A program made the position numbers and the translations under genes. The notes under the pieces are model-generated. The model did no database searches. It was not told the origin of the DNA and saw only the letters and a list, made by a program, of their open reading frames with translations. Of a stretch of 64,000 nucleotides of DNA, positions 1 to 64,000 are shown in pieces. The stretch covers positions 62,001 to 126,000 of the forward strand of contig CAJXQI010000009.1 in NCBI GenBank assembly GCA_913058395.1, given 5' to 3'. The stretch's first letter is position 1, and every line of letters begins with the position of its first letter. The stretch comes from an uncultured Colwellia sp. GTDB lineage: Bacteria > Pseudomonadota > Gammaproteobacteria > Enterobacterales > Alteromonadaceae.

Positions 1-10
1 ATTTACTGTT

Positions 11-337
11 TTACTTACTATTTTTTGTTGCTGATTCTTGCTGCTGATAATAGCTATTAACCTTATCTTTAAATACTTTCGGGTTAACCGGTGATGTTGC
101 TGGTAGTCGAATAGTTAACTCATGATCATCGATACTCAACGTTGAATTAAGCTCTTGCCACGGCGTAATATAAATCACTTTAGGCTGCTCTTGAGAGCCT
201 TGTACCTGTGTTTCTATAACGTAAGTTGCTGGCTTTTTAGTACTAGTTACTGCTTGCTGCGCATGAGCAGTTGATAAAACAAAAAATAACGAGATAACAC
301 TCAATATCGACACTGGCTTTTTAGCAAAAAGCTTCAT
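11..337 (-). CDS. small secreted protein of unknown function
   Basis: About 108 residues. The N-terminus has a clear Sec signal peptide (basic start, hydrophobic stretch, cleavage near AHA-QQ). The mature part is short and polar and I recognise no domain. I chose the ATG at 337 over the one at 352: GGGAGA lies at a good distance upstream of 337, and the longer start would overlap the preceding gene. The upstream TPR lipoprotein gene ends at 339, and its last codons double as this ribosome binding site, so the two are probably translationally coupled. It is the last gene of the leftward operon visible here. The function is unknown; an exported accessory part of the same envelope system is an inference from position only. 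Confidence 0.7.
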   Translation of the reverse strand: MKLFAKKPVSILSVISLFFVLSTAHAQQAVTSTKKPATYVIETQVQGSQEQPKVIYITPWQELNSTLSIDDHELTIRLPATSPVNPKVFKDKVNSYYQQQESATKNSK

Positions 338-338
338 C

Positions 339-1124
339 TTATTCTCCCGCATTTGTCTGTGCTAATTTTAACGATAATCCTGCCAACCAGCGCTGAACCT
401 GTTTATCATCTTGATGAATCATTAAATATGCTTGGTAGTGTTGTTGTGCTAATGCCAACTTTCCTTGGTACAGTTCAGCTAAAATCGCTAAATTTAAATG
501 TGCATCAGCATAGTTAGGTAAACTATTTAATGCCGCTAAATAGCTTTGCTCCGCTACTTGAAATTCTCCACGTTGACGCGCCAATACGCCATTTAAATTA
601 TGTGCATAAGGGCTAATTGGATTGACCTTTAGTGCTTGATTAATTTTTTCTTGAGCCAGCACTAATTGCTGTGTTTTTTGCGCGATTATCGCTTGATTTA
701 AATAGCTACCAGAAAGTTCTGGGCTTAGTACTATCACCTGAGAAAACAAATCATTTGCTTGTTGCCATTGCTCTGCTTGCATTGCCGATAGTGCGCGCTG
801 ATATAGCTCACTAATATTGCTTGGAATACTTTGCTGCATTTGTTTTTGCTTACGCTGGTATTCTAAGCTTTGCTCAGTCGGCTTAAATGCATCTTGCTGA
901 TTTGTATCGCTGGCTAGCTTATTGTCTGGCGGTGTAGACGACTTTTCTAATTCAGTTTCATCTACCAATGCTTTTGCTAATTTTTTCAACTCAGCTTGTT
1001 GCTCTTCAGCGCTTACAGCCTCGTCAGTGTCATTTATTGTCGAACACGCCGATAGCATCACCGTAAAAAGCCCGATAGCGATAGCATTTTTATGCTGCTG
1101 CAAATGGCGATTAAAATAACGCAT
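339..1124 (-). CDS. TPR-repeat lipoprotein
   Basis: About 261 residues. A lipobox (LSAC, Cys about residue 27) marks a lipoprotein. The C-terminal half carries several tetratricopeptide repeats, visible as the alternating A-L-Y-G/N pattern, for example around NPISPYAHNLNGVLARQRG and LPNYADAHLNLAILAE. TPR lipoproteins of this kind act as scaffolds, as PilF does for secretins. The ATG at 1124 is preceded by GAGG six bases upstream and fits better than the ATG at 1157, which would overlap the upstream gene by about 47 bases. It still overlaps that 1084-residue TPR gene by 14 bases, so the two are coupled. A PilF-like pilotin role is possible, but no pilus or secretin gene is in the window. Confidence 0.75.
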   Translation of the reverse strand: MRYFNRHLQQHKNAIAIGLFTVMLSACSTINDTDEAVSAEEQQAELKKLAKALVDETELEKSSTPPDNKLASDTNQQDAFKPTEQSLEYQRKQKQMQQSIPSNISELYQRALSAMQAEQWQQANDLFSQVIVLSPELSGSYLNQAIIAQKTQQLVLAQEKINQALKVNPISPYAHNLNGVLARQRGEFQVAEQSYLAALNSLPNYADAHLNLAILAELYQGKLALAQQHYQAYLMIHQDDKQVQRWLAGLSLKLAQTNAGE

Positions 1125-4100
1125 AAATAACCTCTGGCTGCTTTTCAGTTTTATCAAATTTCGCTGGCTCTAACGTGGCAAGTGCAATAAAGCTTTTCTT
1201 AATCCATTCATCATATAAACCTTGCCAAGCGCGTTCAGCATTATTGCTATATAACTCGATCGCTTTTTCTTCAAAAGGATAAGCTAATTCTTCCAACAAA
1301 ATGCTATATTCTTCTGCCGCCAATTCATCAAGCCCTTTTGGTAGTTGCGATGCTAAAACATCAGCGGCTAATAGTTGGTACATACTGGCCAACTGATAAT
1401 TCGCTTTCGGCACAAACTCAGCTAAACCAAAACCAAACACTTGCTGGTAATAACTAACCGCCTGCTTTAATGACTTTTGCTTGCGCTTCAAGCTTTTATT
1501 AAGTGGTAATGTCAACTTAGCCGCATTAAAGCTTTGTTGATGTGCGCGACCAAGTTCATATGCCGCCATTGACACTAAGTATGTTGAACGCTGCTGCACA
1601 GCTAACTCAAGATTAATATTTGATGAGTTGGTGACACTGGTTTTATGTGAGCTTAATAGCTTTCGGTACCAGAAATAACGTTTATTTGGCTCATTGGTTT
1701 CGCGATAAAACTCTGACATTTTAAAACGCACTTCTTGCGCTATTGCAAAAGGCTCTGGATAGCTATGTGCATAAGTTCGAAAGTGGATAATAGCTTTTTC
1801 AATATCTTTAGCTTTTAGGTAGTTTTCTGCGATGCTGTATTGCAGTTCACGTTTTAGCTCAGTCGAGTCAGCAGTTTTTTGCATAATAATTAACTGTTCA
1901 GCTGCTCGATCATATTGCGCCAATTGTTGATAGCTATCAGCCAATTTTGCAGGAATACTAATGCTATATTCATGACTTGGGAATTGCTGCTGAAATGCTA
2001 ACAATACTGAAACAGCTTTACCCCAATGTTGATTGCTCAATAATAAGTTGGCAGCATCAAATTCGGCATTTGCGCGGTAACTCGCTTTCGGCGTAACGTT
2101 ACCAAGGCGCAGCCAATGTTCTATGGCTAATTCCGGATCGTTTTCTTTAGCCGCTTGTCCCTGCAGATAAATACTCGATGCAATTAGCTCATTGATTTCA
2201 TAAACTTTGGCCTTATCCGCTTTTGATTTAACAGCCTTACCGCTGTTTTTCTGACTGACAAAATTTAACGCCAACAAGTAACTCTGTTCTGCTGAGGAAT
2301 ATTGCTGCTGTTGATAGAAGCTATTGGCTTTAAGTTGGCTAGCAATTTGAACTTGCTTAAAAGCAGTAGTTGAAAGCTTAGCCTTTATCGTTGCCATGGC
2401 ACTTGGCAAAGTGTTCGACGTAATATCATAGTGACTTAAGATAAAGTCACTATAAAAATGTACGTTATCAAAGTCATCGCTTGCAAATGAATACTGCGCG
2501 GCTTGGCTTGCCAATACTTTAGCACGCTCATCATTAGGGTAATTAACAACAAAAGCGCGGTCTAATTCTGCACGTTGATTAATAAGTACAGTTTGCTCTG
2601 ACTCTTGTGCCGACAATAATAGTTTACGTATGGTTAATGTTGTCGCATATGCCGCAGCTTGCTTTATCTGTGCGTGCTTTTCGCTTAACTCAACAGTAAC
2701 GTTTGTTTGTTCAATCACTTGGCTATTCACTTCAGCGCTACCGGTAACATTACCGTAGGCCAAATATTGATAACTGGTAAGGGCATTTTGATAATGCTGA
2801 GCCTCAAAACTAGCATCAGCATAAAGCGACTCTTCTGCAATTAAATCAATCTTCGCTGCTGCAATAGTTTCTGGATAGTTATCTTGTGTAAGTTTAACTA
2901 TTTCAAGGTAGCCACCCAACCAGTTTGCGGCGTTGGCAAAAGCGGAAATTTTAGTTTCTGGCGTTTTGCTGTCTTGAGCATAGGCATACAAACGACGACT
3001 ACGTTGTTCGCTAAATTGTAATAACGACGGAATAACTTCTTGCTGTTGCTCGGGGCTAGCTAACGGCCAAAAATCACTATTAAGGCCATACTGTTCAACA
3101 TAGCCTTGTTGCAAAGTTCGCACTTGTGGATGGTCACCACGCTTTTTAGCCATAGCAATTAGCGCTAAACTAAAACGAGTAGACCAAATATTACTTGGGT
3201 TACGCTGTATATAGGCTTGGTAAGTTAATTCAGCATCGTGATCAAGCTTTTTCTCTATTAGGAATGATGCAAGCGCTTTAAACAATACATGTTCAAGTGC
3301 AGCAACATGCTGATTTTCTTCGGTTAACGGCTGATAGCTATCGAATAATGCAATTAGGCTTTGTACTTGTTCTTGTTGACTCAATGAAATAGTTAAAATA
3401 CGTAAAGTATCACCGACTAAACTTTGCTTGGACTGACTCAGTTGAGCAAAATCATCATCACTCGCTGCGCGCAGCTCTTCATTATCAAATTGTTGATACT
3501 TAGCAACAATACGTTCTTGTGAAGTTTTTATGATTAGCTGTTCTCGAATAAGCTCCGATAAAACCTTCATAAACTCTTGGTCGGCCTTAACCAAGTTATT
3601 GGCTTTAAATTGCGACCAACCCGACATATAAATACTATTTAAACGATACTTTTCATTCTGCTCTGCCTTTAATACTCTTTGATAAGCGGCTAATGCATTG
3701 CTGTAATCTTGTTGGCTGTAATAAATTTCAGCTTGTCGAAATGCTAGTTCCGCCAAGTGCTGAGTTTGCGGATAAAGTGCCACGAGTTGCTGAGTTATTG
3801 CTAAGCTTTTGGCTAATTCACCTTGTAAGTCGTAGGCTTTAGCTAGCTGATAATATAGCTTTTCATTCTCAGGACGGTTCGGGTAACGCTTTAACAGCCC
3901 TTGATAATCAGAGATTAATTTAGCTAGCAATACATCAGAGCTTTTTGCATCAAGTTCCGTTAAGCCAAATTCTTGAAAGTATTCAGTATCTAGCTCAACC
4001 AGACGATAATTAATTTGCGCTCGCACATTCGTATCTGGTTCTAGCGTTAGCATAGCTTGATAGATTTCAGCTAACTTAGCACTGCGAATTTTTTTCGATA

Positions 4101-4365
4101 ATCGTTGTTTAACAAGTTGCTCTTGCTCAAGTTTATCGTCTTCGTTAGCTTGCTGAATCGACTTTGCTAAGTCAGCTAAACTATCACGCTTCACGGTTGA
4201 TTGGTTTGTTTCTGGTGTCGTGCTATTTTCATCATCAGGAAATAACTGACATGCGACCAAAGAAAGTGCTAATAAATGCACGCTGGCGACTTTGCCAAAT
4301 TGCGCTAAACCGCTATGCGCCTTTAACAAACCTTTATTCCCTGAACTAGTTGCAGCAATTGGCAT
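1111..4365 (-). CDS. large TPR-repeat lipoprotein, 1084 aa
   Basis: The N-terminus has a lipobox (LVAC, Cys about residue 39), so this is probably an outer-membrane-anchored lipoprotein. Most of the remainder is helical TPR-type repeat, for example KLYYQLAKAYDLQGELAKSL followed by repeats near AELAFRQAEIYYSQQDYSNALAAYQRVL, with further sets near the middle and C-terminus. The arrangement resembles YbgF/BamD-like scaffolds but is far longer. Its ATG overlaps the stop of the upstream gene by one base (TAATG), a sign of coupling. AGGAG lies ten bases before the start. TPR solenoids bind proteins, so a scaffold role in the envelope complex encoded by this operon is likely but inferred. I cannot assign a named family. 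Confidence 0.75.
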   Translation of the reverse strand: MPIAATSSGNKGLLKAHSGLAQFGKVASVHLLALSLVACQLFPDDENSTTPETNQSTVKRDSLADLAKSIQQANEDDKLEQEQLVKQRLSKKIRSAKLAEIYQAMLTLEPDTNVRAQINYRLVELDTEYFQEFGLTELDAKSSDVLLAKLISDYQGLLKRYPNRPENEKLYYQLAKAYDLQGELAKSLAITQQLVALYPQTQHLAELAFRQAEIYYSQQDYSNALAAYQRVLKAEQNEKYRLNSIYMSGWSQFKANNLVKADQEFMKVLSELIREQLIIKTSQERIVAKYQQFDNEELRAASDDDFAQLSQSKQSLVGDTLRILTISLSQQEQVQSLIALFDSYQPLTEENQHVAALEHVLFKALASFLIEKKLDHDAELTYQAYIQRNPSNIWSTRFSLALIAMAKKRGDHPQVRTLQQGYVEQYGLNSDFWPLASPEQQQEVIPSLLQFSEQRSRRLYAYAQDSKTPETKISAFANAANWLGGYLEIVKLTQDNYPETIAAAKIDLIAEESLYADASFEAQHYQNALTSYQYLAYGNVTGSAEVNSQVIEQTNVTVELSEKHAQIKQAAAYATTLTIRKLLLSAQESEQTVLINQRAELDRAFVVNYPNDERAKVLASQAAQYSFASDDFDNVHFYSDFILSHYDITSNTLPSAMATIKAKLSTTAFKQVQIASQLKANSFYQQQQYSSAEQSYLLALNFVSQKNSGKAVKSKADKAKVYEINELIASSIYLQGQAAKENDPELAIEHWLRLGNVTPKASYRANAEFDAANLLLSNQHWGKAVSVLLAFQQQFPSHEYSISIPAKLADSYQQLAQYDRAAEQLIIMQKTADSTELKRELQYSIAENYLKAKDIEKAIIHFRTYAHSYPEPFAIAQEVRFKMSEFYRETNEPNKRYFWYRKLLSSHKTSVTNSSNINLELAVQQRSTYLVSMAAYELGRAHQQSFNAAKLTLPLNKSLKRKQKSLKQAVSYYQQVFGFGLAEFVPKANYQLASMYQLLAADVLASQLPKGLDELAAEEYSILLEELAYPFEEKAIELYSNNAERAWQGLYDEWIKKSFIALATLEPAKFDKTEKQPEVIYALF

Positions 4366-6749
4366 TATTCATCAACTCCTTCGCTGCTAATAACATCGTC
4401 AACTTCATTTGGTAAATCAGCTACTAACTTTTCTGCGCTAATTTCCTTTTTATCATTTATTAGAAAATTGTCATTTTTTGCAATATCGATTTTTTTAAAC
4501 TCTTCCAATATTTTTGCCATAGCTCGACGACTATGATGTAAGTAATAATTTAAGCTTTGGCGTTGTTCAGCAATGAAAGCTAACAAATCATCTTGAATAT
4601 TCTCATTGGTTGCGTTGCCTAATGCTGCTACCGAGTGTTTCAGTCGTAAGCTGTCTTGGGCAATTATCTGTTGTCTTTGCTTCAATTTTGGCAAGTCTAA
4701 GCCTGCTTTACTGAGCGAGCCTAAATCAAACTCAGCATCAATAGAATTAAGCATTTCACTGCCAATTGCAGTGTCACTACCTTTATTCACTAACTGCTGA
4801 ATCGCAGTTACCTGATTCATTTGCTGCTGTAATTTAGCGAGTAACTTATCTAACTGCTTTAGTTGTGTTTGATGTTGCCACAAGCGCTGTGGAAATTTCT
4901 GTTGTAGTTGCCAAGTAAGCGCACCTTCAACACGGTTCAAACGCTGTTGGTATTTGGGTACTTTCTTTTTGTAGCGCTCATTGTTTGCCATGGCGCTTAA
5001 AACACTTTTACTCTTTGCAATACGTTGTAGCCATTCTTGTTGCTGGGCCGAGGCAAATACTTTAGCGTCCGCGTGCATTTTTGCTTCATTCAATCGATGA
5101 GCGAGTTGATCTCGACTATTTTGCAATTTAACAATTTGGTTTTGATATTTTTGTGTTTGTTGCTGGGCAATAATTCTAGCTTGGCGACGCTCGTTTAACA
5201 CAATGGCGTAATCTAACCATTGCACTTGTTGTTGTTGTTGCGCTATTTGTTTTGTTAATTCGTCAAGCTCACTCGCTTTATCGAACTGCCCAGTTAATTT
5301 AACGCTGGCAATGGCTTTTTCCCACCATACAGATGCAAGCAACGCTTTATCGCTCTTAGATGCAAAATCGCCAGTAACGGTAACAGGATTCGCGATTAGC
5401 TGTTGTTCAAATTCAGTTAAACTCGTAAGTTGCTGCTGATATTTACTTTCCAACTGTAGATATTGATTGAGCGCGGTATCAAGATCTCTTTGTATTAGGT
5501 ATTGACGAGCTAATAACACATCAGCTTGCCAGCCTAGATAACTAGCTGGGTAACGTGTCGATAATAAACTAAAAATAGCTTTTGACTCTGGGTAATGTTG
5601 AGTTTGTAAACTTGCATAAGCAAACAAAAACAATGCTTGCTCGGTAAAAGGGCTATTTTGTGGGAAGTTGGCTAATTCTTTATAAGCTAATGAATATTGC
5701 TCTTGCTCGACATAAAGTTGAGCGAGTAAAAGACTGGCATAATCTTGTAATGATTGTTTTTCATGTGCTGATTCATCGATATTTTGCAGGCTAGCAGTGT
5801 TATCGTTTGAAAGTGCTTCACTGGAAAACAATTGCTGCCAAAAGCTTTGCTCTGGTGCTTGCCAGCTCATTAACTTTAACTTAACTAATGCTTTCTCAGC
5901 ATTTTCAACGTCTTTTTGTTCAATATGTAGTAGAGCTGTATTCAGTAAAATATAAGCATCAGCCTGTTGAGTTTTTAATTCACTATTTTCTAATGGCATT
6001 GCCATTTCAAGGTGCAGATTCGCTGGCTGAGGCCAATATGCTAGCTGACTTAAAATGTGATATTGCTGATAATAGCCCTCAGGTAAATGATTAAGTTTCG
6101 CTAACGTTTGCTGAGCACGAGCTTTTTGTTGTTGGCTAATTTGTTGTTCAGCTAATTGCAACAAGGCAACGGCTAATAAATCCTGAGAAGCGAAGTAGTC
6201 GAAACGCTCTCCCGACTTTTGTTCAGCTTTTGATAGCGCTGAGCTATTTTGAACTGAATTAGGTGATAATGTCTGCGACAATTTATTGGTGATGCTCGTT
6301 AGGTTTTTTTCCGCTTCGCGATACAAACCTAACGATACTTGTAAACCTGCTTCAAATAACAATGCGTTGTCATTAACAACCGGCAAACGAGCTTTGTTAT
6401 AAGTCAATTGTCGTAGCGCTAATTCTGGCTGCCCTTGAAAGTAATGAAATAAGGCTTTGCGATAAAGTTTTTTCGCTAGTTTTTCAGGCTCAGCAACGTG
6501 AAATGCATATTCATCATTTGGTTGGTAATCAGTTGGTGCTTGAAGCTCAGTTTTAGAAGTCGTTGAAAGCTGTACTTCAGTTTCTAGGCCACTAAACGCT
6601 GTTGCTGAGCTAGACATACTTAATAATGCTAACAGTGATAACGCAGGTGAAAGTCGCCCATCCAATAATCGAATATTTCGTTTCACGCTAGCAACCTGCT
6701 TAGTCACTATTAAATTGATTTTTTTTCTACTGCCAAACGTCATCGTCAT
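4365..6749 (-). CDS. exported TPR / coiled-coil protein, about 794 aa
   Basis: The protein has a basic N-terminus and a hydrophobic stretch ending near SSSATAFSG, read as a signal peptide. TPR-like repeats follow in the first half (FHYFQGQPELALRQLTYNKARLP region and later AYASLQTQHYPESKAIFSLLSTRYP). A long Gln/Lys-rich coiled coil covers roughly residues 510-680. I chose the ATG at 6749, with AGG nine bases upstream. An ATG at 6788 overlaps the upstream gene and has its AGGA touching the start codon. Its stop overlaps the ATG of the next TPR lipoprotein gene. Together with that neighbour it looks like a structural pair. The function is unknown. Confidence 0.7.
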   Translation of the reverse strand: MTMTFGSRKKINLIVTKQVASVKRNIRLLDGRLSPALSLLALLSMSSSATAFSGLETEVQLSTTSKTELQAPTDYQPNDEYAFHVAEPEKLAKKLYRKALFHYFQGQPELALRQLTYNKARLPVVNDNALLFEAGLQVSLGLYREAEKNLTSITNKLSQTLSPNSVQNSSALSKAEQKSGERFDYFASQDLLAVALLQLAEQQISQQQKARAQQTLAKLNHLPEGYYQQYHILSQLAYWPQPANLHLEMAMPLENSELKTQQADAYILLNTALLHIEQKDVENAEKALVKLKLMSWQAPEQSFWQQLFSSEALSNDNTASLQNIDESAHEKQSLQDYASLLLAQLYVEQEQYSLAYKELANFPQNSPFTEQALFLFAYASLQTQHYPESKAIFSLLSTRYPASYLGWQADVLLARQYLIQRDLDTALNQYLQLESKYQQQLTSLTEFEQQLIANPVTVTGDFASKSDKALLASVWWEKAIASVKLTGQFDKASELDELTKQIAQQQQQVQWLDYAIVLNERRQARIIAQQQTQKYQNQIVKLQNSRDQLAHRLNEAKMHADAKVFASAQQQEWLQRIAKSKSVLSAMANNERYKKKVPKYQQRLNRVEGALTWQLQQKFPQRLWQHQTQLKQLDKLLAKLQQQMNQVTAIQQLVNKGSDTAIGSEMLNSIDAEFDLGSLSKAGLDLPKLKQRQQIIAQDSLRLKHSVAALGNATNENIQDDLLAFIAEQRQSLNYYLHHSRRAMAKILEEFKKIDIAKNDNFLINDKKEISAEKLVADLPNEVDDVISSEGVDE

Positions 6750-6775
6750 ATATATCAGCCTGTAAGCAAAACGCC

Positions 6776-7342
6776 TTACAGTAACCATTCCTCAACAACT
6801 ACTTTCGCGCGATAATCTTGCGTTTGATCTTCTATTTTAAGCTCAAGCATGATGGCATCGTCTTCTTTAACAAATTGATAATTTGCTGCACGTTTAACGG
6901 GTCTTTTTTCATTGTCGTAACCAATAAAAATTGCCGTTAGTTCATGTTCACCTTTTTTCAAATTACCTTGATATAGCCCTTGAATTCCACCTTCTTCTAA
7001 AGCTTTCCGTTGTCGTTCGGTATAAAGAAAACCGGCAACATCTTCATCATCAATTTTCAGCTCTACGCTGTCGAGGGTAAAGAATTTACCAATATCAACA
7101 GAAACAAAAACGGCGATTTGTGTGCTGGCAGGAAACAGTAAGTCTTCTTCCAAAATAAACAATTCACGGTTTAGCTTTAACACTTGTTGCTTAATGTCTT
7201 CTAACTCATTTGCTACTGCACTGCTTTCTTGTGCAGGCATATTTTTAGCCACGTTGTCTTGAGCATTACTTTGCGTAACAAACACGGCTGTTGATAAGAA
7301 GATAAACAGCAGGCTATAAATTGTTGTGAATGTTTTTTTCAT
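6776..7342 (-). CDS. secreted protein of unknown function with coiled-coil start
   Basis: 188 residues. The signal peptide ends near SNAQD. After it comes a short coiled coil (VANELEDIKQQVLKLNRELFILEEDLLFP), then a beta-rich domain that looks immunoglobulin-like (SVELKIDDEDVAGFLY, LKKGEHELTAIFIGYD). The phrase KGEHELTAIFIG resembles PEGA-type folds found in extracellular accessory proteins, but I cannot assign a family. AGGGA stands five bases before the ATG, so the start is secure. The gene lies about 100 bases after the DUF3570 gene and slightly overlaps or abuts the next TPR gene. It is probably periplasmic and part of the same complex. Confidence 0.7.
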   Translation of the reverse strand: MKKTFTTIYSLLFIFLSTAVFVTQSNAQDNVAKNMPAQESSAVANELEDIKQQVLKLNRELFILEEDLLFPASTQIAVFVSVDIGKFFTLDSVELKIDDEDVAGFLYTERQRKALEEGGIQGLYQGNLKKGEHELTAIFIGYDNEKRPVKRAANYQFVKEDDAIMLELKIEDQTQDYRAKVVVEEWLL

Positions 7343-7443
7343 TTTGGTCCCTAAAATAATACCGAAAATTTTTTCATTGGTGATTGTTTAATATTTACTT
7401 TCTAATAATGGCTAATAAACTATTTATCGCTCATCACTGTCAG

Positions 7444-8589
7444 CTAAAAATAAACGCTAACAAAAGCACGTACAACATTGGCAGAAAAGGCATAAAACGG
7501 TTCAGCACCTACGCCACCTTCCGCATTCGGATTACGAAAATTATTATAATTAAAACGTATGTGATCCCACTGTAAACTCACTTCTGATTGCCAATCATTG
7601 GGCGAAAAACTACTAGGAATTTTATAAGTAAGTCCCATCCCCAAGGTTAAATCATCAAAATCACTTAACTCTTTATCACGTGCCAAATAGTTTTGTGCAT
7701 CACGGTGGGCAAATAAATCACTGTAAAAGTTGGCAGCCGTTTGTTTGTAGTAACGTGCTTTAACTTCTAGCTCAAAACTGTCAGCAAACGGCTGTCGATA
7801 CATCAACTCAAAATCTTGTGAGTTAATATCCCAGCTGTCGGTAAAATAACGATAATGTGCGAATAACGCGGCTCGGTAAGGTAAGTAGTAGCTAGACGAT
7901 AGTTTCACTGCAAAAGAGTTACGAGTATTTGGGTAAATTTCTGATTGATAACTCACCCCCGCAGCATTGCTTGCATCAATAAAGCGTACCGTACGATATG
8001 GGTTATTTAAATAACCTTCATCAGCTACAGCTTCAATATTAATACCTGCTGTTAGGTTTCTCGTTAATATTTGATTAATGCCGGCACGAACACGATATTG
8101 TTCACTGTTTTCTAGAAAATTTTCGTCGCCGTTACGTTTGATTTCATTGTCACCAACGACTAAACCAAAGCTAACAGTGGTTAAATCACCAAAAGTGTCA
8201 TGAGAAATATTTAGTGCGACTGACTTTGCCAAATAATCACTTTCATCACTTTGACCAACGGTAATTGCCATCAGTGTTTTGTCATGCAAATATTCCGCGC
8301 CAAGTTGAAATTCTTTACGTTCTTCGGTGTAAGGGCTTGCTGTACTCATCACATCAACTGAGGCTGAGGAAATGGTATCAACATAGTAATAAGCTGAAAC
8401 TGCTAATGACTCACTTGCTTTTTTACGTACCAGTACTGCGGGGCCGTCGATAGACATGCCGCCACCTTGATAGCTGTGATACAGCACATCAGCCTGGTCT
8501 TTTTCAAGTACAGCTGCCTGAGTGTCTAGGGAAAACAAGACAAATATAGCAATGAATAAAATGCAAAATTTCTGATTAGTTACAACCAC
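7444..8589 (-). CDS. DUF3570 outer-membrane beta-barrel protein
   Basis: About 381 residues from a GTG at 8589, which has GGAGG five bases upstream. The longer reading from 8673 only runs over the DUF4266 gene. After a signal peptide (ending DTQAA) the mature start resembles DUF3570, with HSYQGGGMSIDGPAVLVRK near the N-terminus. The rest alternates amphipathic strands with aromatic residues, and the last residue is Phe (VRAFVSVYF), the usual beta-barrel C-terminal signal for BAM. DUF3570 proteins are commonly found beside DUF4266 lipoproteins and thioredoxin-like proteins, as here. The substrate is unknown. Transport or anchoring of a redox protein at the outer membrane is a guess. Confidence 0.8.
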   Translation of the reverse strand: MVVTNQKFCILFIAIFVLFSLDTQAAVLEKDQADVLYHSYQGGGMSIDGPAVLVRKKASESLAVSAYYYVDTISSASVDVMSTASPYTEERKEFQLGAEYLHDKTLMAITVGQSDESDYLAKSVALNISHDTFGDLTTVSFGLVVGDNEIKRNGDENFLENSEQYRVRAGINQILTRNLTAGINIEAVADEGYLNNPYRTVRFIDASNAAGVSYQSEIYPNTRNSFAVKLSSSYYLPYRAALFAHYRYFTDSWDINSQDFELMYRQPFADSFELEVKARYYKQTAANFYSDLFAHRDAQNYLARDKELSDFDDLTLGMGLTYKIPSSFSPNDWQSEVSLQWDHIRFNYNNFRNPNAEGGVGAEPFYAFSANVVRAFVSVYF

Positions 8590-8872
8590 AACCGCCTCCA
8601 CCACTACCTTCAGCACCACGACCTGATTCACGCGCTTCAAATACATGAGCAACATGGCGATTAGCAATACCATGGCGATTAGCTGACATTATAGGGTCGG
8701 CTAAATTTTGACGTTCGTATGGTTTTACCCAAGGCTTCACACCCATTTGCGCACAACCTGTTAAGGTCAAAAATGCAAAAGCAGCGCTAAGATGAATACA
8801 CATTCGCCACACTTTTTTGACACTCTGTGAAGGTAAAATCTGACCTTTTAGCAAGTGATATCTAGCTAACAT
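8576..8872 (-). CDS. DUF4266 lipoprotein with Gly/Cys-rich tail
   Basis: 98 residues. The signal segment ends in a lipobox (LTLTGC), and the mature part is only about 56 residues. It contains the DUF4266 hallmark VKPYERQNLADPIM and ends in a run of glycines with two cysteines (GGGGCGCN). The tail could bind a metal or a cofactor, or be modified; that is inference. The DNA of the Gly tail also forms the GGAGG ribosome binding site of the downstream DUF3570 gene, so the two genes overlap by 14 bases. The start at 8872 lies three bases after the TlpA stop. A later ATG at 8803 would still give a lipoprotein signal. The neighbours TlpA and DUF3570 are the usual partners of this family. Confidence 0.8.
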   Translation of the reverse strand: MLARYHLLKGQILPSQSVKKVWRMCIHLSAAFAFLTLTGCAQMGVKPWVKPYERQNLADPIMSANRHGIANRHVAHVFEARESGRGAEGSGGGGCGCN

Positions 8873-8874
8873 AA

Positions 8875-9411
8875 TTATTCTCTGATCAACTGTTTAATAA
8901 CTTTGGCGTACTTTTTTTCATAACCTTTTTGATAGCCACGAAAAACAGAACGAACCTTGCCATGGCGATCAATAATAACGGTGGTAGGCATAGCTTCTAC
9001 ATTGTAAGCTGCGGAAATTTGATTGCTGGCGTCGAAGAATATAGGAAAATCTACGCCTAGCTCTTTAATGTAATCAAGCCCTGCTTGGTTTTCCTGCTCA
9101 ACATTAACACCCCATACCGCAACACCTAAGTCTTCATATTGATCATGAAATTCTTGCAGTATTGGCATTTCGGTTCGACATGGGCCACACCATGAAGCCC
9201 AAAAGTTAATGACGATAATATTACCGCGCTGCTCGTTGAGGTTGAGGTTATTCCCCGACATCGTTTTCAAGGTAAAGTCTGGGGCATCATCACCTAAACT
9301 AAGCGCTTGGCTTGTCGTACTCATTAGCGTGACAAGTGAAAATAACGTTGCAACAAATAAACTTCTACCTGTATTACTTTTCTGTGTTGCTCGTTTACCA
9401 AATAATGTCAT
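8875..9411 (-). CDS. TlpA/ResA-type periplasmic thioredoxin
   Basis: 178 residues. An N-terminal hydrophobic segment (ending SQALS) is either a signal peptide or an anchor. The thioredoxin fold follows, with the active site WCGPC at about residues 73-77 and a cis-Pro region AMPTTVIID. The GDDAPDFTLKTMSG start is typical of the AhpC/TSA-Redoxin-like TlpA group. Such proteins reduce specific extracytoplasmic disulfides, often cytochrome c apoprotein cysteines or copper-site cysteines. Likely substrates in this operon are the CxxCH proteins and the Cys-tailed DUF4266 lipoprotein (inference). AGGG lies seven bases before the ATG. It forms a tight cluster with DUF4266 and DUF3570. Confidence 0.88.
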   Translation of the reverse strand: MTLFGKRATQKSNTGRSLFVATLFSLVTLMSTTSQALSLGDDAPDFTLKTMSGNNLNLNEQRGNIIVINFWASWCGPCRTEMPILQEFHDQYEDLGVAVWGVNVEQENQAGLDYIKELGVDFPIFFDASNQISAAYNVEAMPTTVIIDRHGKVRSVFRGYQKGYEKKYAKVIKQLIRE

Positions 9412-9491
9412 GTTAGTGCCCTATTCCTTTACGCTAGAATTTTTCTAAATGTAGTATTTTATTGCTGTGCGTCTATCTCAAGATTTATTAT

Positions 9492-10133
9492 TTAAAAATA
9501 AAATGATACGCCAGTGGTAAAACTCAAGTTATGAGTTGTTTTGGCCTCACCCGTTACGCGAGTATCAAAAATATGATCACTGACGCCAATATCCCAAGCG
9601 ATCCAATCATTGGCAAAAACGCGGAAATTCGTGGCAAAATTTACGGTGAATTGATCATCACCAGCAAACTCTGTGCTACCTGCACCAAGTTCAACTGAAA
9701 AAACGCTATTAAACGCCCAATTATCACTTAAAAATATTTCCCCCGGAAAAAGGTTATAACCAATGTTTAAGCCGTAATAAGTTAGTTCACGTTCTTCATC
9801 AGTTAACAACGGTGAGGTATTCGATAACTTTTCAAAACTTGTTTCACCAGCGTCAGCTTGCGCATATTCCGCTTTAAAATAAAAGTCCTCACTAATGTGG
9901 TAAGCAAGATGTCCAGCCACTAGAGTACTGGTTTCAAAATCTTCAATACTGATCAAGCCAACTTTAACGCCAACTTCAAAATTCTCAGTATCGAGCAAGT
10001 CTTCCAATACTTCTCGACGTTCAACGGATGGCTTTATTTCACTTTCTGCCGCGCTTGCACTTTGTAAAGGGCTTGCCAACATACAGGCTAATGCCACTAC
10101 TTTGGCAGTGCGCCACTGCTTTAATGTATTCAT
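9492..10133 (-). CDS. small outer-membrane beta-barrel protein
   Basis: About 213 residues. A signal peptide (ending QSASAAES) precedes a segment of roughly 50 residues and then amphipathic strands ending in Phe (LSFTTGVSFYF), which is typical of an eight-stranded OmpA/OmpW-like barrel. The ATG at 10133 overlaps the TAA of the upstream gene by one base, which fits the signal peptide better than a longer start. The protein is similar in layout to the barrel half of the preceding gene (DDxxGV...TWTLGFS endings), so the two may be related paralogues. The role is unknown; a structural or adhesin-like outer-membrane partner is possible. Confidence 0.75.
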   Translation of the reverse strand: MNTLKQWRTAKVVALACMLASPLQSASAAESEIKPSVERREVLEDLLDTENFEVGVKVGLISIEDFETSTLVAGHLAYHISEDFYFKAEYAQADAGETSFEKLSNTSPLLTDEERELTYYGLNIGYNLFPGEIFLSDNWAFNSVFSVELGAGSTEFAGDDQFTVNFATNFRVFANDWIAWDIGVSDHIFDTRVTGEAKTTHNLSFTTGVSFYF

Positions 10134-10894
10134 TATAAAAATACGCTGAACCCTAATGTCCATGTACGAACCCCTTCATTATCATCTCGATCAGTCAGTA
10201 CTAATGAGTATTTATATTCAGCTCGTAATAAAAAGTTACGAGCAAGGTAATATTTAAGCCCGACAGCACTGCTGATCAGGGTATTATTTCTTTCTTGTGC
10301 ATCAGCTAAAACGCTATGTGGTGTGGTTCTAATTGCGCCAGCACCGACAGAAAAATATGGAATAACGCTGAGTTCAGGAAAAGGTTGAGCAACTAACATT
10401 AACTCTGCAACTTCATTGTCTGATACGCTGCCGATAGCTTTACCAATTTGCAATTCAGTACTGATCACGGGGCTAAAAGCATAAGACAAACTTAAGCGAT
10501 AAAAGTCAGCTTGTTCAAATTCACCGTAACCAACACCCATTTCCCAAATTCGAGATAAATAATCATCATTAGTTTGTTCTGCTGACAACACTGGCTGTTC
10601 ATTAAAACTAAAACTTAAGAGGTTGTCTTGATGAAACCAGCCTTGGTTTCCGCGTTTATCTTGTACTTTAAACCAAGCAGTACGCTTAACTAGCACAAAC
10701 ACTACTTCGTTTTTTTCGATAACCTGAGTAATAGGATAACCGCGACCAGGGCCAGAGCGTAGTTCAATATAAGGTACTTCTATAACAATACTTGGACCTA
10801 ACGTTAATAGCTCCTTTGCATCAGTAAGGTTTTCTTCAGCTATAGTGATTTGACTAAAACAAGCGATGATAATGGCAATGAATAACTGTTTCAT
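10133..10894 (-). CDS. SH3-domain outer-membrane beta-barrel protein
   Basis: About 253 residues. The signal peptide ends near TIAEE. A bacterial SH3-like domain follows at about residues 40-95 (VPYIELRSGPGRGYPITQVI, then WFKVQDKRGNQGWFHQDNL), the pattern of peptidoglycan- or protein-binding SH3b domains. The C-terminal 150 residues form amphipathic strands of a beta-barrel (YAFSPVISTELQIG through RTWTLGFSVFL). The SH3 + barrel arrangement would tie the outer membrane to peptidoglycan or to a partner protein. I chose the ATG at 10894 because GGA lies seven bases upstream and the signal peptide starts there. It lies 28 bases after the HzsA-like gene and overlaps the next gene by one base. Confidence 0.78.
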   Translation of the reverse strand: MKQLFIAIIIACFSQITIAEENLTDAKELLTLGPSIVIEVPYIELRSGPGRGYPITQVIEKNEVVFVLVKRTAWFKVQDKRGNQGWFHQDNLLSFSFNEQPVLSAEQTNDDYLSRIWEMGVGYGEFEQADFYRLSLSYAFSPVISTELQIGKAIGSVSDNEVAELMLVAQPFPELSVIPYFSVGAGAIRTTPHSVLADAQERNNTLISSAVGLKYYLARNFLLRAEYKYSLVLTDRDDNEGVRTWTLGFSVFL

Positions 10895-10922
10895 GCAACG
10901 TCCGTTGTTGGTAAATAACATT

Positions 10923-13616
10923 TTATGGCTCCGCCTGATAAAAAGGCGTGTTGTAATATTGACCACCGATATCTAACCATTCACTAAGTAGGCGTTGTTC
11001 GTCAAGCGATAACATATTTTGATGCACGCCACTGTTGAGCACTTCAAAGAATCGACCACTAGATTGCGCGCCATTGGTTGACAAAATATTAGCTACATTG
11101 ACCGTAGTCATAACGGGGATCGGTTGGCCATTCTCGTCTAAAACTAAATTGCCATCACCGTCTCGAACATAAACAGGGTCACCATTTCCGTCTAACAGAG
11201 GAATTTGTCTGTCAACAAGAATACCTTCAACGAGTTCTTGTTCAACATCACCAAAGAATAATTCTCGATAACTGGTTAAATGTGCAGGCTCGTCTGTTGA
11301 TGTCGATGAAGTTAAATCTAACTGCCCTGCAGGCACTTGTGCGGTGTTCTCAACATCTAAAACACTATGACAACTAATACATGTATTGTCTTGAATCTGC
11401 TCATTAGTAATTTCATCAAACACTAAACGTGGCTTTAACCATAATGGTGCTAAGTGCTCAGTGTAGTTAACTTGCAAACGACAATATGCCGTCCAATTTG
11501 TAAAACACTCACTTCCATTAGGCTTGGCCGTAGTGAGGTTTTGATAACTAATGGTTAATGCTGGGTTTAACGTAGCTGTTGCAGGATCACTCCAAATATC
11601 CAGATATTCTAAATCGCTGCTAAGCGCAGGTAAGCCAAGCGTTTTCTCAACTGTTTCTGCCATAGTTTGTGCAAAATCAGGTATCAATTGTGGATTTGTA
11701 TTAGGAAATGCAACACCGTCTGATACTGCTCCGGCATTGATACTCTCAGCTTGTGCAGCAATTCGACCATGTGGCAACTCGCTATTGCCGCTATGACAGC
11801 CATTACATTCAAGAGTTTCGCCGGGTTTAACCGTTAACCATTGGCTATGACGCCCACCAATACGCTGTCCGGCCTGATTTAGAATACTTAAGGCAAAAGG
11901 TACGTTTGCGGGTACTTTTACTTTTACTGAGCCGTCTGGTTGAATGGTGGTATAACCTAGAATTTCACGCATTAATTGTGCTCGACTGCGGCCAAAGTCA
12001 GTATTATCTAGGTCTTTCACCTCATCAGGTGGCATGGGTACACCACGAATTAAACGTAAAAAACGTGCAGGCCTTTGTTCTGCCGTTGTTTGTGTAGGGT
12101 TCATCGTTTGCGCCAGACCTTGTGGGCTTAAATCCACGCCATCAAAGTCATAAATGCTGCGGATATGAATGGCACCAGCTTGCTGATTGGCTAAATCAGC
12201 ATCAAGTTCACTACCAACAACTTTATCGGCAATAAACTCAGGTTTTACCTGCGCTTCTTGCATCACAATAGCTTCAGTTAATATATGGTCTTGGCTTGGA
12301 CTAGCAACTAACTGCTGAGTGTTCTCACTTTGGTTAAATAACCAAAGTTCATAAAATGGTGTTGCTTGTTCTATATTGTCTTGGGCTAGCTCTTCAGCAG
12401 TTAATTGCCCACAAGCACGAGTTTCTTGCTCGATAACAACACGGCATAAATCCCAGCTCGCTAAATAACGTTGAGTACTGTCAGGTAATGGAAATAAATG
12501 ATTAATTCGTCCTGCGGGCGATAAATTTTCTGAAAAATTATAATCCGCAACACTGCGATCAAAAAGATCAGATATTGCAGTTTCTTCAATCGGATTATTT
12601 GCCGCTATCGGTTGATATTGATCGGTAAAGTCATCAAGGTTAAGAATAATTGGGCGTTTTTGAAAATTACTTTCTTCACTACCATTTAACAATAATAAAA
12701 TTTTTCCATTCGGCAATTGCTGTGGCTTAATAAATTCAATATTGGCATTACTTTCATCAATACTCAGCTGATGCGAATGCCAACCATATATCAACTGATT
12801 TTCTGTACCGTCTGGTCGCATACGATAAAGGTTAATTTGATTGTTGCCCCCCATAGCGTCCCAGCGGCTATATAAAATATGGCCATCTTGTAAAACTAAA
12901 GGGTAAAAATCATGGCTGAGGTTAAATGTCAGCTGTTCGATATCAGAGCCATCGGCTTGCATGATATGAATATTTAGCGTCGCCAGTTCAGAGCGCTCAT
13001 TATTAGCGGTGTATTGCGGTTTACCTTCATCGAGTAAAATGGCACGGGACAAACGTTGACGGTTCGAGGCAAAAATAATACGACCATCAGGTAAGAAAGA
13101 TGCCATTAAGTCATCACCTTGTTCGGCAATAACATCATTACTAACGACACGCGTTAACAGTTTTGTACTTTGCTGGTAACGCCAAATATTCCATTTTGGT
13201 TGTTCATTTTCATCTGCATCCTCAACTTCAGGTGCTCGAATAGAAACTAAGAATTCTTGTCCATCAGGCGACACTGAGAGATCTCGTATATCGATGAATT
13301 GCTCAATAATGTCAGTGCTGTCATCAGTGGAAAAAATATTAGCCGTTAATTCAAGCGCAAGTGCTTCAGGCGTAGCGTTAGCTTTTAAATTTAATTTTGC
13401 CCCTGGATTGAATTGAGTGGGTTCAAAAATAGGAAAGCTAGCCGCTTGATTAATTTCTTCAGAGGGATCGGTATCTAAACTTCGCTCGATGTATACAACA
13501 GGGAATTCTTCCAAGACTGGATCTGTATTTTCTTCACTTGGCGCGGTATCTGAGTTACAACCTGTGTTCAATAAAACAAAAAGCGCAAGTCCGCTAAAGC
13601 TTATTTTCGGATTCAT
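10923..13616 (-). CDS. HzsA-like c-type cytochrome lipoprotein with TolB-like propeller
   Basis: About 897 residues. The lipobox is LNTGC. Residues 110-330 resemble a TolB/WD-type propeller (DLSVSPDGQEFLVSIRAP, ASFLPDGRIIFASNRQ, PDGTENQLIYGWHSHQ). The middle resembles the HzsA-related family (RLIRGVPMPPDE through QWLTVKPGETLECNGCHSG). Two haem-binding motifs are present, CNGCH at about residues 604-608 and CISCH at about 746-750. The name refers to similarity to the hydrazine synthase alpha subunit; no other hydrazine genes are present, so hydrazine chemistry should not be assumed. The ATG at 13616 has GGGAAA upstream. It is the first gene of the leftward operon and probably an extracytoplasmic redox protein. 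Confidence 0.75.
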   Translation of the reverse strand: MNPKISFSGLALFVLLNTGCNSDTAPSEENTDPVLEEFPVVYIERSLDTDPSEEINQAASFPIFEPTQFNPGAKLNLKANATPEALALELTANIFSTDDSTDIIEQFIDIRDLSVSPDGQEFLVSIRAPEVEDADENEQPKWNIWRYQQSTKLLTRVVSNDVIAEQGDDLMASFLPDGRIIFASNRQRLSRAILLDEGKPQYTANNERSELATLNIHIMQADGSDIEQLTFNLSHDFYPLVLQDGHILYSRWDAMGGNNQINLYRMRPDGTENQLIYGWHSHQLSIDESNANIEFIKPQQLPNGKILLLLNGSEESNFQKRPIILNLDDFTDQYQPIAANNPIEETAISDLFDRSVADYNFSENLSPAGRINHLFPLPDSTQRYLASWDLCRVVIEQETRACGQLTAEELAQDNIEQATPFYELWLFNQSENTQQLVASPSQDHILTEAIVMQEAQVKPEFIADKVVGSELDADLANQQAGAIHIRSIYDFDGVDLSPQGLAQTMNPTQTTAEQRPARFLRLIRGVPMPPDEVKDLDNTDFGRSRAQLMREILGYTTIQPDGSVKVKVPANVPFALSILNQAGQRIGGRHSQWLTVKPGETLECNGCHSGNSELPHGRIAAQAESINAGAVSDGVAFPNTNPQLIPDFAQTMAETVEKTLGLPALSSDLEYLDIWSDPATATLNPALTISYQNLTTAKPNGSECFTNWTAYCRLQVNYTEHLAPLWLKPRLVFDEITNEQIQDNTCISCHSVLDVENTAQVPAGQLDLTSSTSTDEPAHLTSYRELFFGDVEQELVEGILVDRQIPLLDGNGDPVYVRDGDGNLVLDENGQPIPVMTTVNVANILSTNGAQSSGRFFEVLNSGVHQNMLSLDEQRLLSEWLDIGGQYYNTPFYQAEP

Positions 13617-13773
13617 GCTACTTTCCCGTGTAATTATTCGCCGACAACAATATTTAAAATCAATAAACAACAATATAACAAAAATGTAACCTATGCTAGC
13701 CTATAGCACTTGATGGCTATTAAATAAGTAAAAGCAAACAAATCAAATAGCTATAATAATTTATAATAAAAAG

Positions 13774-13804
13774 TGACAGTGGTTGACCACTGTCAGTATT
13801 TTTT
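13774..13804 (+). terminator. hairpin with T-run (attenuator or terminator)
   Basis: Arms TGACAGTGG and CCACTGTCA pair perfectly around a four-base loop and are followed after three bases by six T. In the + direction this is a textbook intrinsic terminator, yet no gene precedes it on that strand. It could attenuate the rightward operon leader, end antisense transcription, or be an operator. Confidence 0.55.
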
Positions 13805-13838
13805 ACATAATTACATTTCGGATACAAAGTACTACATC

Positions 13839-13850
13839 CTTAGTACTAAG
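13839..13850. promoter_or_regulatory. perfect 12-base palindrome, candidate operator
   Basis: CTTAGTACTAAG is a perfect palindrome and is embedded in further AGTAC repeats (13827-13853). It lies about midway between the divergent operons, a suitable position for a dimeric regulator. No regulator gene is in the neighbourhood. Confidence 0.4.
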
Positions 13851-13974
13851 TACAACAGTTATTTTTTATTAAATAAAACGGTATATTTTTCTTGAAAAAT
13901 GACGTATACCTAAAAAAGAGCATGCCAAACTGATTAAAAATCAAACAGAGCATGTGTAAAAATCACTATATTTT

Positions 13975-13987
13975 CGACATGATGTCG
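13975..13987. promoter_or_regulatory. inverted repeat before the rightward operon
   Basis: CGACAT and ATGTCG flank a single G, and a T-rich run follows. It lies 38 bases before the start codon of the cytochrome gene. It could be an operator or part of a leader structure. Confidence 0.35.
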
Positions 13988-14024
13988 GAATATTTTTTCT
14001 ACTCAACATCTTCAAGGAGGTTGT

Positions 14025-15317
14025 ATGAAGGTGTTACTTTGTAACGTCATTTCGCCTAGTGTATGCAAATCCACAAAGACATTTTTTTTGCAAACAACTA
14101 AATTACTATTAAAAAAAAGAACATTACTAATATCAGCTATTTGCTCTGTATTTTTATTCACTACACCATTCACTTTCGCAGGCACATTAGAGCAAGCTAA
14201 ACGTCTTCATGATCGTATTGCGGGGGTGCCTGCAAGTGCTGAAACACTATCAGAAATGGAAGCATTATTAGTCGATGGGAAACCAATTGAAGCTGCTTAT
14301 GTTGCAATGGAATCGAAACATTTTTATAACACGACTTTAAAACTATTTTCGACACCTTGGACAAATAAAGAGCAAGATATATTTTTTCCACTCAACGATT
14401 ATAGTGCAACAATTATTGGCATGGTGCGTGACGACATCGACTTTAGACAAATTCTACAAGCCAATATGACTTATGTTGGAAAAAGTGACTTAGGGTTGCC
14501 AGCTTATAACAACAATAATAACGACCACTATGTTGCGATTGAAGATAGAGCACTGGATTTATCAACCGACCTTGTACAAGTTACTCAGTCAGGTCTCAAT
14601 GGCTTACCAGCTACCGCTACCGCGGGCGTATTAACAAGTCGAGCCGCCGCAAAGGCCTTCTTTTATCTTGGTACCAACCGAGCAATGCTCAGGTTTACCT
14701 TAATGAACCATTTATGTACTGACCTTGAGCCCATTAAAGACAATACCTTACCTCCAGACAGAATTCGCCAAGATGTCAGTCGTAGTCCGGGTGGCGATAG
14801 CCGTTTATTTATTAATAACTGTTTAGCTTGTCATAGTGGTATGGACCCGCTTGCACAAGCATTTGCTTATTATGATTATGACTTTAATGCTGATAATGAT
14901 CCCGCAGCAGAGAGTGGTAATATTGCTTATAACCAAGACGGCACAACTGATAGCGTTACAGGTTCACGAGTACAAGCAAAATATTTTAATAACAATACAA
15001 CTTTTCCATTTGGCTTCGCAACGCCGAATGATCAATGGAGTAATTACTGGCGCCATGGTGATAACAGAAGTTTAGGTTGGGATCCGGCACTTAGTGGTCA
15101 AGGCAGCGGTATGAAGTCGCTAGGTGAAGAACTAGCTAACAGCCAAGCCTTCGCACAATGTCAGGTTAAAAAGGTCTTCAATAATGTTTGTTTACGTGAT
15201 GCCGAAAGTAACGCTGACTTAAATCAAATATCAACAACCACCGCTTCTTTTAAAGAAGGTGGTTATCAATTAAAACAAGTTTTTGCCGAAATTGGCAATT
15301 ACTGTATGGGAGAGTAA
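14025..15317 (+). CDS. exported DUF1588/DUF1592-like c-type cytochrome
   Basis: 430 residues. A long basic N-terminus leads into a hydrophobic segment ending near FTFAGT, taken as a signal peptide. One haem site, CLACH, lies at about residues 266-270 in the context HSGMDPLAQAFAYYDYD. This is the pattern of the DUF1588 region of planctomycete-type cytochromes (xxCxxCHxxMDPLGxAxExxD), preceded by GVLTSRAAAKAF and a cysteine-containing LCTDLEPI segment as in that family. AAGGAGG stands four bases before the ATG. Its TAA overlaps the next ATG. Together with the two genes downstream it forms a three-gene operon resembling the cytochrome/DUF1501 pairs of planctomycetes. The redox partner and substrate are unknown. 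Confidence 0.7.
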   Translation: MKVLLCNVISPSVCKSTKTFFLQTTKLLLKKRTLLISAICSVFLFTTPFTFAGTLEQAKRLHDRIAGVPASAETLSEMEALLVDGKPIEAAYVAMESKHFYNTTLKLFSTPWTNKEQDIFFPLNDYSATIIGMVRDDIDFRQILQANMTYVGKSDLGLPAYNNNNNDHYVAIEDRALDLSTDLVQVTQSGLNGLPATATAGVLTSRAAAKAFFYLGTNRAMLRFTLMNHLCTDLEPIKDNTLPPDRIRQDVSRSPGGDSRLFINNCLACHSGMDPLAQAFAYYDYDFNADNDPAAESGNIAYNQDGTTDSVTGSRVQAKYFNNNTTFPFGFATPNDQWSNYWRHGDNRSLGWDPALSGQGSGMKSLGEELANSQAFAQCQVKKVFNNVCLRDAESNADLNQISTTTASFKEGGYQLKQVFAEIGNYCMGE

Positions 15318-17752
15318 TGATGAATAAACTTAAATTACTCACCTGTTTATTGATGGTTAATTATTTAACTGCTTGTGGTGATAGTGAAGTTGAAACTCAA
15401 CCACCAGTGCAACCAGACACGCCTAATAGCACATATACAGGCCCTGCTCCGCAAACCGAAGATATTCAAAAATATAAAACGGCGCTATTTGACAATGTTG
15501 CCAGCAGTGATCGCTGTGGAGCTTGTCATAAGGTCGACGACCAAGCGCCCTATTTTGCGCGCTTTGATGATGTTAACTTGGCTTATGCAGCAACAACGCC
15601 GTTAGTTGATCTATCAACACCAGCACAATCAAGGTTAGTAGAAAAAGTTGCCGGCGGGCACAACTGTTGGTTAGACAGTGATCAAGCCTGTGCTGATACT
15701 ATGGTGCAATGGATAAAAATTTGGTCTGATGACCGCGTCAGCACAACAACAGAAATTGAACTAACGGCACCTATCATTCGAGAGACCGGCAGTAGCCGAA
15801 GCTTTCCTGACAGCACAACTTTATTTAGCTCACATGTTTACCCAATTGTCAGCCAATATTGTTCAACCTGTCATAGTGAAACCGCAAGTGCCGCACAATC
15901 ACCCTTTTTTGCTAGCGAAGATATTGATGTTGCTTATCAAGCAGCACAACGAGTCATAAACCTTGACCAAGCCGAACTATCGCGTTTAGTTATTAGGCTC
16001 GGCAGCGAATTTCATAACTGTTGGGGTGACTGTCAAGCAAATAGCAATACTATGCTGGCAGGCATACAAGCCTTTAGTGAACAAATACCGGTTAACCAAG
16101 TTGATGAAGATATGGTTATCTCAAAAGCGTTAAGGCTCACCGACGGTATTGTTGCTTCAAATGGTGGTCGCTTTGAAAATGATACTATCGCCCTGTATCA
16201 GTTTAAAACAGGGAATGGCAATATTGCCTACGACACATCAGGAATTAGCCCTGCAGCAAATTTATCTTTAACAGGTGATATTGAATGGCTAGGCAGTGGC
16301 GGCTTAATTTTTAATAATGGCAAAGCGCAAGCTAGTACCGCCAACAGTAAGAAATTACATGACTTAATTACTGCCACTGGTGAATTTTCGCTAGAAGCTT
16401 GGTTAACGCCTGCCAATGTCACACAAGAAGGTCCTGCTCGTATTGTCAGTTACTCTGCTGGTGATAACGAACGAAACTTTACCTTAGGGCAAAGCCAATA
16501 CAACTACGACTTTATGCTGCGTAATCAAGCAACATCACTTAACGGTGAGCCAGCTTTAAGCACGCCTGATGCTGATGAAGTTTTGCAAGCAACTTTGCAG
16601 CATGTGGTGCTAACTTACAATGCCACTGAAGGTCGAAAAATTTATGTCAATGGCAAGCTGATTGAAATAACAGATCAAGAAATTGCACCATTAGCATCAT
16701 GGGACAATAGCTTTGCTTTAATTTTGGGGCGAGAAGCATCAAATAATCATATCTGGCAAGGTAACATTCGTTTGTTGGCATTATTTAACAAAGCGATGAC
16801 AGCAGAACAAATACAGCAAAACTTTGACGTGGGCGTTGGTGAACGTTACTACCTGTTATTTTCTATTGGTGATTTAATCGATTTACCTAATACTTTCGTG
16901 ATGCTTGAAATCAGCGAGTTTGATAATTACAGCTACTTATTTAGCCAGCCTTCTGTGGTCAACTTAGATCAACAAAGATTAACTACAGCACTACCAATTG
17001 AAGGACTAAACATTGGTATTAACGGTAAAGAAAGCGGGCAAAGCCAAGTTTATGCCAACTTAAGTAGGTCATTATCAACCGATGAATCTCTTGACGAACC
17101 ATTACTGCTATCAGGTTTAGGCACCATCATTGCCATTGAAAAAGGTGCTGAGCAAGATGAGTTCTTCTTATCATTTGAACGCTTAGGCGAACATACCAAT
17201 GTCAAAGTTGAAGGTGAATTAGTGGTGACAGCTGAAGTACCTGCTGACACAGAAAGTGCTGAAATTGGCATCAGAAATTTTGACGAGATTCATGCGAGTA
17301 TGAGCCAATTAACAGGAGTTTCCCAAGAACAAAGTAAAGTGTTTGGTGTTTATCAGTTAGTGCAGCGACAGTTGCCTAGCATTAATAATATTGAAACCTT
17401 TATTTCTGCCCAACAAATGGGGATTACTCAGTTGGCTATCGCGTACTGTGATACCGCCATTGAAGACGTTAATTTACGTTCTAACTGGTTTCCAAATATA
17501 GACTTTACCCTTGAACCAAATATTGCTTTATCAGCCAGTCAACGGGGACAATTTATTGACCCGCTACTCGCACAATTAATGCCGCTAGACGTTGCTAGCC
17601 AACCAACGAAAGTTGCGGTAAGCAATGAATTAAGCAACCTTATTGACCGTTTAGCTGTTTGTAATAGCAACTGTAACGCAGAACGCACCCGTACTATTGC
17701 AAAATCCAGCTGTGCTGCGGTTTTAGCCAGTGCTGTCACTTTGGTTCAATAG
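15317..17752 (+). CDS. two-haem LamG-domain lipoprotein
   Basis: 811 residues. The lipobox is LTAC (Cys 20). Two CxxCH motifs lie at residues 67-71 (CGACH) and 182-186 (CSTCH). Each is followed about 45 residues later by a similar HNCW segment, so the N-terminal half is an internal duplication of a cytochrome-like unit. A LamG/concanavalin-like domain covers about residues 290-510 (GEFSLEAWLTP, HVVLTYNATEGRKIYVNG, NNHIWQGNIRLLALFN). The last 300 residues are not recognised. The ATG overlaps the previous stop (TAATG). LamG domains bind sugars or proteins, so an outer-surface haem protein that contacts a ligand is plausible. Confidence 0.72.
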   Translation: MMNKLKLLTCLLMVNYLTACGDSEVETQPPVQPDTPNSTYTGPAPQTEDIQKYKTALFDNVASSDRCGACHKVDDQAPYFARFDDVNLAYAATTPLVDLSTPAQSRLVEKVAGGHNCWLDSDQACADTMVQWIKIWSDDRVSTTTEIELTAPIIRETGSSRSFPDSTTLFSSHVYPIVSQYCSTCHSETASAAQSPFFASEDIDVAYQAAQRVINLDQAELSRLVIRLGSEFHNCWGDCQANSNTMLAGIQAFSEQIPVNQVDEDMVISKALRLTDGIVASNGGRFENDTIALYQFKTGNGNIAYDTSGISPAANLSLTGDIEWLGSGGLIFNNGKAQASTANSKKLHDLITATGEFSLEAWLTPANVTQEGPARIVSYSAGDNERNFTLGQSQYNYDFMLRNQATSLNGEPALSTPDADEVLQATLQHVVLTYNATEGRKIYVNGKLIEITDQEIAPLASWDNSFALILGREASNNHIWQGNIRLLALFNKAMTAEQIQQNFDVGVGERYYLLFSIGDLIDLPNTFVMLEISEFDNYSYLFSQPSVVNLDQQRLTTALPIEGLNIGINGKESGQSQVYANLSRSLSTDESLDEPLLLSGLGTIIAIEKGAEQDEFFLSFERLGEHTNVKVEGELVVTAEVPADTESAEIGIRNFDEIHASMSQLTGVSQEQSKVFGVYQLVQRQLPSINNIETFISAQQMGITQLAIAYCDTAIEDVNLRSNWFPNIDFTLEPNIALSASQRGQFIDPLLAQLMPLDVASQPTKVAVSNELSNLIDRLAVCNSNCNAERTRTIAKSSCAAVLASAVTLVQ

Positions 17753-17774
17753 GCTAGATATCTAGGAATATATT

Positions 17775-19373
17775 ATGAAAAAAACTAAACATTATCATCC
17801 GGATGCGCCGTTATTATTTTCTGATCATAGCCGGCCAGTAAGTCGTCGTGACTTTATCTCATCTGGACTAAGAAAAGGTGCTGGCGTTGTTGCTGGCGCA
17901 TCGTTATTTAGCATGTTTGCTAATCCAAATAATGCTCATGCTACATTATCGCCAGATCTTGAAGCGCTTCGCGCCTCATGTGGCATTAACGTTCAAGGCG
18001 CAGGAAAAATACCATTTATTTCCTTCGATTTGGCCGGTGGGGCAAATATCGCGGGCTCTAACGTCTTGGTTGGTGGCGCAGGCGGGCAACTCGACTTTCT
18101 ATCAACAGGTGGTTATAACAAATTAGGTTTGCCTGGCGATATGGCACCTTCTATTGCCAACCCGAATGCCGACCAATCTGACTTTATTAATACTGAACTC
18201 GGTCTTGCCTTTCACTCTGACTCAGCATTTTTACGCGGTATTTTAGAGAAAACATCAGCCGATACTCGCAGTAAAATAAATGGCGCAGTAATTCCGAGTC
18301 GTTCAGATAACGATACTAGCAATAACCCACATAACCCAATGTACGCTATTGCAGCTGCTGGGGCTGACGGTTCACTTATGCCATTAGCAGGTTCTAGAAA
18401 CACCGAATCAGGTGGCAACTCTATGGCGCCCAGTCGCTTTATTGATTTAAGTAAACGACCTACAAAAATTGATCGCCCTACTGATGTGACCGGCTTAGTC
18501 GATGTTGGTGACTTATTTAGTTTATTGTCTCAAAGTGATGCAGTTGCCGTAATGGAAAGTATTCAAAGAGTTAGTTCGCAAAAGTTAGCTTCGGTAAATA
18601 CTCAAGTCACCCGTGATGCGGTGATTAAAGATTTAGTAAATTGTGGCTATGTGAAAAGTGCTGATTTGGCTGATCGTTTTGGTGATCCTAGCACGCTTAA
18701 CCCACTACTTGACCCCGACATTGTTGGCCCTGCTGGCATTTTCTCATTAGCAGAATTTGACAGCGAAAGTGAATTTAGTAAAACCTCATCAATTATGAAG
18801 TTAGTCGTCAACGGCTTTTCTGGTGCAGGTACCGTTACTATGGGTGGTTTTGATTACCATACTGGAGACAGAGCAACAGGTGAGCTACGAGATTTACGAG
18901 CCGGTCGTTGTATGGGCGCTTGTCTTGAATATGCTGCTAGACGCAACAAACCATTGATGATGTATGTGTTCAGTGACGGCTCAGTTGCCAGTAATGGCCG
19001 AATAGATGAATCAGAAGAAGGTAGAGGTAAAGGCGAATGGACTGGTGATAATTCATCAACAGGTGCATCTTTCTTTTTAGTGTTTAATCCAAACGGTCGC
19101 CCACAACTTAATGGCGCTGATGAAAATCAAATGGCGATGAGTCAGCAAATAGGTTTTATGCGCCCTGATGCGTCGGTAGACACTAGTTCGGCTCCATCAG
19201 CGAATAACGTCAACTTATTGGTAGAAACAGTATTACTGAACTATTTAGCCTTACACGGTGAACAAGGCAGCTTTACTGGCTTAGTGCCAGGACAAGGCTT
19301 GGGTAACAATACCTTACTCGATAGTTTAACAGCCTTTCAACCAATCGTTACCGGTACACTAAACCAAGTATAG
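17775..19373 (+). CDS. Tat-exported DUF1501-like protein
   Basis: 532 residues. The N-terminus holds a twin-arginine signal (SRRDFIS, Arg 24-25, then a mildly hydrophobic stretch ending NAHA). The body resembles the DUF1501 family in the alkaline-phosphatase/sulfatase-like fold, with a GGFDYHTG segment in the place of the usual GxDTH motif (about residue 360). Tat export suggests folding in the cytoplasm before translocation, perhaps with a metal. In planctomycetes DUF1501 genes pair with DUF1592-type cytochrome genes, which fits the neighbours here. AGGA lies about nine bases before the ATG. The enzymatic activity of DUF1501 is not established. Confidence 0.68.
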   Translation: MKKTKHYHPDAPLLFSDHSRPVSRRDFISSGLRKGAGVVAGASLFSMFANPNNAHATLSPDLEALRASCGINVQGAGKIPFISFDLAGGANIAGSNVLVGGAGGQLDFLSTGGYNKLGLPGDMAPSIANPNADQSDFINTELGLAFHSDSAFLRGILEKTSADTRSKINGAVIPSRSDNDTSNNPHNPMYAIAAAGADGSLMPLAGSRNTESGGNSMAPSRFIDLSKRPTKIDRPTDVTGLVDVGDLFSLLSQSDAVAVMESIQRVSSQKLASVNTQVTRDAVIKDLVNCGYVKSADLADRFGDPSTLNPLLDPDIVGPAGIFSLAEFDSESEFSKTSSIMKLVVNGFSGAGTVTMGGFDYHTGDRATGELRDLRAGRCMGACLEYAARRNKPLMMYVFSDGSVASNGRIDESEEGRGKGEWTGDNSSTGASFFLVFNPNGRPQLNGADENQMAMSQQIGFMRPDASVDTSSAPSANNVNLLVETVLLNYLALHGEQGSFTGLVPGQGLGNNTLLDSLTAFQPIVTGTLNQV

Positions 19374-19401
19374 ATAACGTTTATAAGCAATGTTTAGCGC
19401 T

Positions 19402-19437
19402 TTGTTTAGAGCATTGTTTAGAGCATTGTTTAGAGCA
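19402..19437. repeat. three perfect 12-base tandem repeats
   Basis: TTGTTTAGAGCA is repeated three times head to tail with no mismatch, with a degenerate fourth copy just upstream. It lies between the end of the DUF1501-like gene and its terminator. It may be replication slippage; no function is apparent. Confidence 0.9.
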
Positions 19438-19439
19438 AG

Positions 19440-19467
19440 AAAAAAGCACCTTGAAGGTGCTTTTTTA
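19440..19467. terminator. bidirectional intrinsic terminator
   Basis: GCACC and GGTGC arms are extended by A6 on the left and T6 on the right. The hairpin serves the rightward cytochrome operon and, on the other strand, the convergent apbE operon. Confidence 0.85.
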
Positions 19468-19519
19468 GTTTAAGAATGGTGATATCTACTTATAAAGTTT
19501 CGAATTTCAAACCCAATTG

Positions 19520-20530
19520 CTAGTTCTGCTGTAAACCGAGGGAGAAATGCAGTTTCTGCTGATTATCAATAATAATCGCTTCATAGTCAGGCAGGTTGTC
19601 AATAAATGCCATGCCTTGCTCTAATCCTAGAACAAAAAGCGTTGTCGATAACGCATCAACGTAAGTGGGATCTTGCCCAATGACTGAAACACTGACCACC
19701 TGTTGAGCTGACTTACCTGTTTTAGGGTTGATAATATGATGATAGCGTACCTCATCTTCAATAAAGTAACGTTCATAGTCGCCAGAAGTAGAAATAGCTT
19801 CATTACTCAAGGGCAAATGTACTGCAGTTTTATCACTCGCTCTAGGATGTTTAATTCCCACCAACCACGGACGACCTTTGCGATCACCTAGCAGCCCGGT
19901 ATCACCGCCCGCACTAACCAAACCATGTTTTATGCCCGCCGATGCTAATATGGCTAAACAGTTTTTTACCGCATAACCTTTAGCAATACCGCCCAAATCG
20001 ATTTTAATTTTAGGATTTTTAAAGCTAATTGTTTGCTGTTCTTTGTTTAGTACTAAGCCTGTGTGATCAATAGCCGCGAGCGCTTGCTGAATTTGTTGGT
20101 TATTCGGCTTTTGCTTTATTCGATAGTCGTACTGATAGCCAATCGATGCATAAGTAATGTCAAAGGCCCCATCACTCTGCTGAGATATTCGCTCGGCTTT
20201 GGCGAGTAAGTTAAAAAGCTCTAATGATATTTTTACAGGTTCATTTGGTGCTAAGCGATTTACTGTCGATAACTCGCTTTCAGGTTTGTAAGGGCTCATT
20301 TCCTGATCAATGCGGCGCATCTCGTTTTCGACCGCAGTAATAATATTGTTTGCCCGCGTTTGTTCTGAATCTTGGTCACCGATTTTGGCAGCTTCGGTTG
20401 GCAGCCAAAATTCAACGTGTGCTTGAGTGCCCATCACTTTAAAACTATGCTTATGCCACTGTGCATTGGCAGTATTACTACTGAGTAGCAAACTAAGTGT
20501 TGCGATGAAAGTCCAAAATAAAGTACGCAT
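19520..20530 (-). CDS. apbE: ApbE, FAD:protein FMN transferase
   Basis: 336 residues with a cleavable signal peptide (ending NTANA). ApbE-type enzymes act in the periplasm with Mg2+ and move FMN from FAD to a Thr in exported or membrane target proteins such as NqrB/NqrC and RnfG. Visible family motifs are DLGGIAKGYAV near residue 180, SAGGDTGLLG, AISTSGDYERY and HHIINPKTGKS. The C-terminal VDALSTTLFVLG is also typical. It is convergent with the redox operon and 22 bases downstream of an MFS gene. No Nqr or Rnf genes are in the window, so its target is unknown. Proximity to the DUF3570/DUF4266/TlpA cluster suggests, but does not prove, a target there. Confidence 0.93.
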   Translation of the reverse strand: MRTLFWTFIATLSLLLSSNTANAQWHKHSFKVMGTQAHVEFWLPTEAAKIGDQDSEQTRANNIITAVENEMRRIDQEMSPYKPESELSTVNRLAPNEPVKISLELFNLLAKAERISQQSDGAFDITYASIGYQYDYRIKQKPNNQQIQQALAAIDHTGLVLNKEQQTISFKNPKIKIDLGGIAKGYAVKNCLAILASAGIKHGLVSAGGDTGLLGDRKGRPWLVGIKHPRASDKTAVHLPLSNEAISTSGDYERYFIEDEVRYHHIINPKTGKSAQQVVSVSVIGQDPTYVDALSTTLFVLGLEQGMAFIDNLPDYEAIIIDNQQKLHFSLGLQQN

Positions 20531-20552
20531 ATGCTCTACTCACTCGTTAAAA

Positions 20553-21722
20553 TTAGCTTGTTACAGCCTGTTTTTTGGTATTACTTTGCCGTAAAAATAA
20601 AGCAAAAACACCACCAATAAAGGCGGTAAATGCCGCAAAATCAAATGTTGTCATGGCGCCAATACCATCTTGCCACAATATGCCTGCCATATAAGCGCCA
20701 ACAGCGCCACCTATACCATATACTCCGCCGATATAAATTGCTTGTCCGCGGCTTTGCTGGTTGGCATTAAAGTGTTGCTGAATAAAGGCAATACTAGCGC
20801 TATGGTACAAACCAAAACTTAATGCATGAATGAGTTGTGACAAGGCTAAGGCACTATCGCTGTCGGCATAATGTCCGACAATATACCAGCGTAATGCAGT
20901 TAATAAAATGCTACTGCTGATCAGTGTTTTTAATGAGAAACTTTTAAAAAATAAACCCGCAAAAATAAAAATACCAATTTCGGCTACCACACCAATAGCA
21001 ATAAAGATCCCGATGAGAAAACCAGAATAAGCCAAGTTTTTTAGGTATAAAGCAAAAAACACATAATACGGACCAAAGCTCATTTGCAGCATTAAGCCAG
21101 CAAAGAAAAAAAGTAAAAAATTACTATTTAATACTTTATCTTTGATCGACGAATTATCGGCTTTTGCGAGACTTTTAATACGAGGTTGTTGACTCATCAA
21201 GGTCGAAAAAAAGAGCCCAGCTAGAATAGCAATACCAATATAACTAAAAGCTTCTGCTGAGTAACGTTCAATTAACTCGCCACCAAGCATAGCAACAATG
21301 ATAAAACCGATACTGCCCCACAATCGAATACGGGCATATATCTTGCCACTTTTGCGAATAGAGTTTAATGTCATCACCTCAAGCTGCGGTAATATGGCGG
21401 TCCAAAACAAACTAAACATCGCCAAACTAAACATCAACGGCCAATAACTTACTGTCCAAATAATTAAGCTAAAACTTAACAAAGACAATAAAGCGCCAAT
21501 TTTTACTATGGTTAATTGTTTACCTGATTTATCTGCCAGCTGCGCCCAAAGCGTTGGTGCCACTATTTTAGTCGCGGTAATTACCGCCAATATTTCACCA
21601 ATTTCCAGCGAGGTGAAACCTCTCGCATCAAGAAACACCGATAAAAAAGGCACCACTAAGCCCAAAATACCGAAGTACCAAAAATAATTCGCCGAAAGGC
21701 GAACGAATTGCTTTGAAACCAC
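20553..21722 (-). CDS. MFS transporter, HcaT/MFS_1-like
   Basis: 389 residues with about 12 predicted membrane helices. The start is a GTG. The sequence resembles the MFS_1-like group that includes HcaT (FWYFGILGLVVPFLSVFLDARGFTSLEIGEILA, then WAQLADKSG as the loop 2-3 motif). Substrates of that group are poorly known. It sits between aroC and apbE, 22 bases from each, in an apparent aroC-MFS-apbE operon. A link to aromatic compounds is suggested only by HcaT similarity and should not be relied on. Confidence 0.8.
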   Translation of the reverse strand: MVSKQFVRLSANYFWYFGILGLVVPFLSVFLDARGFTSLEIGEILAVITATKIVAPTLWAQLADKSGKQLTIVKIGALLSLLSFSLIIWTVSYWPLMFSLAMFSLFWTAILPQLEVMTLNSIRKSGKIYARIRLWGSIGFIIVAMLGGELIERYSAEAFSYIGIAILAGLFFSTLMSQQPRIKSLAKADNSSIKDKVLNSNFLLFFFAGLMLQMSFGPYYVFFALYLKNLAYSGFLIGIFIAIGVVAEIGIFIFAGLFFKSFSLKTLISSSILLTALRWYIVGHYADSDSALALSQLIHALSFGLYHSASIAFIQQHFNANQQSRGQAIYIGGVYGIGGAVGAYMAGILWQDGIGAMTTFDFAAFTAFIGGVFALFLRQSNTKKQAVTS

Positions 21723-21744
21723 TAGTTAAAAATCCGTAGGTAAT

Positions 21745-22836
21745 TTATCGCTCAATATCAGGTGTTTCACAGACCACATCAGCATTTTGCGCGCGATGTC
21801 TTAAATAATGATCCATCAAGGTTAATGCTAACATAGCTTCAGCAATTGGCACGGCACGAATGCCAACACACGGATCATGACGCCCTTTAGTTACTATATC
21901 CGCCGATTGACCTTCAAGATCAACGGTTTTACCGCTCACACCAATACTAGAGGTTGGTTTAAGTGCAATTGAAGCGACAATGGGTTGGCCAGAAGAAATA
22001 CCGCCTAATACACCACCTGCATGATTTGAAGCAAAGCCTTCTGGTGTTAATTCATCACGATGCTCTGAGCCTTTTTGATTAACGACAGCAAAGCCGTCAC
22101 CAACTTCAACCGCTTTAACGGCATTTATGCCCATTAAGGCATGCGCAATATCAGCATCTAGACGATCAAATATAGGCTCGCCTAAGCCAACCGGTACATG
22201 GTTTGCAACGACCATTAACTTAGCACCAATTGAATCTTTTTCTCGCATAATGTCGCGTAGCAATTCATCCAATTGTTCAAGTTTGTTGGCATCAGGGAAA
22301 AAGAATGGATTTGACTCAACGATATTCCAATCAATATTTTCTGCACAAACGTCGCCAATTTGTGTCACACAAGCTTGAATAGTAATGCCAAATTTTTGTT
22401 GTAAGTATTTTTTAGCAACCGCGCCTGCCGCAACGCGCATAGCAGTTTCTCGAGCAGAAGAACGGCCGCCACCACGGTAATCACGAATGCCGTACTTTTG
22501 CCAATAAGTGTAGTCTGCATGGCCTGGACGAAAAGTATTAGCAATATTACCGTAATCTTGCGAGCGTTGATCGGTATTTTCAATCAACAAACCAATCGGT
22601 GTGCCAGTCGTTTTACCTTCAAAAACACCTGACATGATTTTCACTTCGTCTGCTTCACGACGGGCAGTGGTAAAGCGAGAAGTTCCTGGTCTGCGACGGT
22701 CAAGATCATGTTGCAAATCAGCTTCACTGAGCTCAAGACCAGGAGGGCAACCATCAATAATGGCACCTAAACCTAATCCATGGCTTTCACCAAATGAAGT
22801 AACCGTGAATAACTTACCAAATGTATTGCCTGACAT
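21745..22836 (-). CDS. aroC: chorismate synthase
   Basis: 363 residues, full length. It converts 5-enolpyruvylshikimate-3-phosphate to chorismate, the last shikimate-pathway step, using reduced FMN. Signatures are [17 protein letters not shown] near the N-terminus, [39 protein letters not shown] and the C-terminal [19 protein letters not shown]. It follows prmB by 61 bases on the same strand, an arrangement common in gammaproteobacteria. Nothing unusual is seen. Confidence 0.97.
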
Positions 22837-22897
22837 AATGATGTTGACCCGTAAATGTTGTTTCGCGAAATCGCCAATTAACTCATTGACGTACTTT

Positions 22898-23827
22898 TTA
22901 TTTATTGCTGGAGAATTCCTGCTGATGTTGCTGTAGTTGTGCTTTGGTTATTCGAAATACACCATGGCCACCACGCTCAAATGTTAGCCACTGAAATGGC
23001 ACATTAGGAAATGCAGCGGTTAAATGCACTTGTGAGTTACCCACTTCACAAATGAGAACACCATTATCATTTAAATGGTTTGCCGCCTCGCTCAGAATTC
23101 GACGAGTAATATCTAAGCCATCAAAACCACTACCTAAACCCATTTTAGGCTCATGCAGAAATTCTTGTGGCAATGCGTCAACATCTTCTTGATCAACATA
23201 AGGAGGATTAGTCACTATTAAATCATAGCTTTGCCCTTCAACCCCAGAAAAAACATCAGAATAAATTGGAATAACTTGTTCTACTAGGCCATGACCTTCA
23301 ATATTCATTTGCGCAACATTTAGGGCATCAACAGACAAATCAGCAGCGTCAACATCTGCTTCAGGGAAATTAATCGCACAAGCAATTGCAATACAACCAC
23401 TACCGGTACACAAATCTAAAATTTGCTGCGGTGCAGAATCAATTAAGCCTTCAAATTTATTACCTATCAGTTCACCAATTGGTGAGCGAGGCACTAAAAC
23501 GCGTTCATCGACATAAAATGGTAAACCACAAAACATTGCTTGATTAGTTAAGTAGGCAGCAGGCAAGCCTTCAGTAATTCGACGTTCAAATAACGCTAAT
23601 ATTGCCTGTTTTTCTTGTGTAACCAATCGGCACTGCATTAATTCATCAACCATATCGCTAGGTAATGACAACTGATGCATAATCAAGGTTATTGCTTCAT
23701 CCCAAGCGTTGATAGTGCCATGACCAAAATATAACTCAGCTTGATTAAACTGACTGGCACCAAAACGCACATAATCACCAATGGTGTGCAATTGTTCGCT
23801 CACATCTGCAAAATTTAATGTTTCCAC
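22898..23827 (-). CDS. prmB: ribosomal protein L3 glutamine methyltransferase PrmB
   Basis: 309 residues. It methylates the side-chain amide of a Gln in ribosomal protein L3 using S-adenosylmethionine. The catalytic NPPY motif is present in [14 protein letters not shown] at about residue 200, with the SAM-binding [16 protein letters not shown] at about 140. The N-terminal helical part ([25 protein letters not shown]) matches PrmB rather than PrmC. It lies upstream of aroC and divergent from smrB, the common arrangement. Confidence 0.95.
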
Positions 23828-23919
23828 ATATTCCTCTAATATCTCAGCGCCATAATTATTTTAAGGGCTATATTAACCTTTCGCTTGTTATTGTTCGTCG
23901 ATGTTTTTAGACTTCACCA

Positions 23920-24462
23920 ATGAAATTTAAAGACGCACTTAACGCGGAAGAAAAAAAGTTGTTTAAAAATGCCATAGGTAAGGTAAAACCTATGGTGCAG
24001 GACAGAGTACACCCCGAAAAAAGAACCATCAAGCAGAAAACAACGTTAGCAAGACAAAAAGATAAAAAAGTTGTCGCTGAGTTTCATTTTTCAGATGAGT
24101 TTGAACCTGATTTAAATAGCCAAGGCCCAGTGAAATATGTTCGTGAAGGTGTTGATAGCTTTGAAGCTAAAAACCTTCGTCGAGGGCAATATGTACCCGA
24201 CCTTATTCTTGATTTGCATGGCCTTGACCAACATCAATCAAAACGCGAAATAGCCGCTTTACTTGCTGCTTGTGAAAAAGAACATGCGCAATGTGTTTGT
24301 ATTGTTCATGGCCTAGGCGCGCGGATATTAAAAAATAAAGTTCCCCACTGGTTAGTACAACACCCAGACGTAATGGCTTTTCATCAAGCGCCATTAGAAT
24401 GGGGTGGCAATGGCGCACTACTTGTTCTGGTTGAATTGAAAGATAAATTCGTTCGCGACTAA
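23920..24462 (+). CDS. smrB: SmrB ribosome-rescue endonuclease
   Basis: 180 residues. SmrB cuts mRNA at collided ribosomes, which allows tmRNA rescue in E. coli. The Smr domain occupies the C-terminal half: DLHGLDQHQSKREIAALL at about residue 97, then CIVHGLGARILKNKVPHWL, where the DLHG and HG-G motifs are the family signature. The basic N-terminal extension (KRTIKQKTTLARQKDKK) is the usual ribosome-contacting part. It is divergent from prmB and convergent with sixA. Confidence 0.93.
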   Translation: MKFKDALNAEEKKLFKNAIGKVKPMVQDRVHPEKRTIKQKTTLARQKDKKVVAEFHFSDEFEPDLNSQGPVKYVREGVDSFEAKNLRRGQYVPDLILDLHGLDQHQSKREIAALLAACEKEHAQCVCIVHGLGARILKNKVPHWLVQHPDVMAFHQAPLEWGGNGALLVLVELKDKFVRD

Positions 24463-24473
24463 ACAGTAACGCA

Positions 24474-24514
24474 CTAATGAAGTCAAATTACTATTTACAA
24501 TATGACTTCATTAG
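24474..24514. terminator. inverted repeat at the smrB/sixA convergent ends
   Basis: CTAATGAAGTCA and TGACTTCATTAG pair perfectly over 12 bases with a 17-base loop. The right arm falls in the last codons of sixA. T-runs are absent, so it may be a weak bidirectional stop or an mRNA 3' stabiliser. Confidence 0.5.
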
Positions 24515-24974
24515 GTGATACCAAGGTAACAAATTCACCTAACATTCTTGTTGTATCATATTCAATTTGTGCCACTGATGCAGTTTGAAATATTGGCATA
24601 GTATTATCGCTGGTTAATTCTGCCACTAAATAGCTAACTAAAGGCATGTGCGACACCAATAAAATCTTTTTATATTGCTCAAGGCTAAACACAGCATCTA
24701 AGTAGTCATGCACTTCTTTTGCATTGTCTTCTGGAGTAATGAAACTTAGTGTTTTTCTTGCACCTACTGATTTTAGTTGCTCAATAACTGTATCTGCAGT
24801 TTGTTGTGCTCGTAAATAAGGGCTAACAAAAACACAATCAAAGGTGTGCTGATTTTCAGCCAACCATTGCGCAGATGTTCTAGCTTCATTGATCCCATTT
24901 TCTGTTAATGGTCTTAATGCATCTGAAGGCGCAATATTTTCAGCTTGGCCATGACGCATAACAAAAATTTGCAT
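24495..24974 (-). CDS. sixA: phosphohistidine phosphatase SixA
   Basis: 159 residues. SixA removes phosphate from phosphohistidine; in E. coli it acts on the nitrogen PTS protein NPr. The histidine-phosphatase signature RHGQAE is at residues 8-13 and the second catalytic His is in VSHMPLV. The length and the lack of an export signal fit cytosolic SixA rather than phosphoglycerate mutase. It is a single gene, convergent with smrB. Confidence 0.9.
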   Translation of the reverse strand: MQIFVMRHGQAENIAPSDALRPLTENGINEARTSAQWLAENQHTFDCVFVSPYLRAQQTADTVIEQLKSVGARKTLSFITPEDNAKEVHDYLDAVFSLEQYKKILLVSHMPLVSYLVAELTSDNTMPIFQTASVAQIEYDTTRMLGEFVTLVSPNEVIL

Positions 24975-25160
24975 AACTACCTTAATTTAAACGAACTTTA
25001 TTATTTGCGGCTATAGTAAAGGAATTCTTTAACTTTTTATAACATCCGTTAAGAATAAAATGGACTCACCTTATTCCTTAGGGTAATTTAGAAAGATAAC
25101 AAAAATAGGACTCTAGCCACAGTAAAATTGCGCTACAGGTCAAATTTTGCGGGAGCAATT

Positions 25161-27956
25161 GTGAAAAAAAGCCCTAATGACGCAAAGCAATATCAAGCGA
25201 TAACGCTAACCAATGGTTTACGCGCATTATTGGTTCACAACCCAGAATCAAATAAGTCTGCCGCAGCCTTAGCGGTTAATGTTGGTCATTTTGATGACCC
25301 AAATCATCGTCAAGGGCTTGCTCACTTCCTCGAACACATGCTATTTTTGGGTACAGAAAAATACCCTGACGGTAGCGAATACCAGAAATTCATCAATGAA
25401 CATGGCGGCAGTAATAACGCATGGACTGCCACCGAGCATACCTGTTTTTTCTTTGACATTGGCCAGCAACACTTTGCAGCCGCAATTGAACGTTTTGGTG
25501 AGTTTTTTACTGCACCGTTACTTTCAGAGGAGTTTGTTAATAAAGAACGTAAAAATATTGACGCCGAATTTAAGCTAAAACTTAAAGACGATATTCGACG
25601 ACTTTATGACGTTCATAAAGAAACCATTAACCAAAACCACCCTTTTGCTAAATTTTCCGTGGGAAGTAGCGAAACATTAGCCGATAAAGCCGGTTATAAC
25701 TTACGTGACGAAGTGTGTGACTTTTTTCAAAATAATTATCAAGCTCATTTTATGACCTTGGTTTTGGAAGGACCACAGGCTATTGCGGAGTTGGAAAGTT
25801 TAGCAAAAATACATTTTTCCAAGATTAAATCAAATAGCGTTACTAAAGCTAAAATTGAGCAACCGCTTTATCATGCCGAACATCAAAAACAATGGATTAA
25901 AGTTCGCCCGGTTAAAAATGATCAACAGTTAATCATTAGCTTTGCTATGCCAAGTATTGACAAATTCTACCGCCACAAACCAGAGGCTATTCTTGCTTAT
26001 TTAATTGGTCATGAAGGTCCTGGCAGTATTTTATCATTACTTAAAAGCAAACAATGGGCATTAGCGCTAACCGCTGGCTCTGGAATAAACGGCTCTAACT
26101 TTAAAGATTTCAATATTAACATCTCACTATCTGAGTTAGGTGAGCAAAACACTAAATCCATTATCAATATTGTATTTTCTTATATTAAGTTATTGAAAAA
26201 CGCACCGTTGAATGAACAATATTACCGAGAGAAAAAAGCATTAGCAGAGTTATCATTTTCATATCAAGAAAAGCTTTCACCACTTGATTCAGCAAGTCAG
26301 CTTGTTATCAACATGCAGCATTACCCTGAGCAAGATTATATTTTCGGTGATTATGTTATGGAAGGTATGGATGAATCAGCATTTAACATCTTACTCAGCT
26401 ATATGGTGGCGACAAACCTTCGAATAATTACCGTTAGCCAACAATTTGACGAGCATAAAGAAAATAAAGTCAGTAAATGGTATCAAGTCCCCTACTCTGT
26501 TAGTGATATCCCTTCTGCTCAAATTGAAGAATGGCAGAACACACCTCATATTGAGCAGCTATTTTTACCAAACGAAAACGCCTATATTGTTGCACAACCA
26601 CAACTTATCGCTTATCAAGATAAAGATAACAACCCGTTAACTCCACCGATAAGTATTTGCCAACAAGATGGCTTATGCGTTTGGTTTAAACATGACACCA
26701 GTTTTAATACCCCAAAAGGTTACATATATATATCAATCGACTCACCAAAGGTAATAGAAAGCGCCAGTAATATTGCTATGACACGTTTGTTTATTGATCT
26801 TTATAGTGATGCAGTAGTTGAAGAACATTACGATGCCGAGTTAGCGGGTATTCACTATCACCTGTATTCTCATCAAGGTGGTATGACATTGCAGCTTTCC
26901 GGTATTAGTACTAAACAAGGACAATTATTACCACTATTACTTTCCAGTCTCCTTAACTGTGCGTTTTGTCAGGAAAAATTTGAGTTGCTCAAACAGCAAC
27001 TTATAAGCCACTGGAGAAATGCCGAAAGCAGTAAATCGATTTCACAGCTGTTCGCAACGCTTAGTGCAAGCATGCAACCGAAAAGCCCTAGCAGCCAAAC
27101 ATTAATTGCTTCACTAGAAAAAATCAGCTTTGATGGCTTTAAAGACTTTATTTCACAAATATTCGACCAAGTGGCAATAGACGTCTTAATTCATGGTAAT
27201 TGGCCAAAGAGTGCTGCAGAACAAATGATTAAAAGCATACAGCGAGAGTTTGGGCCACATTTATCGCAAGAAAGTATAGTGAAAATTCCTTGTGTGGATA
27301 TTCAGGAAAAGCAACAAATAACCATACCCATGTTATTGCCTGAACATGACCACGCTGCAGTACTTTATTATCCTATGCCCAATAAAGACTTAAGTTCAGT
27401 GGCATTAACCATGTTAACCAACCAGTTACTTTCTCCTATTTTTTTCCAGGAAATGCGCACTGAAAAACAATATGGTTATTTAGTTGGTGTTGGCTTCATT
27501 CCTATAAATCGCTACCCAGGTATTGCCTTTTATATCCAGTCACCTCATACCGACTCTTCAACACTAACATCTGCTATGAATGACTTTATTGGCAGAGCTG
27601 CGGATTATGTCAAAGCTTTACCAGAAGAGCACTGGCAACATCTGCAGTTTGGCCTTGCAAGCCAATTACAAGAAAAAGACACAAATTTAAGAATAAAAAG
27701 CCAACGATACTGGGCTGCTATTTGTAATAAAGAAGCTTCCTTCACACAAAAACATCAACTTATTGAAACCATAAAATCATTATCAATTGCCGATATAATT
27801 AACTTTATTCAGCAACACTTTCATGGTGCAATTACTGACGACCGCTTGTCATTATTAAGCTATGAAAACAATGACCAATTTGAAAGTATGGTGAAAAAAC
27901 TTCCCACTACCGACAATAGCGAATTATTGCTAAAAAAATGTCAAAGAAAATACTAA
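25161..27956 (+). CDS. M16 insulinase/pitrilysin-family zinc metalloprotease
   Basis: About 931 residues from a GTG at 25161, which has GGGAG six bases upstream; a TTG 33 bases earlier lacks a binding site. The inverted zinc motif HFLEH (GLAHFLEHMLFLGTEKYPDGSEY) is near residue 70, with the third ligand in the NIDAEFKLKLKDD segment about 75 residues later. The length and the YPDGSEYQKFINEHGGSNNAWT segment match the IDE/pitrilysin subgroup, which cuts small peptides inside a closed chamber. No signal peptide is seen, unlike E. coli PtrA, so it is probably cytosolic. It is monocistronic. Confidence 0.9.
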   Translation: MKKSPNDAKQYQAITLTNGLRALLVHNPESNKSAAALAVNVGHFDDPNHRQGLAHFLEHMLFLGTEKYPDGSEYQKFINEHGGSNNAWTATEHTCFFFDIGQQHFAAAIERFGEFFTAPLLSEEFVNKERKNIDAEFKLKLKDDIRRLYDVHKETINQNHPFAKFSVGSSETLADKAGYNLRDEVCDFFQNNYQAHFMTLVLEGPQAIAELESLAKIHFSKIKSNSVTKAKIEQPLYHAEHQKQWIKVRPVKNDQQLIISFAMPSIDKFYRHKPEAILAYLIGHEGPGSILSLLKSKQWALALTAGSGINGSNFKDFNINISLSELGEQNTKSIINIVFSYIKLLKNAPLNEQYYREKKALAELSFSYQEKLSPLDSASQLVINMQHYPEQDYIFGDYVMEGMDESAFNILLSYMVATNLRIITVSQQFDEHKENKVSKWYQVPYSVSDIPSAQIEEWQNTPHIEQLFLPNENAYIVAQPQLIAYQDKDNNPLTPPISICQQDGLCVWFKHDTSFNTPKGYIYISIDSPKVIESASNIAMTRLFIDLYSDAVVEEHYDAELAGIHYHLYSHQGGMTLQLSGISTKQGQLLPLLLSSLLNCAFCQEKFELLKQQLISHWRNAESSKSISQLFATLSASMQPKSPSSQTLIASLEKISFDGFKDFISQIFDQVAIDVLIHGNWPKSAAEQMIKSIQREFGPHLSQESIVKIPCVDIQEKQQITIPMLLPEHDHAAVLYYPMPNKDLSSVALTMLTNQLLSPIFFQEMRTEKQYGYLVGVGFIPINRYPGIAFYIQSPHTDSSTLTSAMNDFIGRAADYVKALPEEHWQHLQFGLASQLQEKDTNLRIKSQRYWAAICNKEASFTQKHQLIETIKSLSIADIINFIQQHFHGAITDDRLSLLSYENNDQFESMVKKLPTTDNSELLLKKCQRKY

Positions 27957-28147
27957 CCCTGCCGATATAATTATATGTGTTAAAAATCATTCACTTTATA
28001 TTGTTATAACTTAAATAACAGCAATGATTGACTTAATCACCCGCATCACATTTAATGGGGTGTGACGTCCAAAAAATAATAATATCAGGCATATCCATTA
28101 AGTTATTTTACCTAGGATATGGGCTTCACTACCATAAGGTTGTATTA

Positions 28148-31100
28148 GTGCATTTATTTTTTTTCAAACAAAGACTACTTTCCAAGTTTTCTATCTTCTG
28201 TACTTTTTTTGCATGTTCTATAGCTTTATCGCTTGCTATTCAAACTTACGCATTCGCCAATAACGTCAACCAAACGCCATTAAAATTTGAGCGCATTTCA
28301 ATCGCTGAAGGTTTATCACAAAGCTATGTTTACGATATTATTCAAGATGATAATGGCTTCATATGGATTGCGACACAAGATGGTTTAAATCGTTATGATG
28401 GCAAAAACTTTGTTTATTACCGCCATGATAGTACCAACAAGAATTCAATCGCTGACAATTTCATCCGTAAACTTTTTATCGATAATAAAAATGTTCTCTG
28501 GGTTGGCACTAATGAAGGCTTAAGTCGTTACAACAAATCATTAGATAATTTCGATAACTTTTACCACCAAGCCAATGACAGTAATTCGCTCAAAGACAAT
28601 GAGATTTGGGACATATATCAAAATAAACAAAGTACACTATTCGTATCAACGAAAGAAGGCATGCAAAAGTTTGATACTGAAAATGGTAACTTTACCCGTA
28701 TTCGCTTTCGTGGTTTTGAAAATGTACTAAAAGAAATTAAAACCATCTTTCAAGACGAAAAAGGCAATTACTGGTTAGGTACTTATGATCAAGGAATATT
28801 TTTAACCAACAGCACAATGTCTTCCGTTGTATCCTTAAACGATAACAACAAGTGGAACCTGCAGCTTAACGCAAGTGCCCTTTATGATTTAAAGTTTATT
28901 GATAATCAATATTGGCTCGGAACGAATAATGGCCTTTTTATTATTTCGCAAGATTACGAAGTTGTTAAGCACTACAGTGAGAGCAGTCAGGAAATCAACT
29001 TAAAACTACTATCAAATAAAGTTCGATCTATTGAACTACTTGATGACTCAGCAGTTTGGCTTGGGACACTGAACGGACTAAATAGCATTAATACTTTAAC
29101 CGGCGAAGTAAATGCCTATCAAAATGCTCAGCACAAAAATGCACTTTCCGATAATTTTATTTATAAAGTTTACAAAAGCCATGCTGGTAAAATGTGGTTA
29201 GGTACATCTGGAGGAGGCATCAATACATTTAATATACTGCAAATGTCATTAGTGCATGGGCTTTTTGAGTATAATAATGTAGGCCAAGCCATATACGCAT
29301 TTGCAGAAACGTCAGATAATACAGTCTGGTTCACAACAGAAAATGGGCAACTAAATAAATTAACACCTGAAGGTAAAGTTAACCAAGTTAATATTCTCAA
29401 CAACACTCCAATTTCTCATTTAATGGTAGATAACAAAAATAATTTATGGTTAAAAACCGAACAAAGCTCTTCTTCAGAAAATTTTAACCTTTTTTATTAT
29501 GACGTTAAAGAAGGGGTATTAAGTAAAAATAGGGAATGGGGGAAAGACGCCAAGCAATTAAATTCTAGTAACTCCATTTTACTTGAAAATAAAATATGGT
29601 TCATTGAACAAGAAGGTTTATTAAAAAGTTTTGATATAGAAACACAAGAATTTCACATTTTTGAGCAAGACACATCAATGAGATTTACATCTCTTACAAG
29701 TAGCATTAATAGTAATATTTGGCTTTCCACAATAGATAAACGCATTGTCACGTTCGATACTTTAAGCTTAAGCTTTTCTTCAAAAGAATATTCGATTGAA
29801 GATAACATTGATTATGGAAATTACACTAACATTGCAGTATCAGAAAATTGGATTTGGCTAGGTACAAGAGGTCAAGGTATTAGGCTTGTTAATAAACATA
29901 GTGCTGAAACAAAAATTTTTAATGAAGATGCAGGACTTTCAAATAACTTTATTTCTGACATAAAGTTAGATGCTAATGAAACCGCGTGGGTCTCTACAAA
30001 TAAAGGTATAAATGCAATATTACCAAACACGGAATTTGTAAAATCATTTAATATTGATTTTCAACTTTATGATAATGAATTTATCAGTGACAGTGGAATC
30101 ATTACAAAAAACGAAACCATATTTTTTGGCGGCTTAAATGGCTTTCATGCATTTTCACCTGATGAACTCCTAAAAATTAGTCAGAACCTTCCTAGACCAT
30201 ATTTAACGAATATTTTAGTCGCGAATAAAGAAATAGCTGCATCACAATTAACCGAAAATAATTTTAGTACTTCAAAAGTGCCTAATTATCTAAACTCTTT
30301 AGCGTTAGAACACAAGCAATCACCATTTAGTATTGAGTTTATCTCTCCCAACACTAAGCTCCCGAGCCACCTAAAATACCGTTATCGTTTATTAGGTCTA
30401 GAAGAGAATTGGATAGACGCTGGTAAAAATAACTTACGAGCGACATATACATATTTAAGTCCGGGTGAATATACCTTCGAAGTACAAGCTTATGATTTGC
30501 AAAACAGTCAAGAAAGCCAAATAAAAACTCTCGACATTACCATAATGCCGCCATGGTGGTTATCACGTAGTGCCATTTTATTTTATAGCCTAATCACCAT
30601 ATTGATTATTGGCTATATCCTGCAGCAAATGCGCCATAAAAGACTCTATCACTTACAAATAAAGCTAAGTGAAGAACGTTTGAAACTTTCTCTTTGGGGG
30701 AGCGGCGATGAAATGTGGGACTGGAATATTAAGAAAGGTAAGATATACCGCTCTAATATATGGGGCATTCTTGAATTTCCTCAAGATGGCAAGCGTAATG
30801 TTGGGGCTGATCAAACGAATATTCACTTACAGGATATCCCAAGAGTAAGGGAAGCACTAAACCAGCACTTTGAAGACAGCAGCCAACATTTTGAAGCAAC
30901 CTATCGCGTAAAAGACAAAGATGACAAATGGATTTGGGTGCTTGACCGAGGAAAAATTGTTGAGCGTGATGAAAAGAAAAAACCCACTCGAATGACTGGG
31001 ACATTAAAAGATATTAGCCAAATAAAGCGCGCAGATGAACGCCTAAAGCTATTCGCAAAATGTATTGAAAATATTTCCGATGCCATTGTTATTTATGATC

Positions 31101-32722
31101 GTCAATTTACCGTTGTCGATGTAAACAAAGCTTTTCAACGCATTACAGGAAAAACAAAGCAGCAAATGCGTGGCTCTCTATTAAAGTTTGAACAATACCC
31201 TGAAAGTTTTAATCAGAATGTTAAGAAGCACTTGATCACAAAGGGCAGTTGGCACGGTGAAATTGAAAGTATTCGCGACAATGGTGAGCTTTATTTAACT
31301 GACTTAAACATTGATATTATTAAAGATGAAACTGGCAATATTTCACATTTTGTTGGCGTCTTCTCGGATATCACTAAACGTAAGCAAACCGAGGCTGAAT
31401 TAAGAAAACTTGCTAACTCTGACACGCTAACAGGGTTACCTAATCGCTCATATTTCCAAGCCAACCAACAACGATTAGTGAATAATAAAATCCCCCATGC
31501 CTTATTGGTTTTTGATTTGGACAACTTTAAAAAAGTAAATGACTCTCTAGGTCATGAAGTCGGTGATGTCTTACTTTGTAAAGTTGCCGAGCGTATTAGA
31601 AGTCTAGGAAGAAATCAAGATAGTGTTTATCGACTAGGCGGGGATGAGTTTAGTTTGATTGTTGAAAACACTAACGATATCCATACCACTACGTCAATCG
31701 CAAAACAGGTATTAGACTCTATAGCGTTGCCACTTAAACTTAAAAGCCAAGAGATTGTGCTTTATAGTAGTATTGGTATTGTGCTTTACCCTGAAGATGG
31801 CATAAACCCACAGGAATTATTAAAAAACGCTGATACGGCAATGTATCACGCTAAAAACTCTGGTGGTAACAAGTATCAATTTTTCAGCGACTCAATGAAC
31901 AAAACAGCCGTCAAACGCTTACAAATTGAAAATCTTATTCGTCATGGATTAAAGGAAGATTTTTTCTCAGTCTTTTACCAACCTAAAATTGAAATTGCCA
32001 CAGGCAAAATTGCAGGTATGGAAGCACTTGTACGTTTTGAAACTCCTAGTAAGGGTATTATTAGCCCTGTTGTGTTTATCCCGGTATCTGAAGAGACAGG
32101 ACAAATTATTGATATTGGTGAAGTTGTACTTCGCAAAGCCTGTTTTGCTACCAAGAAATGGGTCGACGCTGGGTTATTCGAAGGACGCATCGCAGTTAAC
32201 TTATCAGCCGTGCAATTTACTCAGCCAAATTTAGTTGCCATGATAGCGAATGCATTAAAAGAAAGTGGCTTATCTGCTAAATATTTAGAGTTAGAAATAA
32301 CTGAAGGCACGGTAATGGACTCGCCACAAAAAGCCATAGATACCATGTTGCAAATTCGTGCTATGGGTATTCATTTATCCCTAGATGATTTTGGTACGGG
32401 TTATTCTTCACTTGCCTATTTAAAGAAATTTCCACTTAATACTTTAAAAATAGATAAGGCATTTGTCGATGATATTGAAACCTCAGAACAAGGTCGAAAT
32501 ATGGTGGCAACAATAGTCACTATTGCCCATAACCTTGGTATGCAAGTAGTAGCAGAAGGTGTTGAAACTAATCAGCAACTAAGCTTTTTATCTGGCCTTC
32601 GCTGTGAGCAACTACAAGGGTATTTATATAGTAAACCATTACCTGAAAATGACTTTCAAAAGTATTTACTGTCTTTTCAAATTACCAACAGATCAACCTC
32701 ATTCGGTAAAAACTCCATTTAA
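28148..32722 (+). CDS. propeller-sensor diguanylate cyclase/phosphodiesterase (Reg_prop-Y_Y_Y-PAS-GGDEF-EAL)
   Basis: About 1524 residues from a GTG with AAGG eight bases upstream. An ATG at 28055 would add 31 residues before the signal peptide. The order is signal peptide, periplasmic two-component-regulator propeller repeats (WIATQDGLNRYDG, LWVGTNEGLSRYN, VWLGTLNGLNSI, MWLGTSGGGINTF), Y_Y_Y domain (KYRYRLLGLEENWIDAG), one membrane helix (ILFYSLITILIIGYILQ), two PAS domains, then GGDEF (RLGGDEFSLIV, intact) and EAL (GMEALVRF, DDFGTGYSSLAYLK, EGVET, intact). It senses an extracytoplasmic ligand and makes or breaks cyclic di-GMP. A terminator follows. The ligand is unknown; in this family it is often a carbohydrate. 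Confidence 0.9.
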   Translation: MHLFFFKQRLLSKFSIFCTFFACSIALSLAIQTYAFANNVNQTPLKFERISIAEGLSQSYVYDIIQDDNGFIWIATQDGLNRYDGKNFVYYRHDSTNKNSIADNFIRKLFIDNKNVLWVGTNEGLSRYNKSLDNFDNFYHQANDSNSLKDNEIWDIYQNKQSTLFVSTKEGMQKFDTENGNFTRIRFRGFENVLKEIKTIFQDEKGNYWLGTYDQGIFLTNSTMSSVVSLNDNNKWNLQLNASALYDLKFIDNQYWLGTNNGLFIISQDYEVVKHYSESSQEINLKLLSNKVRSIELLDDSAVWLGTLNGLNSINTLTGEVNAYQNAQHKNALSDNFIYKVYKSHAGKMWLGTSGGGINTFNILQMSLVHGLFEYNNVGQAIYAFAETSDNTVWFTTENGQLNKLTPEGKVNQVNILNNTPISHLMVDNKNNLWLKTEQSSSSENFNLFYYDVKEGVLSKNREWGKDAKQLNSSNSILLENKIWFIEQEGLLKSFDIETQEFHIFEQDTSMRFTSLTSSINSNIWLSTIDKRIVTFDTLSLSFSSKEYSIEDNIDYGNYTNIAVSENWIWLGTRGQGIRLVNKHSAETKIFNEDAGLSNNFISDIKLDANETAWVSTNKGINAILPNTEFVKSFNIDFQLYDNEFISDSGIITKNETIFFGGLNGFHAFSPDELLKISQNLPRPYLTNILVANKEIAASQLTENNFSTSKVPNYLNSLALEHKQSPFSIEFISPNTKLPSHLKYRYRLLGLEENWIDAGKNNLRATYTYLSPGEYTFEVQAYDLQNSQESQIKTLDITIMPPWWLSRSAILFYSLITILIIGYILQQMRHKRLYHLQIKLSEERLKLSLWGSGDEMWDWNIKKGKIYRSNIWGILEFPQDGKRNVGADQTNIHLQDIPRVREALNQHFEDSSQHFEATYRVKDKDDKWIWVLDRGKIVERDEKKKPTRMTGTLKDISQIKRADERLKLFAKCIENISDAIVIYDRQFTVVDVNKAFQRITGKTKQQMRGSLLKFEQYPESFNQNVKKHLITKGSWHGEIESIRDNGELYLTDLNIDIIKDETGNISHFVGVFSDITKRKQTEAELRKLANSDTLTGLPNRSYFQANQQRLVNNKIPHALLVFDLDNFKKVNDSLGHEVGDVLLCKVAERIRSLGRNQDSVYRLGGDEFSLIVENTNDIHTTTSIAKQVLDSIALPLKLKSQEIVLYSSIGIVLYPEDGINPQELLKNADTAMYHAKNSGGNKYQFFSDSMNKTAVKRLQIENLIRHGLKEDFFSVFYQPKIEIATGKIAGMEALVRFETPSKGIISPVVFIPVSEETGQIIDIGEVVLRKACFATKKWVDAGLFEGRIAVNLSAVQFTQPNLVAMIANALKESGLSAKYLELEITEGTVMDSPQKAIDTMLQIRAMGIHLSLDDFGTGYSSLAYLKKFPLNTLKIDKAFVDDIETSEQGRNMVATIVTIAHNLGMQVVAEGVETNQQLSFLSGLRCEQLQGYLYSKPLPENDFQKYLLSFQITNRSTSFGKNSI

Positions 32723-32775
32723 ACATAAAGTGTCAATTTTATGTCGTTAAAGCATAGCATTCTCTAAACATCTGA

Positions 32776-32809
32776 TTCAAAGCCCTAAAAACAAGGGCTT
32801 TGAACTTTT
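32776..32809 (+). terminator. terminator of the GGDEF-EAL gene
   Basis: TTCAAAGCCCT and AGGGCTTTGAA pair over 11 bases around a short A-rich loop, followed by CTTTT. It is strong in stem and weak in T-run. It directly adjoins the sigma-54-like promoter of the next gene. Confidence 0.75.
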
Positions 32810-32824
32810 GGCACAAATTTAGCT
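32809..32824 (+). promoter_or_regulatory. sigma-54-type -24/-12 promoter
   Basis: TGGCAC is the perfect -24 element. The GC of the -12 element follows at exactly ten bases from the GG (TGGCAC-N7-GCT); the only departure from the TTGCW consensus is an A for the second T. Transcription would start about 30 bases before the ATG of the repeat protein at 32867. An upstream activator site was not identified. A sigma-70 reading of TTGGCA as -35 is possible but I see no good -10. Confidence 0.6.
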
Positions 32825-32866
32825 TATACCTTATTGAATTTAAAATCATTTTAATAAGGAAATAGC

Positions 32867-33148
32867 ATGCTTAGTTCATTAATTCTATCTTTAGTAATGT
32901 CAGCGACTCCGACTGAGGTAAACACGAATGACTTTAATATCGAAGAAGCAGGTACTCGTAAAGGCCAAGTTCGTATCGGCACTCGTAAAGGTCAAGTTCG
33001 CATCAATGAGCAAGAATTAGATATTACAGAAATTGGTACTCGTAAAGGCCAAGTTCGCATCGGCACTCGTAAAGGTCAGGTACGCATCAATGACCAAGAA
33101 TTAGATATTACAGAAATTGGTACTCGTAAAGGCCAAGTTCGCATCTAG
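32867..33148 (+). CDS. small protein built of GTRKGQVRI repeats
   Basis: 93 residues. AAGGA lies six bases before the ATG. A short hydrophobic N-terminus (SSLILSLVMSA) could be an export signal. From residue 29 the protein consists of GTRKGQVRI five times, in the pattern two repeats plus a ten-residue acidic spacer (NEQELDITEI, then NDQELDITEI), again two repeats plus spacer, then one repeat. The repeat is basic with alternating polar and hydrophobic residues and looks beta-forming. The stop TAG overlaps the ribosome binding site of the next tiny gene. I recognise no family. Possible roles are a secreted structural or adhesive peptide, a precursor cut into repeats, or an RNA-level element; none is shown. 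Confidence 0.75.
   Translation: MLSSLILSLVMSATPTEVNTNDFNIEEAGTRKGQVRIGTRKGQVRINEQELDITEIGTRKGQVRIGTRKGQVRINDQELDITEIGTRKGQVRI
32951..33145. repeat. 84-base direct repeats coding the GTRKGQVRI units
   Basis: Two near-identical 84-base units (32951-33034 and 33035-33118) plus a final 27-base partial unit. Each unit contains two copies of the 27-base motif and a 30-base spacer. The few differences are mostly silent (GGC/GGT, CAA/CAG, GTT/GTA), with one substitution of Glu by Asp in the spacer. In-frame expansion and contraction by recombination is likely. Confidence 0.9.
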
Positions 33149-33156
33149 GAGTCATT

Positions 33157-33261
33157 ATGCTTAATCTAATTAAATCTCTATTTGCTAATGAAGCAAAAGA
33201 AAATGCTATAGCGGCAAGCATCGAAATTAAAGAGATGCCAGCTAGCACATGGTGGAATTAG
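33157..33261 (+). CDS. 34-residue peptide coupled to the repeat protein
   Basis: The reading frame runs from an ATG at 33157 to a TAG at 33259-33261. AGGAG five bases upstream overlaps the stop codon of the repeat-protein gene, so translation is probably coupled. The peptide starts amphipathic (MLNLIKSLFANEAKE) and ends PASTWWN. It is too short for family recognition. The charged leader and short aromatic tail recall precursors of modified peptides, but no modifying enzyme is nearby. A stem-loop with T-run follows about 70 bases later. The coding call rests on the ribosome binding site and coupling only. Confidence 0.55.
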   Translation: MLNLIKSLFANEAKENAIAASIEIKEMPASTWWN

Positions 33262-33332
33262 GCTCTTTAAAGCATTTTAGTAGCTTTAAACGAGAAAAGG
33301 ATACAATGCTACAAGGAAGTTAGCGTTTTAAT

Positions 33333-33361
33333 ATTATCAGGCCCTTTAGCCCGATAATTTT
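33333..33361 (+). terminator. terminator of the small-gene bicistron
   Basis: ATTATC-A-GGC pairs with GCC-C-GATAAT with one mismatch around the loop CCTTTA, followed by four T. It ends the transcript of the repeat protein and the 34-residue peptide. Confidence 0.65.
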
Positions 33362-33380
33362 ACAAAGGAAGGTTAGATGC

Positions 33381-33584
33381 CTAAGCTGAGAAAAGTAAAC
33401 AGTCAAAACCAAAGCGCTGATATGTCTTTACGCGTTTCTTCATACAAAACATTGGCCAGATCAATGGGCCAAATACCAAGCCAGCCGTTGCCCATCGCTT
33501 AGCACCTAAACCATTACTGATAGCCTGACAATAAAAAAACAATGAAAAAACAATAGCTAGTACTGCTAGAAAGAACAAACTCAC
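33381..33584 (-). CDS. small membrane protein, 67 aa
   Basis: The GTG start has AGG six bases upstream. One strong N-terminal membrane helix (SLFFLAVLAIVFSLFFYCQAIS) precedes a second, weaker one in GLGAKRWATAGLVFGPLIWPMFCMKKRVK. I believe short proteins with a GAKRWxxAGLxFGPLxWPMF segment recur in Alteromonadales, but I cannot name a family. A 41-codon frame with a good AAGGAAGG lies opposite at 33377-33502; I consider this strand the better candidate because of its hydrophobic pattern. The function is unknown. Confidence 0.55.
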   Translation of the reverse strand: MSLFFLAVLAIVFSLFFYCQAISNGLGAKRWATAGLVFGPLIWPMFCMKKRVKTYQRFGFDCLLFSA

Positions 33585-33832
33585 GTTTTACCTACTTCAA
33601 AAATAATACAAAAAAACTACAAGTGTTACCAAACGTGCGCATCTTATCAACATTAGAGTAATTGTTCAAAAAGTATTATTTTATTATCGTCACTCTTTGC
33701 CATTCATGGCATCGTGACATACTGTTCGTCTTGAACATAAAAAAGAGGCAATAAATTGCCTCTTTAAGTGTCCATTTATTGCCTAGTTTACGGTGAAATC
33801 ATTCCACTAATAATCAAGGCTTAAATAATTGA
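33585..33832. other. intergenic region with structured element
   Basis: About 250 bases. A nested inverted repeat lies at 33689-33718 (outer arms GTCAC/GTGAC, inner arms GCCAT/ATGGC). The fadIJ terminator follows at 33738-33765. Nothing else was recognised. Confidence 0.5.
33738..33765 (-). terminator. fadIJ operon terminator
   Basis: AAAGAGGCAAT and ATTGCCTCTTT pair over 11 bases. On the minus strand the stem is followed by TTTTATG. It lies about 70 bases after the fadJ stop. Confidence 0.75.
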
Positions 33833-36001
33833 TTACGATGAATAGTAACTTTCACCTTCTTGTGCAATTTTAACTAGAGCATCACAAGGTGCAAATCGTT
33901 CGCCAAACTCTGCTTGCCATTGGTTCAATTTACTAACCAAAGTAACTGCGCCTATCTTATCAATATAGTTAAATGGACCACCAAGGAATGGCGGAAAACC
34001 AATACCAAAAATAGCACCGATGTCACCATCACGAGCGTTACGAATAATACCTTCATCCAAACAACGGGCGGCTTCATTAAGCATCATGTAAACACAACGT
34101 TCAACTTGTGCTTCAGAAACCGCTTTGTTACTCGTTTGTAGTCCAAGTGAACTATAAACACCTTCATCAACCAACTTCTTTTTACTCTTAGTATTATATT
34201 GATAGAAACCTTTTTTAGCTTTCTTACCTAAACGACCATCAGCAATTAGTTTAGAAAAAGCTGCAGGAGGAGCAAAACGTTCACCTAATTCAGCTTGTAG
34301 AATTGGGCCTATTTTAGAGCCAACATCAATACCAACTTCGTCCAATAATTGCATCGGCCCAACAGGGAAACCAAATTTCACCATGGCTTTGTCTAAGGCT
34401 TCAATTGAACAGCCTTCAAGTAACAACATGCCAGCTTCATTCATATAAGGCGCCAAAATACGATTCACATAAAAACCGGCTTTGTCTTTAACAACAATTG
34501 GGGTTTTACCTTGCTTTTTAGCAAACGCAACAGTTGTTGAAATAGTTTGATCTGAGGTCTTATCGTGAGCAATAATTTCGGCTAGCGGCATTTTATCCAC
34601 AGGTGAAAAGTAATGTAGGCCGATAACATTTTCTGGGCGTTGTGCTTTTTCAGCAATTTGTCCAATCGGTAAACTTGACGTATTACTCGCGAAAATCGTA
34701 CTTTCTTTACAATGGCTTTCAATATCTGCCACCATATTTTGTTTTAGCGTTAAATCTTCGAAAACCGCTTCAACCGCAATATCAACATTGCTAAAACCGG
34801 TAAATTCGGTTGTACCTGTGATATTTGCTAGCTGATTTTGCATTTCACTATGGCGCATAAAGCGACGTTTAACTTTTTTGTTCAATAAGTCATAACCATA
34901 TTTAAGTGCATGGCTAATACCTTGATGTGAAATATCTTTAATACGTACCGGTAATTTTGCTTTGGTTGCCGTTACAAAAGCAATACCGCCCCCCATTAAG
35001 CCGCCACCAAGTACCGCAACACTTTCGATCTTAGCAGGTTGAATGCCTTCAACGCCCTGCTCTTTTTTCATATCTGTGGTTGCAAAGAATATTTGTCTAA
35101 GCTGCGCAGAAACATCACTCATCACTAACTGACCAAAATGCTCAGCTTCGACTTGATAACCTTTCGATGGTGCTTGTTCAGCACCTGTACGAATACAATC
35201 AATAATTTTTAGTGGCGCAGGGTAATTACCTTTAGTTTTACCTAGTACCATTTTTGTCGCTTGGCTAAATAAAACACTGCGACCTAAACGGTTCCCTTCA
35301 AGCAATTTATCCGTCAATGATAATTTACGTGCTTTAGGTTTCACTTTGCCTGAAAGCGCTAGCTTTTCTGCCGTTTCAATTAAAATACTATGAGGAACAA
35401 CTACATTTACTAAACCTGCTTTTAAAGCTTGTTTTGCGCGTAACTGCTTGCCTGTTAGCATCATATCCAATGACTTTTGAATACCAACAAGTTTTGGCAA
35501 ACGTTGTGTTCCGCCGCCGCCAGGTAATAACCCTAATTGTACTTCAGGTAAACCTAATGCCGTTTTACCACTATCACTACAAACACGACCGTGACATGCC
35601 ATAGCAAGCTCTAAGCCGCCACCTAAACAAGCACCATGTACTGCAGCAACAACAGGAATAGATAAATTTTCTAATTGATCAAAAATCATCTGTCCTTGAC
35701 GAGAAAGCGCTGTAGCTTCTTCTGCAGAAGTACAATTAGCCAACATATGAACATCAGCGCCCGCAACAAATGAGTCCGCTTTACCACTAAGTAAAACTAA
35801 CCCTTTTATTGTTTTGTCTTCACGAATTTCTTTTAATGTTGCAGCTATTTCTTCCCCAAACTCAGCTTTTAGGGTATTCATGGAGTCGCCTTTAACGTCC
35901 ATGACCAAATGTGCGATGCCGTTTTCTTGGCGTACCAAACTAAAAGTATTCGTATCTTCCGGTATAGTTAAATCATTTTCTTGCATTGTAACGTCCGTCA
36001 T
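33833..36001 (-). CDS. fadJ: FadJ, multifunctional fatty acid oxidation alpha subunit
   Basis: 722 residues. It carries enoyl-CoA hydratase (N-terminal; HGACLGGGLELAMACHGRV and EVQLGLLPGGGGTQRLP) and 3-hydroxyacyl-CoA dehydrogenase (GGGLMGGGIAFVTA at about residue 320; NTSSLPIGQIAE; GLHYFSPVDKMPLAEII) activities for beta-oxidation. The ATG at 36001 shares its A with the fadI stop (TAATG), so the longer reading is rejected. It pairs with the thiolase FadI downstream in the reaction. The fadI-fadJ order and the FadR-like operators point to control by long-chain acyl-CoA. Confidence 0.95.
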   Translation of the reverse strand: MTDVTMQENDLTIPEDTNTFSLVRQENGIAHLVMDVKGDSMNTLKAEFGEEIAATLKEIREDKTIKGLVLLSGKADSFVAGADVHMLANCTSAEEATALSRQGQMIFDQLENLSIPVVAAVHGACLGGGLELAMACHGRVCSDSGKTALGLPEVQLGLLPGGGGTQRLPKLVGIQKSLDMMLTGKQLRAKQALKAGLVNVVVPHSILIETAEKLALSGKVKPKARKLSLTDKLLEGNRLGRSVLFSQATKMVLGKTKGNYPAPLKIIDCIRTGAEQAPSKGYQVEAEHFGQLVMSDVSAQLRQIFFATTDMKKEQGVEGIQPAKIESVAVLGGGLMGGGIAFVTATKAKLPVRIKDISHQGISHALKYGYDLLNKKVKRRFMRHSEMQNQLANITGTTEFTGFSNVDIAVEAVFEDLTLKQNMVADIESHCKESTIFASNTSSLPIGQIAEKAQRPENVIGLHYFSPVDKMPLAEIIAHDKTSDQTISTTVAFAKKQGKTPIVVKDKAGFYVNRILAPYMNEAGMLLLEGCSIEALDKAMVKFGFPVGPMQLLDEVGIDVGSKIGPILQAELGERFAPPAAFSKLIADGRLGKKAKKGFYQYNTKSKKKLVDEGVYSSLGLQTSNKAVSEAQVERCVYMMLNEAARCLDEGIIRNARDGDIGAIFGIGFPPFLGGPFNYIDKIGAVTLVSKLNQWQAEFGERFAPCDALVKIAQEGESYYSS

Positions 36002-37308
36002 TAGTCTGTCTCCACAATCATTGCTGCGCCTAAGCCACCAGCGGCACAAGCAGTTGTTAAACCAACACCACCACCACGACGGTTTAATTCATTTAAGGTT
36101 TGCACGATTAAACGCGTGCCCGTTGCTGCAAATGGATGTCCATAAGCTAGCGAGCCACCCATTACATTGAATTTATCCATATCAATTTCGCCAATGGCCT
36201 TATCGCGACCAAGGTGCGTTTGAGCAAACTTATTACTGCCAAACATTTTTACATTCGCCAGTGCTTGCGCGGCAAAAGCCTCATGCATTTCAATAAGATC
36301 TAAATCAGCTAACTCCATCCCCGCACGTTTAAGTGCGATAGGTGAAGCAAAACTCGGACCCATTAGCATATCTTCCCAAACATCAATGGCGGCAAAGCCA
36401 TAGCTGCGGATATAACCTAGCGGCTTGTAACCTAACTCTTTTGCTCGCCCTTCTCGCATAAGCAATATAGCTGACGCACCATCAGTTAACGGCGTACTTG
36501 TTGCCGCGGTTACCGTGCCGTATTTACGGTCAAATACTGGTTTTAACTTCGCATAACTAGCTAATTCTGAATTTTCACGAATACAGTTATCTTTATCGAT
36601 AAATGATTTATACGGTTCGCTGTGAGTAGACATTACCTCACCGGCAAGCTTACCTTCTTGCCAGCTTTTTGTAGCAAGCGTATGTGAGCGATGCGCTAGT
36701 GCATCTTGCTCTGCACGGGTAATACCATGCGTTTTTGCCATTTGTTCGGCAGTTTGTCCCATTGACAACCCTGTTGAATATTCAGCAACAGCAGGTGGCA
36801 CAGGTAAAATATCTTTAAATTTAAGCTGTCGAATTAACGACATCTTCTGTCCGAAAGAACGCGCTTTACTTAAATCAAGTAAAGTACGAGCAAGTTTCTT
36901 TGAAACACCAATTGGCGCCACAGAAGTAGAGTCAGCACCGCCAGCAACACCAACGTCAACAAAACCGGCCATGATAGACTCAACAACATTGACTGTTGAT
37001 TGGAAGCTTGTCGCACAGGCTCGTGAAACACTGTAAGCATCAGTATGTACGTTCATACCAGTGCCCAATACAATTTCACGGGCAATATTTGGCGCTTCAG
37101 GCATTTGCACCACTTGGCCAAAGATGAGTTGGTCAATAATTTGCGGGTCAACATCATGCTTTTTCAGCAGTTCGTTCACTACAATTTTACCTAAATCTAC
37201 GGCTGGGACACCATGAAAAGCAGTTGCTTGCTTAGCAAACGGTGTACGTAAACCAGCAACAACTGCAATACGTTCTCCACTTCCTGTAATTAGTTTTGAT
37301 TTTGTCAT
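36001..37308 (-). CDS. fadI: FadI, 3-ketoacyl-CoA thiolase (beta subunit)
   Basis: 435 residues from the ATG at 37308, which has GGA about eight bases upstream; the ATG at 37320 lacks a site. It cleaves 3-ketoacyl-CoA to acetyl-CoA and a shortened acyl-CoA. The acyl-enzyme Cys is in [11 protein letters not shown] at about residue 95. The other catalytic residues lie in [19 protein letters not shown] and the C-terminal [13 protein letters not shown]. The length matches FadI (about 436). It is the first gene of the fadIJ operon. Confidence 0.95.
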
Positions 37309-37336
37309 TTTTGTTTCCATTATGTTGCAACATCAA

Positions 37337-37351
37337 AGAGGTCTGACCTCT
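37337..37351. promoter_or_regulatory. FadR-like operator 1
   Basis: AGAGGTCTGACCTCT is a perfect 7-1-7 palindrome with the GGTCNGACC core of the gammaproteobacterial FadR operator. It lies about 28 bases upstream of the fadI start, where a bound repressor would block transcription until acyl-CoA releases it. No fadR gene is in the window. Confidence 0.7.
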
Positions 37352-37507
37352 CCGGTTTTGTAATGATTCTAACGACATATTCAAAAAATTCAATCATTAG
37401 CTATCAAAATTTAAACAAAATGTGTCCAAAGCCTTAAAAAGCTAAAGAAAATTTTTTAGAATAAGTAAAACAAGCTTGTTTTTTTTTACATGAACCTTAT
37501 ATCAATT

Positions 37508-37524
37508 AAAAGGTCTGACCCACT
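37508..37524. promoter_or_regulatory. FadR-like operator 2
   Basis: The core GGTCTGACC (37512-37520) is the same as in operator 1. The flanks AAAA and CACT are less symmetrical. It lies about 35 bases before the moxR start and about 190 from fadI, so it may act on the fadIJ promoter or on the divergent moxR promoter. Confidence 0.55.
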
Positions 37525-37559
37525 GACATTAAATTTATAAACAATAAGAATATTGAATT

Positions 37560-38516
37560 ATGGCTATTGAACACTTTTCCTCTTTGAAAGAACATTTATC
37601 TTCTGAAATCATCGGACAACCGGCATTAGTAGAAAATTTACTTATTGCGTTATTAGCAAATGGCCACTTAATTGTCGAAGGCCCTCCTGGTTTAGCAAAA
37701 ACTCGTGCCGTTAATGCCTTAGCCCAGGGAATAGAAGCTGACTTCCACCGCGTTCAATTTACCCCCGATTTATTGCCAGCTGATTTAACCGGCACGGATA
37801 TTTATCGTCCTGAAGATGGTAGCTTTGTTTTTCAATCAGGACCATTATTTCGTAACTTAGTGCTTGCTGATGAAATTAACCGAGCACCTGCAAAAGTACA
37901 ATCGGCTTTATTAGAAGCAATGGCTGAAGGTCAAATTACTGTTGGCCGAAAAACCTACCCGTTACCGGAACTATTTTTAGTCATGGCAACACAAAACCCA
38001 CTTGAGCAAGAAGGTACATATCCGTTACCTGAAGCCCAGTTAGACCGTTTTTTAATGCATCTTGAAATTGGTTACCCAGATGCCACCGCTGAATTAGAGA
38101 TTTTAAAGCTCAATCGAGGTGAGGCATTAAAAGTTGCAAAACCTGAGATAAAAGAAATAACCCAAGCTGATATATTTGCTGCCCGAAAAGAAGTCATGCA
38201 AATTCATATGGCACCAGCTGTCGAAAACTATATTGTCGATTTGATCATGGCAACCCGTACACCAGAAAAATATGACGATAAACTCAAGCAATGGTTAGCA
38301 TATGGCGCAAGCCCGCGTGCAACTATTGCTCTTGACCGTTGTGCTCGCGCTCGTGCTTGGTTAAATAATCGTGATTTTGTTAGCCCTGAAGATGTTCAAG
38401 CAGTATTTCATAATGTTTTGCGTCACCGTATTTTAATGACTTATCAAGCAGAAGCTGAAGGCATCAGTAGCAATCAGTTACTTGACCGCCTTTTAAGTTT
38501 AGTTGCAGTGGCTTAA
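37560..38516 (+). CDS. MoxR-type AAA+ ATPase
   Basis: 318 residues. Walker A is GPPGLAKT at about residue 40, and Walker B lies in LVLADEINRAP, followed by VMATQNPLEQEGTYPLPEAQLDRF, the MoxR signature. MoxR ATPases act as chaperones that help assemble or mature protein complexes together with VWA-domain partners. It is the first gene of a six-gene operon (MoxR, DUF58, DUF4381, two VWA proteins, BatD) of the aerotolerance type first described in Bacteroides. FadR-like operator 2 lies just upstream. Confidence 0.93.
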   Translation: MAIEHFSSLKEHLSSEIIGQPALVENLLIALLANGHLIVEGPPGLAKTRAVNALAQGIEADFHRVQFTPDLLPADLTGTDIYRPEDGSFVFQSGPLFRNLVLADEINRAPAKVQSALLEAMAEGQITVGRKTYPLPELFLVMATQNPLEQEGTYPLPEAQLDRFLMHLEIGYPDATAELEILKLNRGEALKVAKPEIKEITQADIFAARKEVMQIHMAPAVENYIVDLIMATRTPEKYDDKLKQWLAYGASPRATIALDRCARARAWLNNRDFVSPEDVQAVFHNVLRHRILMTYQAEAEGISSNQLLDRLLSLVAVA

Positions 38517-38528
38517 TGCGTTTATCTT

Positions 38529-39533
38529 ATGTGGTTTAGTCAAAAAAATTCAAAAAAACAGAACTCAACTCAAGACAGCCTTGATGAGCTATTAAGCAAT
38601 GGTATCGAATTAACCATAAATGAATTAATTCGTTATCAAAGTAAAAGCTCATTAATCAATTTAGCGGCAAGTAAAAGCTTGCACGGTAAAATGTCAGGCA
38701 ATTATCTCGCCCGCAGTAAAGGCCGAGGCATGGAGTTCGACGAAGTACGTCATTATCAAAATGGTGATGACATTCGTGCTATCGACTGGCGTGTTACCGC
38801 TCGTACCGGTAAAACACATACCAAGTTATTTCGTGAAGAAATTGAACGACCAGTGCTTATCGCGACTGATTTAAGCGAGAATATGCACTTTGGTAGTCAA
38901 TTACTGTTTAAATCAGTACAGGCTGCTCATGTTGCATCACTGGTGGCTTGGCATGCTAAGTCACGAGGCGATCGCATTGGTGGCATTGTCTTTAATCAGC
39001 AAAAGCATAGTGAGTTAAAACCTCGTAGTCGCCAACAAGGCGTATTGCATTACTTACATACGCTAGTAAAAACACATACCAATAGCACTTTAGAAACCAA
39101 CGAAGTGGCAACGAACCAACAAGCAACGTTGGCCTTTGAACAAAATTGCGCGCGTATTCGACAACTTGCTAAACCCGGTAGCTTAGTTTACTTGATCACC
39201 GATGCTTTTCATCTTAGCGAAGAAGCAGTGCGTCACCTTGCTCATGTATCTCGTCATTGCGAACTGGTGGTTTGTTTGATCAGTGACCCACTAGAACAAC
39301 AATTGCCTTCAAGTAAGCAGAAGATAACGGTTGCAGTTACCGATGGGCAAGAACGGCAACAACTAGTACTAGGTGATAAAAAGCTTGCGGAGAAATACCA
39401 CCAGCAAGCGATTGAACTAAGTGAGTCTATCGAGCATAAACTCACTAAAGCAGGTGCTCGTTTACTGCATTTTTGTGCCAGTGAACCATTAGAAACACAA
39501 TTACATCGCGGAGTAGCATCATGGATCCGTTAG
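38529..39533 (+). CDS. DUF58 protein of the MoxR/Bat operon
   Basis: 334 residues. The DUF58 signature is the FDEVRHYQNGDDIRAIDWRVTAR region near residue 78, followed by a VWA-like segment (PVLIATDLSENMHFG). DUF58 proteins accompany MoxR ATPases and are thought to be their client or adaptor. No membrane segment is seen. It lies 12 bases after moxR and overlaps the next gene by 13 bases. Confidence 0.88.
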   Translation: MWFSQKNSKKQNSTQDSLDELLSNGIELTINELIRYQSKSSLINLAASKSLHGKMSGNYLARSKGRGMEFDEVRHYQNGDDIRAIDWRVTARTGKTHTKLFREEIERPVLIATDLSENMHFGSQLLFKSVQAAHVASLVAWHAKSRGDRIGGIVFNQQKHSELKPRSRQQGVLHYLHTLVKTHTNSTLETNEVATNQQATLAFEQNCARIRQLAKPGSLVYLITDAFHLSEEAVRHLAHVSRHCELVVCLISDPLEQQLPSSKQKITVAVTDGQERQQLVLGDKKLAEKYHQQAIELSESIEHKLTKAGARLLHFCASEPLETQLHRGVASWIR

Positions 39534-40114
39534 CACAATTAAAAGACATTCATTTACCAGGAGCTGTACACAATTATCCTATTGCGCCAGGTTGGTGGCT
39601 GGTAGCGCTTAGCTTATTAGTTTTGCTCATTTTTGTTGGCCTGAGAATTCGTCGATACATTGTAAAACACAAAGCTAAGAAGCAAGCATTAAAACAACTT
39701 GCTAACGCCAGCGATACTGTTGCGGTGGTCAATACTTTGAAGTGGGCCTTATTAGCCTATTTCCCTCGTTCACAAGTGGCGCACTTATCTGGTGATAATT
39801 TAAAAGCTTTTTTAACCATGACACTACCAACTAAGCATCAAGAAAGTTTTCAACAACTCAGTGCCGACAATTTTAATACCGTATACCAAAGTAATGATAA
39901 AACTAATTCACAAGGCGATTTGCTTTCAAGTGCCAACGAAACAGAGTTTTCTCAAGCGGCAAAATTGTGGCTTAACCAAGCACTACCACCAAAAGATGAG
40001 TCATATTCTGACGATAACTCTTTAATTACTGAGAGTTCAACCATCAACAGTGCAATAGTGAAAACTGAAAAGTCAGCGTTAAAGTCAACAGAAGTTGTTG
40101 GAGCTAAGTCATGA
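39521..40114 (+). CDS. DUF4381 membrane protein
   Basis: 197 residues. After DPLAQLKDIHLPGAVHNYPIAPGWW, the DUF4381 signature, one membrane helix follows (WLVALSLLVLLIFVGL) and then a basic, helical cytosolic part (LKWALLAYFPRSQVAHLSGDNLKAFL). The C-terminus is low complexity. It overlaps both neighbours (13 bases with DUF58, four with the VWA gene). It is probably a membrane anchor in the Bat complex; its molecular role is unknown. Confidence 0.85.
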   Translation: MDPLAQLKDIHLPGAVHNYPIAPGWWLVALSLLVLLIFVGLRIRRYIVKHKAKKQALKQLANASDTVAVVNTLKWALLAYFPRSQVAHLSGDNLKAFLTMTLPTKHQESFQQLSADNFNTVYQSNDKTNSQGDLLSSANETEFSQAAKLWLNQALPPKDESYSDDNSLITESSTINSAIVKTEKSALKSTEVVGAKS

Positions 40115-41130
40115 TTCATTTTGAATTTATCTGGTTATTAGCTGCTCTGCCTCTGCCTTTACTTATTTATTGGCTGCCGGCTAAAAAACAAGTTCAGTCT
40201 GCACCACTTAAAATGCCTACATTGATTAAAGGCATTCAAGCGCCAGAATTTACGCCGCATAAAAAAAAGGGCTCATTAGCTACCTTAAGCTTAGTGTGGG
40301 CATTACTTGTCTTAGCCTGCACACAACCGCAATGGTTAGGTGAAGCAGTTAATGTCCCTACCGAAGGTCGTGAAATGATGATCGCGGTTGATTTATCCGG
40401 CAGTATGCAAGTTGAAGACATGAGCCTTAATGGCAGAACCGTTAACCGACTAGACATGTTAAAAGAGATATTAGGTGATTTTATCGAACGCCGCAGTGGT
40501 GACCGATTAGGCTTAATACTTTTTGGTGATGACGCTTATATGCAAACGCCAATGACCTTTGACAGAAAAACCGTACAGCAAATGCTAGATGAAGCGGTGC
40601 TTGGTTTAGTGGGTAAGCAAACCGCTATTGGCGATGCTATCGCCCTTGCCGTAAAACGCTTTGATGAAAAGAAAAATTCCAATCGTGTTTTATTACTCTT
40701 AACTGACGGACAAAATACCGCAGGAAAAATAACGCCTGAGCAAGCATTAGAATTAGCAGTTGCTAAAGATATTACTATTTATTCAGTAGGTATCGGCGCT
40801 GATGTCATGATACAAAATTCACTGTTTGGCGCCCGACGAGTAAACCCTTCAAGCGAACTCGACGAAGAGTCACTGCAACATTTAGCTGATGAAACCGGCG
40901 GAATGTATTTTCGTGCTAGAGCCAGTGAAGACATGAGCAAAATATATCAGTTACTTGATGAACTTGAACCTGTAGAGCAAGAACAACAACAAATGCGACC
41001 TTTAACGGCATTATTTTATTGGCCTTTAGGACTCGCCTTACTCATTAGTACTATTGCCTTACTTGCCAATTCATTCGCAAGCAACTCATTTTCTTTAACT
41101 AGAATAATCAACCGAAAGGAGAATAATTAG
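40111..41130 (+). CDS. batA: VWA-domain membrane protein, BatA-like
   Basis: 339 residues with two N-terminal helices and one near the C-terminus (PLGLALLISTIALLANSF). The von Willebrand factor A domain lies between, with the MIDAS motif DLSGSMQ at about residue 92, and TDGQNTAGK further on. VWA domains bind a protein through a metal ion. The order and layout match BatA of the aerotolerance operon. GGAGAA precedes the following ATG. Confidence 0.9.
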   Translation: MIHFEFIWLLAALPLPLLIYWLPAKKQVQSAPLKMPTLIKGIQAPEFTPHKKKGSLATLSLVWALLVLACTQPQWLGEAVNVPTEGREMMIAVDLSGSMQVEDMSLNGRTVNRLDMLKEILGDFIERRSGDRLGLILFGDDAYMQTPMTFDRKTVQQMLDEAVLGLVGKQTAIGDAIALAVKRFDEKKNSNRVLLLLTDGQNTAGKITPEQALELAVAKDITIYSVGIGADVMIQNSLFGARRVNPSSELDEESLQHLADETGGMYFRARASEDMSKIYQLLDELEPVEQEQQQMRPLTALFYWPLGLALLISTIALLANSFASNSFSLTRIINRKENN

Positions 41131-41131
41131 C

Positions 41132-43015
41132 ATGGAAGAATTTCACTTTATTCGTCCGTTATGGTTACTCGCCATTATTGTTTTAGTGCTGATGATTCTT
41201 TTGCTAAAAAGAAACCGTGTTAAACAATCTGGTTGGCAAAACTTAATACCACCGCATTTAGCTAAAGTATTAGTTGAAGGTAATACTAAGGCAAAATCGA
41301 AATCACTAGCGTTACCTTTTTTCATTGGTTTTATTGCAATTATTGCGATGGCTGGACCTAGTTGGCAAAAGCTGCCACAGCCTGTTTATCAAGTAGCTCA
41401 AGGCTCGGTACTGATTATGGATATGTCATATTCGATGTATGCCACCGATGTAACACCCAATCGTTTAACACGAGCACGTTATAAAGCCATCGATTTACTT
41501 GATGGCATTAACGAAGGCGAAATTGGCCTTATTGCTTATGCTGGCGATGCGTTCAGTATTAGCCCGTTAACTGATGATGTTAATAATATTAAATTGCTAC
41601 TGCCGTCACTTAGCCCTGAATTAATGCCTGAATTGGGCAGTAACCCATTTGCCGCCTTAACATTGGCGAATGAAATGCTAATAAACGCCGGACATAACAG
41701 CGGTGATATTTATTGGTTTACAGACGGCATTGACAATATGGATATACAAGACCTAACACAATGGTCACGCGACCACCCTTATCGACTTAATATTTTAGGC
41801 ATAGGCACAAAAGCAGGTGCGCCAATTAAACTCAGTAATGGCGAATTAATGAAAGACGATAATGGTGCAATTATCGTCCCTAAATTAACCGAAAAGACAT
41901 TACAAGGTGTTGCTCAGCGCGGCAGTGGCAACTATGTCACCTTATCGCATGATAATAGTGATATTGAAAAGCTAACTTATAAGCCACTTGTTGCTGACTC
42001 AGATGAAACCACAGAAAGTGAAAACACTGGCGATCAATGGCAAGAATTTGGCCCCTATTTATTACTGTTAATTCTGCCCTTAGTATTAAGTTATTTTAGA
42101 CGCGGAGCTTTGTTAGTCACTCTGCCCTTTGCTTTGATCCTTATCCCTAATGAAAAGGCTCATGCTGACATTTGGCAAGACCTTTGGAAGACCAAAGATC
42201 AACAAGGACAAGAACACTTTAAGCAAGAACAGTTTCAACAAGCTGCCGAGCAATTTAATAACCCGCTCTGGCAAGGCAGCTCGCATTATAAGGCTGGAGA
42301 TTACGAGCAAGCATTAGCTGCTTATCAGCAAGTTGATAGTGCAGAATCGCTGTACAACCAAGGCAACGCTTTGGCAAGGTTACAACGAATGGATGAAGCG
42401 CTTGAAGCATATAGTAAAGCCTTAGAAAAAGATCCAAACTTCGCTGACGCTAAAGCTAACAAAGAAGTTATTGAGCAGCTTAAAAAACAGCAAGATCAAC
42501 AATCTGGTGACGATAGCCAAGAGAATGATGATCAACAAGGTGATAAACAGCAAAATCAAGACCAGCAAGGCGAAAACCAAGACGGTCAGAATCAAGATAG
42601 TGAAAGTCAAGATAGCGAACAGCAACAACAAAGCTCTGATCAAAGCTCTGATCAAACATCTGACTCACAAGAAAATAAAGATCAGCGAGGACAATCCAGC
42701 GATGAGAAAAACGCTGATGAACAACAAGAGCAAAAGAATCAACAAAGCTCTGAACAAGACAAAAACGACAAACAGCAAGAGTCAGCTGAGCAACAAGCAA
42801 AATCGGCACAAGAAGGCGAAGAGTCTAAAAACGAACAAAGTGCTCAAGCACAATTAGCGGCAGAACAACTCGCTAAAGAAACTGAGCAAAAACATCAGCA
42901 ACTACTTAATAAGGTTACCGACGACCCATACATGCTGCTACGCAATAAAATGCAGTTAGAGTATCAAAAACGTCGCCAAGACCGCCGAAATATAGGAGTT
43001 AAGAAAAAGTGGTAA
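41132..43015 (+). CDS. BatB/BatC-like VWA-TPR fusion protein
   Basis: 627 residues. Two N-terminal helices precede a VWA domain with MIDAS DMSYSMY at about residue 97. Two further membrane segments follow near residue 315 (YLLLLILPLVLSYF) and 340. TPR repeats cover about residues 375-440 (SLYNQGNALARLQRMDEALEAYSKALEKDPNFADAKAN). A Gln/Asp/Ser/Glu-rich low-complexity stretch runs over about residues 445-590 before a short conserved end (DDPYMLLRNKMQLEYQKRR). It combines BatB (VWA) and BatC (TPR), a fusion usual in gammaproteobacteria. It overlaps batD by seven bases. Confidence 0.9.
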   Translation: MEEFHFIRPLWLLAIIVLVLMILLLKRNRVKQSGWQNLIPPHLAKVLVEGNTKAKSKSLALPFFIGFIAIIAMAGPSWQKLPQPVYQVAQGSVLIMDMSYSMYATDVTPNRLTRARYKAIDLLDGINEGEIGLIAYAGDAFSISPLTDDVNNIKLLLPSLSPELMPELGSNPFAALTLANEMLINAGHNSGDIYWFTDGIDNMDIQDLTQWSRDHPYRLNILGIGTKAGAPIKLSNGELMKDDNGAIIVPKLTEKTLQGVAQRGSGNYVTLSHDNSDIEKLTYKPLVADSDETTESENTGDQWQEFGPYLLLLILPLVLSYFRRGALLVTLPFALILIPNEKAHADIWQDLWKTKDQQGQEHFKQEQFQQAAEQFNNPLWQGSSHYKAGDYEQALAAYQQVDSAESLYNQGNALARLQRMDEALEAYSKALEKDPNFADAKANKEVIEQLKKQQDQQSGDDSQENDDQQGDKQQNQDQQGENQDGQNQDSESQDSEQQQQSSDQSSDQTSDSQENKDQRGQSSDEKNADEQQEQKNQQSSEQDKNDKQQESAEQQAKSAQEGEESKNEQSAQAQLAAEQLAKETEQKHQQLLNKVTDDPYMLLRNKMQLEYQKRRQDRRNIGVKKKW

Positions 43016-44685
43016 AGGTTATTTTTTCATTATTTGTTATTTTATTATCACTTAATAGTTATGCGCTAAGTAAAATTAGTGCTTCAGTAGATAAAAATCC
43101 GGTCGTGGTTAATGAGTCGCTGATATTAACCGTCGTTGCTGACGATAATATTGATAACAATGCTTTAGACACCTCGGCATTGTTAAAAGACTTCATTGTC
43201 GGTAGAACATCAGTTAGCTCACAAACTAGCATGGTAAACTTTAAAACAACTCGTACCACGAGATGGACTACGGTATTAATTCCACGTACGCCAGGTGAGC
43301 TAGTTATTCCCGCATTCCTTATCGACGGGCTAGCCAGCCAACCAATAACGGTAAAAGCACTGGCAGCAAGTGATGCGACAGCATCAAGCCAACAAGATTT
43401 ATTTATTACCACAGACGCTTCAGCTACCGATATTTATGTTCAGCAGCAAATTACACTAAAAGTAAAATTGCATTTTTCGACTGAACTAAAGCGTGGCAGC
43501 CTAACTGAGCCAACACTGGCGGGTGCTAATATCATACAGATTGGTAAAGATAATGAATCTGAAAATATTATTAATGGTAAACGCTACCGTATCATTGAAC
43601 GAATTTACGCCATTAGCCCACAACAAAGCGGCACGGTAACGTTGAAATCTCCAGTTTTCTCTGGTGAAATTATTATGCCGTCAACACGACGTTCTAACTT
43701 TTTAAGCTTTGCTGATACGAAACCAGTCAGTGTTGTTGGTGATGATATCACCTTAACGGTAAAAGCAATTCCAGAACAAGTTTCTGGCACTTGGTTGCCT
43801 AGTGAGTTACTCGCATTACACCAAGAATGGCAACCAGAGCCGAATCAATTTAAAGTTGGCGACCCTATTACCCGTACCATTACCTTAACCGCTGCTGGGC
43901 TATCTGAAGCGCAATTACCTAAATTAACCATGACAGTACCACAAGGCTTAAAGGTTTACCCCGACCAAGATGAGCTACATACTGGTTTAAACAACGAACG
44001 TTTGGTCAGCCAAAAGGTGGTTAACTTTGCCATTGTTGCTAGTCAACCTGGCGAATATCAATTGCCAGAAATCACTATTCCTTGGTGGAATACAATAACT
44101 AACAAAGCTGAAATCGCCAAAGTTGCCAGTCAAAAAATTACCATACTGCCAAACCCTGATGTTACTCAACCACCAGTGGCAGCAATACCTAACAATGAAA
44201 TTGAACGCCCTACTAATACAGCACCTGTTGTTCAAACGGTTATTGTTCAAGAAACTTCACTTTGGCCATGGGTATTTTTACCGCTATGGTTATTAACGTT
44301 ATTGGCTTGGTTTATTTCTGCTAAGCGTCCATTTGCCAAGAAAAGCAGTCAAGCTAAAAACAGTAATAGCGTCAATAGTACTTACCTTGAACTAATGGCA
44401 GCTTGTAAACAAAACAATGGTGAAGCAGCATTAACTCAATTAATACCTTGGGCTCGTTCACAAAGCACTAGTACGGCAGACGCTGAATTGTTAACAACAT
44501 TGGACGCGTTACATAGCCACTTTAATGACCAAGCCTTTTCAAGTGCGCTCATTGAATTACAGCAAAGTTATTACGGTAAAGCTCCCGATCAATGGTTAGG
44601 TAGTAACTTATTACAAGCAATTCAAAACCTACATAAAAAAGACCACAAGGCCGTAAGTAGTAGTGATATGTCGATTAATCCGTAG
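43009..44685 (+). CDS. batD: BatD-like protein
   Basis: 558 residues from a GTG with TAGGAG at good distance. A signal peptide (ending SYALS) precedes the BatD domain, beginning KISASVDKNPVVVNESLILTVVAD, with several beta-sandwich units, for example FSTELKRGSLTEPTLAGANI. A membrane helix lies near residue 415 (WPWVFLPLWLLTLLAWFIS), followed by a cytosolic helical tail. The bulk is therefore periplasmic. The family accompanies BatA/BatB, and the exact role is unknown. It is the last gene of the operon. Confidence 0.9.
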   Translation: MVKVIFSLFVILLSLNSYALSKISASVDKNPVVVNESLILTVVADDNIDNNALDTSALLKDFIVGRTSVSSQTSMVNFKTTRTTRWTTVLIPRTPGELVIPAFLIDGLASQPITVKALAASDATASSQQDLFITTDASATDIYVQQQITLKVKLHFSTELKRGSLTEPTLAGANIIQIGKDNESENIINGKRYRIIERIYAISPQQSGTVTLKSPVFSGEIIMPSTRRSNFLSFADTKPVSVVGDDITLTVKAIPEQVSGTWLPSELLALHQEWQPEPNQFKVGDPITRTITLTAAGLSEAQLPKLTMTVPQGLKVYPDQDELHTGLNNERLVSQKVVNFAIVASQPGEYQLPEITIPWWNTITNKAEIAKVASQKITILPNPDVTQPPVAAIPNNEIERPTNTAPVVQTVIVQETSLWPWVFLPLWLLTLLAWFISAKRPFAKKSSQAKNSNSVNSTYLELMAACKQNNGEAALTQLIPWARSQSTSTADAELLTTLDALHSHFNDQAFSSALIELQQSYYGKAPDQWLGSNLLQAIQNLHKKDHKAVSSSDMSINP

Positions 44686-44752
44686 CTAGCGCTGAACTAG
44701 CACTTAATCACTGAAAATCAGATAGTCGCAAGCGATCAACTAACCGAACACC

Positions 44753-44788
44753 AAAGGAGCTTAATTCAATAAGCTCCTTTTTCTTTTT
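44753..44788 (+). terminator. terminator of the Bat operon
   Basis: AAAGGAGCTT and AAGCTCCTTT pair perfectly around a short AT loop and are followed by TTCTTTTT. Confidence 0.85.
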
Positions 44789-44860
44789 AGCGCTAACAAC
44801 ATAAAAGTAAATTATTCTTTATACAAAATCAAAGTGACGTAAAAACTAAGTGTTATTTCT

Positions 44861-44896
44861 GTTAACTATCAAGGAGTAATTCACGCTATAGTTAAC
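44861..44896. promoter_or_regulatory. inverted repeat before the ECF sigma gene
   Basis: GTTAACTAT and ATAGTTAAC are perfect nine-base arms 18 bases apart. The spacer contains AAGGAG. It lies 33 bases before the chosen sigma-factor start. It may be an operator for a dimer or a leader hairpin. Confidence 0.45.
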
Positions 44897-44929
44897 TTAT
44901 CTAAAAAAAATGCATTAGTGCGAAATAAA

Positions 44930-45472
44930 ATGACAAAGCCTCAGGTCTCTTACAACATGGCGACAAAACAAGTTAGATACGAAGCACTCGTTAAAGCGTT
45001 ACATGCTGATTTATATCGATATGCATACTGGTTATGCCACGATAAGCATGTAGCTGAAGACTTAGTGCAAGAAACATTTTTACGTGCATGGCGCGCGCTT
45101 GACTCGTTGAAAGACGAAAAAGCAGCAAAGTCATGGTTAATTACCATTCTTCGAAGAGAAAATGCTCGTCGCTTTGAACGTAAACGCTTCGACATGAGCG
45201 AATACGAAGAAGCAACAATTACTGATGTTAAAGCCACCAGTAATGAGCAAGAAATTGAAAACCAATGGCTGCGCGAGAAAATAGCGCAGATGCCTGAAGA
45301 ATATCGAGAACCACTGGTATTACAGGTTATCGGCGGCTTTAGCGGTGAAGAAATCGCAAAAATGTTGTCACTGAATAAAAATACCGTAATGACACGATTA
45401 TTTCGTGCGAGAAATCAATTGAAAGAGGCCGTAGACAGCGAGCCGAAATTAAGAGGTCTACACAATGGATGA
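44930..45472 (+). CDS. ECF-type sigma-70 factor
   Basis: About 180 residues. Region 2 is LYRYAYWLCHDKHVAEDLVQETFLRAWRALDSL, and the -35-binding region 4 is MPEEYREPLVLQVIGGFSGEEIAKMLSLNKNTVMTRLFRARNQL. Region 1.1 and region 3 are missing, as expected for an ECF factor. The start is uncertain: a GTG at 44918, the ATG at 44930 used here, or the ATG at 44957; none has a strong ribosome binding site. It overlaps the anti-sigma gene by eight bases. The regulon is not known; the position after the Bat operon is conserved in Shewanella as I recall. Confidence 0.88.
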   Translation: MTKPQVSYNMATKQVRYEALVKALHADLYRYAYWLCHDKHVAEDLVQETFLRAWRALDSLKDEKAAKSWLITILRRENARRFERKRFDMSEYEEATITDVKATSNEQEIENQWLREKIAQMPEEYREPLVLQVIGGFSGEEIAKMLSLNKNTVMTRLFRARNQLKEAVDSEPKLRGLHNG

Positions 45473-46178
45473 TTTGCATATTAGACGCAGTATATTAGCA
45501 GATCCTAAAGCCCGTGATGAGGCAATGAACGAAGCTATCAAAAATGATCCGGCAAAACAAAAATTTGTCCACGAAATTGATGCTCTAGATGAAAAAATTG
45601 CTCAGGCGATGAATATCCCGGTACCTGATGATTTATACAATAAGTTAATTCTTCGTCAAACGTTAGCAAGCCATCAGCAGCAAAAAAGCAAAACCCGCGT
45701 ACGTTTAGCGATGGCAGCGTCTGTTGCTTTTGTTATGGGCTTAACGGTTAATTTTATGATGTTTTCTAGCACTTATAAAAATTTAGGTGACTACGCTATT
45801 GCTCATGTTGACCATGAAGCATCACATTTTTCAAACACCGACCAAGCGAATGTCACCTTAGCGTCACTGAATGATAAAATGGCTTCATTTAAAGGCAGTT
45901 TCGATAGCACCTTTGGTACATTGATATTTGCTGATTATTGTCGTTTTGATGGCAGCAAGAGTTTGCACTTGGTTTTCCAGGGTGAATCAAGCCCAGTAAA
46001 TGTTTTTATCGTACCTAATGATGACGAAATAGAGTTTAATGCCAAGTTTGCTAACGAAACACTTGAAGGCCGTTCACTGAACTTTAATCACTCTAACGTT
46101 ATTGTTGTGGGTGATAAAAAAGAGCCATTAAACCAATGGCAAGAACGCATTAATAACAACATCACTTGGTCGATATAA
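45465..46178 (+). CDS. DUF3379 anti-sigma factor
   Basis: 237 residues. The N-terminal 85 residues are cytosolic and include RRSILADPKARDEAMNEAIKNDP, the DUF3379 signature. One membrane helix follows (VRLAMAASVAFVMGLTVNFMMF), and the C-terminal 125 residues are periplasmic. Overlap with the sigma gene and this topology identify it as the cognate anti-sigma factor that holds the ECF sigma at the membrane until a periplasmic signal arrives. The zinc-binding HXXXCXXC motif of ZAS anti-sigmas is absent, which is normal for this family. Confidence 0.85.
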   Translation: MDDLHIRRSILADPKARDEAMNEAIKNDPAKQKFVHEIDALDEKIAQAMNIPVPDDLYNKLILRQTLASHQQQKSKTRVRLAMAASVAFVMGLTVNFMMFSSTYKNLGDYAIAHVDHEASHFSNTDQANVTLASLNDKMASFKGSFDSTFGTLIFADYCRFDGSKSLHLVFQGESSPVNVFIVPNDDEIEFNAKFANETLEGRSLNFNHSNVIVVGDKKEPLNQWQERINNNITWSI

Positions 46179-46220
46179 TTTCTGAGTTGAATAAAGCTTA
46201 GCAACAGCAGTTTCAATTTG

Positions 46221-46256
46221 AAAAAAGCCGTTAATAATATATTAACGGCTTTTTTA
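46221..46256. terminator. bidirectional terminator between anti-sigma gene and putP
   Basis: AAAAAAGCCGTTAAT and ATTAACGGCTTTTTT pair over 15 bases. It serves the rightward sigma operon and the leftward putP gene. Confidence 0.88.
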
Positions 46257-46333
46257 TTTTTTAACGATTATAGTTTTATAGAGCTTGCTAGACTAGGCAA
46301 TACAATACCTAGTCTCATTCATAATCAAGTTGA

Positions 46334-47830
46334 TTAGTGTTTCTCGGCAACTTGCTCAAACAATGCTTCAATCTCTGGTTGTGGCTTAGCCGTGAAGCGA
46401 CTAACCACAACAATGGCAATACTTGCCATAATAAAGCCTGGCACTATTTCATACATTATCGAGCTTAGAGACTGTCCATCAATAGCTATTGGCGCATATA
46501 TCCAAATCAGCACAGTAGTTGCACCAGTTAGCATACCCGCAAGAGCGCCCTGTTGTGTCATTTTCTTCCAATATAAACTAAAGATGACTAATGGGCCAAA
46601 AGCGGCACCAAAACCTGCCCAAGCATTACTCACTAAGGTAAGAATCGAACTGTTTCTGTCATAGGCAAGGAACACGGCGACAAGAGCAACAGCAGCTACT
46701 GATAATCTACCAACAAAAACCAACTGTTTATCCGTGGCACTTTTATTTAAAAATGCTTGGTAAAAGTCACCAGTAAGTGAACTCGAGGTCACTAATAGTT
46801 GTGATGAAATAGTACTCATGATAGCGGCAAGAATAGCGGCTAATAAAAAGCCTGCGATTAATGGGTGAAATAATATTTGTGACAGTAAAATGAAGATAGT
46901 TTCTGCATCATCAAGTTGAACGCCCGTTTTAGCCACATAAGCAACACCGGCAAAACCAGTAGCCATAGCACCAAACAAAGACACTATCATCCAACTCATA
47001 CCAATTTTGCGTGCAACAGGTAAGTCTTCAACAGAACGAATAGCCATAAAGCGCACAATAATATGTGGTTGACCAAAGTAGCCTAGGCCCCACGCCATAG
47101 CGGAAATGATTGCCACGATACTGACGCCATTAAACATATTTAAGAGTTCAGGATTGACTTGCTCAATACTCGTAAACATTGCACTAGTGCCGCCAAGGTC
47201 ATTAATAACAACAACAGGCACCAAAACCAAGGCAATAAACATAATACAACCTTGCACAAAATCAGTCAGACTAACCGCTAAAAAGCCGCCAAATAATGTA
47301 TATAAAACCACTACGCCCGCAGTAATGTACAAGCCAGCTTCATAACTTAAGCCGAAAGAACTTTCAAATAGCTTACCACCAGCAACAATGCCAGATGAGG
47401 TATAAAGCGTAAAAAACAAAATGATGACAATAGAAGAGGCAATACGCAGTGTATGTGAGTTATCGGAAAAACGGTTCTCAAAAAAATCAGGTAAGGTTAT
47501 TGAATCATTGGCAAGTTCAGTATAGGTTCGCAACCTTGGCGCTACAATAAGGTAGTTTAAATACGCGCCAAGTACTAAACCAATAGATATCCAAGTACTA
47601 CTTAAGCCATTTAAGTACATAGCACCAGGAACGCCCATTAACATCCAACCACTCATATCAGAAGCGCCAGCAGACAAGGCAGTTACTGATGGACTTAGGC
47701 TACGACCACCGAGCATAAACCCAGCGGCATCACTGGTGGACTTCCTATAGGCATACAAGCCTATTCCTAACATAACAATAAAATATAACGCTAAAGAAAT
47801 AATAGTTCCGACAGCCAACTTAACCTCCAC
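46334..47830 (-). CDS. putP: sodium/proline symporter PutP
   Basis: 498 residues and about 13 membrane helices, of the solute:sodium symporter family. The signature GGRSLSPSVTALSAGASDMSGWMLMGVPGAMY lies at residues 41-72; the Ser and Asp there contribute to sodium and proline binding in E. coli PutP. Later segments (WGLGYFGQPHIIVRFMAI) agree. Proline is imported with Na+ for osmoprotection or as carbon source; no putA is beside it. It is divergent from the EAL-HDOD gene. Confidence 0.92.
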   Translation of the reverse strand: MEVKLAVGTIISLALYFIVMLGIGLYAYRKSTSDAAGFMLGGRSLSPSVTALSAGASDMSGWMLMGVPGAMYLNGLSSTWISIGLVLGAYLNYLIVAPRLRTYTELANDSITLPDFFENRFSDNSHTLRIASSIVIILFFTLYTSSGIVAGGKLFESSFGLSYEAGLYITAGVVVLYTLFGGFLAVSLTDFVQGCIMFIALVLVPVVVINDLGGTSAMFTSIEQVNPELLNMFNGVSIVAIISAMAWGLGYFGQPHIIVRFMAIRSVEDLPVARKIGMSWMIVSLFGAMATGFAGVAYVAKTGVQLDDAETIFILLSQILFHPLIAGFLLAAILAAIMSTISSQLLVTSSSLTGDFYQAFLNKSATDKQLVFVGRLSVAAVALVAVFLAYDRNSSILTLVSNAWAGFGAAFGPLVIFSLYWKKMTQQGALAGMLTGATTVLIWIYAPIAIDGQSLSSIMYEIVPGFIMASIAIVVVSRFTAKPQPEIEALFEQVAEKH

Positions 47831-48055
47831 TACAGTTTTTAAAATGGTTAATTAAACAGCTCTTAACTATTCAACTAAGCGTGATAGCGAATATTATGCT
47901 GAGTTAATAGATGATTACCATGTTTTTTCGTGAGTATTGCTATTTAATTGTGTTATAAATAGGTTATATAAGCGCGCAATATGATTTTGTCGCATAATAA
48001 CGCTAACTAAAATAATAAAGTTATTAGTCAGAAAGTCGGATTATCAGGAATTTTT

Positions 48056-49279
48056 ATGTATTTTTATGCTGCTAGGCAACCGATATTAGATATAGACAAA
48101 AAGCTCTTTGCTTATGAATTACTCTTTCGCGATAGTATAGATAATGTTTTCCCTGATATTGATGGTGACGAAGCAACAACTAAAATGATAGAAGCTAGCA
48201 ATTTTAATGTTGGCTTAAGCGAATTTACAGGTAACAAACCTGCTTTTATAAATTTCACATTAGAAACATTAAGTAAAGGTTACCCTGAAACGCTTACCCC
48301 TGAAGAAGTGGTCATCGAAGTATTAGAAACCGTTAAGCCGGGGAAAAAGTTACTAGAAATTTGTAAAGATTTACATGATAAAGGTTATACCATTGCCTTA
48401 GATGACTATATCCACAAGTCTGTTTGGCATCATTTTTATCCCTTTATCAAAATAATAAAAATTGACTGGCAAGCGACCTCTATAGATACCATCAAAGAAG
48501 TCAAAAGTGCTCTAGTAGACTTTCCTCATATAAAGCTACTTGCTGAAAAAGTTGAAACTTATGAAGAGTATAATCAAGCCTTAGAGCTAGGTTTCGAGTT
48601 GTTTCAAGGTTTCTTTTTCGCTAAGCCAGAAATGGTGAAAACAAAGAACTTATCACCTTCGCAAATGGCTATGGCTGAGCTACTTTATGAAACGTCTAAA
48701 CCAGATCTTGATTTAGCCAGTATTACATCAGTCTTTGAGCGTGATATAACGTTATCTTATAAATTACTTCGTTACGCAAACTCAGCAATATTTAAGCGAA
48801 GAAGTGAAATATCAACGATAAAACAAGCACTTGTAATATTGGGCTCGAGTGAACTAAAGCGATTTTTAGGCTTAATGTTCGCAGCAAATGTAAATCCAGA
48901 TAAGCCATCTGAATTAATAAATTCAGCAATGGCTAGAGCTAAATTCTGTGAGTTAGCCTCAGAAAGTGTCAACACGCCTATAGATGCATCAATTGCCTTT
49001 TTAACTGGCTTGCTATCGTTGATAGATGCAATAGTTGATGAAGATTTAGAAAGCATTTTAGCTAAACTGCCATTAGCACAAGAAATAAAAGATACCTTAT
49101 TAACACGTAAAGGCACCATGGCAGCGCTGATCAAATTAGTAGAGCTAATAGAGCAAGCAGAATGGCATAAAACCAATATTGTTATGGAAAAGCTTGGTGT
49201 AGAAAAGTCAAAAATCGTTCAAAATTATAACCAAGCAATTACTTGGGCTGACGAACAGTCAAATGCCAACAATTACTGA
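48056..49279 (+). CDS. EAL-like/HDOD protein (CdgJ/YuxH type)
   Basis: 407 residues. The N-terminal 200 residues resemble an EAL domain (RQPILDIDKKLFAYELLFRDS, then EVLETVKPG, ALDDYIHKS) but the catalytic motif is replaced by YELLFR and the DDFGTG loop is changed, so phosphodiesterase activity is unlikely. The C-terminal 200 residues form an HDOD domain (DITLSYKLLRYANSAIFKRRSEISTIKQALVILGSSELKRF). Proteins of this type (CdgJ in Vibrio) affect motility and biofilm through protein contacts. The gene is monocistronic with its own terminator. Confidence 0.9.
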   Translation: MYFYAARQPILDIDKKLFAYELLFRDSIDNVFPDIDGDEATTKMIEASNFNVGLSEFTGNKPAFINFTLETLSKGYPETLTPEEVVIEVLETVKPGKKLLEICKDLHDKGYTIALDDYIHKSVWHHFYPFIKIIKIDWQATSIDTIKEVKSALVDFPHIKLLAEKVETYEEYNQALELGFELFQGFFFAKPEMVKTKNLSPSQMAMAELLYETSKPDLDLASITSVFERDITLSYKLLRYANSAIFKRRSEISTIKQALVILGSSELKRFLGLMFAANVNPDKPSELINSAMARAKFCELASESVNTPIDASIAFLTGLLSLIDAIVDEDLESILAKLPLAQEIKDTLLTRKGTMAALIKLVELIEQAEWHKTNIVMEKLGVEKSKIVQNYNQAITWADEQSNANNY

Positions 49280-49315
49280 TATCACCTAACTCAGCAGAGA
49301 TTATATTATTAAACG

Positions 49316-49347
49316 AAAAAGCCTAATATTATTAATATTAGGCTTTT
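49316..49347. terminator. bidirectional terminator
   Basis: AAAAAGCCTAATATT and AATATTAGGCTTTT pair over 14 bases. It ends the EAL-HDOD transcript and, on the other strand, galE. Confidence 0.85.
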
Positions 49348-49394
49348 CTTTTATCCGTTTATAAATTGATATTCACCGCTAATAGTTTTGTTGC

Positions 49395-50405
49395 TTATTC
49401 AAAACCATTAGGATTTTCAGACTGCCAACGCCATGTATCTTTAATCATAGTTGACAAGTCATATTGAGCATTCCAACCTAACAGCGAATTAGCAACACTT
49501 GCATCAGCGAATACTGTAGCAATATCTCCAGCCCTGCGAGGCACAATTTTGTAAGGTATCTCTTGCCCTGAAATACCTTTAAAAGTATTAACGATTTCTA
49601 ACACAGAAGTGCCATTTCCAGTACCTAAGTTAATTGGTACACAACCTTTAATTTCACTAAGTTTCTCTAACGCTTTTACATGGCCTTTGGCTAAATCAAC
49701 AACATGAATATAATCGCGTACGCCTGTACCATCAACGGTATCGTAATCATCACCAAAAACTTGCAGTTGCGCTAAACGGCCAACAGCAACTTGAGAAACA
49801 TAAGGCAATAAATTGTTAGGAATACCACTAGGGTTTTCACCAATCAGGCCAGACTCATGTGCGCCAATAGGGTTAAAGTAACGTAAACAGGCAATAGACC
49901 ACTCTTCATCACTACTTGCCAAATCAAATAATATATTTTCAATCATTAACTTAGTCTGGCCATACGGATTTGTTGCCGAGGTCGGCATGCTTTCATCTAA
50001 TGGTGAAGGATTATTTTCACCATAAACGGTCGCAGAGGAGCTAAAAACTAGGTTTTTAACACCATGCTCAGCCATGACTTGCAAAAGAGTAACAGAGCCT
50101 GAAACATTGTTATGATAATAACTTAAAGGGACAGTGCTAGACTCGCCTACAGCTTTTAAGCCAGCAAAATGAACCACAGCATCAATATCATGTTGTTGAA
50201 AGACTTGCTGCATCGCCTGACGGTCACATATATCAGCTTTAATAAAAGTGACCGATTTATTAGTAATTTGTTTAATACGATCAAGTACTAAAGTGGAAGA
50301 ATTCACTAAATTATCAACAATAACAATGTCTTTATCTAACGCTAAAAGCTCAACAACGGTATGACTACCGATAAATCCCGTACCGCCAGTGATCAATAAA
50401 CTCAT
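49395..50405 (-). CDS. galE: UDP-glucose 4-epimerase
   Basis: 336 residues from the ATG at 50405, with AGGA six bases upstream. It interconverts UDP-glucose and UDP-galactose with bound NAD. The Rossmann motif is ITGGTGFIGSHT. The catalytic site is SSATVYG, and YxxxK is in NPYGQTKLMIE. HVVDLAKGHVKALEKL and AGDIATVFAD are further GalE signatures. It is the last gene of the leftward sugar/sulfate cluster and supplies UDP-Gal for surface polysaccharide. Confidence 0.95.
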   Translation of the reverse strand: MSLLITGGTGFIGSHTVVELLALDKDIVIVDNLVNSSTLVLDRIKQITNKSVTFIKADICDRQAMQQVFQQHDIDAVVHFAGLKAVGESSTVPLSYYHNNVSGSVTLLQVMAEHGVKNLVFSSSATVYGENNPSPLDESMPTSATNPYGQTKLMIENILFDLASSDEEWSIACLRYFNPIGAHESGLIGENPSGIPNNLLPYVSQVAVGRLAQLQVFGDDYDTVDGTGVRDYIHVVDLAKGHVKALEKLSEIKGCVPINLGTGNGTSVLEIVNTFKGISGQEIPYKIVPRRAGDIATVFADASVANSLLGWNAQYDLSTMIKDTWRWQSENPNGFE

Positions 50406-50468
50406 CAAAAATCCTTATAAAAGGCTAACGACTCCTAGTCAAAATAGTAGTCAAGCCGTATTAAATAT

Positions 50469-51425
50469 CTATTGATAATATTCTGACACTAACTCAATGA
50501 ACTTACCAAGTTTTTCTAACGGAAGCTGATTTATTCCCGCAGCTGCTGCTCTACCGCCACCGGTTTCAAACTGTGCACAAATATCGCCAGCGCCTTGTTT
50601 GTTTTCTAATGGTGCGCGTAGGCTAACTAAGTAACTATGATCAGGGTTTAGAGTTAATACCGCATGTGCCTTTCTGGGATGCTTATTAGCCAACTCGTTG
50701 CCAAATACACCACTCACTCTTCTTGACCAGGGTGCATCATCTAGTTCAAACACTTGCATTACTTCACTGTCGTATAAAACTTTTGCATTTTTAGCTTGCT
50801 TCATATCTGCTAAATAGGCTTGCTCAAGTGTGAAGAATATGGAGTTGGGCTCAGCAATTAAGGTAAACGGGTTAGGATAAGATAATAAGCTTTCAAAAAG
50901 TATTTCTGGCGCGATATGCAAATCATCAACAGTAAGACCGTAGCCGTTGTAATTAATATAAGTACCTAAAGCTTTTAGCTGGGTTTGTTCATTAATTGAT
51001 AACCCCTGCTCTTGCGACAATTTTTCAGCAGCCAGCAGCATGTTGTCACCGAAAGCTGCAACAATTGCCCATAAAACATATCGTCCTGCCAAATGCTGAT
51101 TAACTAATAAGCTAGTACAAGTATTAGCATCAGTATCAATGAGGCTCGTTAGATTTTCTGAGTTAGGAATGTCACCAGCACGATGATGATCAACATAAAA
51201 TACATCAACATTATTATTGATAAGGCTTTCTAAAGCTAAGTGATTTTTTTCCATCGAAATATCGAGCACAGTAACAGAACTTGCTTGAGCAATAGGCACT
51301 TGTTGTAATAACTGAATATCGCGTTTAACCCCAGTGATTAACGTAGATTTTTTGGGCTCGGCAAGTCGTAATTGTAGCAAAGCAATAATGCCATCAGCAT
51401 CGCCATTAAATACATCAAAGTGCAT
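50469..51425 (-). CDS. DHH-family phosphoesterase, candidate pAp phosphatase
   Basis: 318 residues. It has the DHH signature: FNGDADGIIAL near the N-terminus (metal-binding Asp residues), LDISMEKNH, then VDHHRAGDIP, and GDNMLLAA. The C-terminal part holds the DHHA1-type motif GAGDICAQFETGGGRAAAAG, giving the GGGR-type ending of NrnA-like enzymes. NrnA proteins degrade short RNA and dephosphorylate 3'-phosphoadenosine 5'-phosphate (pAp). Neighbouring cysC makes PAPS, whose use releases pAp, so pAp phosphatase is a reasonable inference; no cysQ is seen. AGGA lies six bases before the ATG. Confidence 0.8.
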   Translation of the reverse strand: MHFDVFNGDADGIIALLQLRLAEPKKSTLITGVKRDIQLLQQVPIAQASSVTVLDISMEKNHLALESLINNNVDVFYVDHHRAGDIPNSENLTSLIDTDANTCTSLLVNQHLAGRYVLWAIVAAFGDNMLLAAEKLSQEQGLSINEQTQLKALGTYINYNGYGLTVDDLHIAPEILFESLLSYPNPFTLIAEPNSIFFTLEQAYLADMKQAKNAKVLYDSEVMQVFELDDAPWSRRVSGVFGNELANKHPRKAHAVLTLNPDHSYLVSLRAPLENKQGAGDICAQFETGGGRAAAAGINQLPLEKLGKFIELVSEYYQ

Positions 51426-51464
51426 GAAAAATCCTAAGAAATTTTTAGTTATAAATAAGTTCTT

Positions 51465-51564
51465 AGCTGTCAGCTGTCAGTTAACACCAAGTGCCAAACT
51501 ATTGGTTTTGGTTTTGGTTTTGGTTTTGGTTTTGCTGATAGCTTAAAACTGAAAGCTTACCGCT
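51465..51564. repeat. intergenic repeat copy A (with hexamer expansion)
   Basis: It ends in GCTTACCGCT against the cysC stop codon. Arms of the type AGCTGTCAGTTAAC and CTGATAGCTTAAAACTGAAAGC are imperfect inverted repeats. The core reads CAAGTGCCA, the reverse complement of TGGCACTTG in copy B. Within it GGTTTT is repeated five times (51504-51533). Related copies lie at 55455-55556 and 55914-56060. Confidence 0.75.
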
Positions 51565-52173
51565 TTAAATATTTTTAGTAATAAAGCCTTGTTCACTCAA
51601 GTAATCAACAACCTGTTGAGCACATTGTTCAATAGTTTTATCAGCTGTGCTGATATGTATTTGGGCTTTTTCGGGTGCTTCATAAGCAGAGTCGATACCT
51701 GTAAAATCTTTAATCTCACCGGCCCTAGCAAGCTTATACAAACCTTTTGGATCTCGCTGTTCGCAAATATCTATTGGGGTATCGATAAAGACTTCAATAA
51801 ATTCACCTGAGGCTAACTTGCTCTCAGCTAATGCTCGGTCTGCTCGAAATGGCGAAATAAAAGCCGTAGATACAATTAAACCTGAATCAACAAACAACTT
51901 GGCGACTTCACTAATTCGGCGAATATTTTCAACTCTGTCTTCATCACTAAAACCTAAATCGCCATTTAAACCATGACGAACATTGTCGCCATCGAGCAAA
52001 TAACTATGGCGAGCTCGTTCAAAAAGCAAAGCATCAACGGCATTAGCAATGGTTGATTTACCTGAGCCACTAAGACCTGTGTACCAGAGTAAACATGCAC
52101 GTTGCCGCTTAAGTTCAGATCGTTGCTGCTTATCTACTTGCTGGGCATGCCAAACGGTATTTTCAGTTTTCAT
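51565..52173 (-). CDS. cysC: adenylylsulfate kinase
   Basis: 202 residues. It phosphorylates adenosine 5'-phosphosulfate (APS) to PAPS. The P-loop is GLSGSGKST at about residue 33. YLLDGDNVRHGLNGDLGFSDEDRVENIRR and FISPFRADR are conserved APS kinase segments. It is placed with cysN, cysD and a sulfate-type transporter on the same strand. PAPS serves sulfate reduction or sulfation of polysaccharide; sulfotransferases were not seen. Confidence 0.95.
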   Translation of the reverse strand: MKTENTVWHAQQVDKQQRSELKRQRACLLWYTGLSGSGKSTIANAVDALLFERARHSYLLDGDNVRHGLNGDLGFSDEDRVENIRRISEVAKLFVDSGLIVSTAFISPFRADRALAESKLASGEFIEVFIDTPIDICEQRDPKGLYKLARAGEIKDFTGIDSAYEAPEKAQIHISTADKTIEQCAQQVVDYLSEQGFITKNI

Positions 52174-52235
52174 ATTTTTCCAATTTATTTAGCAGTTTAT
52201 TTCGATTTAATTATTTGAGAGCAATTGAGCTGTAG

Positions 52236-53963
52236 TTAAAATGAATAAACCAACGGCAACATGGTCAATACAACGACACTATATGCGGCGGTGATCGGCC
52301 AACCAAATTTTATAAAGTCTGATATTTTATAGTTGCCAGCATTAAACACCATAATATTCGTTTGATAACCATACGGGCTAATAAAACTGCCACTCGCACC
52401 AAATGCGACGGCCATCACTAATGGTAATGGGTTTACCCCTAGCCCTATAGCAATGCTATACGCAATAGGAAAAACCAACGCTGCAGCGGCGCTATTAGTG
52501 ATAACTTCCGTGAGTAACAAGGTGATAAAAAAGATGACCACAAGTGCAATAATCGCACTTTGATCAGCCAACAATAATTCGATTTTTCCGGCAAAAACAC
52601 CTGCTACACCACTATTTTCAAAAGCCTGCGCTAAGGTTAATGCACCAAGCACAATTAACCAAATTTCAATAGGAAATCTACGCTTAATTTCATTAACGGT
52701 TAAACAGCCAGTTAAAATGAGTACCGCGATATAAAACATTAAACTTGAAAGTAAAGTAATCGGCGTAAATAAAGTTACAGCGATTGCAATAATAAAACCA
52801 AATATTGCTAAGGAGTCTCGCCAGCCAGAAAGCATGCTGTCAGGTGTGTGACCAGAAAGTATATAGAAGTTTTTACTTAAATTTGTTCTAGCACTGAAGT
52901 CATTACCAACTGCTAATACCAGAAAATCGCCAGCTTGAATTTTTATCTCGCCAAGCTTACCTGAAAGGGCTGCACCTTCTCGGTGAATAGCCACAACTGC
53001 GGCATCAAATCGAGCGCGAAAGCCTGCCGTTTTTAAAGTTTTACCAACAATCGCTGAATCCGGTTTAATCAATACTTCGGTCAGATTTTCTCGCAACAAG
53101 CCATCTTGCTCGGCAAATAATGCTAAACCGTCAAACTGTTGCAAGACTAAAACTTTACTGATATCACCACTAAAAATAAGTCGATCATGCTGTTGAATAA
53201 CCTCATCAGGCGCGACCGGCGATACTAAACGCCCTTCACGAACTAATTCAACCAAAAATAAAGCATCTAGGTTTCGTAGACCATTATCTTCAATGCTTTT
53301 TCCAATGAGTTTTGAATGACTTTTTACTTGTGCTTCAACTAAATATTCTTTTGCCTTTAATTGCTCATTGCCCATGTCAGTTAAGGTATTTTGTCTAACT
53401 AAAATAATCAACAAACAAACGGTTAACGCAACAATACCCACAAGGCTAAAGTCGAAAAAACCAAGACTCTTTTCACCTTGTTCTATCCATAGTGAATTAA
53501 CAATCAGATTTGTTGATGTGCCAATTAAGGTTAATGTTCCGCCTAAAATTGCGGCGAACGACAGTGGTAAAAGTAATTTTCCAGGGTTAACTAGCGTATT
53601 CTTTTTAACAGTAGAAATTAAAGTCGCAACAACAGCAGTATTACTTATTAGCGCTGAACTAAGTGCTGTAAAAACTAAGGTTTTAATACTAGCGGTTTTT
53701 ACATTGCCGCTAAGCATTAAGGCTGATACTCGCCTTAGAATACTGGTACGCTCATAAGCAAATGAACACAAAACTAATAACAATAATGTCACAAGCCCAG
53801 GGTTCACTGCATTATTTAGAATATCGTTTGAAGAAATAAAGGAGGTTGCTAGGCACGCCAATGTTGCGCTACCAAACACCCTTTCAGGACTATTTGGGAA
53901 GCGAACAAGTGCCAGTAATGTTGCAAAAAATATCACAACAAAAAGCCACTGAGTCCAAAGCAC
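52236..53963 (-). CDS. SLC13/DASS-family permease with TrkA-C domains, probable sulfate importer
   Basis: 575 residues from a GTG with AAGG eight bases upstream. Helices fill the first 180 residues. Two cytosolic TrkA-C (RCK_C) domains lie at about 200-370 (ALFLVELVREGRLVSPVAPDEVIQQHDRLIFSGD and TLKTAGFRARFDAAVVAIHREGAALS). Helices resume to the C-terminus. The helix-RCK-helix layout with position between cysC and cysN matches the sodium:sulfate permeases of marine bacteria. Sulfate is inferred from the neighbours. Confidence 0.85.
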   Translation of the reverse strand: MLWTQWLFVVIFFATLLALVRFPNSPERVFGSATLACLATSFISSNDILNNAVNPGLVTLLLLVLCSFAYERTSILRRVSALMLSGNVKTASIKTLVFTALSSALISNTAVVATLISTVKKNTLVNPGKLLLPLSFAAILGGTLTLIGTSTNLIVNSLWIEQGEKSLGFFDFSLVGIVALTVCLLIILVRQNTLTDMGNEQLKAKEYLVEAQVKSHSKLIGKSIEDNGLRNLDALFLVELVREGRLVSPVAPDEVIQQHDRLIFSGDISKVLVLQQFDGLALFAEQDGLLRENLTEVLIKPDSAIVGKTLKTAGFRARFDAAVVAIHREGAALSGKLGEIKIQAGDFLVLAVGNDFSARTNLSKNFYILSGHTPDSMLSGWRDSLAIFGFIIAIAVTLFTPITLLSSLMFYIAVLILTGCLTVNEIKRRFPIEIWLIVLGALTLAQAFENSGVAGVFAGKIELLLADQSAIIALVVIFFITLLLTEVITNSAAAALVFPIAYSIAIGLGVNPLPLVMAVAFGASGSFISPYGYQTNIMVFNAGNYKISDFIKFGWPITAAYSVVVLTMLPLVYSF

Positions 53964-54008
53964 TACAGTGACCTTACCAATTGATGTGAATAAATAAAAT
54001 TTTGCACG

Positions 54009-55436
54009 TTATTGTTTTAACAAGTCACGAGCACCCCAGTGAGGGAAATGTTTACGCACAAGTACATTCAGCTCTTTTTCAAAGTCAGAATACTGGTGTT
54101 CTTGCTGTGACTCTAACGCACCATTAATCATACCGGCACCAACAGTAATATTGCTTAGTCTATCGATAATAATAAAGGCGCCAGTGGCTTTATTATCGTT
54201 GTAAGCATCAAAATGTAAGGCTTCAGACGTTTCTAGGTTAACAACACCTATTTCATTCAATGATAATTGATCAACAGCTGACTCTTCCAGTGTATTAACA
54301 TCGATGCGATGACTAATACTAAGGGCGTGCCCTGTCGTAAGTTTACTGCCGTGTTTAATATAGTACTCTCGCCCTGGCTCTAATTCATCTTCGTGCATCC
54401 AAACAACGGTGGCACTTAATTCCTTAGCTGATGTAGGTACATTGCCTTTTTTGACAATCATCTCGCCGCGACTAATATCTATTTCATCTTCTAAGGTTAA
54501 TGTTATAGCCATACCTTGATCAGCACGTTCTATATCGCCTTCAAACGTAACTATCGACTTTACCGTACTTTCTTTACCTGAAGGCAAAGCAACAATTTCA
54601 TCACCAACACGAATATGACCAGAGCCAACCGTACCAGCAAAACCTCTGAAGTTTAAATTAGGGCGATTAACGTATTGCACTTGTAGACGGAATTGAGTGA
54701 AATCTTTTTGCTCATCAACTTTAATGGTGTTCAACAACTTCATCATTGTCGCACCAGGATACCAAGGCATATTGGCACTTTCTTCAACAACATTATCGCC
54801 ATTAAGAGCCGAAATAGGCACAAAACGAACATCATCAAAAGCTAAGTCATCGGCAAATTTTCGGTATTCTTTCTTAATATCTTGGTAACGTTCTTGGCTA
54901 AAATCAACCAAGTCCATTTTATTCACAGCAACTAATACGTGCTTAATACCCAACAAAGAACAAATAAAAGAATGACGACGTGTTTGCACTTGAACGCCAT
55001 GACGAGCATCAATCAAAATAATCGCTAAATCACAGTTTGAAGCGCCGGTTGCCATGTTACGAGTGTATTGCTCATGACCAGGAGTATCTGCAATAATAAA
55101 TTTGCGTTTATCGGTCGCAAAGTAACGATAAGCGACATCAATAGTGATGCCCTGCTCACGCTCTGATTGCAAACCATCAACCAATAAAGCTAAATCTATC
55201 GCTTCACCTGTTGTGCCTGACTTTTTACTATCATTTTCTATCGCAGCAAGCTGATCTTCAAAAATCATCTTAGAGTCATGTAGAAGTCGACCTATTAAGG
55301 TACTTTTTCCATCATCAACACTGCCACAGGTAAAAAATCGCACCATTTCTTTGTTTTCATGCTGCTTCAAATAAGCTTCAATATCGGTTTCAAGTAAATC
55401 GCTTGCACCTACATCTGTTCTGGGTGAATCTGTCAT
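54009..55436 (-). CDS. cysN: sulfate adenylyltransferase subunit 1 (GTPase)
   Basis: 475 residues. With CysD it makes APS from sulfate and ATP, driven by GTP hydrolysis. GTP-binding motifs are [14 protein letters not shown] (P-loop), [11 protein letters not shown] and AVNKMDLVD. The length is that of CysN alone, not a CysNC fusion, in agreement with a separate cysC. In most genomes cysD and cysN adjoin closely; here they are separated by about 640 bases that hold a small gene and two repeats. Confidence 0.96.
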
Positions 55437-55454
55437 TATTATTCCTAATAAAAA

Positions 55455-55556
55455 TAGCTGTAAGTTGGAAGTTCAAAGCTGTCAGTTAAAGCCTAAAACC
55501 ATCAGTGTGGCACTTGTTTTTACTGACAACTAAAAACTGATTGCTTACCGCTTCTT
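55455..55556. repeat. intergenic repeat copy B
   Basis: It contains AAAGCTGTCAGTTAAAG, a core with ACCATCAGTGTGGCACTTG and the right end GCTTACCGCT, which touches the stop codon of the four-helix-bundle gene just as copy A touches cysC. Its core matches copy C over about 55 bases with few changes. Confidence 0.75.
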
Positions 55557-55559
55557 TTC

Positions 55560-55895
55560 TTAAATCGAGTTCCTCAGCCCGGTTAACATGGCTGATAATT
55601 CTTCTGTTTCTTTAATCCAATCTCGGCCCTTTTCTTTTGGTAAGTAACCGATATCAATTCCAATATAAATTTGTGTTCTTAACTCCGCCAAAGATGACCT
55701 AGCAATAGTGATAAAGTGTCTTTTATCTTTTGACGTTTCTCTCGTCATGCCTTCCGCTATATTGCTTGGTACAGACAAACCCGAACGTGTTATTTGATCT
55801 CTAAAACCAAAGTCACGTAGCGAGGTCGTTTGTTTGTATATTTCGGCTGATAGTCTCGCAGCTCTTTTCCATACGTCCAGTTTCTCAAAGTTCAT
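55560..55895 (-). CDS. four-helix-bundle (S23/IVS) protein
   Basis: 111 residues. The pattern FEKLDVWKRAARLSAEIYKQT, then FGFRDQITRSGLSVPSNIAEG and RSSLAELRTQIYIG, is that of the S23 ribosomal/23S rRNA intervening-sequence family, which shares the four-helix fold of the Avd accessory protein of diversity-generating retroelements. Family members probably bind nucleic acid. AGGGA precedes the ATG. The gene lies between cysD and cysN, which usually form an operon, and is flanked on both sides by related palindromic repeats. This suggests insertion as a unit. No reverse transcriptase is nearby. Confidence 0.88.
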   Translation of the reverse strand: MNFEKLDVWKRAARLSAEIYKQTTSLRDFGFRDQITRSGLSVPSNIAEGMTRETSKDKRHFITIARSSLAELRTQIYIGIDIGYLPKEKGRDWIKETEELSAMLTGLRNSI

Positions 55896-55913
55896 AACAA
55901 ATCCCTGTTAAGA

Positions 55914-56060
55914 CAAAGCTTTAAGCTATCAGTTTAAAGCTTTCAGTAAATCCTAAACCATCAGTATGGCATTTGTTTCTACTGAAAGCTGATAGCTTAA
56001 AACTTCAAACTTTCTTTTCCTTGTTTTTAACTGAAAGCTGAAAGCTTCAAACTTATAACT
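55914..56060. repeat. intergenic repeat copy C
   Basis: It starts with AAAGCTTTAAGCTATCAG, shares the core ACCATCAGTATGGCATTTG with copy B, and has the inverted right part CTGAAAGCTGATAGCTT. A further CTGAAAGCTGAAAGCTT lies at its end. The many pairs of CTGAAAGCT and AGCTTTCAG can fold into long stems. Confidence 0.75.
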
Positions 56061-56077
56061 ATTTTTAAAACGGAGTT

Positions 56078-56977
56078 TTAAAAATATCCTTCCATTTTCT
56101 TTTTCTCCATCGAACCAGCAGAGTCATGATCAATTACACGCCCTTGTCGTTCGGAAGTTTTTGTTAGTAGCATTTCTTGAATAATTTCAGGCAATGTTGT
56201 CGCAGTTGACTCAACCGCACCCGTTAATGGATAACAACCTAAAGTTCTAAAGCGTACGCTTTTCATTTGCACTTCTTCATCATCACCAATTGGCATACGG
56301 TCATCATCAACCATAATCAAGGTGCCATCACGCTCAACCACAGGACGCTTTTCAGCTAAATATAACGGAACAATTTGAATATTTTCTAAATAGATATATT
56401 GCCAAATGTCTAACTCAGTCCAGTTTGATAATGGAAAGACACGGATGCTTTCACCTTTGTTTACTTTGCCGTTGTAAACATTCCAAAGTTCAGGACGTTG
56501 GCTTTTTGGATCCCAGCGATGATTTTTATCTCGAAAAGAGTAAACACGTTCTTTCGCTCGTGATTTCTCTTCATCACGACGGGCACCACCAAATGCAGCG
56601 TCAAAACCATACTGATCTAACGCTTGTTTCAAACCTTGGGTTTTCATAATATCGGTATGCGTTGCACTGCCGTGGGTAAATGGACCAACCCCCATAGCCA
56701 TACCTTCTGGGTTTTGATGAACTAATAAATCAAAACCATACTCTTTTGCCATTTGATCACGAAATTCAATCATCTCTTTGAATTTCCAATTGGTGTCAAC
56801 GTGAAGAAGAGGAAAAGGGATCTTACCGGGAGCAAAAGCTTTGCGCGCTAAATGTAGTAATACGGCAGAATCTTTACCAACAGAGTAAAGCATTACAGGG
56901 TTATCGAACTCTGCGGCTACTTCACGAATGATATGAATAGATTCGGCTTCAAGCTTTTGTAAATGTGTTAAATGCAT
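56078..56977 (-). CDS. cysD: sulfate adenylyltransferase subunit 2
   Basis: 299 residues. It is the ATP-pyrophosphatase-fold subunit that forms APS with CysN. The PP-loop is [13 protein letters not shown] at about residue 32, and [22 protein letters not shown] is a diagnostic segment. Full length and intact. It is upstream of cysN in transcription. Confidence 0.96.
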
Positions 56978-57107
56978 CGCTGTTCACTAAAGGTAGTAAC
57001 ATAATATTGGTAAATATCATGCCACAGCAATCAAGCATTATCCATATAAGTAAAAGCTTGTTTATACTAAAAAGATATAAAGAATAGGTGTAGTAGTGAT
57101 TAGTGAA

Positions 57108-58772
57108 CTAGCTTGGGGTGTTTTCCAAGTTGTTTTTATAACGACGAATAAGTGACAAAGATGAAGAAGATAATGTTTCACTTTCAATATCAGCCATAGG
57201 CTTTGCCATAACATTAAGTACTTCTTTACCTAACTGTTTACCTAATTCAACGCCCCATTGATCATAGGAGTTAACGTGCCAGATAACGCCTTGAACAAAT
57301 ATTTTATGCTCATATAAAGCCAATAATGCCCCTAACGATTTAGGATCTAGCTGCTCCATTAAAATGGTATTACTAGGAGTATTACCTTTCATGGTTTTGT
57401 GGTTCGCAAGCCTATTAGCTTCAGTTTCATCAGCACCTGATGCGAGCAGCTCAGCTTTAGCTTGCGCTAAAGTTTTACCTTGCATTAGCGCTTCACTTTG
57501 GGCAAAACAGTTAGCAACTAAAGCATCGTGATTAGCTAGAAATTTACTTGTTGGTGCCAGCGATAAAATAAAATCAGTTGGAATAATATCAGCGCTTTGA
57601 TGCATTAACTGCATAAAGGCATGTTGACCATTTGTGCCTTCTTGGCCAAAAACCACTGGAGCAGTTAAGTAGTCAAGTTGTTCACCATCGTTAGCGACAG
57701 ACTTACCGTTACTTTCCATGTCGGTTTGTTGCAAATAACCAGGTAATGCTCTAAGCGCATGATTATAAGGCAGGATAGCTAAGCTTGGATAACCTAAGCC
57801 GTTGCGATTCCAAATACCTAGCATTGCCATAATAACTGGCATGTTTTGTTCAAATGGAGCCTGCTGAAAGTGCTGATCCATCAAATAAGCACCAGCTTTA
57901 AGATCATTAAAGTGTTTATTGCCGATAACCAATGCTAACGGTAAGCCGACAGCCGACCAAAGAGAAAAACGACCACCAACCCAATCCCACATAGGAAGAA
58001 TATTATCTTCCTTAATACCAAATGCTGTCGCAGCAGAAATATTAGTGCTTACGGCATACCAATGTTGACTAATGATGTCGTCGCCAATAATACTTGATGC
58101 AGAAGTACTGATATTCCTAGCAGCTTTAAGCATCCATTCTTTAACAATAGTGGCGTTCAGTAATGTTTCTTGGGTAGTAAAGGTTTTCGAGATAACAACA
58201 AGTGTTGTAGCAGGATTAAGTTTATTAAACTTTTCTTGCGCGGCATCGCCATCAACATTAGCCAATACATGTGCTTTTAAGCCTTGTAGATGATATGGAA
58301 CTAAAGCAGAAAGTGCGACTTTAACACCGTAGTATGAGCCGCCAATACCGATAGCTAAAATATCAGTAAATTTATCATCTGTAATGGCTCGTACCTTGCC
58401 CGTTTTCACATCATCGACAATGCTCGCCATTTTAGCTTCAGTTTCAATAACCTCTTGCGCTTGAACACCTAACACATCGTTTTTGACAGATTCAGGCGCT
58501 CTAAGAGCAGTATGTAGAACCGAGCGTTGTTCGGTGTTATTTAATATAGCACCAGAAAACTGAGCAGAAATGTTCTCTGTAAGGTTTGCTTGTTTCGTTA
58601 AAAGAAATAAACTTTCAAATTCATCATCAGTAATATTCTGCTTAGCATAGTCTAAATGTAAGCCAGCTGCGGACAGCGAATACTTTTCGCTACGCTTTTC
58701 ATCTTTAAATAGTGAAAAAAGATTACGTGATGACACTGTGTCAGCGAGTTTTGTTAAATATCTTATATCCAT
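57108..58772 (-). CDS. pgi: glucose-6-phosphate isomerase
   Basis: 554 residues. It interconverts glucose 6-phosphate and fructose 6-phosphate. Signature segments are DILAIGIGGSYYGVKVAL near residue 145, VISKTFTTQETL, and WDWVGGRFSLWSAVGLP. The QLGKEVLNVM end is also typical. It stands between cysD and galU and supplies hexose phosphate for nucleotide-sugar synthesis. Confidence 0.96.
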   Translation of the reverse strand: MDIRYLTKLADTVSSRNLFSLFKDEKRSEKYSLSAAGLHLDYAKQNITDDEFESLFLLTKQANLTENISAQFSGAILNNTEQRSVLHTALRAPESVKNDVLGVQAQEVIETEAKMASIVDDVKTGKVRAITDDKFTDILAIGIGGSYYGVKVALSALVPYHLQGLKAHVLANVDGDAAQEKFNKLNPATTLVVISKTFTTQETLLNATIVKEWMLKAARNISTSASSIIGDDIISQHWYAVSTNISAATAFGIKEDNILPMWDWVGGRFSLWSAVGLPLALVIGNKHFNDLKAGAYLMDQHFQQAPFEQNMPVIMAMLGIWNRNGLGYPSLAILPYNHALRALPGYLQQTDMESNGKSVANDGEQLDYLTAPVVFGQEGTNGQHAFMQLMHQSADIIPTDFILSLAPTSKFLANHDALVANCFAQSEALMQGKTLAQAKAELLASGADETEANRLANHKTMKGNTPSNTILMEQLDPKSLGALLALYEHKIFVQGVIWHVNSYDQWGVELGKQLGKEVLNVMAKPMADIESETLSSSSLSLIRRYKNNLENTPS

Positions 58773-58839
58773 ATATACCGCTTGATAACTATTAAACTTA
58801 CTTTTGAAAGCAAAACCCTAAAGCTTTAAATTTAAATAT

Positions 58840-59741
58840 TTACTTATTAACGAGTTGCTTTAAATAAGCAGTAAATTCTTCAGCAAATTCTGGGTGACGC
58901 AAACCATATTCGACATTAGCTTTCATGTAACCTAGCTTAGAACCACAGTCATGTGACTTACCTGACATATGAAACGCCTCAACGGTTTCTCGTTCCATTA
59001 ACATAGCAATAGCATCCGTTAACTGAATTTCATCATCTGCACCAGGAGGAGTAATTTTTAATAAATCCCAAATTTTTTCTGAAAGTACGTAACGACCAAC
59101 GACAGCTAGATTCGAAGGAGCATCTTCAACAGCCGGTTTTTCAACAATTGCCGTCATAGTTTTTGACTCACCTGGTGCCAATTCACTACCACCGCAATCA
59201 ACTACACCGTAACTACTAACCTGCTCAATAGGGACAGGCTCGACCATAACTTGACTATAGCCGCCTACGTCATTGTATCGTGTTAGCATTGCTGATAAAT
59301 TTTCGGTTTTTAAGTTTGCAGAGACATCATCTAAAATCACATCAGGTAATACCACAACAAAAGGCTCATTTCCTATAATAGGCAGGGCTTTTAAAACTGC
59401 ATGGCCAAGACCTTTTGCTTCACCTTGACGAACATGCAATATAGTGACATCTTTAGGGCTTATCGCTTGAATTTCATCAAGTAGTTGACGCTTAACACGC
59501 TTTTCTAACGTTGTTTCAAGCTCAAATGATTTATCAAAATGATTTTCTATCGCGTTTTTCGAAGAATGTGTAACTAAAACAATTTCAGTAATACCCGCAG
59601 CTATACATTCATTTACAATGTATTGAATTAATGGCTTATCAACAATTGGCAGCATTTCTTTTGGGATTGCTTTCGTTGCAGGTAACATTCTGGTCCCTAA
59701 CCCTGCTACAGGTATTACGGCTTTTTTATTCGACTTCGCAT
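58840..59741 (-). CDS. galU: UTP-glucose-1-phosphate uridylyltransferase with apparent -1 frameshift near the start
   Basis: It makes UDP-glucose from UTP and glucose 1-phosphate. The frame from the first internal ATG (59688) starts at [14 protein letters not shown], but family members begin about 14 residues earlier with [13 protein letters not shown]. Those residues are coded in frame just upstream (to 59727), yet no ATG, GTG, TTG or CTG precedes them before a stop. An ATG at 59741 with AGGA five bases upstream reads MRSRIKK and meets TAA after eight codons; a -1 shift at A-AAA-AAG (59727-59721) joins it to [11 protein letters not shown]. The catalytic body is intact. Possible explanations are programmed frameshifting, slippage in A6, or a sequence error. 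Confidence 0.85.
59721..59727 (-). promoter_or_regulatory. candidate -1 slippery site in galU
   Basis: In the frame of the ATG at 59741 the codons are ATA AAA AAG, giving the heptamer A-AAA-AAG, the strongest bacterial -1 slippery sequence (as in dnaX). Eight bases downstream lies a small hairpin, CCTG-TAG-CAGG. The stem is short, so the effect of the structure is doubtful. Confidence 0.55.
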
Positions 59742-59867
59742 CCCAATCCTTTTATCACTTTAATATTATTCAGTAATATATCCGTTATATCATTGCCAGA
59801 AGATTAGTCTAACTTAACATTATTTGGGCAGATATTATTAATTACCCCAAAAAATTAATTGGCCCTC

Positions 59868-61796
59868 TTAAGAGGTCCTAGTTTCAGAACTGTCATTTTT
59901 GGCACTCCAAACCAAATCACAAATACCATCTTTTGGTACAAATCCAGTAGGTGCTTGTAGCATTAGCCTTCGAATCTCATCGTGTGCAAACTGATGACAG
60001 GCATCATCTAATTTCAAAAGAATTTTTTCTAATTCAGACCATGGCAACCAAGACTCATGAGCTGACATAATTCGTCGATGATCGGTTTGAGTAATATCAT
60101 CACCTATCAATAACTCTTCAAACAGTTTTTCGCCTGGTCGCAAGCCCGTAAATTCGATTCCAATATCACCGTCTGGATTAGAGTCATCTTTAACAGACAT
60201 GCCGCTCAAGCGAATCATTTTAGCCGCAAGGTCAGCTATTTTTACTGGATCACCCATGTCTAAAACAAAAACATCTCCCCCTTTACCCATAGCACCCGCC
60301 TGAATAACAAGCTGAGAAGCCTCTGGTATCGTCATAAAATAGCGAATAATTTCAGGGTGAGTAACGGTAATTGGGCCACCATTTTTAATTTGCTCTCTAA
60401 AAAGAGGAACTACAGAACCGGAAGACCCCAGAACATTTCCAAACCTAACCATACAAAAACGCGTTGATGATTCACGACGCGCAAGAGCTTGTAGTACTAA
60501 CTCAGCCATACGTTTGGTTGTTCCCATTACATTTGTAGGACGTACCGCTTTATCAGTTGAAATAAGTACAAATGTTTCAACATTCGCTTCTATCGCGGCT
60601 TCCGCAGCAAACAAGGTACCAAAAATATTATTTCTAACACCTTCAATAACATTATGTTCGACAACCGGCACATGCTTATATGCTGCAGCGTGATAAACAG
60701 TCTGTACATTAAATGTACGCATAATCGTCAGCAAACGTGTTTTTTTCTGCACAGACCCCAATAGAGGAACAACTTGTAAATCATAACCTAACTTACTTGC
60801 TGCTTTTTGTAACTCACCATTAATACTGTAGAGCGCAAACTCTGAAAGCTCCATTAGAATTATTTTTTTAGGCTTTTGTGTGAGTATTTGTCGACATAAT
60901 TCAGAACCAATAGAACCACCAGCCCCCGTCACCATAACAACTTTATTAGCTATATTTGCTTTTAAGAGATCTTCATTGGGGGCTACAGAGTCTCGGCCTA
61001 ATAGGTCATCAATTGAGACTTCATGTAATTCATCAATTTTGGCTTTACCACTAACTAAATCAGCAGAGCCTGGAATTGATAAAATCTCCACAGGAAGGTT
61101 TTCTAATCGAGATAATATTTTTGCTATACGCTTTTTATTGTCTCGTGGCATGGCCAATAAAATTCTTTTAATATCATGTTGCTCGATAAGAGTTGATATA
61201 TCTTTTCGACTATATACGATAATCCCTTGCACCGAATTCTTTTGAATTTTTTTATCATCATCAATGAAAGCAACGGGTTTATATTCGTTACCTTGAATTA
61301 GAGATTGGGCTAATTGACGCCCCGACGATCCGGCACCATAGATGATAACTTTCTCTTTATGGCTTTTAAAACTAGAAGACACTGCAGCTAGCACTACAAA
61401 GCGACTGCCCCCGACAGAAATCATCAAAAATGCTGAAAAAATAATGGGAACGGTTCTAGGTACGGAATAGTTTAGATAAAAAGACAGTAAAATAAGAGCC
61501 AAGGTAGATAACATAACCGATAAAGCAATTATAATAACGGCCCTACTATTAATATACCTAATTACCGCTCGATATAAACCAAGGCGTAAGTTGATTAGTA
61601 ACGTAACCGGGACTAAAGCAAGGAGTAATAACCAATACTGTTGGTTGTCAAAAATAACAGAGCTATCAAACCTTACGAGTAATGCTAGCCAGAAAGATGT
61701 TGCGATAAAAAACAAGTCAGCAAAGATACTTATTATACGCTTAACCGGACGAGGTGCCCCAAACAAAAAGCTTAAAGAGAAACCGACAACACTCAT
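59868..61796 (-). CDS. membrane-bound nucleotide-sugar 4,6-dehydratase (WbpM/PglF/CapD type)
   Basis: 642 residues. Four to five N-terminal helices, then a CoA-binding-like Rossmann domain (IIYGAGSSGRQLAQSLI at about residue 150), then the dehydratase domain with VTGAGGSIGSELCRQ at about 290, STDKAVRPTNVMGTTKRMAE (catalytic Asp-Lys with the Met in place of Tyr that is typical of the large enzymes) and FTGLRPGEKLFEEL near the end. These enzymes turn UDP-GlcNAc into UDP-4-keto-6-deoxy sugar, which the DegT aminotransferase upstream could aminate. Inner membrane, catalytic part cytosolic. Confidence 0.92.
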   Translation of the reverse strand: MSVVGFSLSFLFGAPRPVKRIISIFADLFFIATSFWLALLVRFDSSVIFDNQQYWLLLLALVPVTLLINLRLGLYRAVIRYINSRAVIIIALSVMLSTLALILLSFYLNYSVPRTVPIIFSAFLMISVGGSRFVVLAAVSSSFKSHKEKVIIYGAGSSGRQLAQSLIQGNEYKPVAFIDDDKKIQKNSVQGIIVYSRKDISTLIEQHDIKRILLAMPRDNKKRIAKILSRLENLPVEILSIPGSADLVSGKAKIDELHEVSIDDLLGRDSVAPNEDLLKANIANKVVMVTGAGGSIGSELCRQILTQKPKKIILMELSEFALYSINGELQKAASKLGYDLQVVPLLGSVQKKTRLLTIMRTFNVQTVYHAAAYKHVPVVEHNVIEGVRNNIFGTLFAAEAAIEANVETFVLISTDKAVRPTNVMGTTKRMAELVLQALARRESSTRFCMVRFGNVLGSSGSVVPLFREQIKNGGPITVTHPEIIRYFMTIPEASQLVIQAGAMGKGGDVFVLDMGDPVKIADLAAKMIRLSGMSVKDDSNPDGDIGIEFTGLRPGEKLFEELLIGDDITQTDHRRIMSAHESWLPWSELEKILLKLDDACHQFAHDEIRRLMLQAPTGFVPKDGICDLVWSAKNDSSETRTS

Positions 61797-61891
61797 ATTT
61801 AAAATCCATATTTAACTGATAGTTTATCCACTTTTCTACTTCTTAGCGAATAAGTCAGCGTTACTCGAAAGTAACGGCTGTATTTTTACAT

Positions 61892-61920
61892 TACAAAAGC
61901 CTATCTAAATTAGATAGGCT
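61892..61920 (-). terminator. leftward terminator after the aminotransferase gene
   Basis: AGCCTATCTAA and TTAGATAGGCT pair with a single-base centre. On the minus strand TTTTGTAATG follows. It lies between the DegT gene and the dehydratase gene, so the dehydratase may have its own promoter. Confidence 0.7.
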
Positions 61921-61983
61921 AGAAAATCATTATACATGATGTTATTAAACGTTGTAATGACTTCAAAAATTTTTGTACATTAA

Positions 61984-63177
61984 CTAACGAGTAGCCTCAG
62001 ATAAAACAGCTTTAATCGCTTCACAAGTTTTTGCCAAATCGCCTTCGGTTAAGGTAGGGTGCACTAAAAACATTAAGCTTGTTTCACCTAGCTCTTTAGC
62101 CACAGTCAAAGCCTTTTTAGGGCGAAAATCCGTATTATCAAAAGCTTTTTCCAAATAAACCTCAGAACAAGATCCTTGGAAGCATGGAACACCTTGCGCA
62201 TTTATTTCATTAACTATTCTATCTCTAGACCAGTTATCAGCTAACAACCCAGGTTTTACAAACGCATAATATTTATATTGAGCATGTTCGATATGCTCAG
62301 GAGTATCGACTAAACGAATGCATTTAAACTGACTCAAAATATTGTCAAACATACGTGCGTTGCTATTTCTCTTTTTGAACCAATCTGACATTCGTTTTAG
62401 CTGGATACGGCCAATAGCTGATTGCATTTCTGTCAAGCGCCAATTGGTACCAAACGACTCATGCAGCCATCTAAAGCCAGGAGGGTGCTCTTGGTTATAA
62501 ATAGCATCCCAAGATTTCCCATGATCTTTGTAAGACCACATTTTTTTCCAAAGCTGCTCATCATTGGTAGTAACCATGCCACCTTCGCCACCTGTCGTCA
62601 TAATCTTATCTTGACAAAATGACCAACAGCCAATATCACCAATTGAACCGACAGATTGTCCATTATATTTAGCGCCGTGAGCTTGGGCACAATCTTCAAT
62701 AACCTTAAGGTTATATTTTTTTGCGAGCTGCATCATTTCGTCCATCTCACAAGGCATACCCGCTAAGTGCACGCATATAATAGCTTTAGTATGGGACGTT
62801 ATAAGCGGCTTAATTGTTTCAGCCGTGATGTTCTGACTATTAAGATCTACATCCGCAAAAATAGGTTTTGCTCCCGCGGTTACAATAGAGCTAGCAGACG
62901 CTAAAAAAGTTCGAGAAGTAACGACAACTTCATCATTGTTGCTGCCACCGTTCGCCTGACCTATATTTAAAGCAACTAAAGCTAAATCGAGCGCTAACGT
63001 GCCATTCGCAAGAGCAACGGCATAATTTGAGTCAGTAAATATTGCAAATTCTTTTTCAAACTCTCGCCCTTCTTGGCCAGTCCAATAATTTACTTTATTT
63101 GATAATAAAATTTCTGAAACTTTGTCAGCCTCTTCTTGTGAAAAAGAAGGCCATGGAGAAAATTTTGTATTTACCAT
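61984..63177 (-). CDS. DegT/DnrJ/EryC1/StrS-family aminotransferase
   Basis: 397 residues. A PLP enzyme that aminates nucleotide keto-sugars. The PLP lysine is in SFCQDKIMTTGGEGGMVTT at about residue 190, with EDCAQAHGAKYNGQSVGSIGDIGCWSF before it and ANGTLALDLALVAL near residue 57. The presumed substrate is the 4-keto sugar made by the dehydratase gene downstream. The gene abuts the acyl-CoA dehydrogenase-type gene (three bases). Confidence 0.92.
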   Translation of the reverse strand: MVNTKFSPWPSFSQEEADKVSEILLSNKVNYWTGQEGREFEKEFAIFTDSNYAVALANGTLALDLALVALNIGQANGGSNNDEVVVTSRTFLASASSIVTAGAKPIFADVDLNSQNITAETIKPLITSHTKAIICVHLAGMPCEMDEMMQLAKKYNLKVIEDCAQAHGAKYNGQSVGSIGDIGCWSFCQDKIMTTGGEGGMVTTNDEQLWKKMWSYKDHGKSWDAIYNQEHPPGFRWLHESFGTNWRLTEMQSAIGRIQLKRMSDWFKKRNSNARMFDNILSQFKCIRLVDTPEHIEHAQYKYYAFVKPGLLADNWSRDRIVNEINAQGVPCFQGSCSEVYLEKAFDNTDFRPKKALTVAKELGETSLMFLVHPTLTEGDLAKTCEAIKAVLSEATR

Positions 63178-63180
63178 AAA

Positions 63181-64000
63181 CTAGTACTCAAAAAAGCCTT
63201 TTTTAGTTTTTCTGCCAAGATGATTAGCTCTAACCATTTTTCTTAACATAGGATGGGCTCTATATTTAGGGTCTCCTGTTTCTTTATAAAGAGTCTCCAT
63301 GATAGAAAGGTTTACATCGTTACCGATAAGATCGGCAAGCGCTAGTGGTCCCATAGGGTGATGTGCGCCAAATTTCATGGCTTTATCTATATCATCTGCT
63401 GTTGCTACACCTTCAGCAAGTATACTAACAGCTTCATTAATCATTGGAATAAGCATCCTATTCACAACAAAGCCAGGAGCTTCATTAACTACAACAGGTG
63501 ACTTGCCTAGCTTTGATGTAAACTCTTTTAATTTATTCACGACTATTTCAGAGCTAACATGACCTGAAACTATTTCAACCAACTCCATTACTGGTGCAGG
63601 GTTAAAGAAGTGAAGACCAACTATGTTCTCTGGCTTCGGAAATAAATTAGCGAAAGCCGTAATAGATAGTGATGATGTGTTAGAAGCAATAATCATATTA
63701 TCTGTTGAGAATGGCACTAGTTTATTAAATAGCTCTAACTTAATATCAAAATCTTCGGCAACAGCCTCAATAACCAAATCAGAAGATTTAATACTCGCAT
63801 AAGAGTCGCTAATAACTAACTTTTCAATAGACGTTGCTGCGAAAGCTTCGGTTACCTTTCCTTTCCGTACCATTCTAGTTAGGTATTTTAAACAAGCAGC
63901 TTGTACGAGTTCAGCTTTCTCAAGCGTTCTAGCCACTATATTCAATTTTACAACTTCATCACTTTGTATTAGAACTTGAGCAATCCCAACCCCCATAGTT
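63181..64000 (-). CDS. 3-hydroxyacyl-CoA dehydrogenase, partial (runs off the right edge)
   Basis: At least 273 residues; the N-terminus lies beyond the window. What is visible begins TMGVGIAQVLIQSD, the glycine-rich NAD site of 3-hydroxybutyryl-CoA dehydrogenases, and continues with IASNTSSLSITAFANLF, GLHFFNPAPVMELVEIVSG, APGFVVNRMLIPMINEAV and the C-terminal GRKTKKGFFEY. The enzyme converts acetoacetyl-CoA-type and 3-hydroxyacyl-CoA compounds. In a surface-sugar cluster it could supply 3-hydroxyacyl groups for acylated amino sugars, which is inference. It is distinct from fadJ, lacking the hydratase domain in the visible part. Confidence 0.88.
   Translation of the reverse strand, partial: TMGVGIAQVLIQSDEVVKLNIVARTLEKAELVQAACLKYLTRMVRKGKVTEAFAATSIEKLVISDSYASIKSSDLVIEAVAEDFDIKLELFNKLVPFSTDNMIIASNTSSLSITAFANLFPKPENIVGLHFFNPAPVMELVEIVSGHVSSEIVVNKLKEFTSKLGKSPVVVNEAPGFVVNRMLIPMINEAVSILAEGVATADDIDKAMKFGAHHPMGPLALADLIGNDVNLSIMETLYKETGDPKYRAHPMLRKMVRANHLGRKTKKGFFEY

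Follow-up and report, generated by a model that had tools for sequence, protein, structure and literature searches.

The Agl/Glt core of Gammaproteobacteria has been described as a functional complex whose role is unknown and which is not sufficient for motility, gliding being undocumented in most of its carriers according to the available part of that account (Luciano 2011, PMC3169522). The core has also been called a stand-alone basal transport machinery in the available part of a later study (Wartel 2013, PMC3858216), and redox partners go unmentioned in these portions of both papers. A second described system is the cluster of DUF3570, DUF4266, a thioredoxin and ApbE, in which DUF4266 carries a CxC tail and DUF3570 is a family of ApbE substrates (Meheust 2021, PMC8238504). 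The flavinylation motif is, according to a review, D-x-x-[S/T]-G-A-[S/T].

The locus described here is these two modules joined: an Agl/Glt-like core and a divergent DUF3570-DUF4266-thioredoxin-ApbE set, the latter enlarged with an HzsA-like dihaem lipoprotein, two barrels and an operon of three genes, the last of them for a Tat protein. Together they make a set of about 19 genes, conserved in marine bacteria, that joins an envelope motor related to that of Myxococcus gliding with haem, flavin and thiol proteins. An earlier note on this DNA had known of no named pathway with this combination. For the pairing, a search of the open literature found no paper linking Glt homologues with redox genes; the modules themselves both belong to described classes.

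Layout of the locus

The source DNA is from an uncultured Colwellia sp. (GCA_913058395.1, contig CAJXQI010000009.1, forward-strand positions 62,001-126,000), and this whole stretch of 64,000 nucleotides is the window to which our coordinates refer. Fourteen consecutive genes for exported proteins (11-19373) had been reported in it, and these are present as described: all 14 products have a hydrophobic N-terminal segment. Export signals were predicted by inspection and a simple script, without SignalP; export features are absent from most of the 31 other open reading frames checked in the window.

Eleven of the genes lie on the minus strand (11-13673) and three on the plus strand (14025-19373), separated by a gap of 350 bases. 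We read the minus-strand genes as an operon because most of them overlap or are only a few bases apart. The two divergent operons of the earlier note are seen in the layout, but their boundaries were drawn too tightly: the minus-strand operon runs past position 11 and the edge of the window into exbB-exbD-exbD-tonB (flanking stretch L005), stopping, as judged by eye, at lipB/lipA beyond tonB, and the note had omitted apbE, which lies to the right of the plus-strand operon on the opposite strand (19520-20530, minus; PF02424, 3e-80) and encodes an FAD:protein FMN transferase. The 14 genes are thus part of an 18-gene, two-operon locus of which apbE is the nineteenth member. Elsewhere in the window, positions 37560-44685 resemble by eye an operon of MoxR ATPase, von Willebrand and BatD-type genes.

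The motor genes

The left flank encodes an ExbB protein (PF01618, 2.8e-28), then two ExbD proteins (PF02472 twice) and a TonB-like protein of 322 residues. The last passes the AgmX/PglI C-terminal model NF033768 (52 bits against a cut-off of 40) and weakly matches the GltG tail; it falls short of TonB_C (TIGR01352; 16.3 bits, cut-off 27.1), and a Pfam scan gives no hit of any kind in it, an FHA domain included. ExbB motifs are kept in 61/61 sequences. At the membrane proton site, the first ExbD has Asn in 58/60 and the second Asp in 58/59. The two ExbD genes (14104-15224 of the flanking stretch) differ in this way nearly without exception in some 60 loci.

Within the window, the motor block continues with five minus-strand genes. 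The first encodes a small exported protein of 113 residues (11-352) that matches no family, occupies the position of Myxococcus gltF and has homologues likewise placed in 49 of the 80 named loci. It is followed by a GltE-like TPR lipoprotein (339-1157; TPR_2, 5.5e-9; predicted lipobox LSAC), which matches the GltE model NF033758 at 3.7e-7 and 29.5 bits, far below the 225-bit cut-off, and by a large GltD-like TPR lipoprotein (1111-4365; TPR_6, 1.1e-10; predicted lipobox LVAC), whose orthologues match only generic TPR families in an NCBIfam scan. Next come a GltC-like exported helical/TPR protein of 807 residues (4365-6788), syntenic in 52/80 loci, and an exported protein of 188 residues that heads the block (6776-7342), has no family, is conserved in position and is also present where the redox block is absent. 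Three TPR proteins, two of them lipoproteins, had been claimed. Both lipoproteins are borne out, while the third, the GltC-like protein, is only weakly TPR-like (ANAPC3, 4e-4). TPR architecture, gene order and signal peptides would fit orthology of these three to Myxococcus GltC, GltD and GltE. No gltH, gltI, gltJ or gltK was recognised within the cluster.

The redox genes

The Pfam and NCBIfam matches in the cluster (DUF3570, DUF4266, AhpC-TSA/ResA-like, TIGR04565, SH3, TPR and HZS_alpha) agree with the three barrels, TlpA protein, DUF4266 lipoprotein and HzsA-like protein that had been named from the sequence. The TlpA/ResA-type thioredoxin (8875-9411, minus; AhpC-TSA, 3e-31) has the motif WCGPC, conserved as WC[GA]PC in 90/90 sequences, and the DUF4266 protein (8576-8872, minus; PF14086, 4e-19; predicted lipobox) ends in GGCGCN in 90/90. 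An outer-membrane barrel of family TIGR04565 (OMP_myx_plus; 9492-10163, minus) scores 162 bits (cut-off 60) and found no match in a PDB profile search. Beside it lies a protein with an SH3 domain and a barrel (10133-10966, minus; SH3_4, 1.9e-8; OMP_b-brl, 1.7e-5; weak TIGR04565). A C-terminal Phe or Tyr is constant in two of the three barrels, the TIGR04565 barrel having Phe in 90/90, and is present in 82/90 sequences of the SH3 barrel.

The third barrel is a DUF3570 protein of the form we call type 2 (7444-8673, minus; PF12094, 6e-44). Its start at 8673 is probably placed too far upstream, since it overlaps the DUF4266 gene. An AlphaFold2 model gives a confident barrel, mostly of strands (pLDDT 81), and its Foldseek matches are porins and other outer-membrane transporters. 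With the types aligned, the first flavin site reads D/ExxS/TGAS in type 1 and DxxS[S/G]AS in type 2, which is the one near-canonical ApbE site of the Colwellia protein. Among 89 type-2 sequences, 57 have SSAS, 30 SGAS or TGAS and one SAAS, and the D, S, A and S are kept in nearly all. The second site is degenerate, mostly STAS or ATAS with the Gly almost always missing, and type-2 sequences thus lack the two [S/T]GA[S/T] sites expected of a flavinylated DUF3570 system. Judged by these motifs, flavinylation of type-2 DUF3570 is plausible but unproven; by strand counting, site 1 should lie within a loop facing outward.

A close ApbE homologue is found within the cluster or at its border in variously arranged loci (L037, L156, L183-L186, L188 and L191), and because it recurs in such different places we take it to belong functionally rather than by chance. 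Across 40 loci from relatives, DUF4266 marks two kinds of locus, a small TlpA-DUF4266-DUF3570-ApbE cluster like those of Meheust 2021 and, at 13 loci, the large composite. The Colwellia genome holds both, its small cluster being of the classical type 1 with canonical TGAS (L040, G000:C13:120867-135453).

Haem proteins and the divergent operon

The five CxxCH sites in three proteins noted earlier are split 2+1+2 and are invariant in orthologues. Two belong to the HzsA-like lipoprotein (10923-13673, minus; lipobox NTGC, predicted by eye), in 89/89 sequences, one to DivA in 85/85 and two to DivB in 75/75. The HzsA-like protein has a propeller and an HZS_alpha middle domain (PF18582, 1e-14), and by sequence profile it aligns in three stretches with the alpha subunit of hydrazine synthase (PDB 5c2v, 7e-15). 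In the published structure of that enzyme, haem alpha-I has a Tyr ligand four residues after the His of CxxCH. The corresponding position in the HzsA-like alignment is Ser, Thr or similar; with this ligand missing and the partner subunits absent from the cluster, we rejected an identity as hydrazine synthase.

DivA (14025-15317, plus) is an exported monohaem protein with weak matches to DUF1585/DUF1588 (PSD2/PSCyt3), and DivB (15317-17752, plus; predicted lipobox) is a dihaem lipoprotein with a laminin-G-like domain (Laminin_G_3, 1e-21). DivC (17775-19373, plus) was correctly recognised as a Tat protein: the script finds SRRDFI, and the RR motif is present in 50/50 orthologues. Its description as DUF1501-like fails, since four orthologues gave no match to that profile at E<=10. 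DivC ranks with the best conserved members of the set, at 56-70% identity across families, yet it has no Pfam, NCBIfam or PDB match, and a structure prediction from partial homologues (mean pLDDT 36.5) is not interpretable.

Conservation across relatives

The layout recurs, at some 30-70% identity, in 13 relatives belonging to several families of the order. Scanning named genomes yielded 80 loci, whose carriers include Colwellia, Shewanella, Thalassotalea, Catenovulum, Ferrimonas, Paraglaciecola and Rheinheimera as well as Arsukibacterium, Pseudoalteromonas, Microbulbifer, Pseudomaricurvus, Candidatus Thiodiazotropha and others. The redox block is found in about 76 of the 80, and the order hzs-sh3-omp-tlpA-4266-3570 with a divergent DivA-DivB-DivC is nearly universal. 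Directly behind it, in about 50, lies the motor block in the order 188-gltC-gltD-gltE-113-exbB-exbD-exbD-tonB. In Microbulbifer, Thiodiazotropha and Pseudomaricurvus the motor block is seemingly missing and in fact sits across DivABC; in some other genomes it is more distant or elsewhere. Over 60-90 loci the gene order, the haem motifs, the GGCGCN tail and the Asn/Asp pair of the motor are near-invariant. A search for further conserved neighbours returned only lineage-specific housekeeping genes.

Neighbourhood comparison had been proposed as a check on whether the homologues are co-located, and they are. Since the full set occurs in constant order across many genera, we conclude that it is one conserved unit and not a chance neighbourhood. 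Within the genus, DivC is found in two of 13 sampled genomes, the Colwellia genome itself counted, and the system is therefore accessory there and probably moves horizontally.

Co-occurrence of motor and redox block

We sampled 229 genomes drawn evenly across the Gammaproteobacteria, scoring the redox block by a strong TIGR04565 match. A GltD profile matches in 55 of them. The redox block is present in 37, all of which have GltD, against 18 of the 192 genomes without the block; the Fisher test gives p = 2e-29, a figure to be read as a strong association only, as genomes are not independent. A protein with the AgmX tail is found in 35/37. The TIGR04565 matches adjoin DUF3570 at 37 of 38 places and HZS_alpha at 31, and motor and redox genes are linked within 26 kb at 27.

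Several genomes have two or three GltD paralogues, and because 18 carry GltD without the redox block, the motor must have other roles. Such Glt cores (L163-L178, L181 and L182) adjoin housekeeping genes or genes for other exported proteins. One locus (L179; G245:C23, 1247-15600) has a paralogous gltC-gltD-gltE-113 set immediately behind type VI secretion genes, among them those for TssC, TssF and ClpV, and judged by gene sizes another (L180; G194:C5) is arranged alike; exbB, exbD and tonB are not alongside the set. In a GltD tree, 64 redox-linked sequences form one well supported group and eight are scattered among unlinked ones. Redox linkage changes at least three times (six by parsimony), and since several changes are needed, the partnering is not that of one simple clade.

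Discussion

A structure of many proteins in the periplasm and outer membrane, as first proposed, is still the best reading of these genes, which may carry electrons or oxidise an extracellular compound. The purely redox picture missed ApbE and the motor: an ExbB/ExbD/TonB-like proton channel encoded just outside the window points to an energised Agl/Glt-type machine and not a passive conduit. Given the strict co-occurrence of the parts, the simplest account is that they form a single machine whose motor acts on its redox proteins. We think it probable that the locus encodes a proton-driven, envelope-spanning machine of Agl/Glt type, specialised for a redox assembly at the surface.

In such a machine, proton flow through ExbB and the ExbD pair, with Asp in one and Asn in the other, would move the TonB/GltG-like protein, and the TPR proteins GltC, GltD and GltE would pass this motion to the outer membrane and its barrels. 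The motor may thereby move, assemble or gate the surface redox set. Electrons from thiols could leave TlpA for the CGC tail of DUF4266, go on to FMN attached by ApbE to the DUF3570 barrel, and finally reach the haems at the cell surface, those of the HzsA-like lipoprotein, DivA and DivB. We offer more tentatively, and with some doubt, the idea that the mechanical work of a Glt-type motor is coupled to outer-membrane electron transfer through this thiol-flavin-haem relay, which would make the locus a new class of machine and give a function to a large share of the orphan gammaproteobacterial Glt cores. No DsbD, inner-membrane quinol oxidase or other quinol-linked electron source is found among the conserved neighbours of the cluster, and this speaks against a complete respiratory conduit; the product is more likely an enzyme or assembly at the surface.

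Alternatively, the machine might export or assemble surface haem proteins with no electron relay at all, TlpA and DUF4266 serving both disulfide handling and haem attachment, and DUF3570 being merely a pore. The abundant cysteines of DivA, DivB and the HzsA-like protein (9, 14 and 11), including invariant Cys of the last outside its haem motifs, would suit this account, as would the degenerate flavin sites. We nevertheless consider it rather unlikely, given the repeated occurrence of ApbE inside the cluster and the near-constant D, S, A and S of site 1. That the redox set is a passive electron conduit or surface oxidoreductase, with the motor a separately functioning neighbour, seems to us improbable: the blocks can indeed be reordered or be separated by as much as about 26 kb, and the motor stands on its own in 18 genomes, but every sampled genome with the redox block keeps the motor, and at most linked loci the two are adjacent or in one operon. 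Still less probable is an apparatus for surface motility or adhesion resembling Myxococcus gliding. The motor core and TIGR04565 barrels are similar to Agl/Glt parts, but it is redox proteins that have been added and conserved, the neighbours include no conserved adhesin-like gene, and the available part of the earlier work has the core insufficient for gliding (Luciano 2011, PMC3169522). A conventional TonB-type system energising nutrient uptake, to which ExbB, ExbD and a TonB-like protein might point, was rejected as scarcely credible, given two different ExbD genes, an AgmX tail with TonB_C below cut-off, and no TonB-dependent (plug-barrel) receptor domain among the cluster proteins.

Our preferred reading of an energised machine bears on a gammaproteobacterial Glt core that has lacked an assigned role since 2011. 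The redox block accompanies GltD in two thirds of its sampled carriers, no sampled genome has the block without GltD, and so near-constant a partner gives a testable clue to function, making the role of this complex a concrete question that can be addressed in culturable Shewanella or Colwellia species. The DUF3570/DUF4266 redox family in turn gains a possible energised partner, and the notion of cargo-specialised Agl/Glt/Nfs motors is widened to redox proteins.

Set beside the known systems, the HzsA-like protein has a propeller, middle domain, C-terminal segment and haem motif alignable with hydrazine synthase alpha, but is a lipoprotein in a cluster without beta or gamma subunit. Like the clusters of Meheust 2021 (PMC8238504), the locus contains DUF3570, DUF4266 with a CxC tail, a thioredoxin-like protein and ApbE; unlike them, it has altered type-2 flavin sites and adds the HzsA-like protein, two barrels, DivABC and the motor. 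With the Agl/Glt core of Gammaproteobacteria and Geobacter it shares an AglR-type ExbB, two ExbD proteins, a GltG-like TonB protein and exported TPR proteins resembling GltC, GltD and GltE, all encoded together, although Myxococcus GltG has a cytosolic FHA domain that the Pfam scan does not find in the Colwellia protein. Whereas that core is described, in the available parts of its accounts, as standing alone, the Colwellia-type locus is fused to a redox block or always accompanied by one.

Follow-up and report, generated by a model that had tools for sequence, protein, structure and literature searches.

A repeat propeptide gene beside a polymorphic cyclic-di-GMP sensor in Colwellia and related bacteria: a candidate peptide-signalling system

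Known pherotype pairs in Gram-positive bacteria include AgrD-AgrC of the agr system, ComC-ComD and ComX-ComP. Like these pairs, the locus described here combines a private peptide with a candidate receptor that has a polymorphic outer domain and a conserved output half, and ligand and receptor appear to be exchanged by recombination. Unlike them, it is Gram-negative and would use a propeller GGDEF-EAL receptor rather than a histidine kinase, and it has a sigma-54-type promoter, a tandem-copy precursor in the present case, and no homology to the Gram-positive systems. With neither gene of its operon (gene 1, which encodes the repeats, and gene 2) matching Pfam or NCBIfam above cut-off, no homology to a known pheromone family was found.

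Several other systems resemble parts of the locus. The Reg_prop/Y_Y_Y proteins of Bacteroides (PDB 4a2l and its relatives) share the periplasmic architecture of the sensor described below. They signal through histidine kinases, and their genes usually accompany polysaccharide loci; the present sensor differs in its GGDEF-EAL output and in its adjoining peptide gene. The leader-like N-terminus and repeated short cores of gene 1 recall multi-core RiPP precursors, but gene 1 has no sequence family match, and because no modification enzyme was found among the conserved neighbours of the locus, we have not filed it as a RiPP. Short, imperfectly strand-like repeats in an exported-type protein are also found in curli-type amyloids, whereas the unit sequence, the unit length and the existence of single-copy homologues do not fit curli, and curli export genes were not found among the conserved neighbours. 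The precursors of yeast alpha-factor and fission yeast P-factor are fungal multi-copy pheromone precursors, exported and with several copies of one short, species-specific peptide (PMC6342294); unlike them, the present system is bacterial, non-homologous and without known Kex2-type processing, and its receptor would not be G-protein-coupled.

We found nothing on the gene 1 locus in the open-access papers that we searched, and neither gene falls in a described Pfam or NCBIfam family. Together, the sequences are suggestive of a system for peptide signalling in marine Gram-negative bacteria that has so far gone undescribed. If this is correct, a species-private, ribosomally made Gram-negative peptide signal would feed directly into c-di-GMP, a ligand class could be proposed for the propeller (Reg_prop) sensors of these bacteria, and dozens of natural ligand/receptor pairs would be at hand for reading out recognition rules.

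The operon and its promoter

The window, by which we mean the whole 64,000-nucleotide stretch analysed, contains the following features, given with the evidence for each.

28055..32722, plus strand: sensor gene, periplasmic Reg_prop propellers and Y_Y_Y followed by PAS-PAS-GGDEF-EAL, start codon uncertain (Pfam, synteny)
28220..30604, plus strand: periplasmic part of the sensor, fast-evolving, proposed peptide receptor (PDB 4a2l match, divergence, co-variation)
32808..32825, plus strand: sigma-54-type promoter TTGGCACAAATTTAGCTT with GG-N10-GC spacing (conserved in relatives)
32867..33148, plus strand: gene 1, repeat propeptide (ORF translation, homologues)
32867..32911, plus strand: hydrophobic N-terminus MLSSLILSLVMSATP, conserved, likely a short export signal (conserved MLSSLILSLxMSxTP)
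32951..33004, plus strand: GTRKGQVRI copies 1 and 2 (translation)
33005..33034, plus strand: acidic spacer NEQELDITEI (translation)
33035..33088, plus strand: GTRKGQVRI copies 3 and 4 (translation)
33089..33118, plus strand: acidic spacer NDQELDITEI (translation)
33119..33145, plus strand: GTRKGQVRI copy 5 (translation)
33157..33261, plus strand: gene 2, encoding 34 aa with IEIKEMPASTWWN as a conserved end (profile matches, alignments)

Gene 1 has 93 codons and encodes a 93-aa product that begins with MLSSLILSLVMSATPTEVNTNDFNIEEA and continues with GTRKGQVRI copies in a 2-spacer-2-spacer-1 layout (residues 29-37, 38-46, 57-65, 66-74 and 85-93). The first-pass annotation had described five perfect copies filling two-thirds of the protein: the copies are indeed perfect, but they account for 45 of 93 residues (48%), and about 70% is reached only when the spacers are counted as well. 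It had also noted third-position changes that leave the protein unaltered, and the five copies do differ at five nucleotide positions, every one a synonymous third position. At the DNA level, the strongest tandem repeat that TRF reports in the window, by a wide margin, is this one, with a unit of 84 bp (96% match, score 362). A coding pattern for KGQVRI has five matches in the 4.39-Mb genome, all inside gene 1, and none in the reversed control; a second protein with the GTRKGQVRI motif elsewhere in the genome was thus rejected. As that annotation had supposed, the motif belongs to no family in Pfam or NCBIfam, where the best matches to gene 1 are below the curated cut-off and none is near it. 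Plasmid records gave no match to the locus, and a search of the locus for RNA families found none.

AlphaFold predicts no fold for gene 1 (mean pLDDT 41, from a shallow alignment of a repetitive sequence), a result that would be expected of a propeptide and equally of any repeat-rich sequence whose alignment is shallow. Homologues in family f6 (probably Shewanellaceae) carry ordinary-looking signal peptides such as MKKIINGLVASVAFACSFPVMASS, and with such signal-like N-termini the protein is predicted to be exported via Sec; against this, the N-terminus within the Colwellia group is very short for a Sec signal.

Three elements around the repeats had gone unremarked in the first reading: a second conserved ORF, the promoter and the sensor gene. 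Gene 1 is the first of two genes in an operon, with the sensor gene directly upstream and fadJ and fadI downstream on the other strand. The GG-N10-GC element ahead of it follows a TGGCAC-N5-TTGC-like pattern, and a TTGGCAC-N5-TNGCTT-like version stands in a similar place in all 49 Colwellia-group loci (49/49). Similar elements are found in f6, f15 and f20 and before the single-copy precursor genes described below, and the strict sigma-54 pattern occurs five times in the genome of the window vs twice in the reversed control. Because the element is conserved, we infer that the operon depends on RpoN; a sigma-70 scan upstream of gene 1 gave nothing convincing. Gene 2 starts eight bases past the stop of gene 1, and its product, MLNLIKSLFANEAKENAIAASIEIKEMPASTWWN, has no Pfam or NCBIfam match. 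The groups that bear arrays conserve it, whereas it did not turn up in the sampled single-copy genera; we can only guess that it helps in export or processing.

Purifying selection on a species-private repeat unit

Homologues of gene 1 are present in all 16 other searched genomes of the genus (16/16), contrary to the refuting condition set in the first-pass annotation, a lack of homologues in close relatives. The gene 2 profile detects the gene in 85 genomes out of the 397 in the family, with named records that include Cognaticolwellia, Colwellia, Thalassotalea, Thalassomonas, Pseudocolwellia and Litorilituus. The locus thus occurs throughout the Colwellia group, and diverged versions, found by searching beside fadJ in the wider order, occur in several other families: f6 and f20 have units of their own, and in f15 a short precursor accompanies an ORF that resembles gene 2. 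In the sampled genomes of f2, f7, f9, f10, f14, f16, f18, f21 and f25, no sensor adjoined and no peptide array was seen. The related repeats and variable copy number that the first-pass annotation proposed looking for are both found, with homologous arrays ranging from 1 to 28 units between species.

The repeat unit is private to nearly every species and almost always uniform across the copies of one protein, and a few close species have an identical unit in common. Examples of such units are GTRKGQVRI, GTRRGQVRI, GTKRSQVRI, GTKRTQVRI, GTRPGTVRI, GTRKDQVRI, GKSHGKVRI, GDNRIRIQPA and SQKRRGSRI, those of f6 include AGHPYVKFKPFEI, GIPNVKLKPLEV and GSPHIRYTA, and those of f20 include RIQIRISPE and HIPIRFEPV. 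Comparison between copies in 43 arrays (249 copies) gives a mean pS of 0.37 and a mean pN of 0.0076, and spacer pN in the same arrays is 0.10. Since the copies have diverged synonymously, most cannot be recent duplicates, and purifying selection on the peptide must be strong, which agrees with the earlier suggestion of selection on the peptide. In the large f6 arrays, with up to 28 core copies, exact copies of the core were compared, and these differ in their codons alone. Hardly cationic units also exist in some f6 and f15 members (TAALPWVKVDGVN and IEDQVGL). In three f15 loci (L162-L164), the precursor ahead of gene 2 lacks a basic array, and one member ends in two copies of the acidic IEDQVGL, which shows that a cationic unit is not required.

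Roughly a dozen related genera have, after the sensor orthologue, a signal-like precursor of approximately 45-65 aa (e.g. MLKAYAVALVLSTTAPVAADKQEGAQKAPVQKKEVATETQSYKPKTGGVRI) with just one unit of a similar kind, located at the very C-terminus. Given these single terminal units, the arrays look like an amplified C-terminal peptide, and the repeat array is probably an amplification of that kind; these single-copy counterparts support the multi-copy precursor put forward in the first reading. In the Thalassomonas-like genus g14, four loci (L062, L085, L234 and L235) have one C-terminal unit (GRRSVRI, GRGNRGVRI, GRRAVRI and GNRGSVKI are the units seen) in a protein that is otherwise repeat-free, with gene 2 still conserved. 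Gene 1 of g14 has either decayed or never undergone expansion.

Linkage and co-variation of the sensor and the peptide gene

Reg_prop (4e-26), Y_Y_Y (8e-17), GGDEF (3.5e-43) and EAL (1.7e-64) all score above the Pfam cut-off in the sensor, which also contains PAS domains and RLGGDEF, EALVRF and DDFGTGYSS motifs that look intact. Its periplasmic part matches PDB 4a2l with an E-value of 3.9e-77 and so has the Reg_prop/Y_Y_Y fold known from solved Bacteroides structures. Among 47 loci examined for synteny, fadJ and fadI adjoin in 46 and the sensor in 42-43 (43/47 when counted as syntenic), the exceptions being contig ends, save for one locus (L095). In the genome with this locus (G309), the sensor orthologue lies approximately 1.1 Mb off and the peptide locus is kept; likewise, in genome G319 the sensor is on another contig and the peptide locus is kept. 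The relocated sensor of G309 (L202) is followed by a transposase-like gene, which hints at how the two became separated. Conversely, genome G078 of the same genus is without the peptide locus and has only sensor paralogues (33-41% identity).

A profile of the sensor periplasmic part scores highly in 83 of the 397 genomes, and 80 of these are among the 85 gene 2 carriers, although these counts are not phylogenetically independent. The remaining five carriers comprise two with a partial sensor gene, two fragmentary assemblies and one with a borderline gene 2 match, while two of the three sensor-only genomes turned out to carry a peptide gene overlooked by the profile. Low-scoring sensor orthologues were checked as well, and in 16/16 the sensor is followed by a small precursor together with a sigma-54 element. 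At four other loci (L169, L179, L183 and L184), nothing recognisable as a peptide gene lies near the sensor gene.

Within genera, the sensor periplasmic part diverges by 43% on average, compared to 10% for its cytoplasmic part, 12% for FadJ and 22% for pitrilysin. For the analysis of co-variation, we used 53 sequences (205 within-genus pairs), removed a clock composed of FadJ, FadI and the cytoplasmic part, and permuted species within genera. Motif difference is associated with divergence of the periplasmic part (partial r=0.56, p=0.0005), with the reservation that motif distances across unequal unit lengths come from hand alignment and that distance-based tests can be too liberal. The association persists when pitrilysin is removed too (r=0.44, p=0.0005). 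Of the controls, pitrilysin tends towards an association (r=0.35, p=0.07) and MoxR does not (r=0.17, p=0.21), and neither FadJ nor the cytoplasmic part of the sensor has a significant association with motif difference. In the genus of the window alone, the association is modest (r=0.21, p=0.02), and partial Mantel tests with 11 and 17 species were not significant. In a scan along the sensor, the signal comes mainly from residues ~131-830 and is absent from the output half.

The co-variation also has a recombinational counterpart. In the sister species Colwellia sp. MB02u-6 (L057) and MB3u-45 (L060), 300-base windows along 8.7 kb have 89-98% identity outside the periplasmic domain and 54-79% across it. 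MB02u-6 instead matches BRX10-3 (L058) at 94-97% within the periplasmic domain and at 74-88% elsewhere. This switch in identity indicates that the periplasmic domain was exchanged and that the peptide type goes with it: the peptide of L057 (INNEAFIIEEVGTRKNEVRIDTSRNEISI) resembles that of L058 (INNEAFIIEEVGTRRNDIRI...DTSSNEISI) and differs from that of L060. The flanks of the L057 peptide gene are closer to L060, and the peptide gene may have been co-transferred, or L060 may have changed instead. A second trio (L055, L226 and L225) displays a similar, less sharp mosaic pattern.

A proposed ligand and its alternatives

That the gene 1 peptide serves as ligand for the neighbouring c-di-GMP sensor is a reading to which we assign a probability of about 0.64. 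A sigma-54-controlled, exported and disordered precursor would carry tandem copies of a short basic peptide (here GTRKGQVRI), proteolysis would release the free peptide, and the peptide would bind the periplasmic double-propeller domain of the sensor encoded just upstream, whose GGDEF and EAL domains would then alter cyclic-di-GMP. Ligand and receptor would co-diversify into a private, pherotype-like pair in each species, and the signal could act between cells or on the producer itself. The exported-type precursor, the private unit, the polymorphic outer domain and the conserved output fit such a pair. The broader proposal of a widespread system in Alteromonadales-like Gammaproteobacteria, with sigma-54 propeptides (1- to 28-fold), a private peptide, a polymorphic propeller receptor that sets c-di-GMP, and modules exchanged by recombination, seems to us evenly poised.

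Co-variation, linkage and shared absence would be explained equally well if the repeats were a non-diffusible partner of the sensor, i.e., an exported multivalent subunit or tether on the propellers that sets activity or clustering. An array with as many as 28 units might well be multivalent, but the wide range of copy number between species (one to 28) and the position of single units at the very C-terminus, as a released peptide would need, make this reading unlikely. The units could also be antimicrobial or interference peptides, with the sensor serving in self-recognition or as a dosage monitor. RIRIKP, RKHVRVV and RVKIRI are cationic and amphipathic and alternate with acidic spacers, and private diversity would fit rivalry; yet no conserved immunity or transporter gene adjoins the locus and some f6 and f15 units are hardly cationic, and we consider an antimicrobial function a still slimmer prospect.

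The association between motif and sensor might instead stem from shared mutation or recombination hotspots or from an imperfect clock, with the peptide acting elsewhere. The physical proximity of the two genes and the pitrilysin trend point in this direction; however, the intervening cytoplasmic half of the sensor has no association, and sensor and peptide are kept when unlinked and are both missing in G078, which renders such an origin very improbable. We give the lowest weight to a structural, amyloid-like or adhesive surface repeat protein. Cyclic-di-GMP sensors often govern adhesion, and the repeats are short with a strand-like composition, but the species with a single unit speak against it, as may the absence of a predicted fold from a shallow alignment, and co-variation with the sensor periplasmic domain is not something it predicts by itself. 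The amyloid, adhesive or charge-patterned assembly roles floated in the first-pass annotation thus found no positive support.

Returning to the surroundings of the candidate ligand gene, its conserved neighbours are the sensor, fadJ, fadI, MoxR-type genes and pitrilysin. The last, a pitrilysin/insulinase-type peptidase (25128-27956 in the window), immediately precedes the sensor wherever the flank of a Colwellia-group locus is long enough, and it could have a role in peptide turnover or be a chance neighbour. Two tandem gene 2 copies follow the repeat gene at eight loci (L077, L078, L083, L087, L090, L094 and L096 of genus g2, and L190), where other loci have one. Between gene 2 and fadJ, a 67-aa hydrophobic frame (GLGAKRWATAGLVFGPLIWPMFCMKKR) runs on the minus strand (33381-33584); a third small ORF at 33378 was rejected, as it lies opposite this frame. 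Antisense traces of the 67-aa frame are present in many related loci, and it is therefore probably a real small membrane protein.
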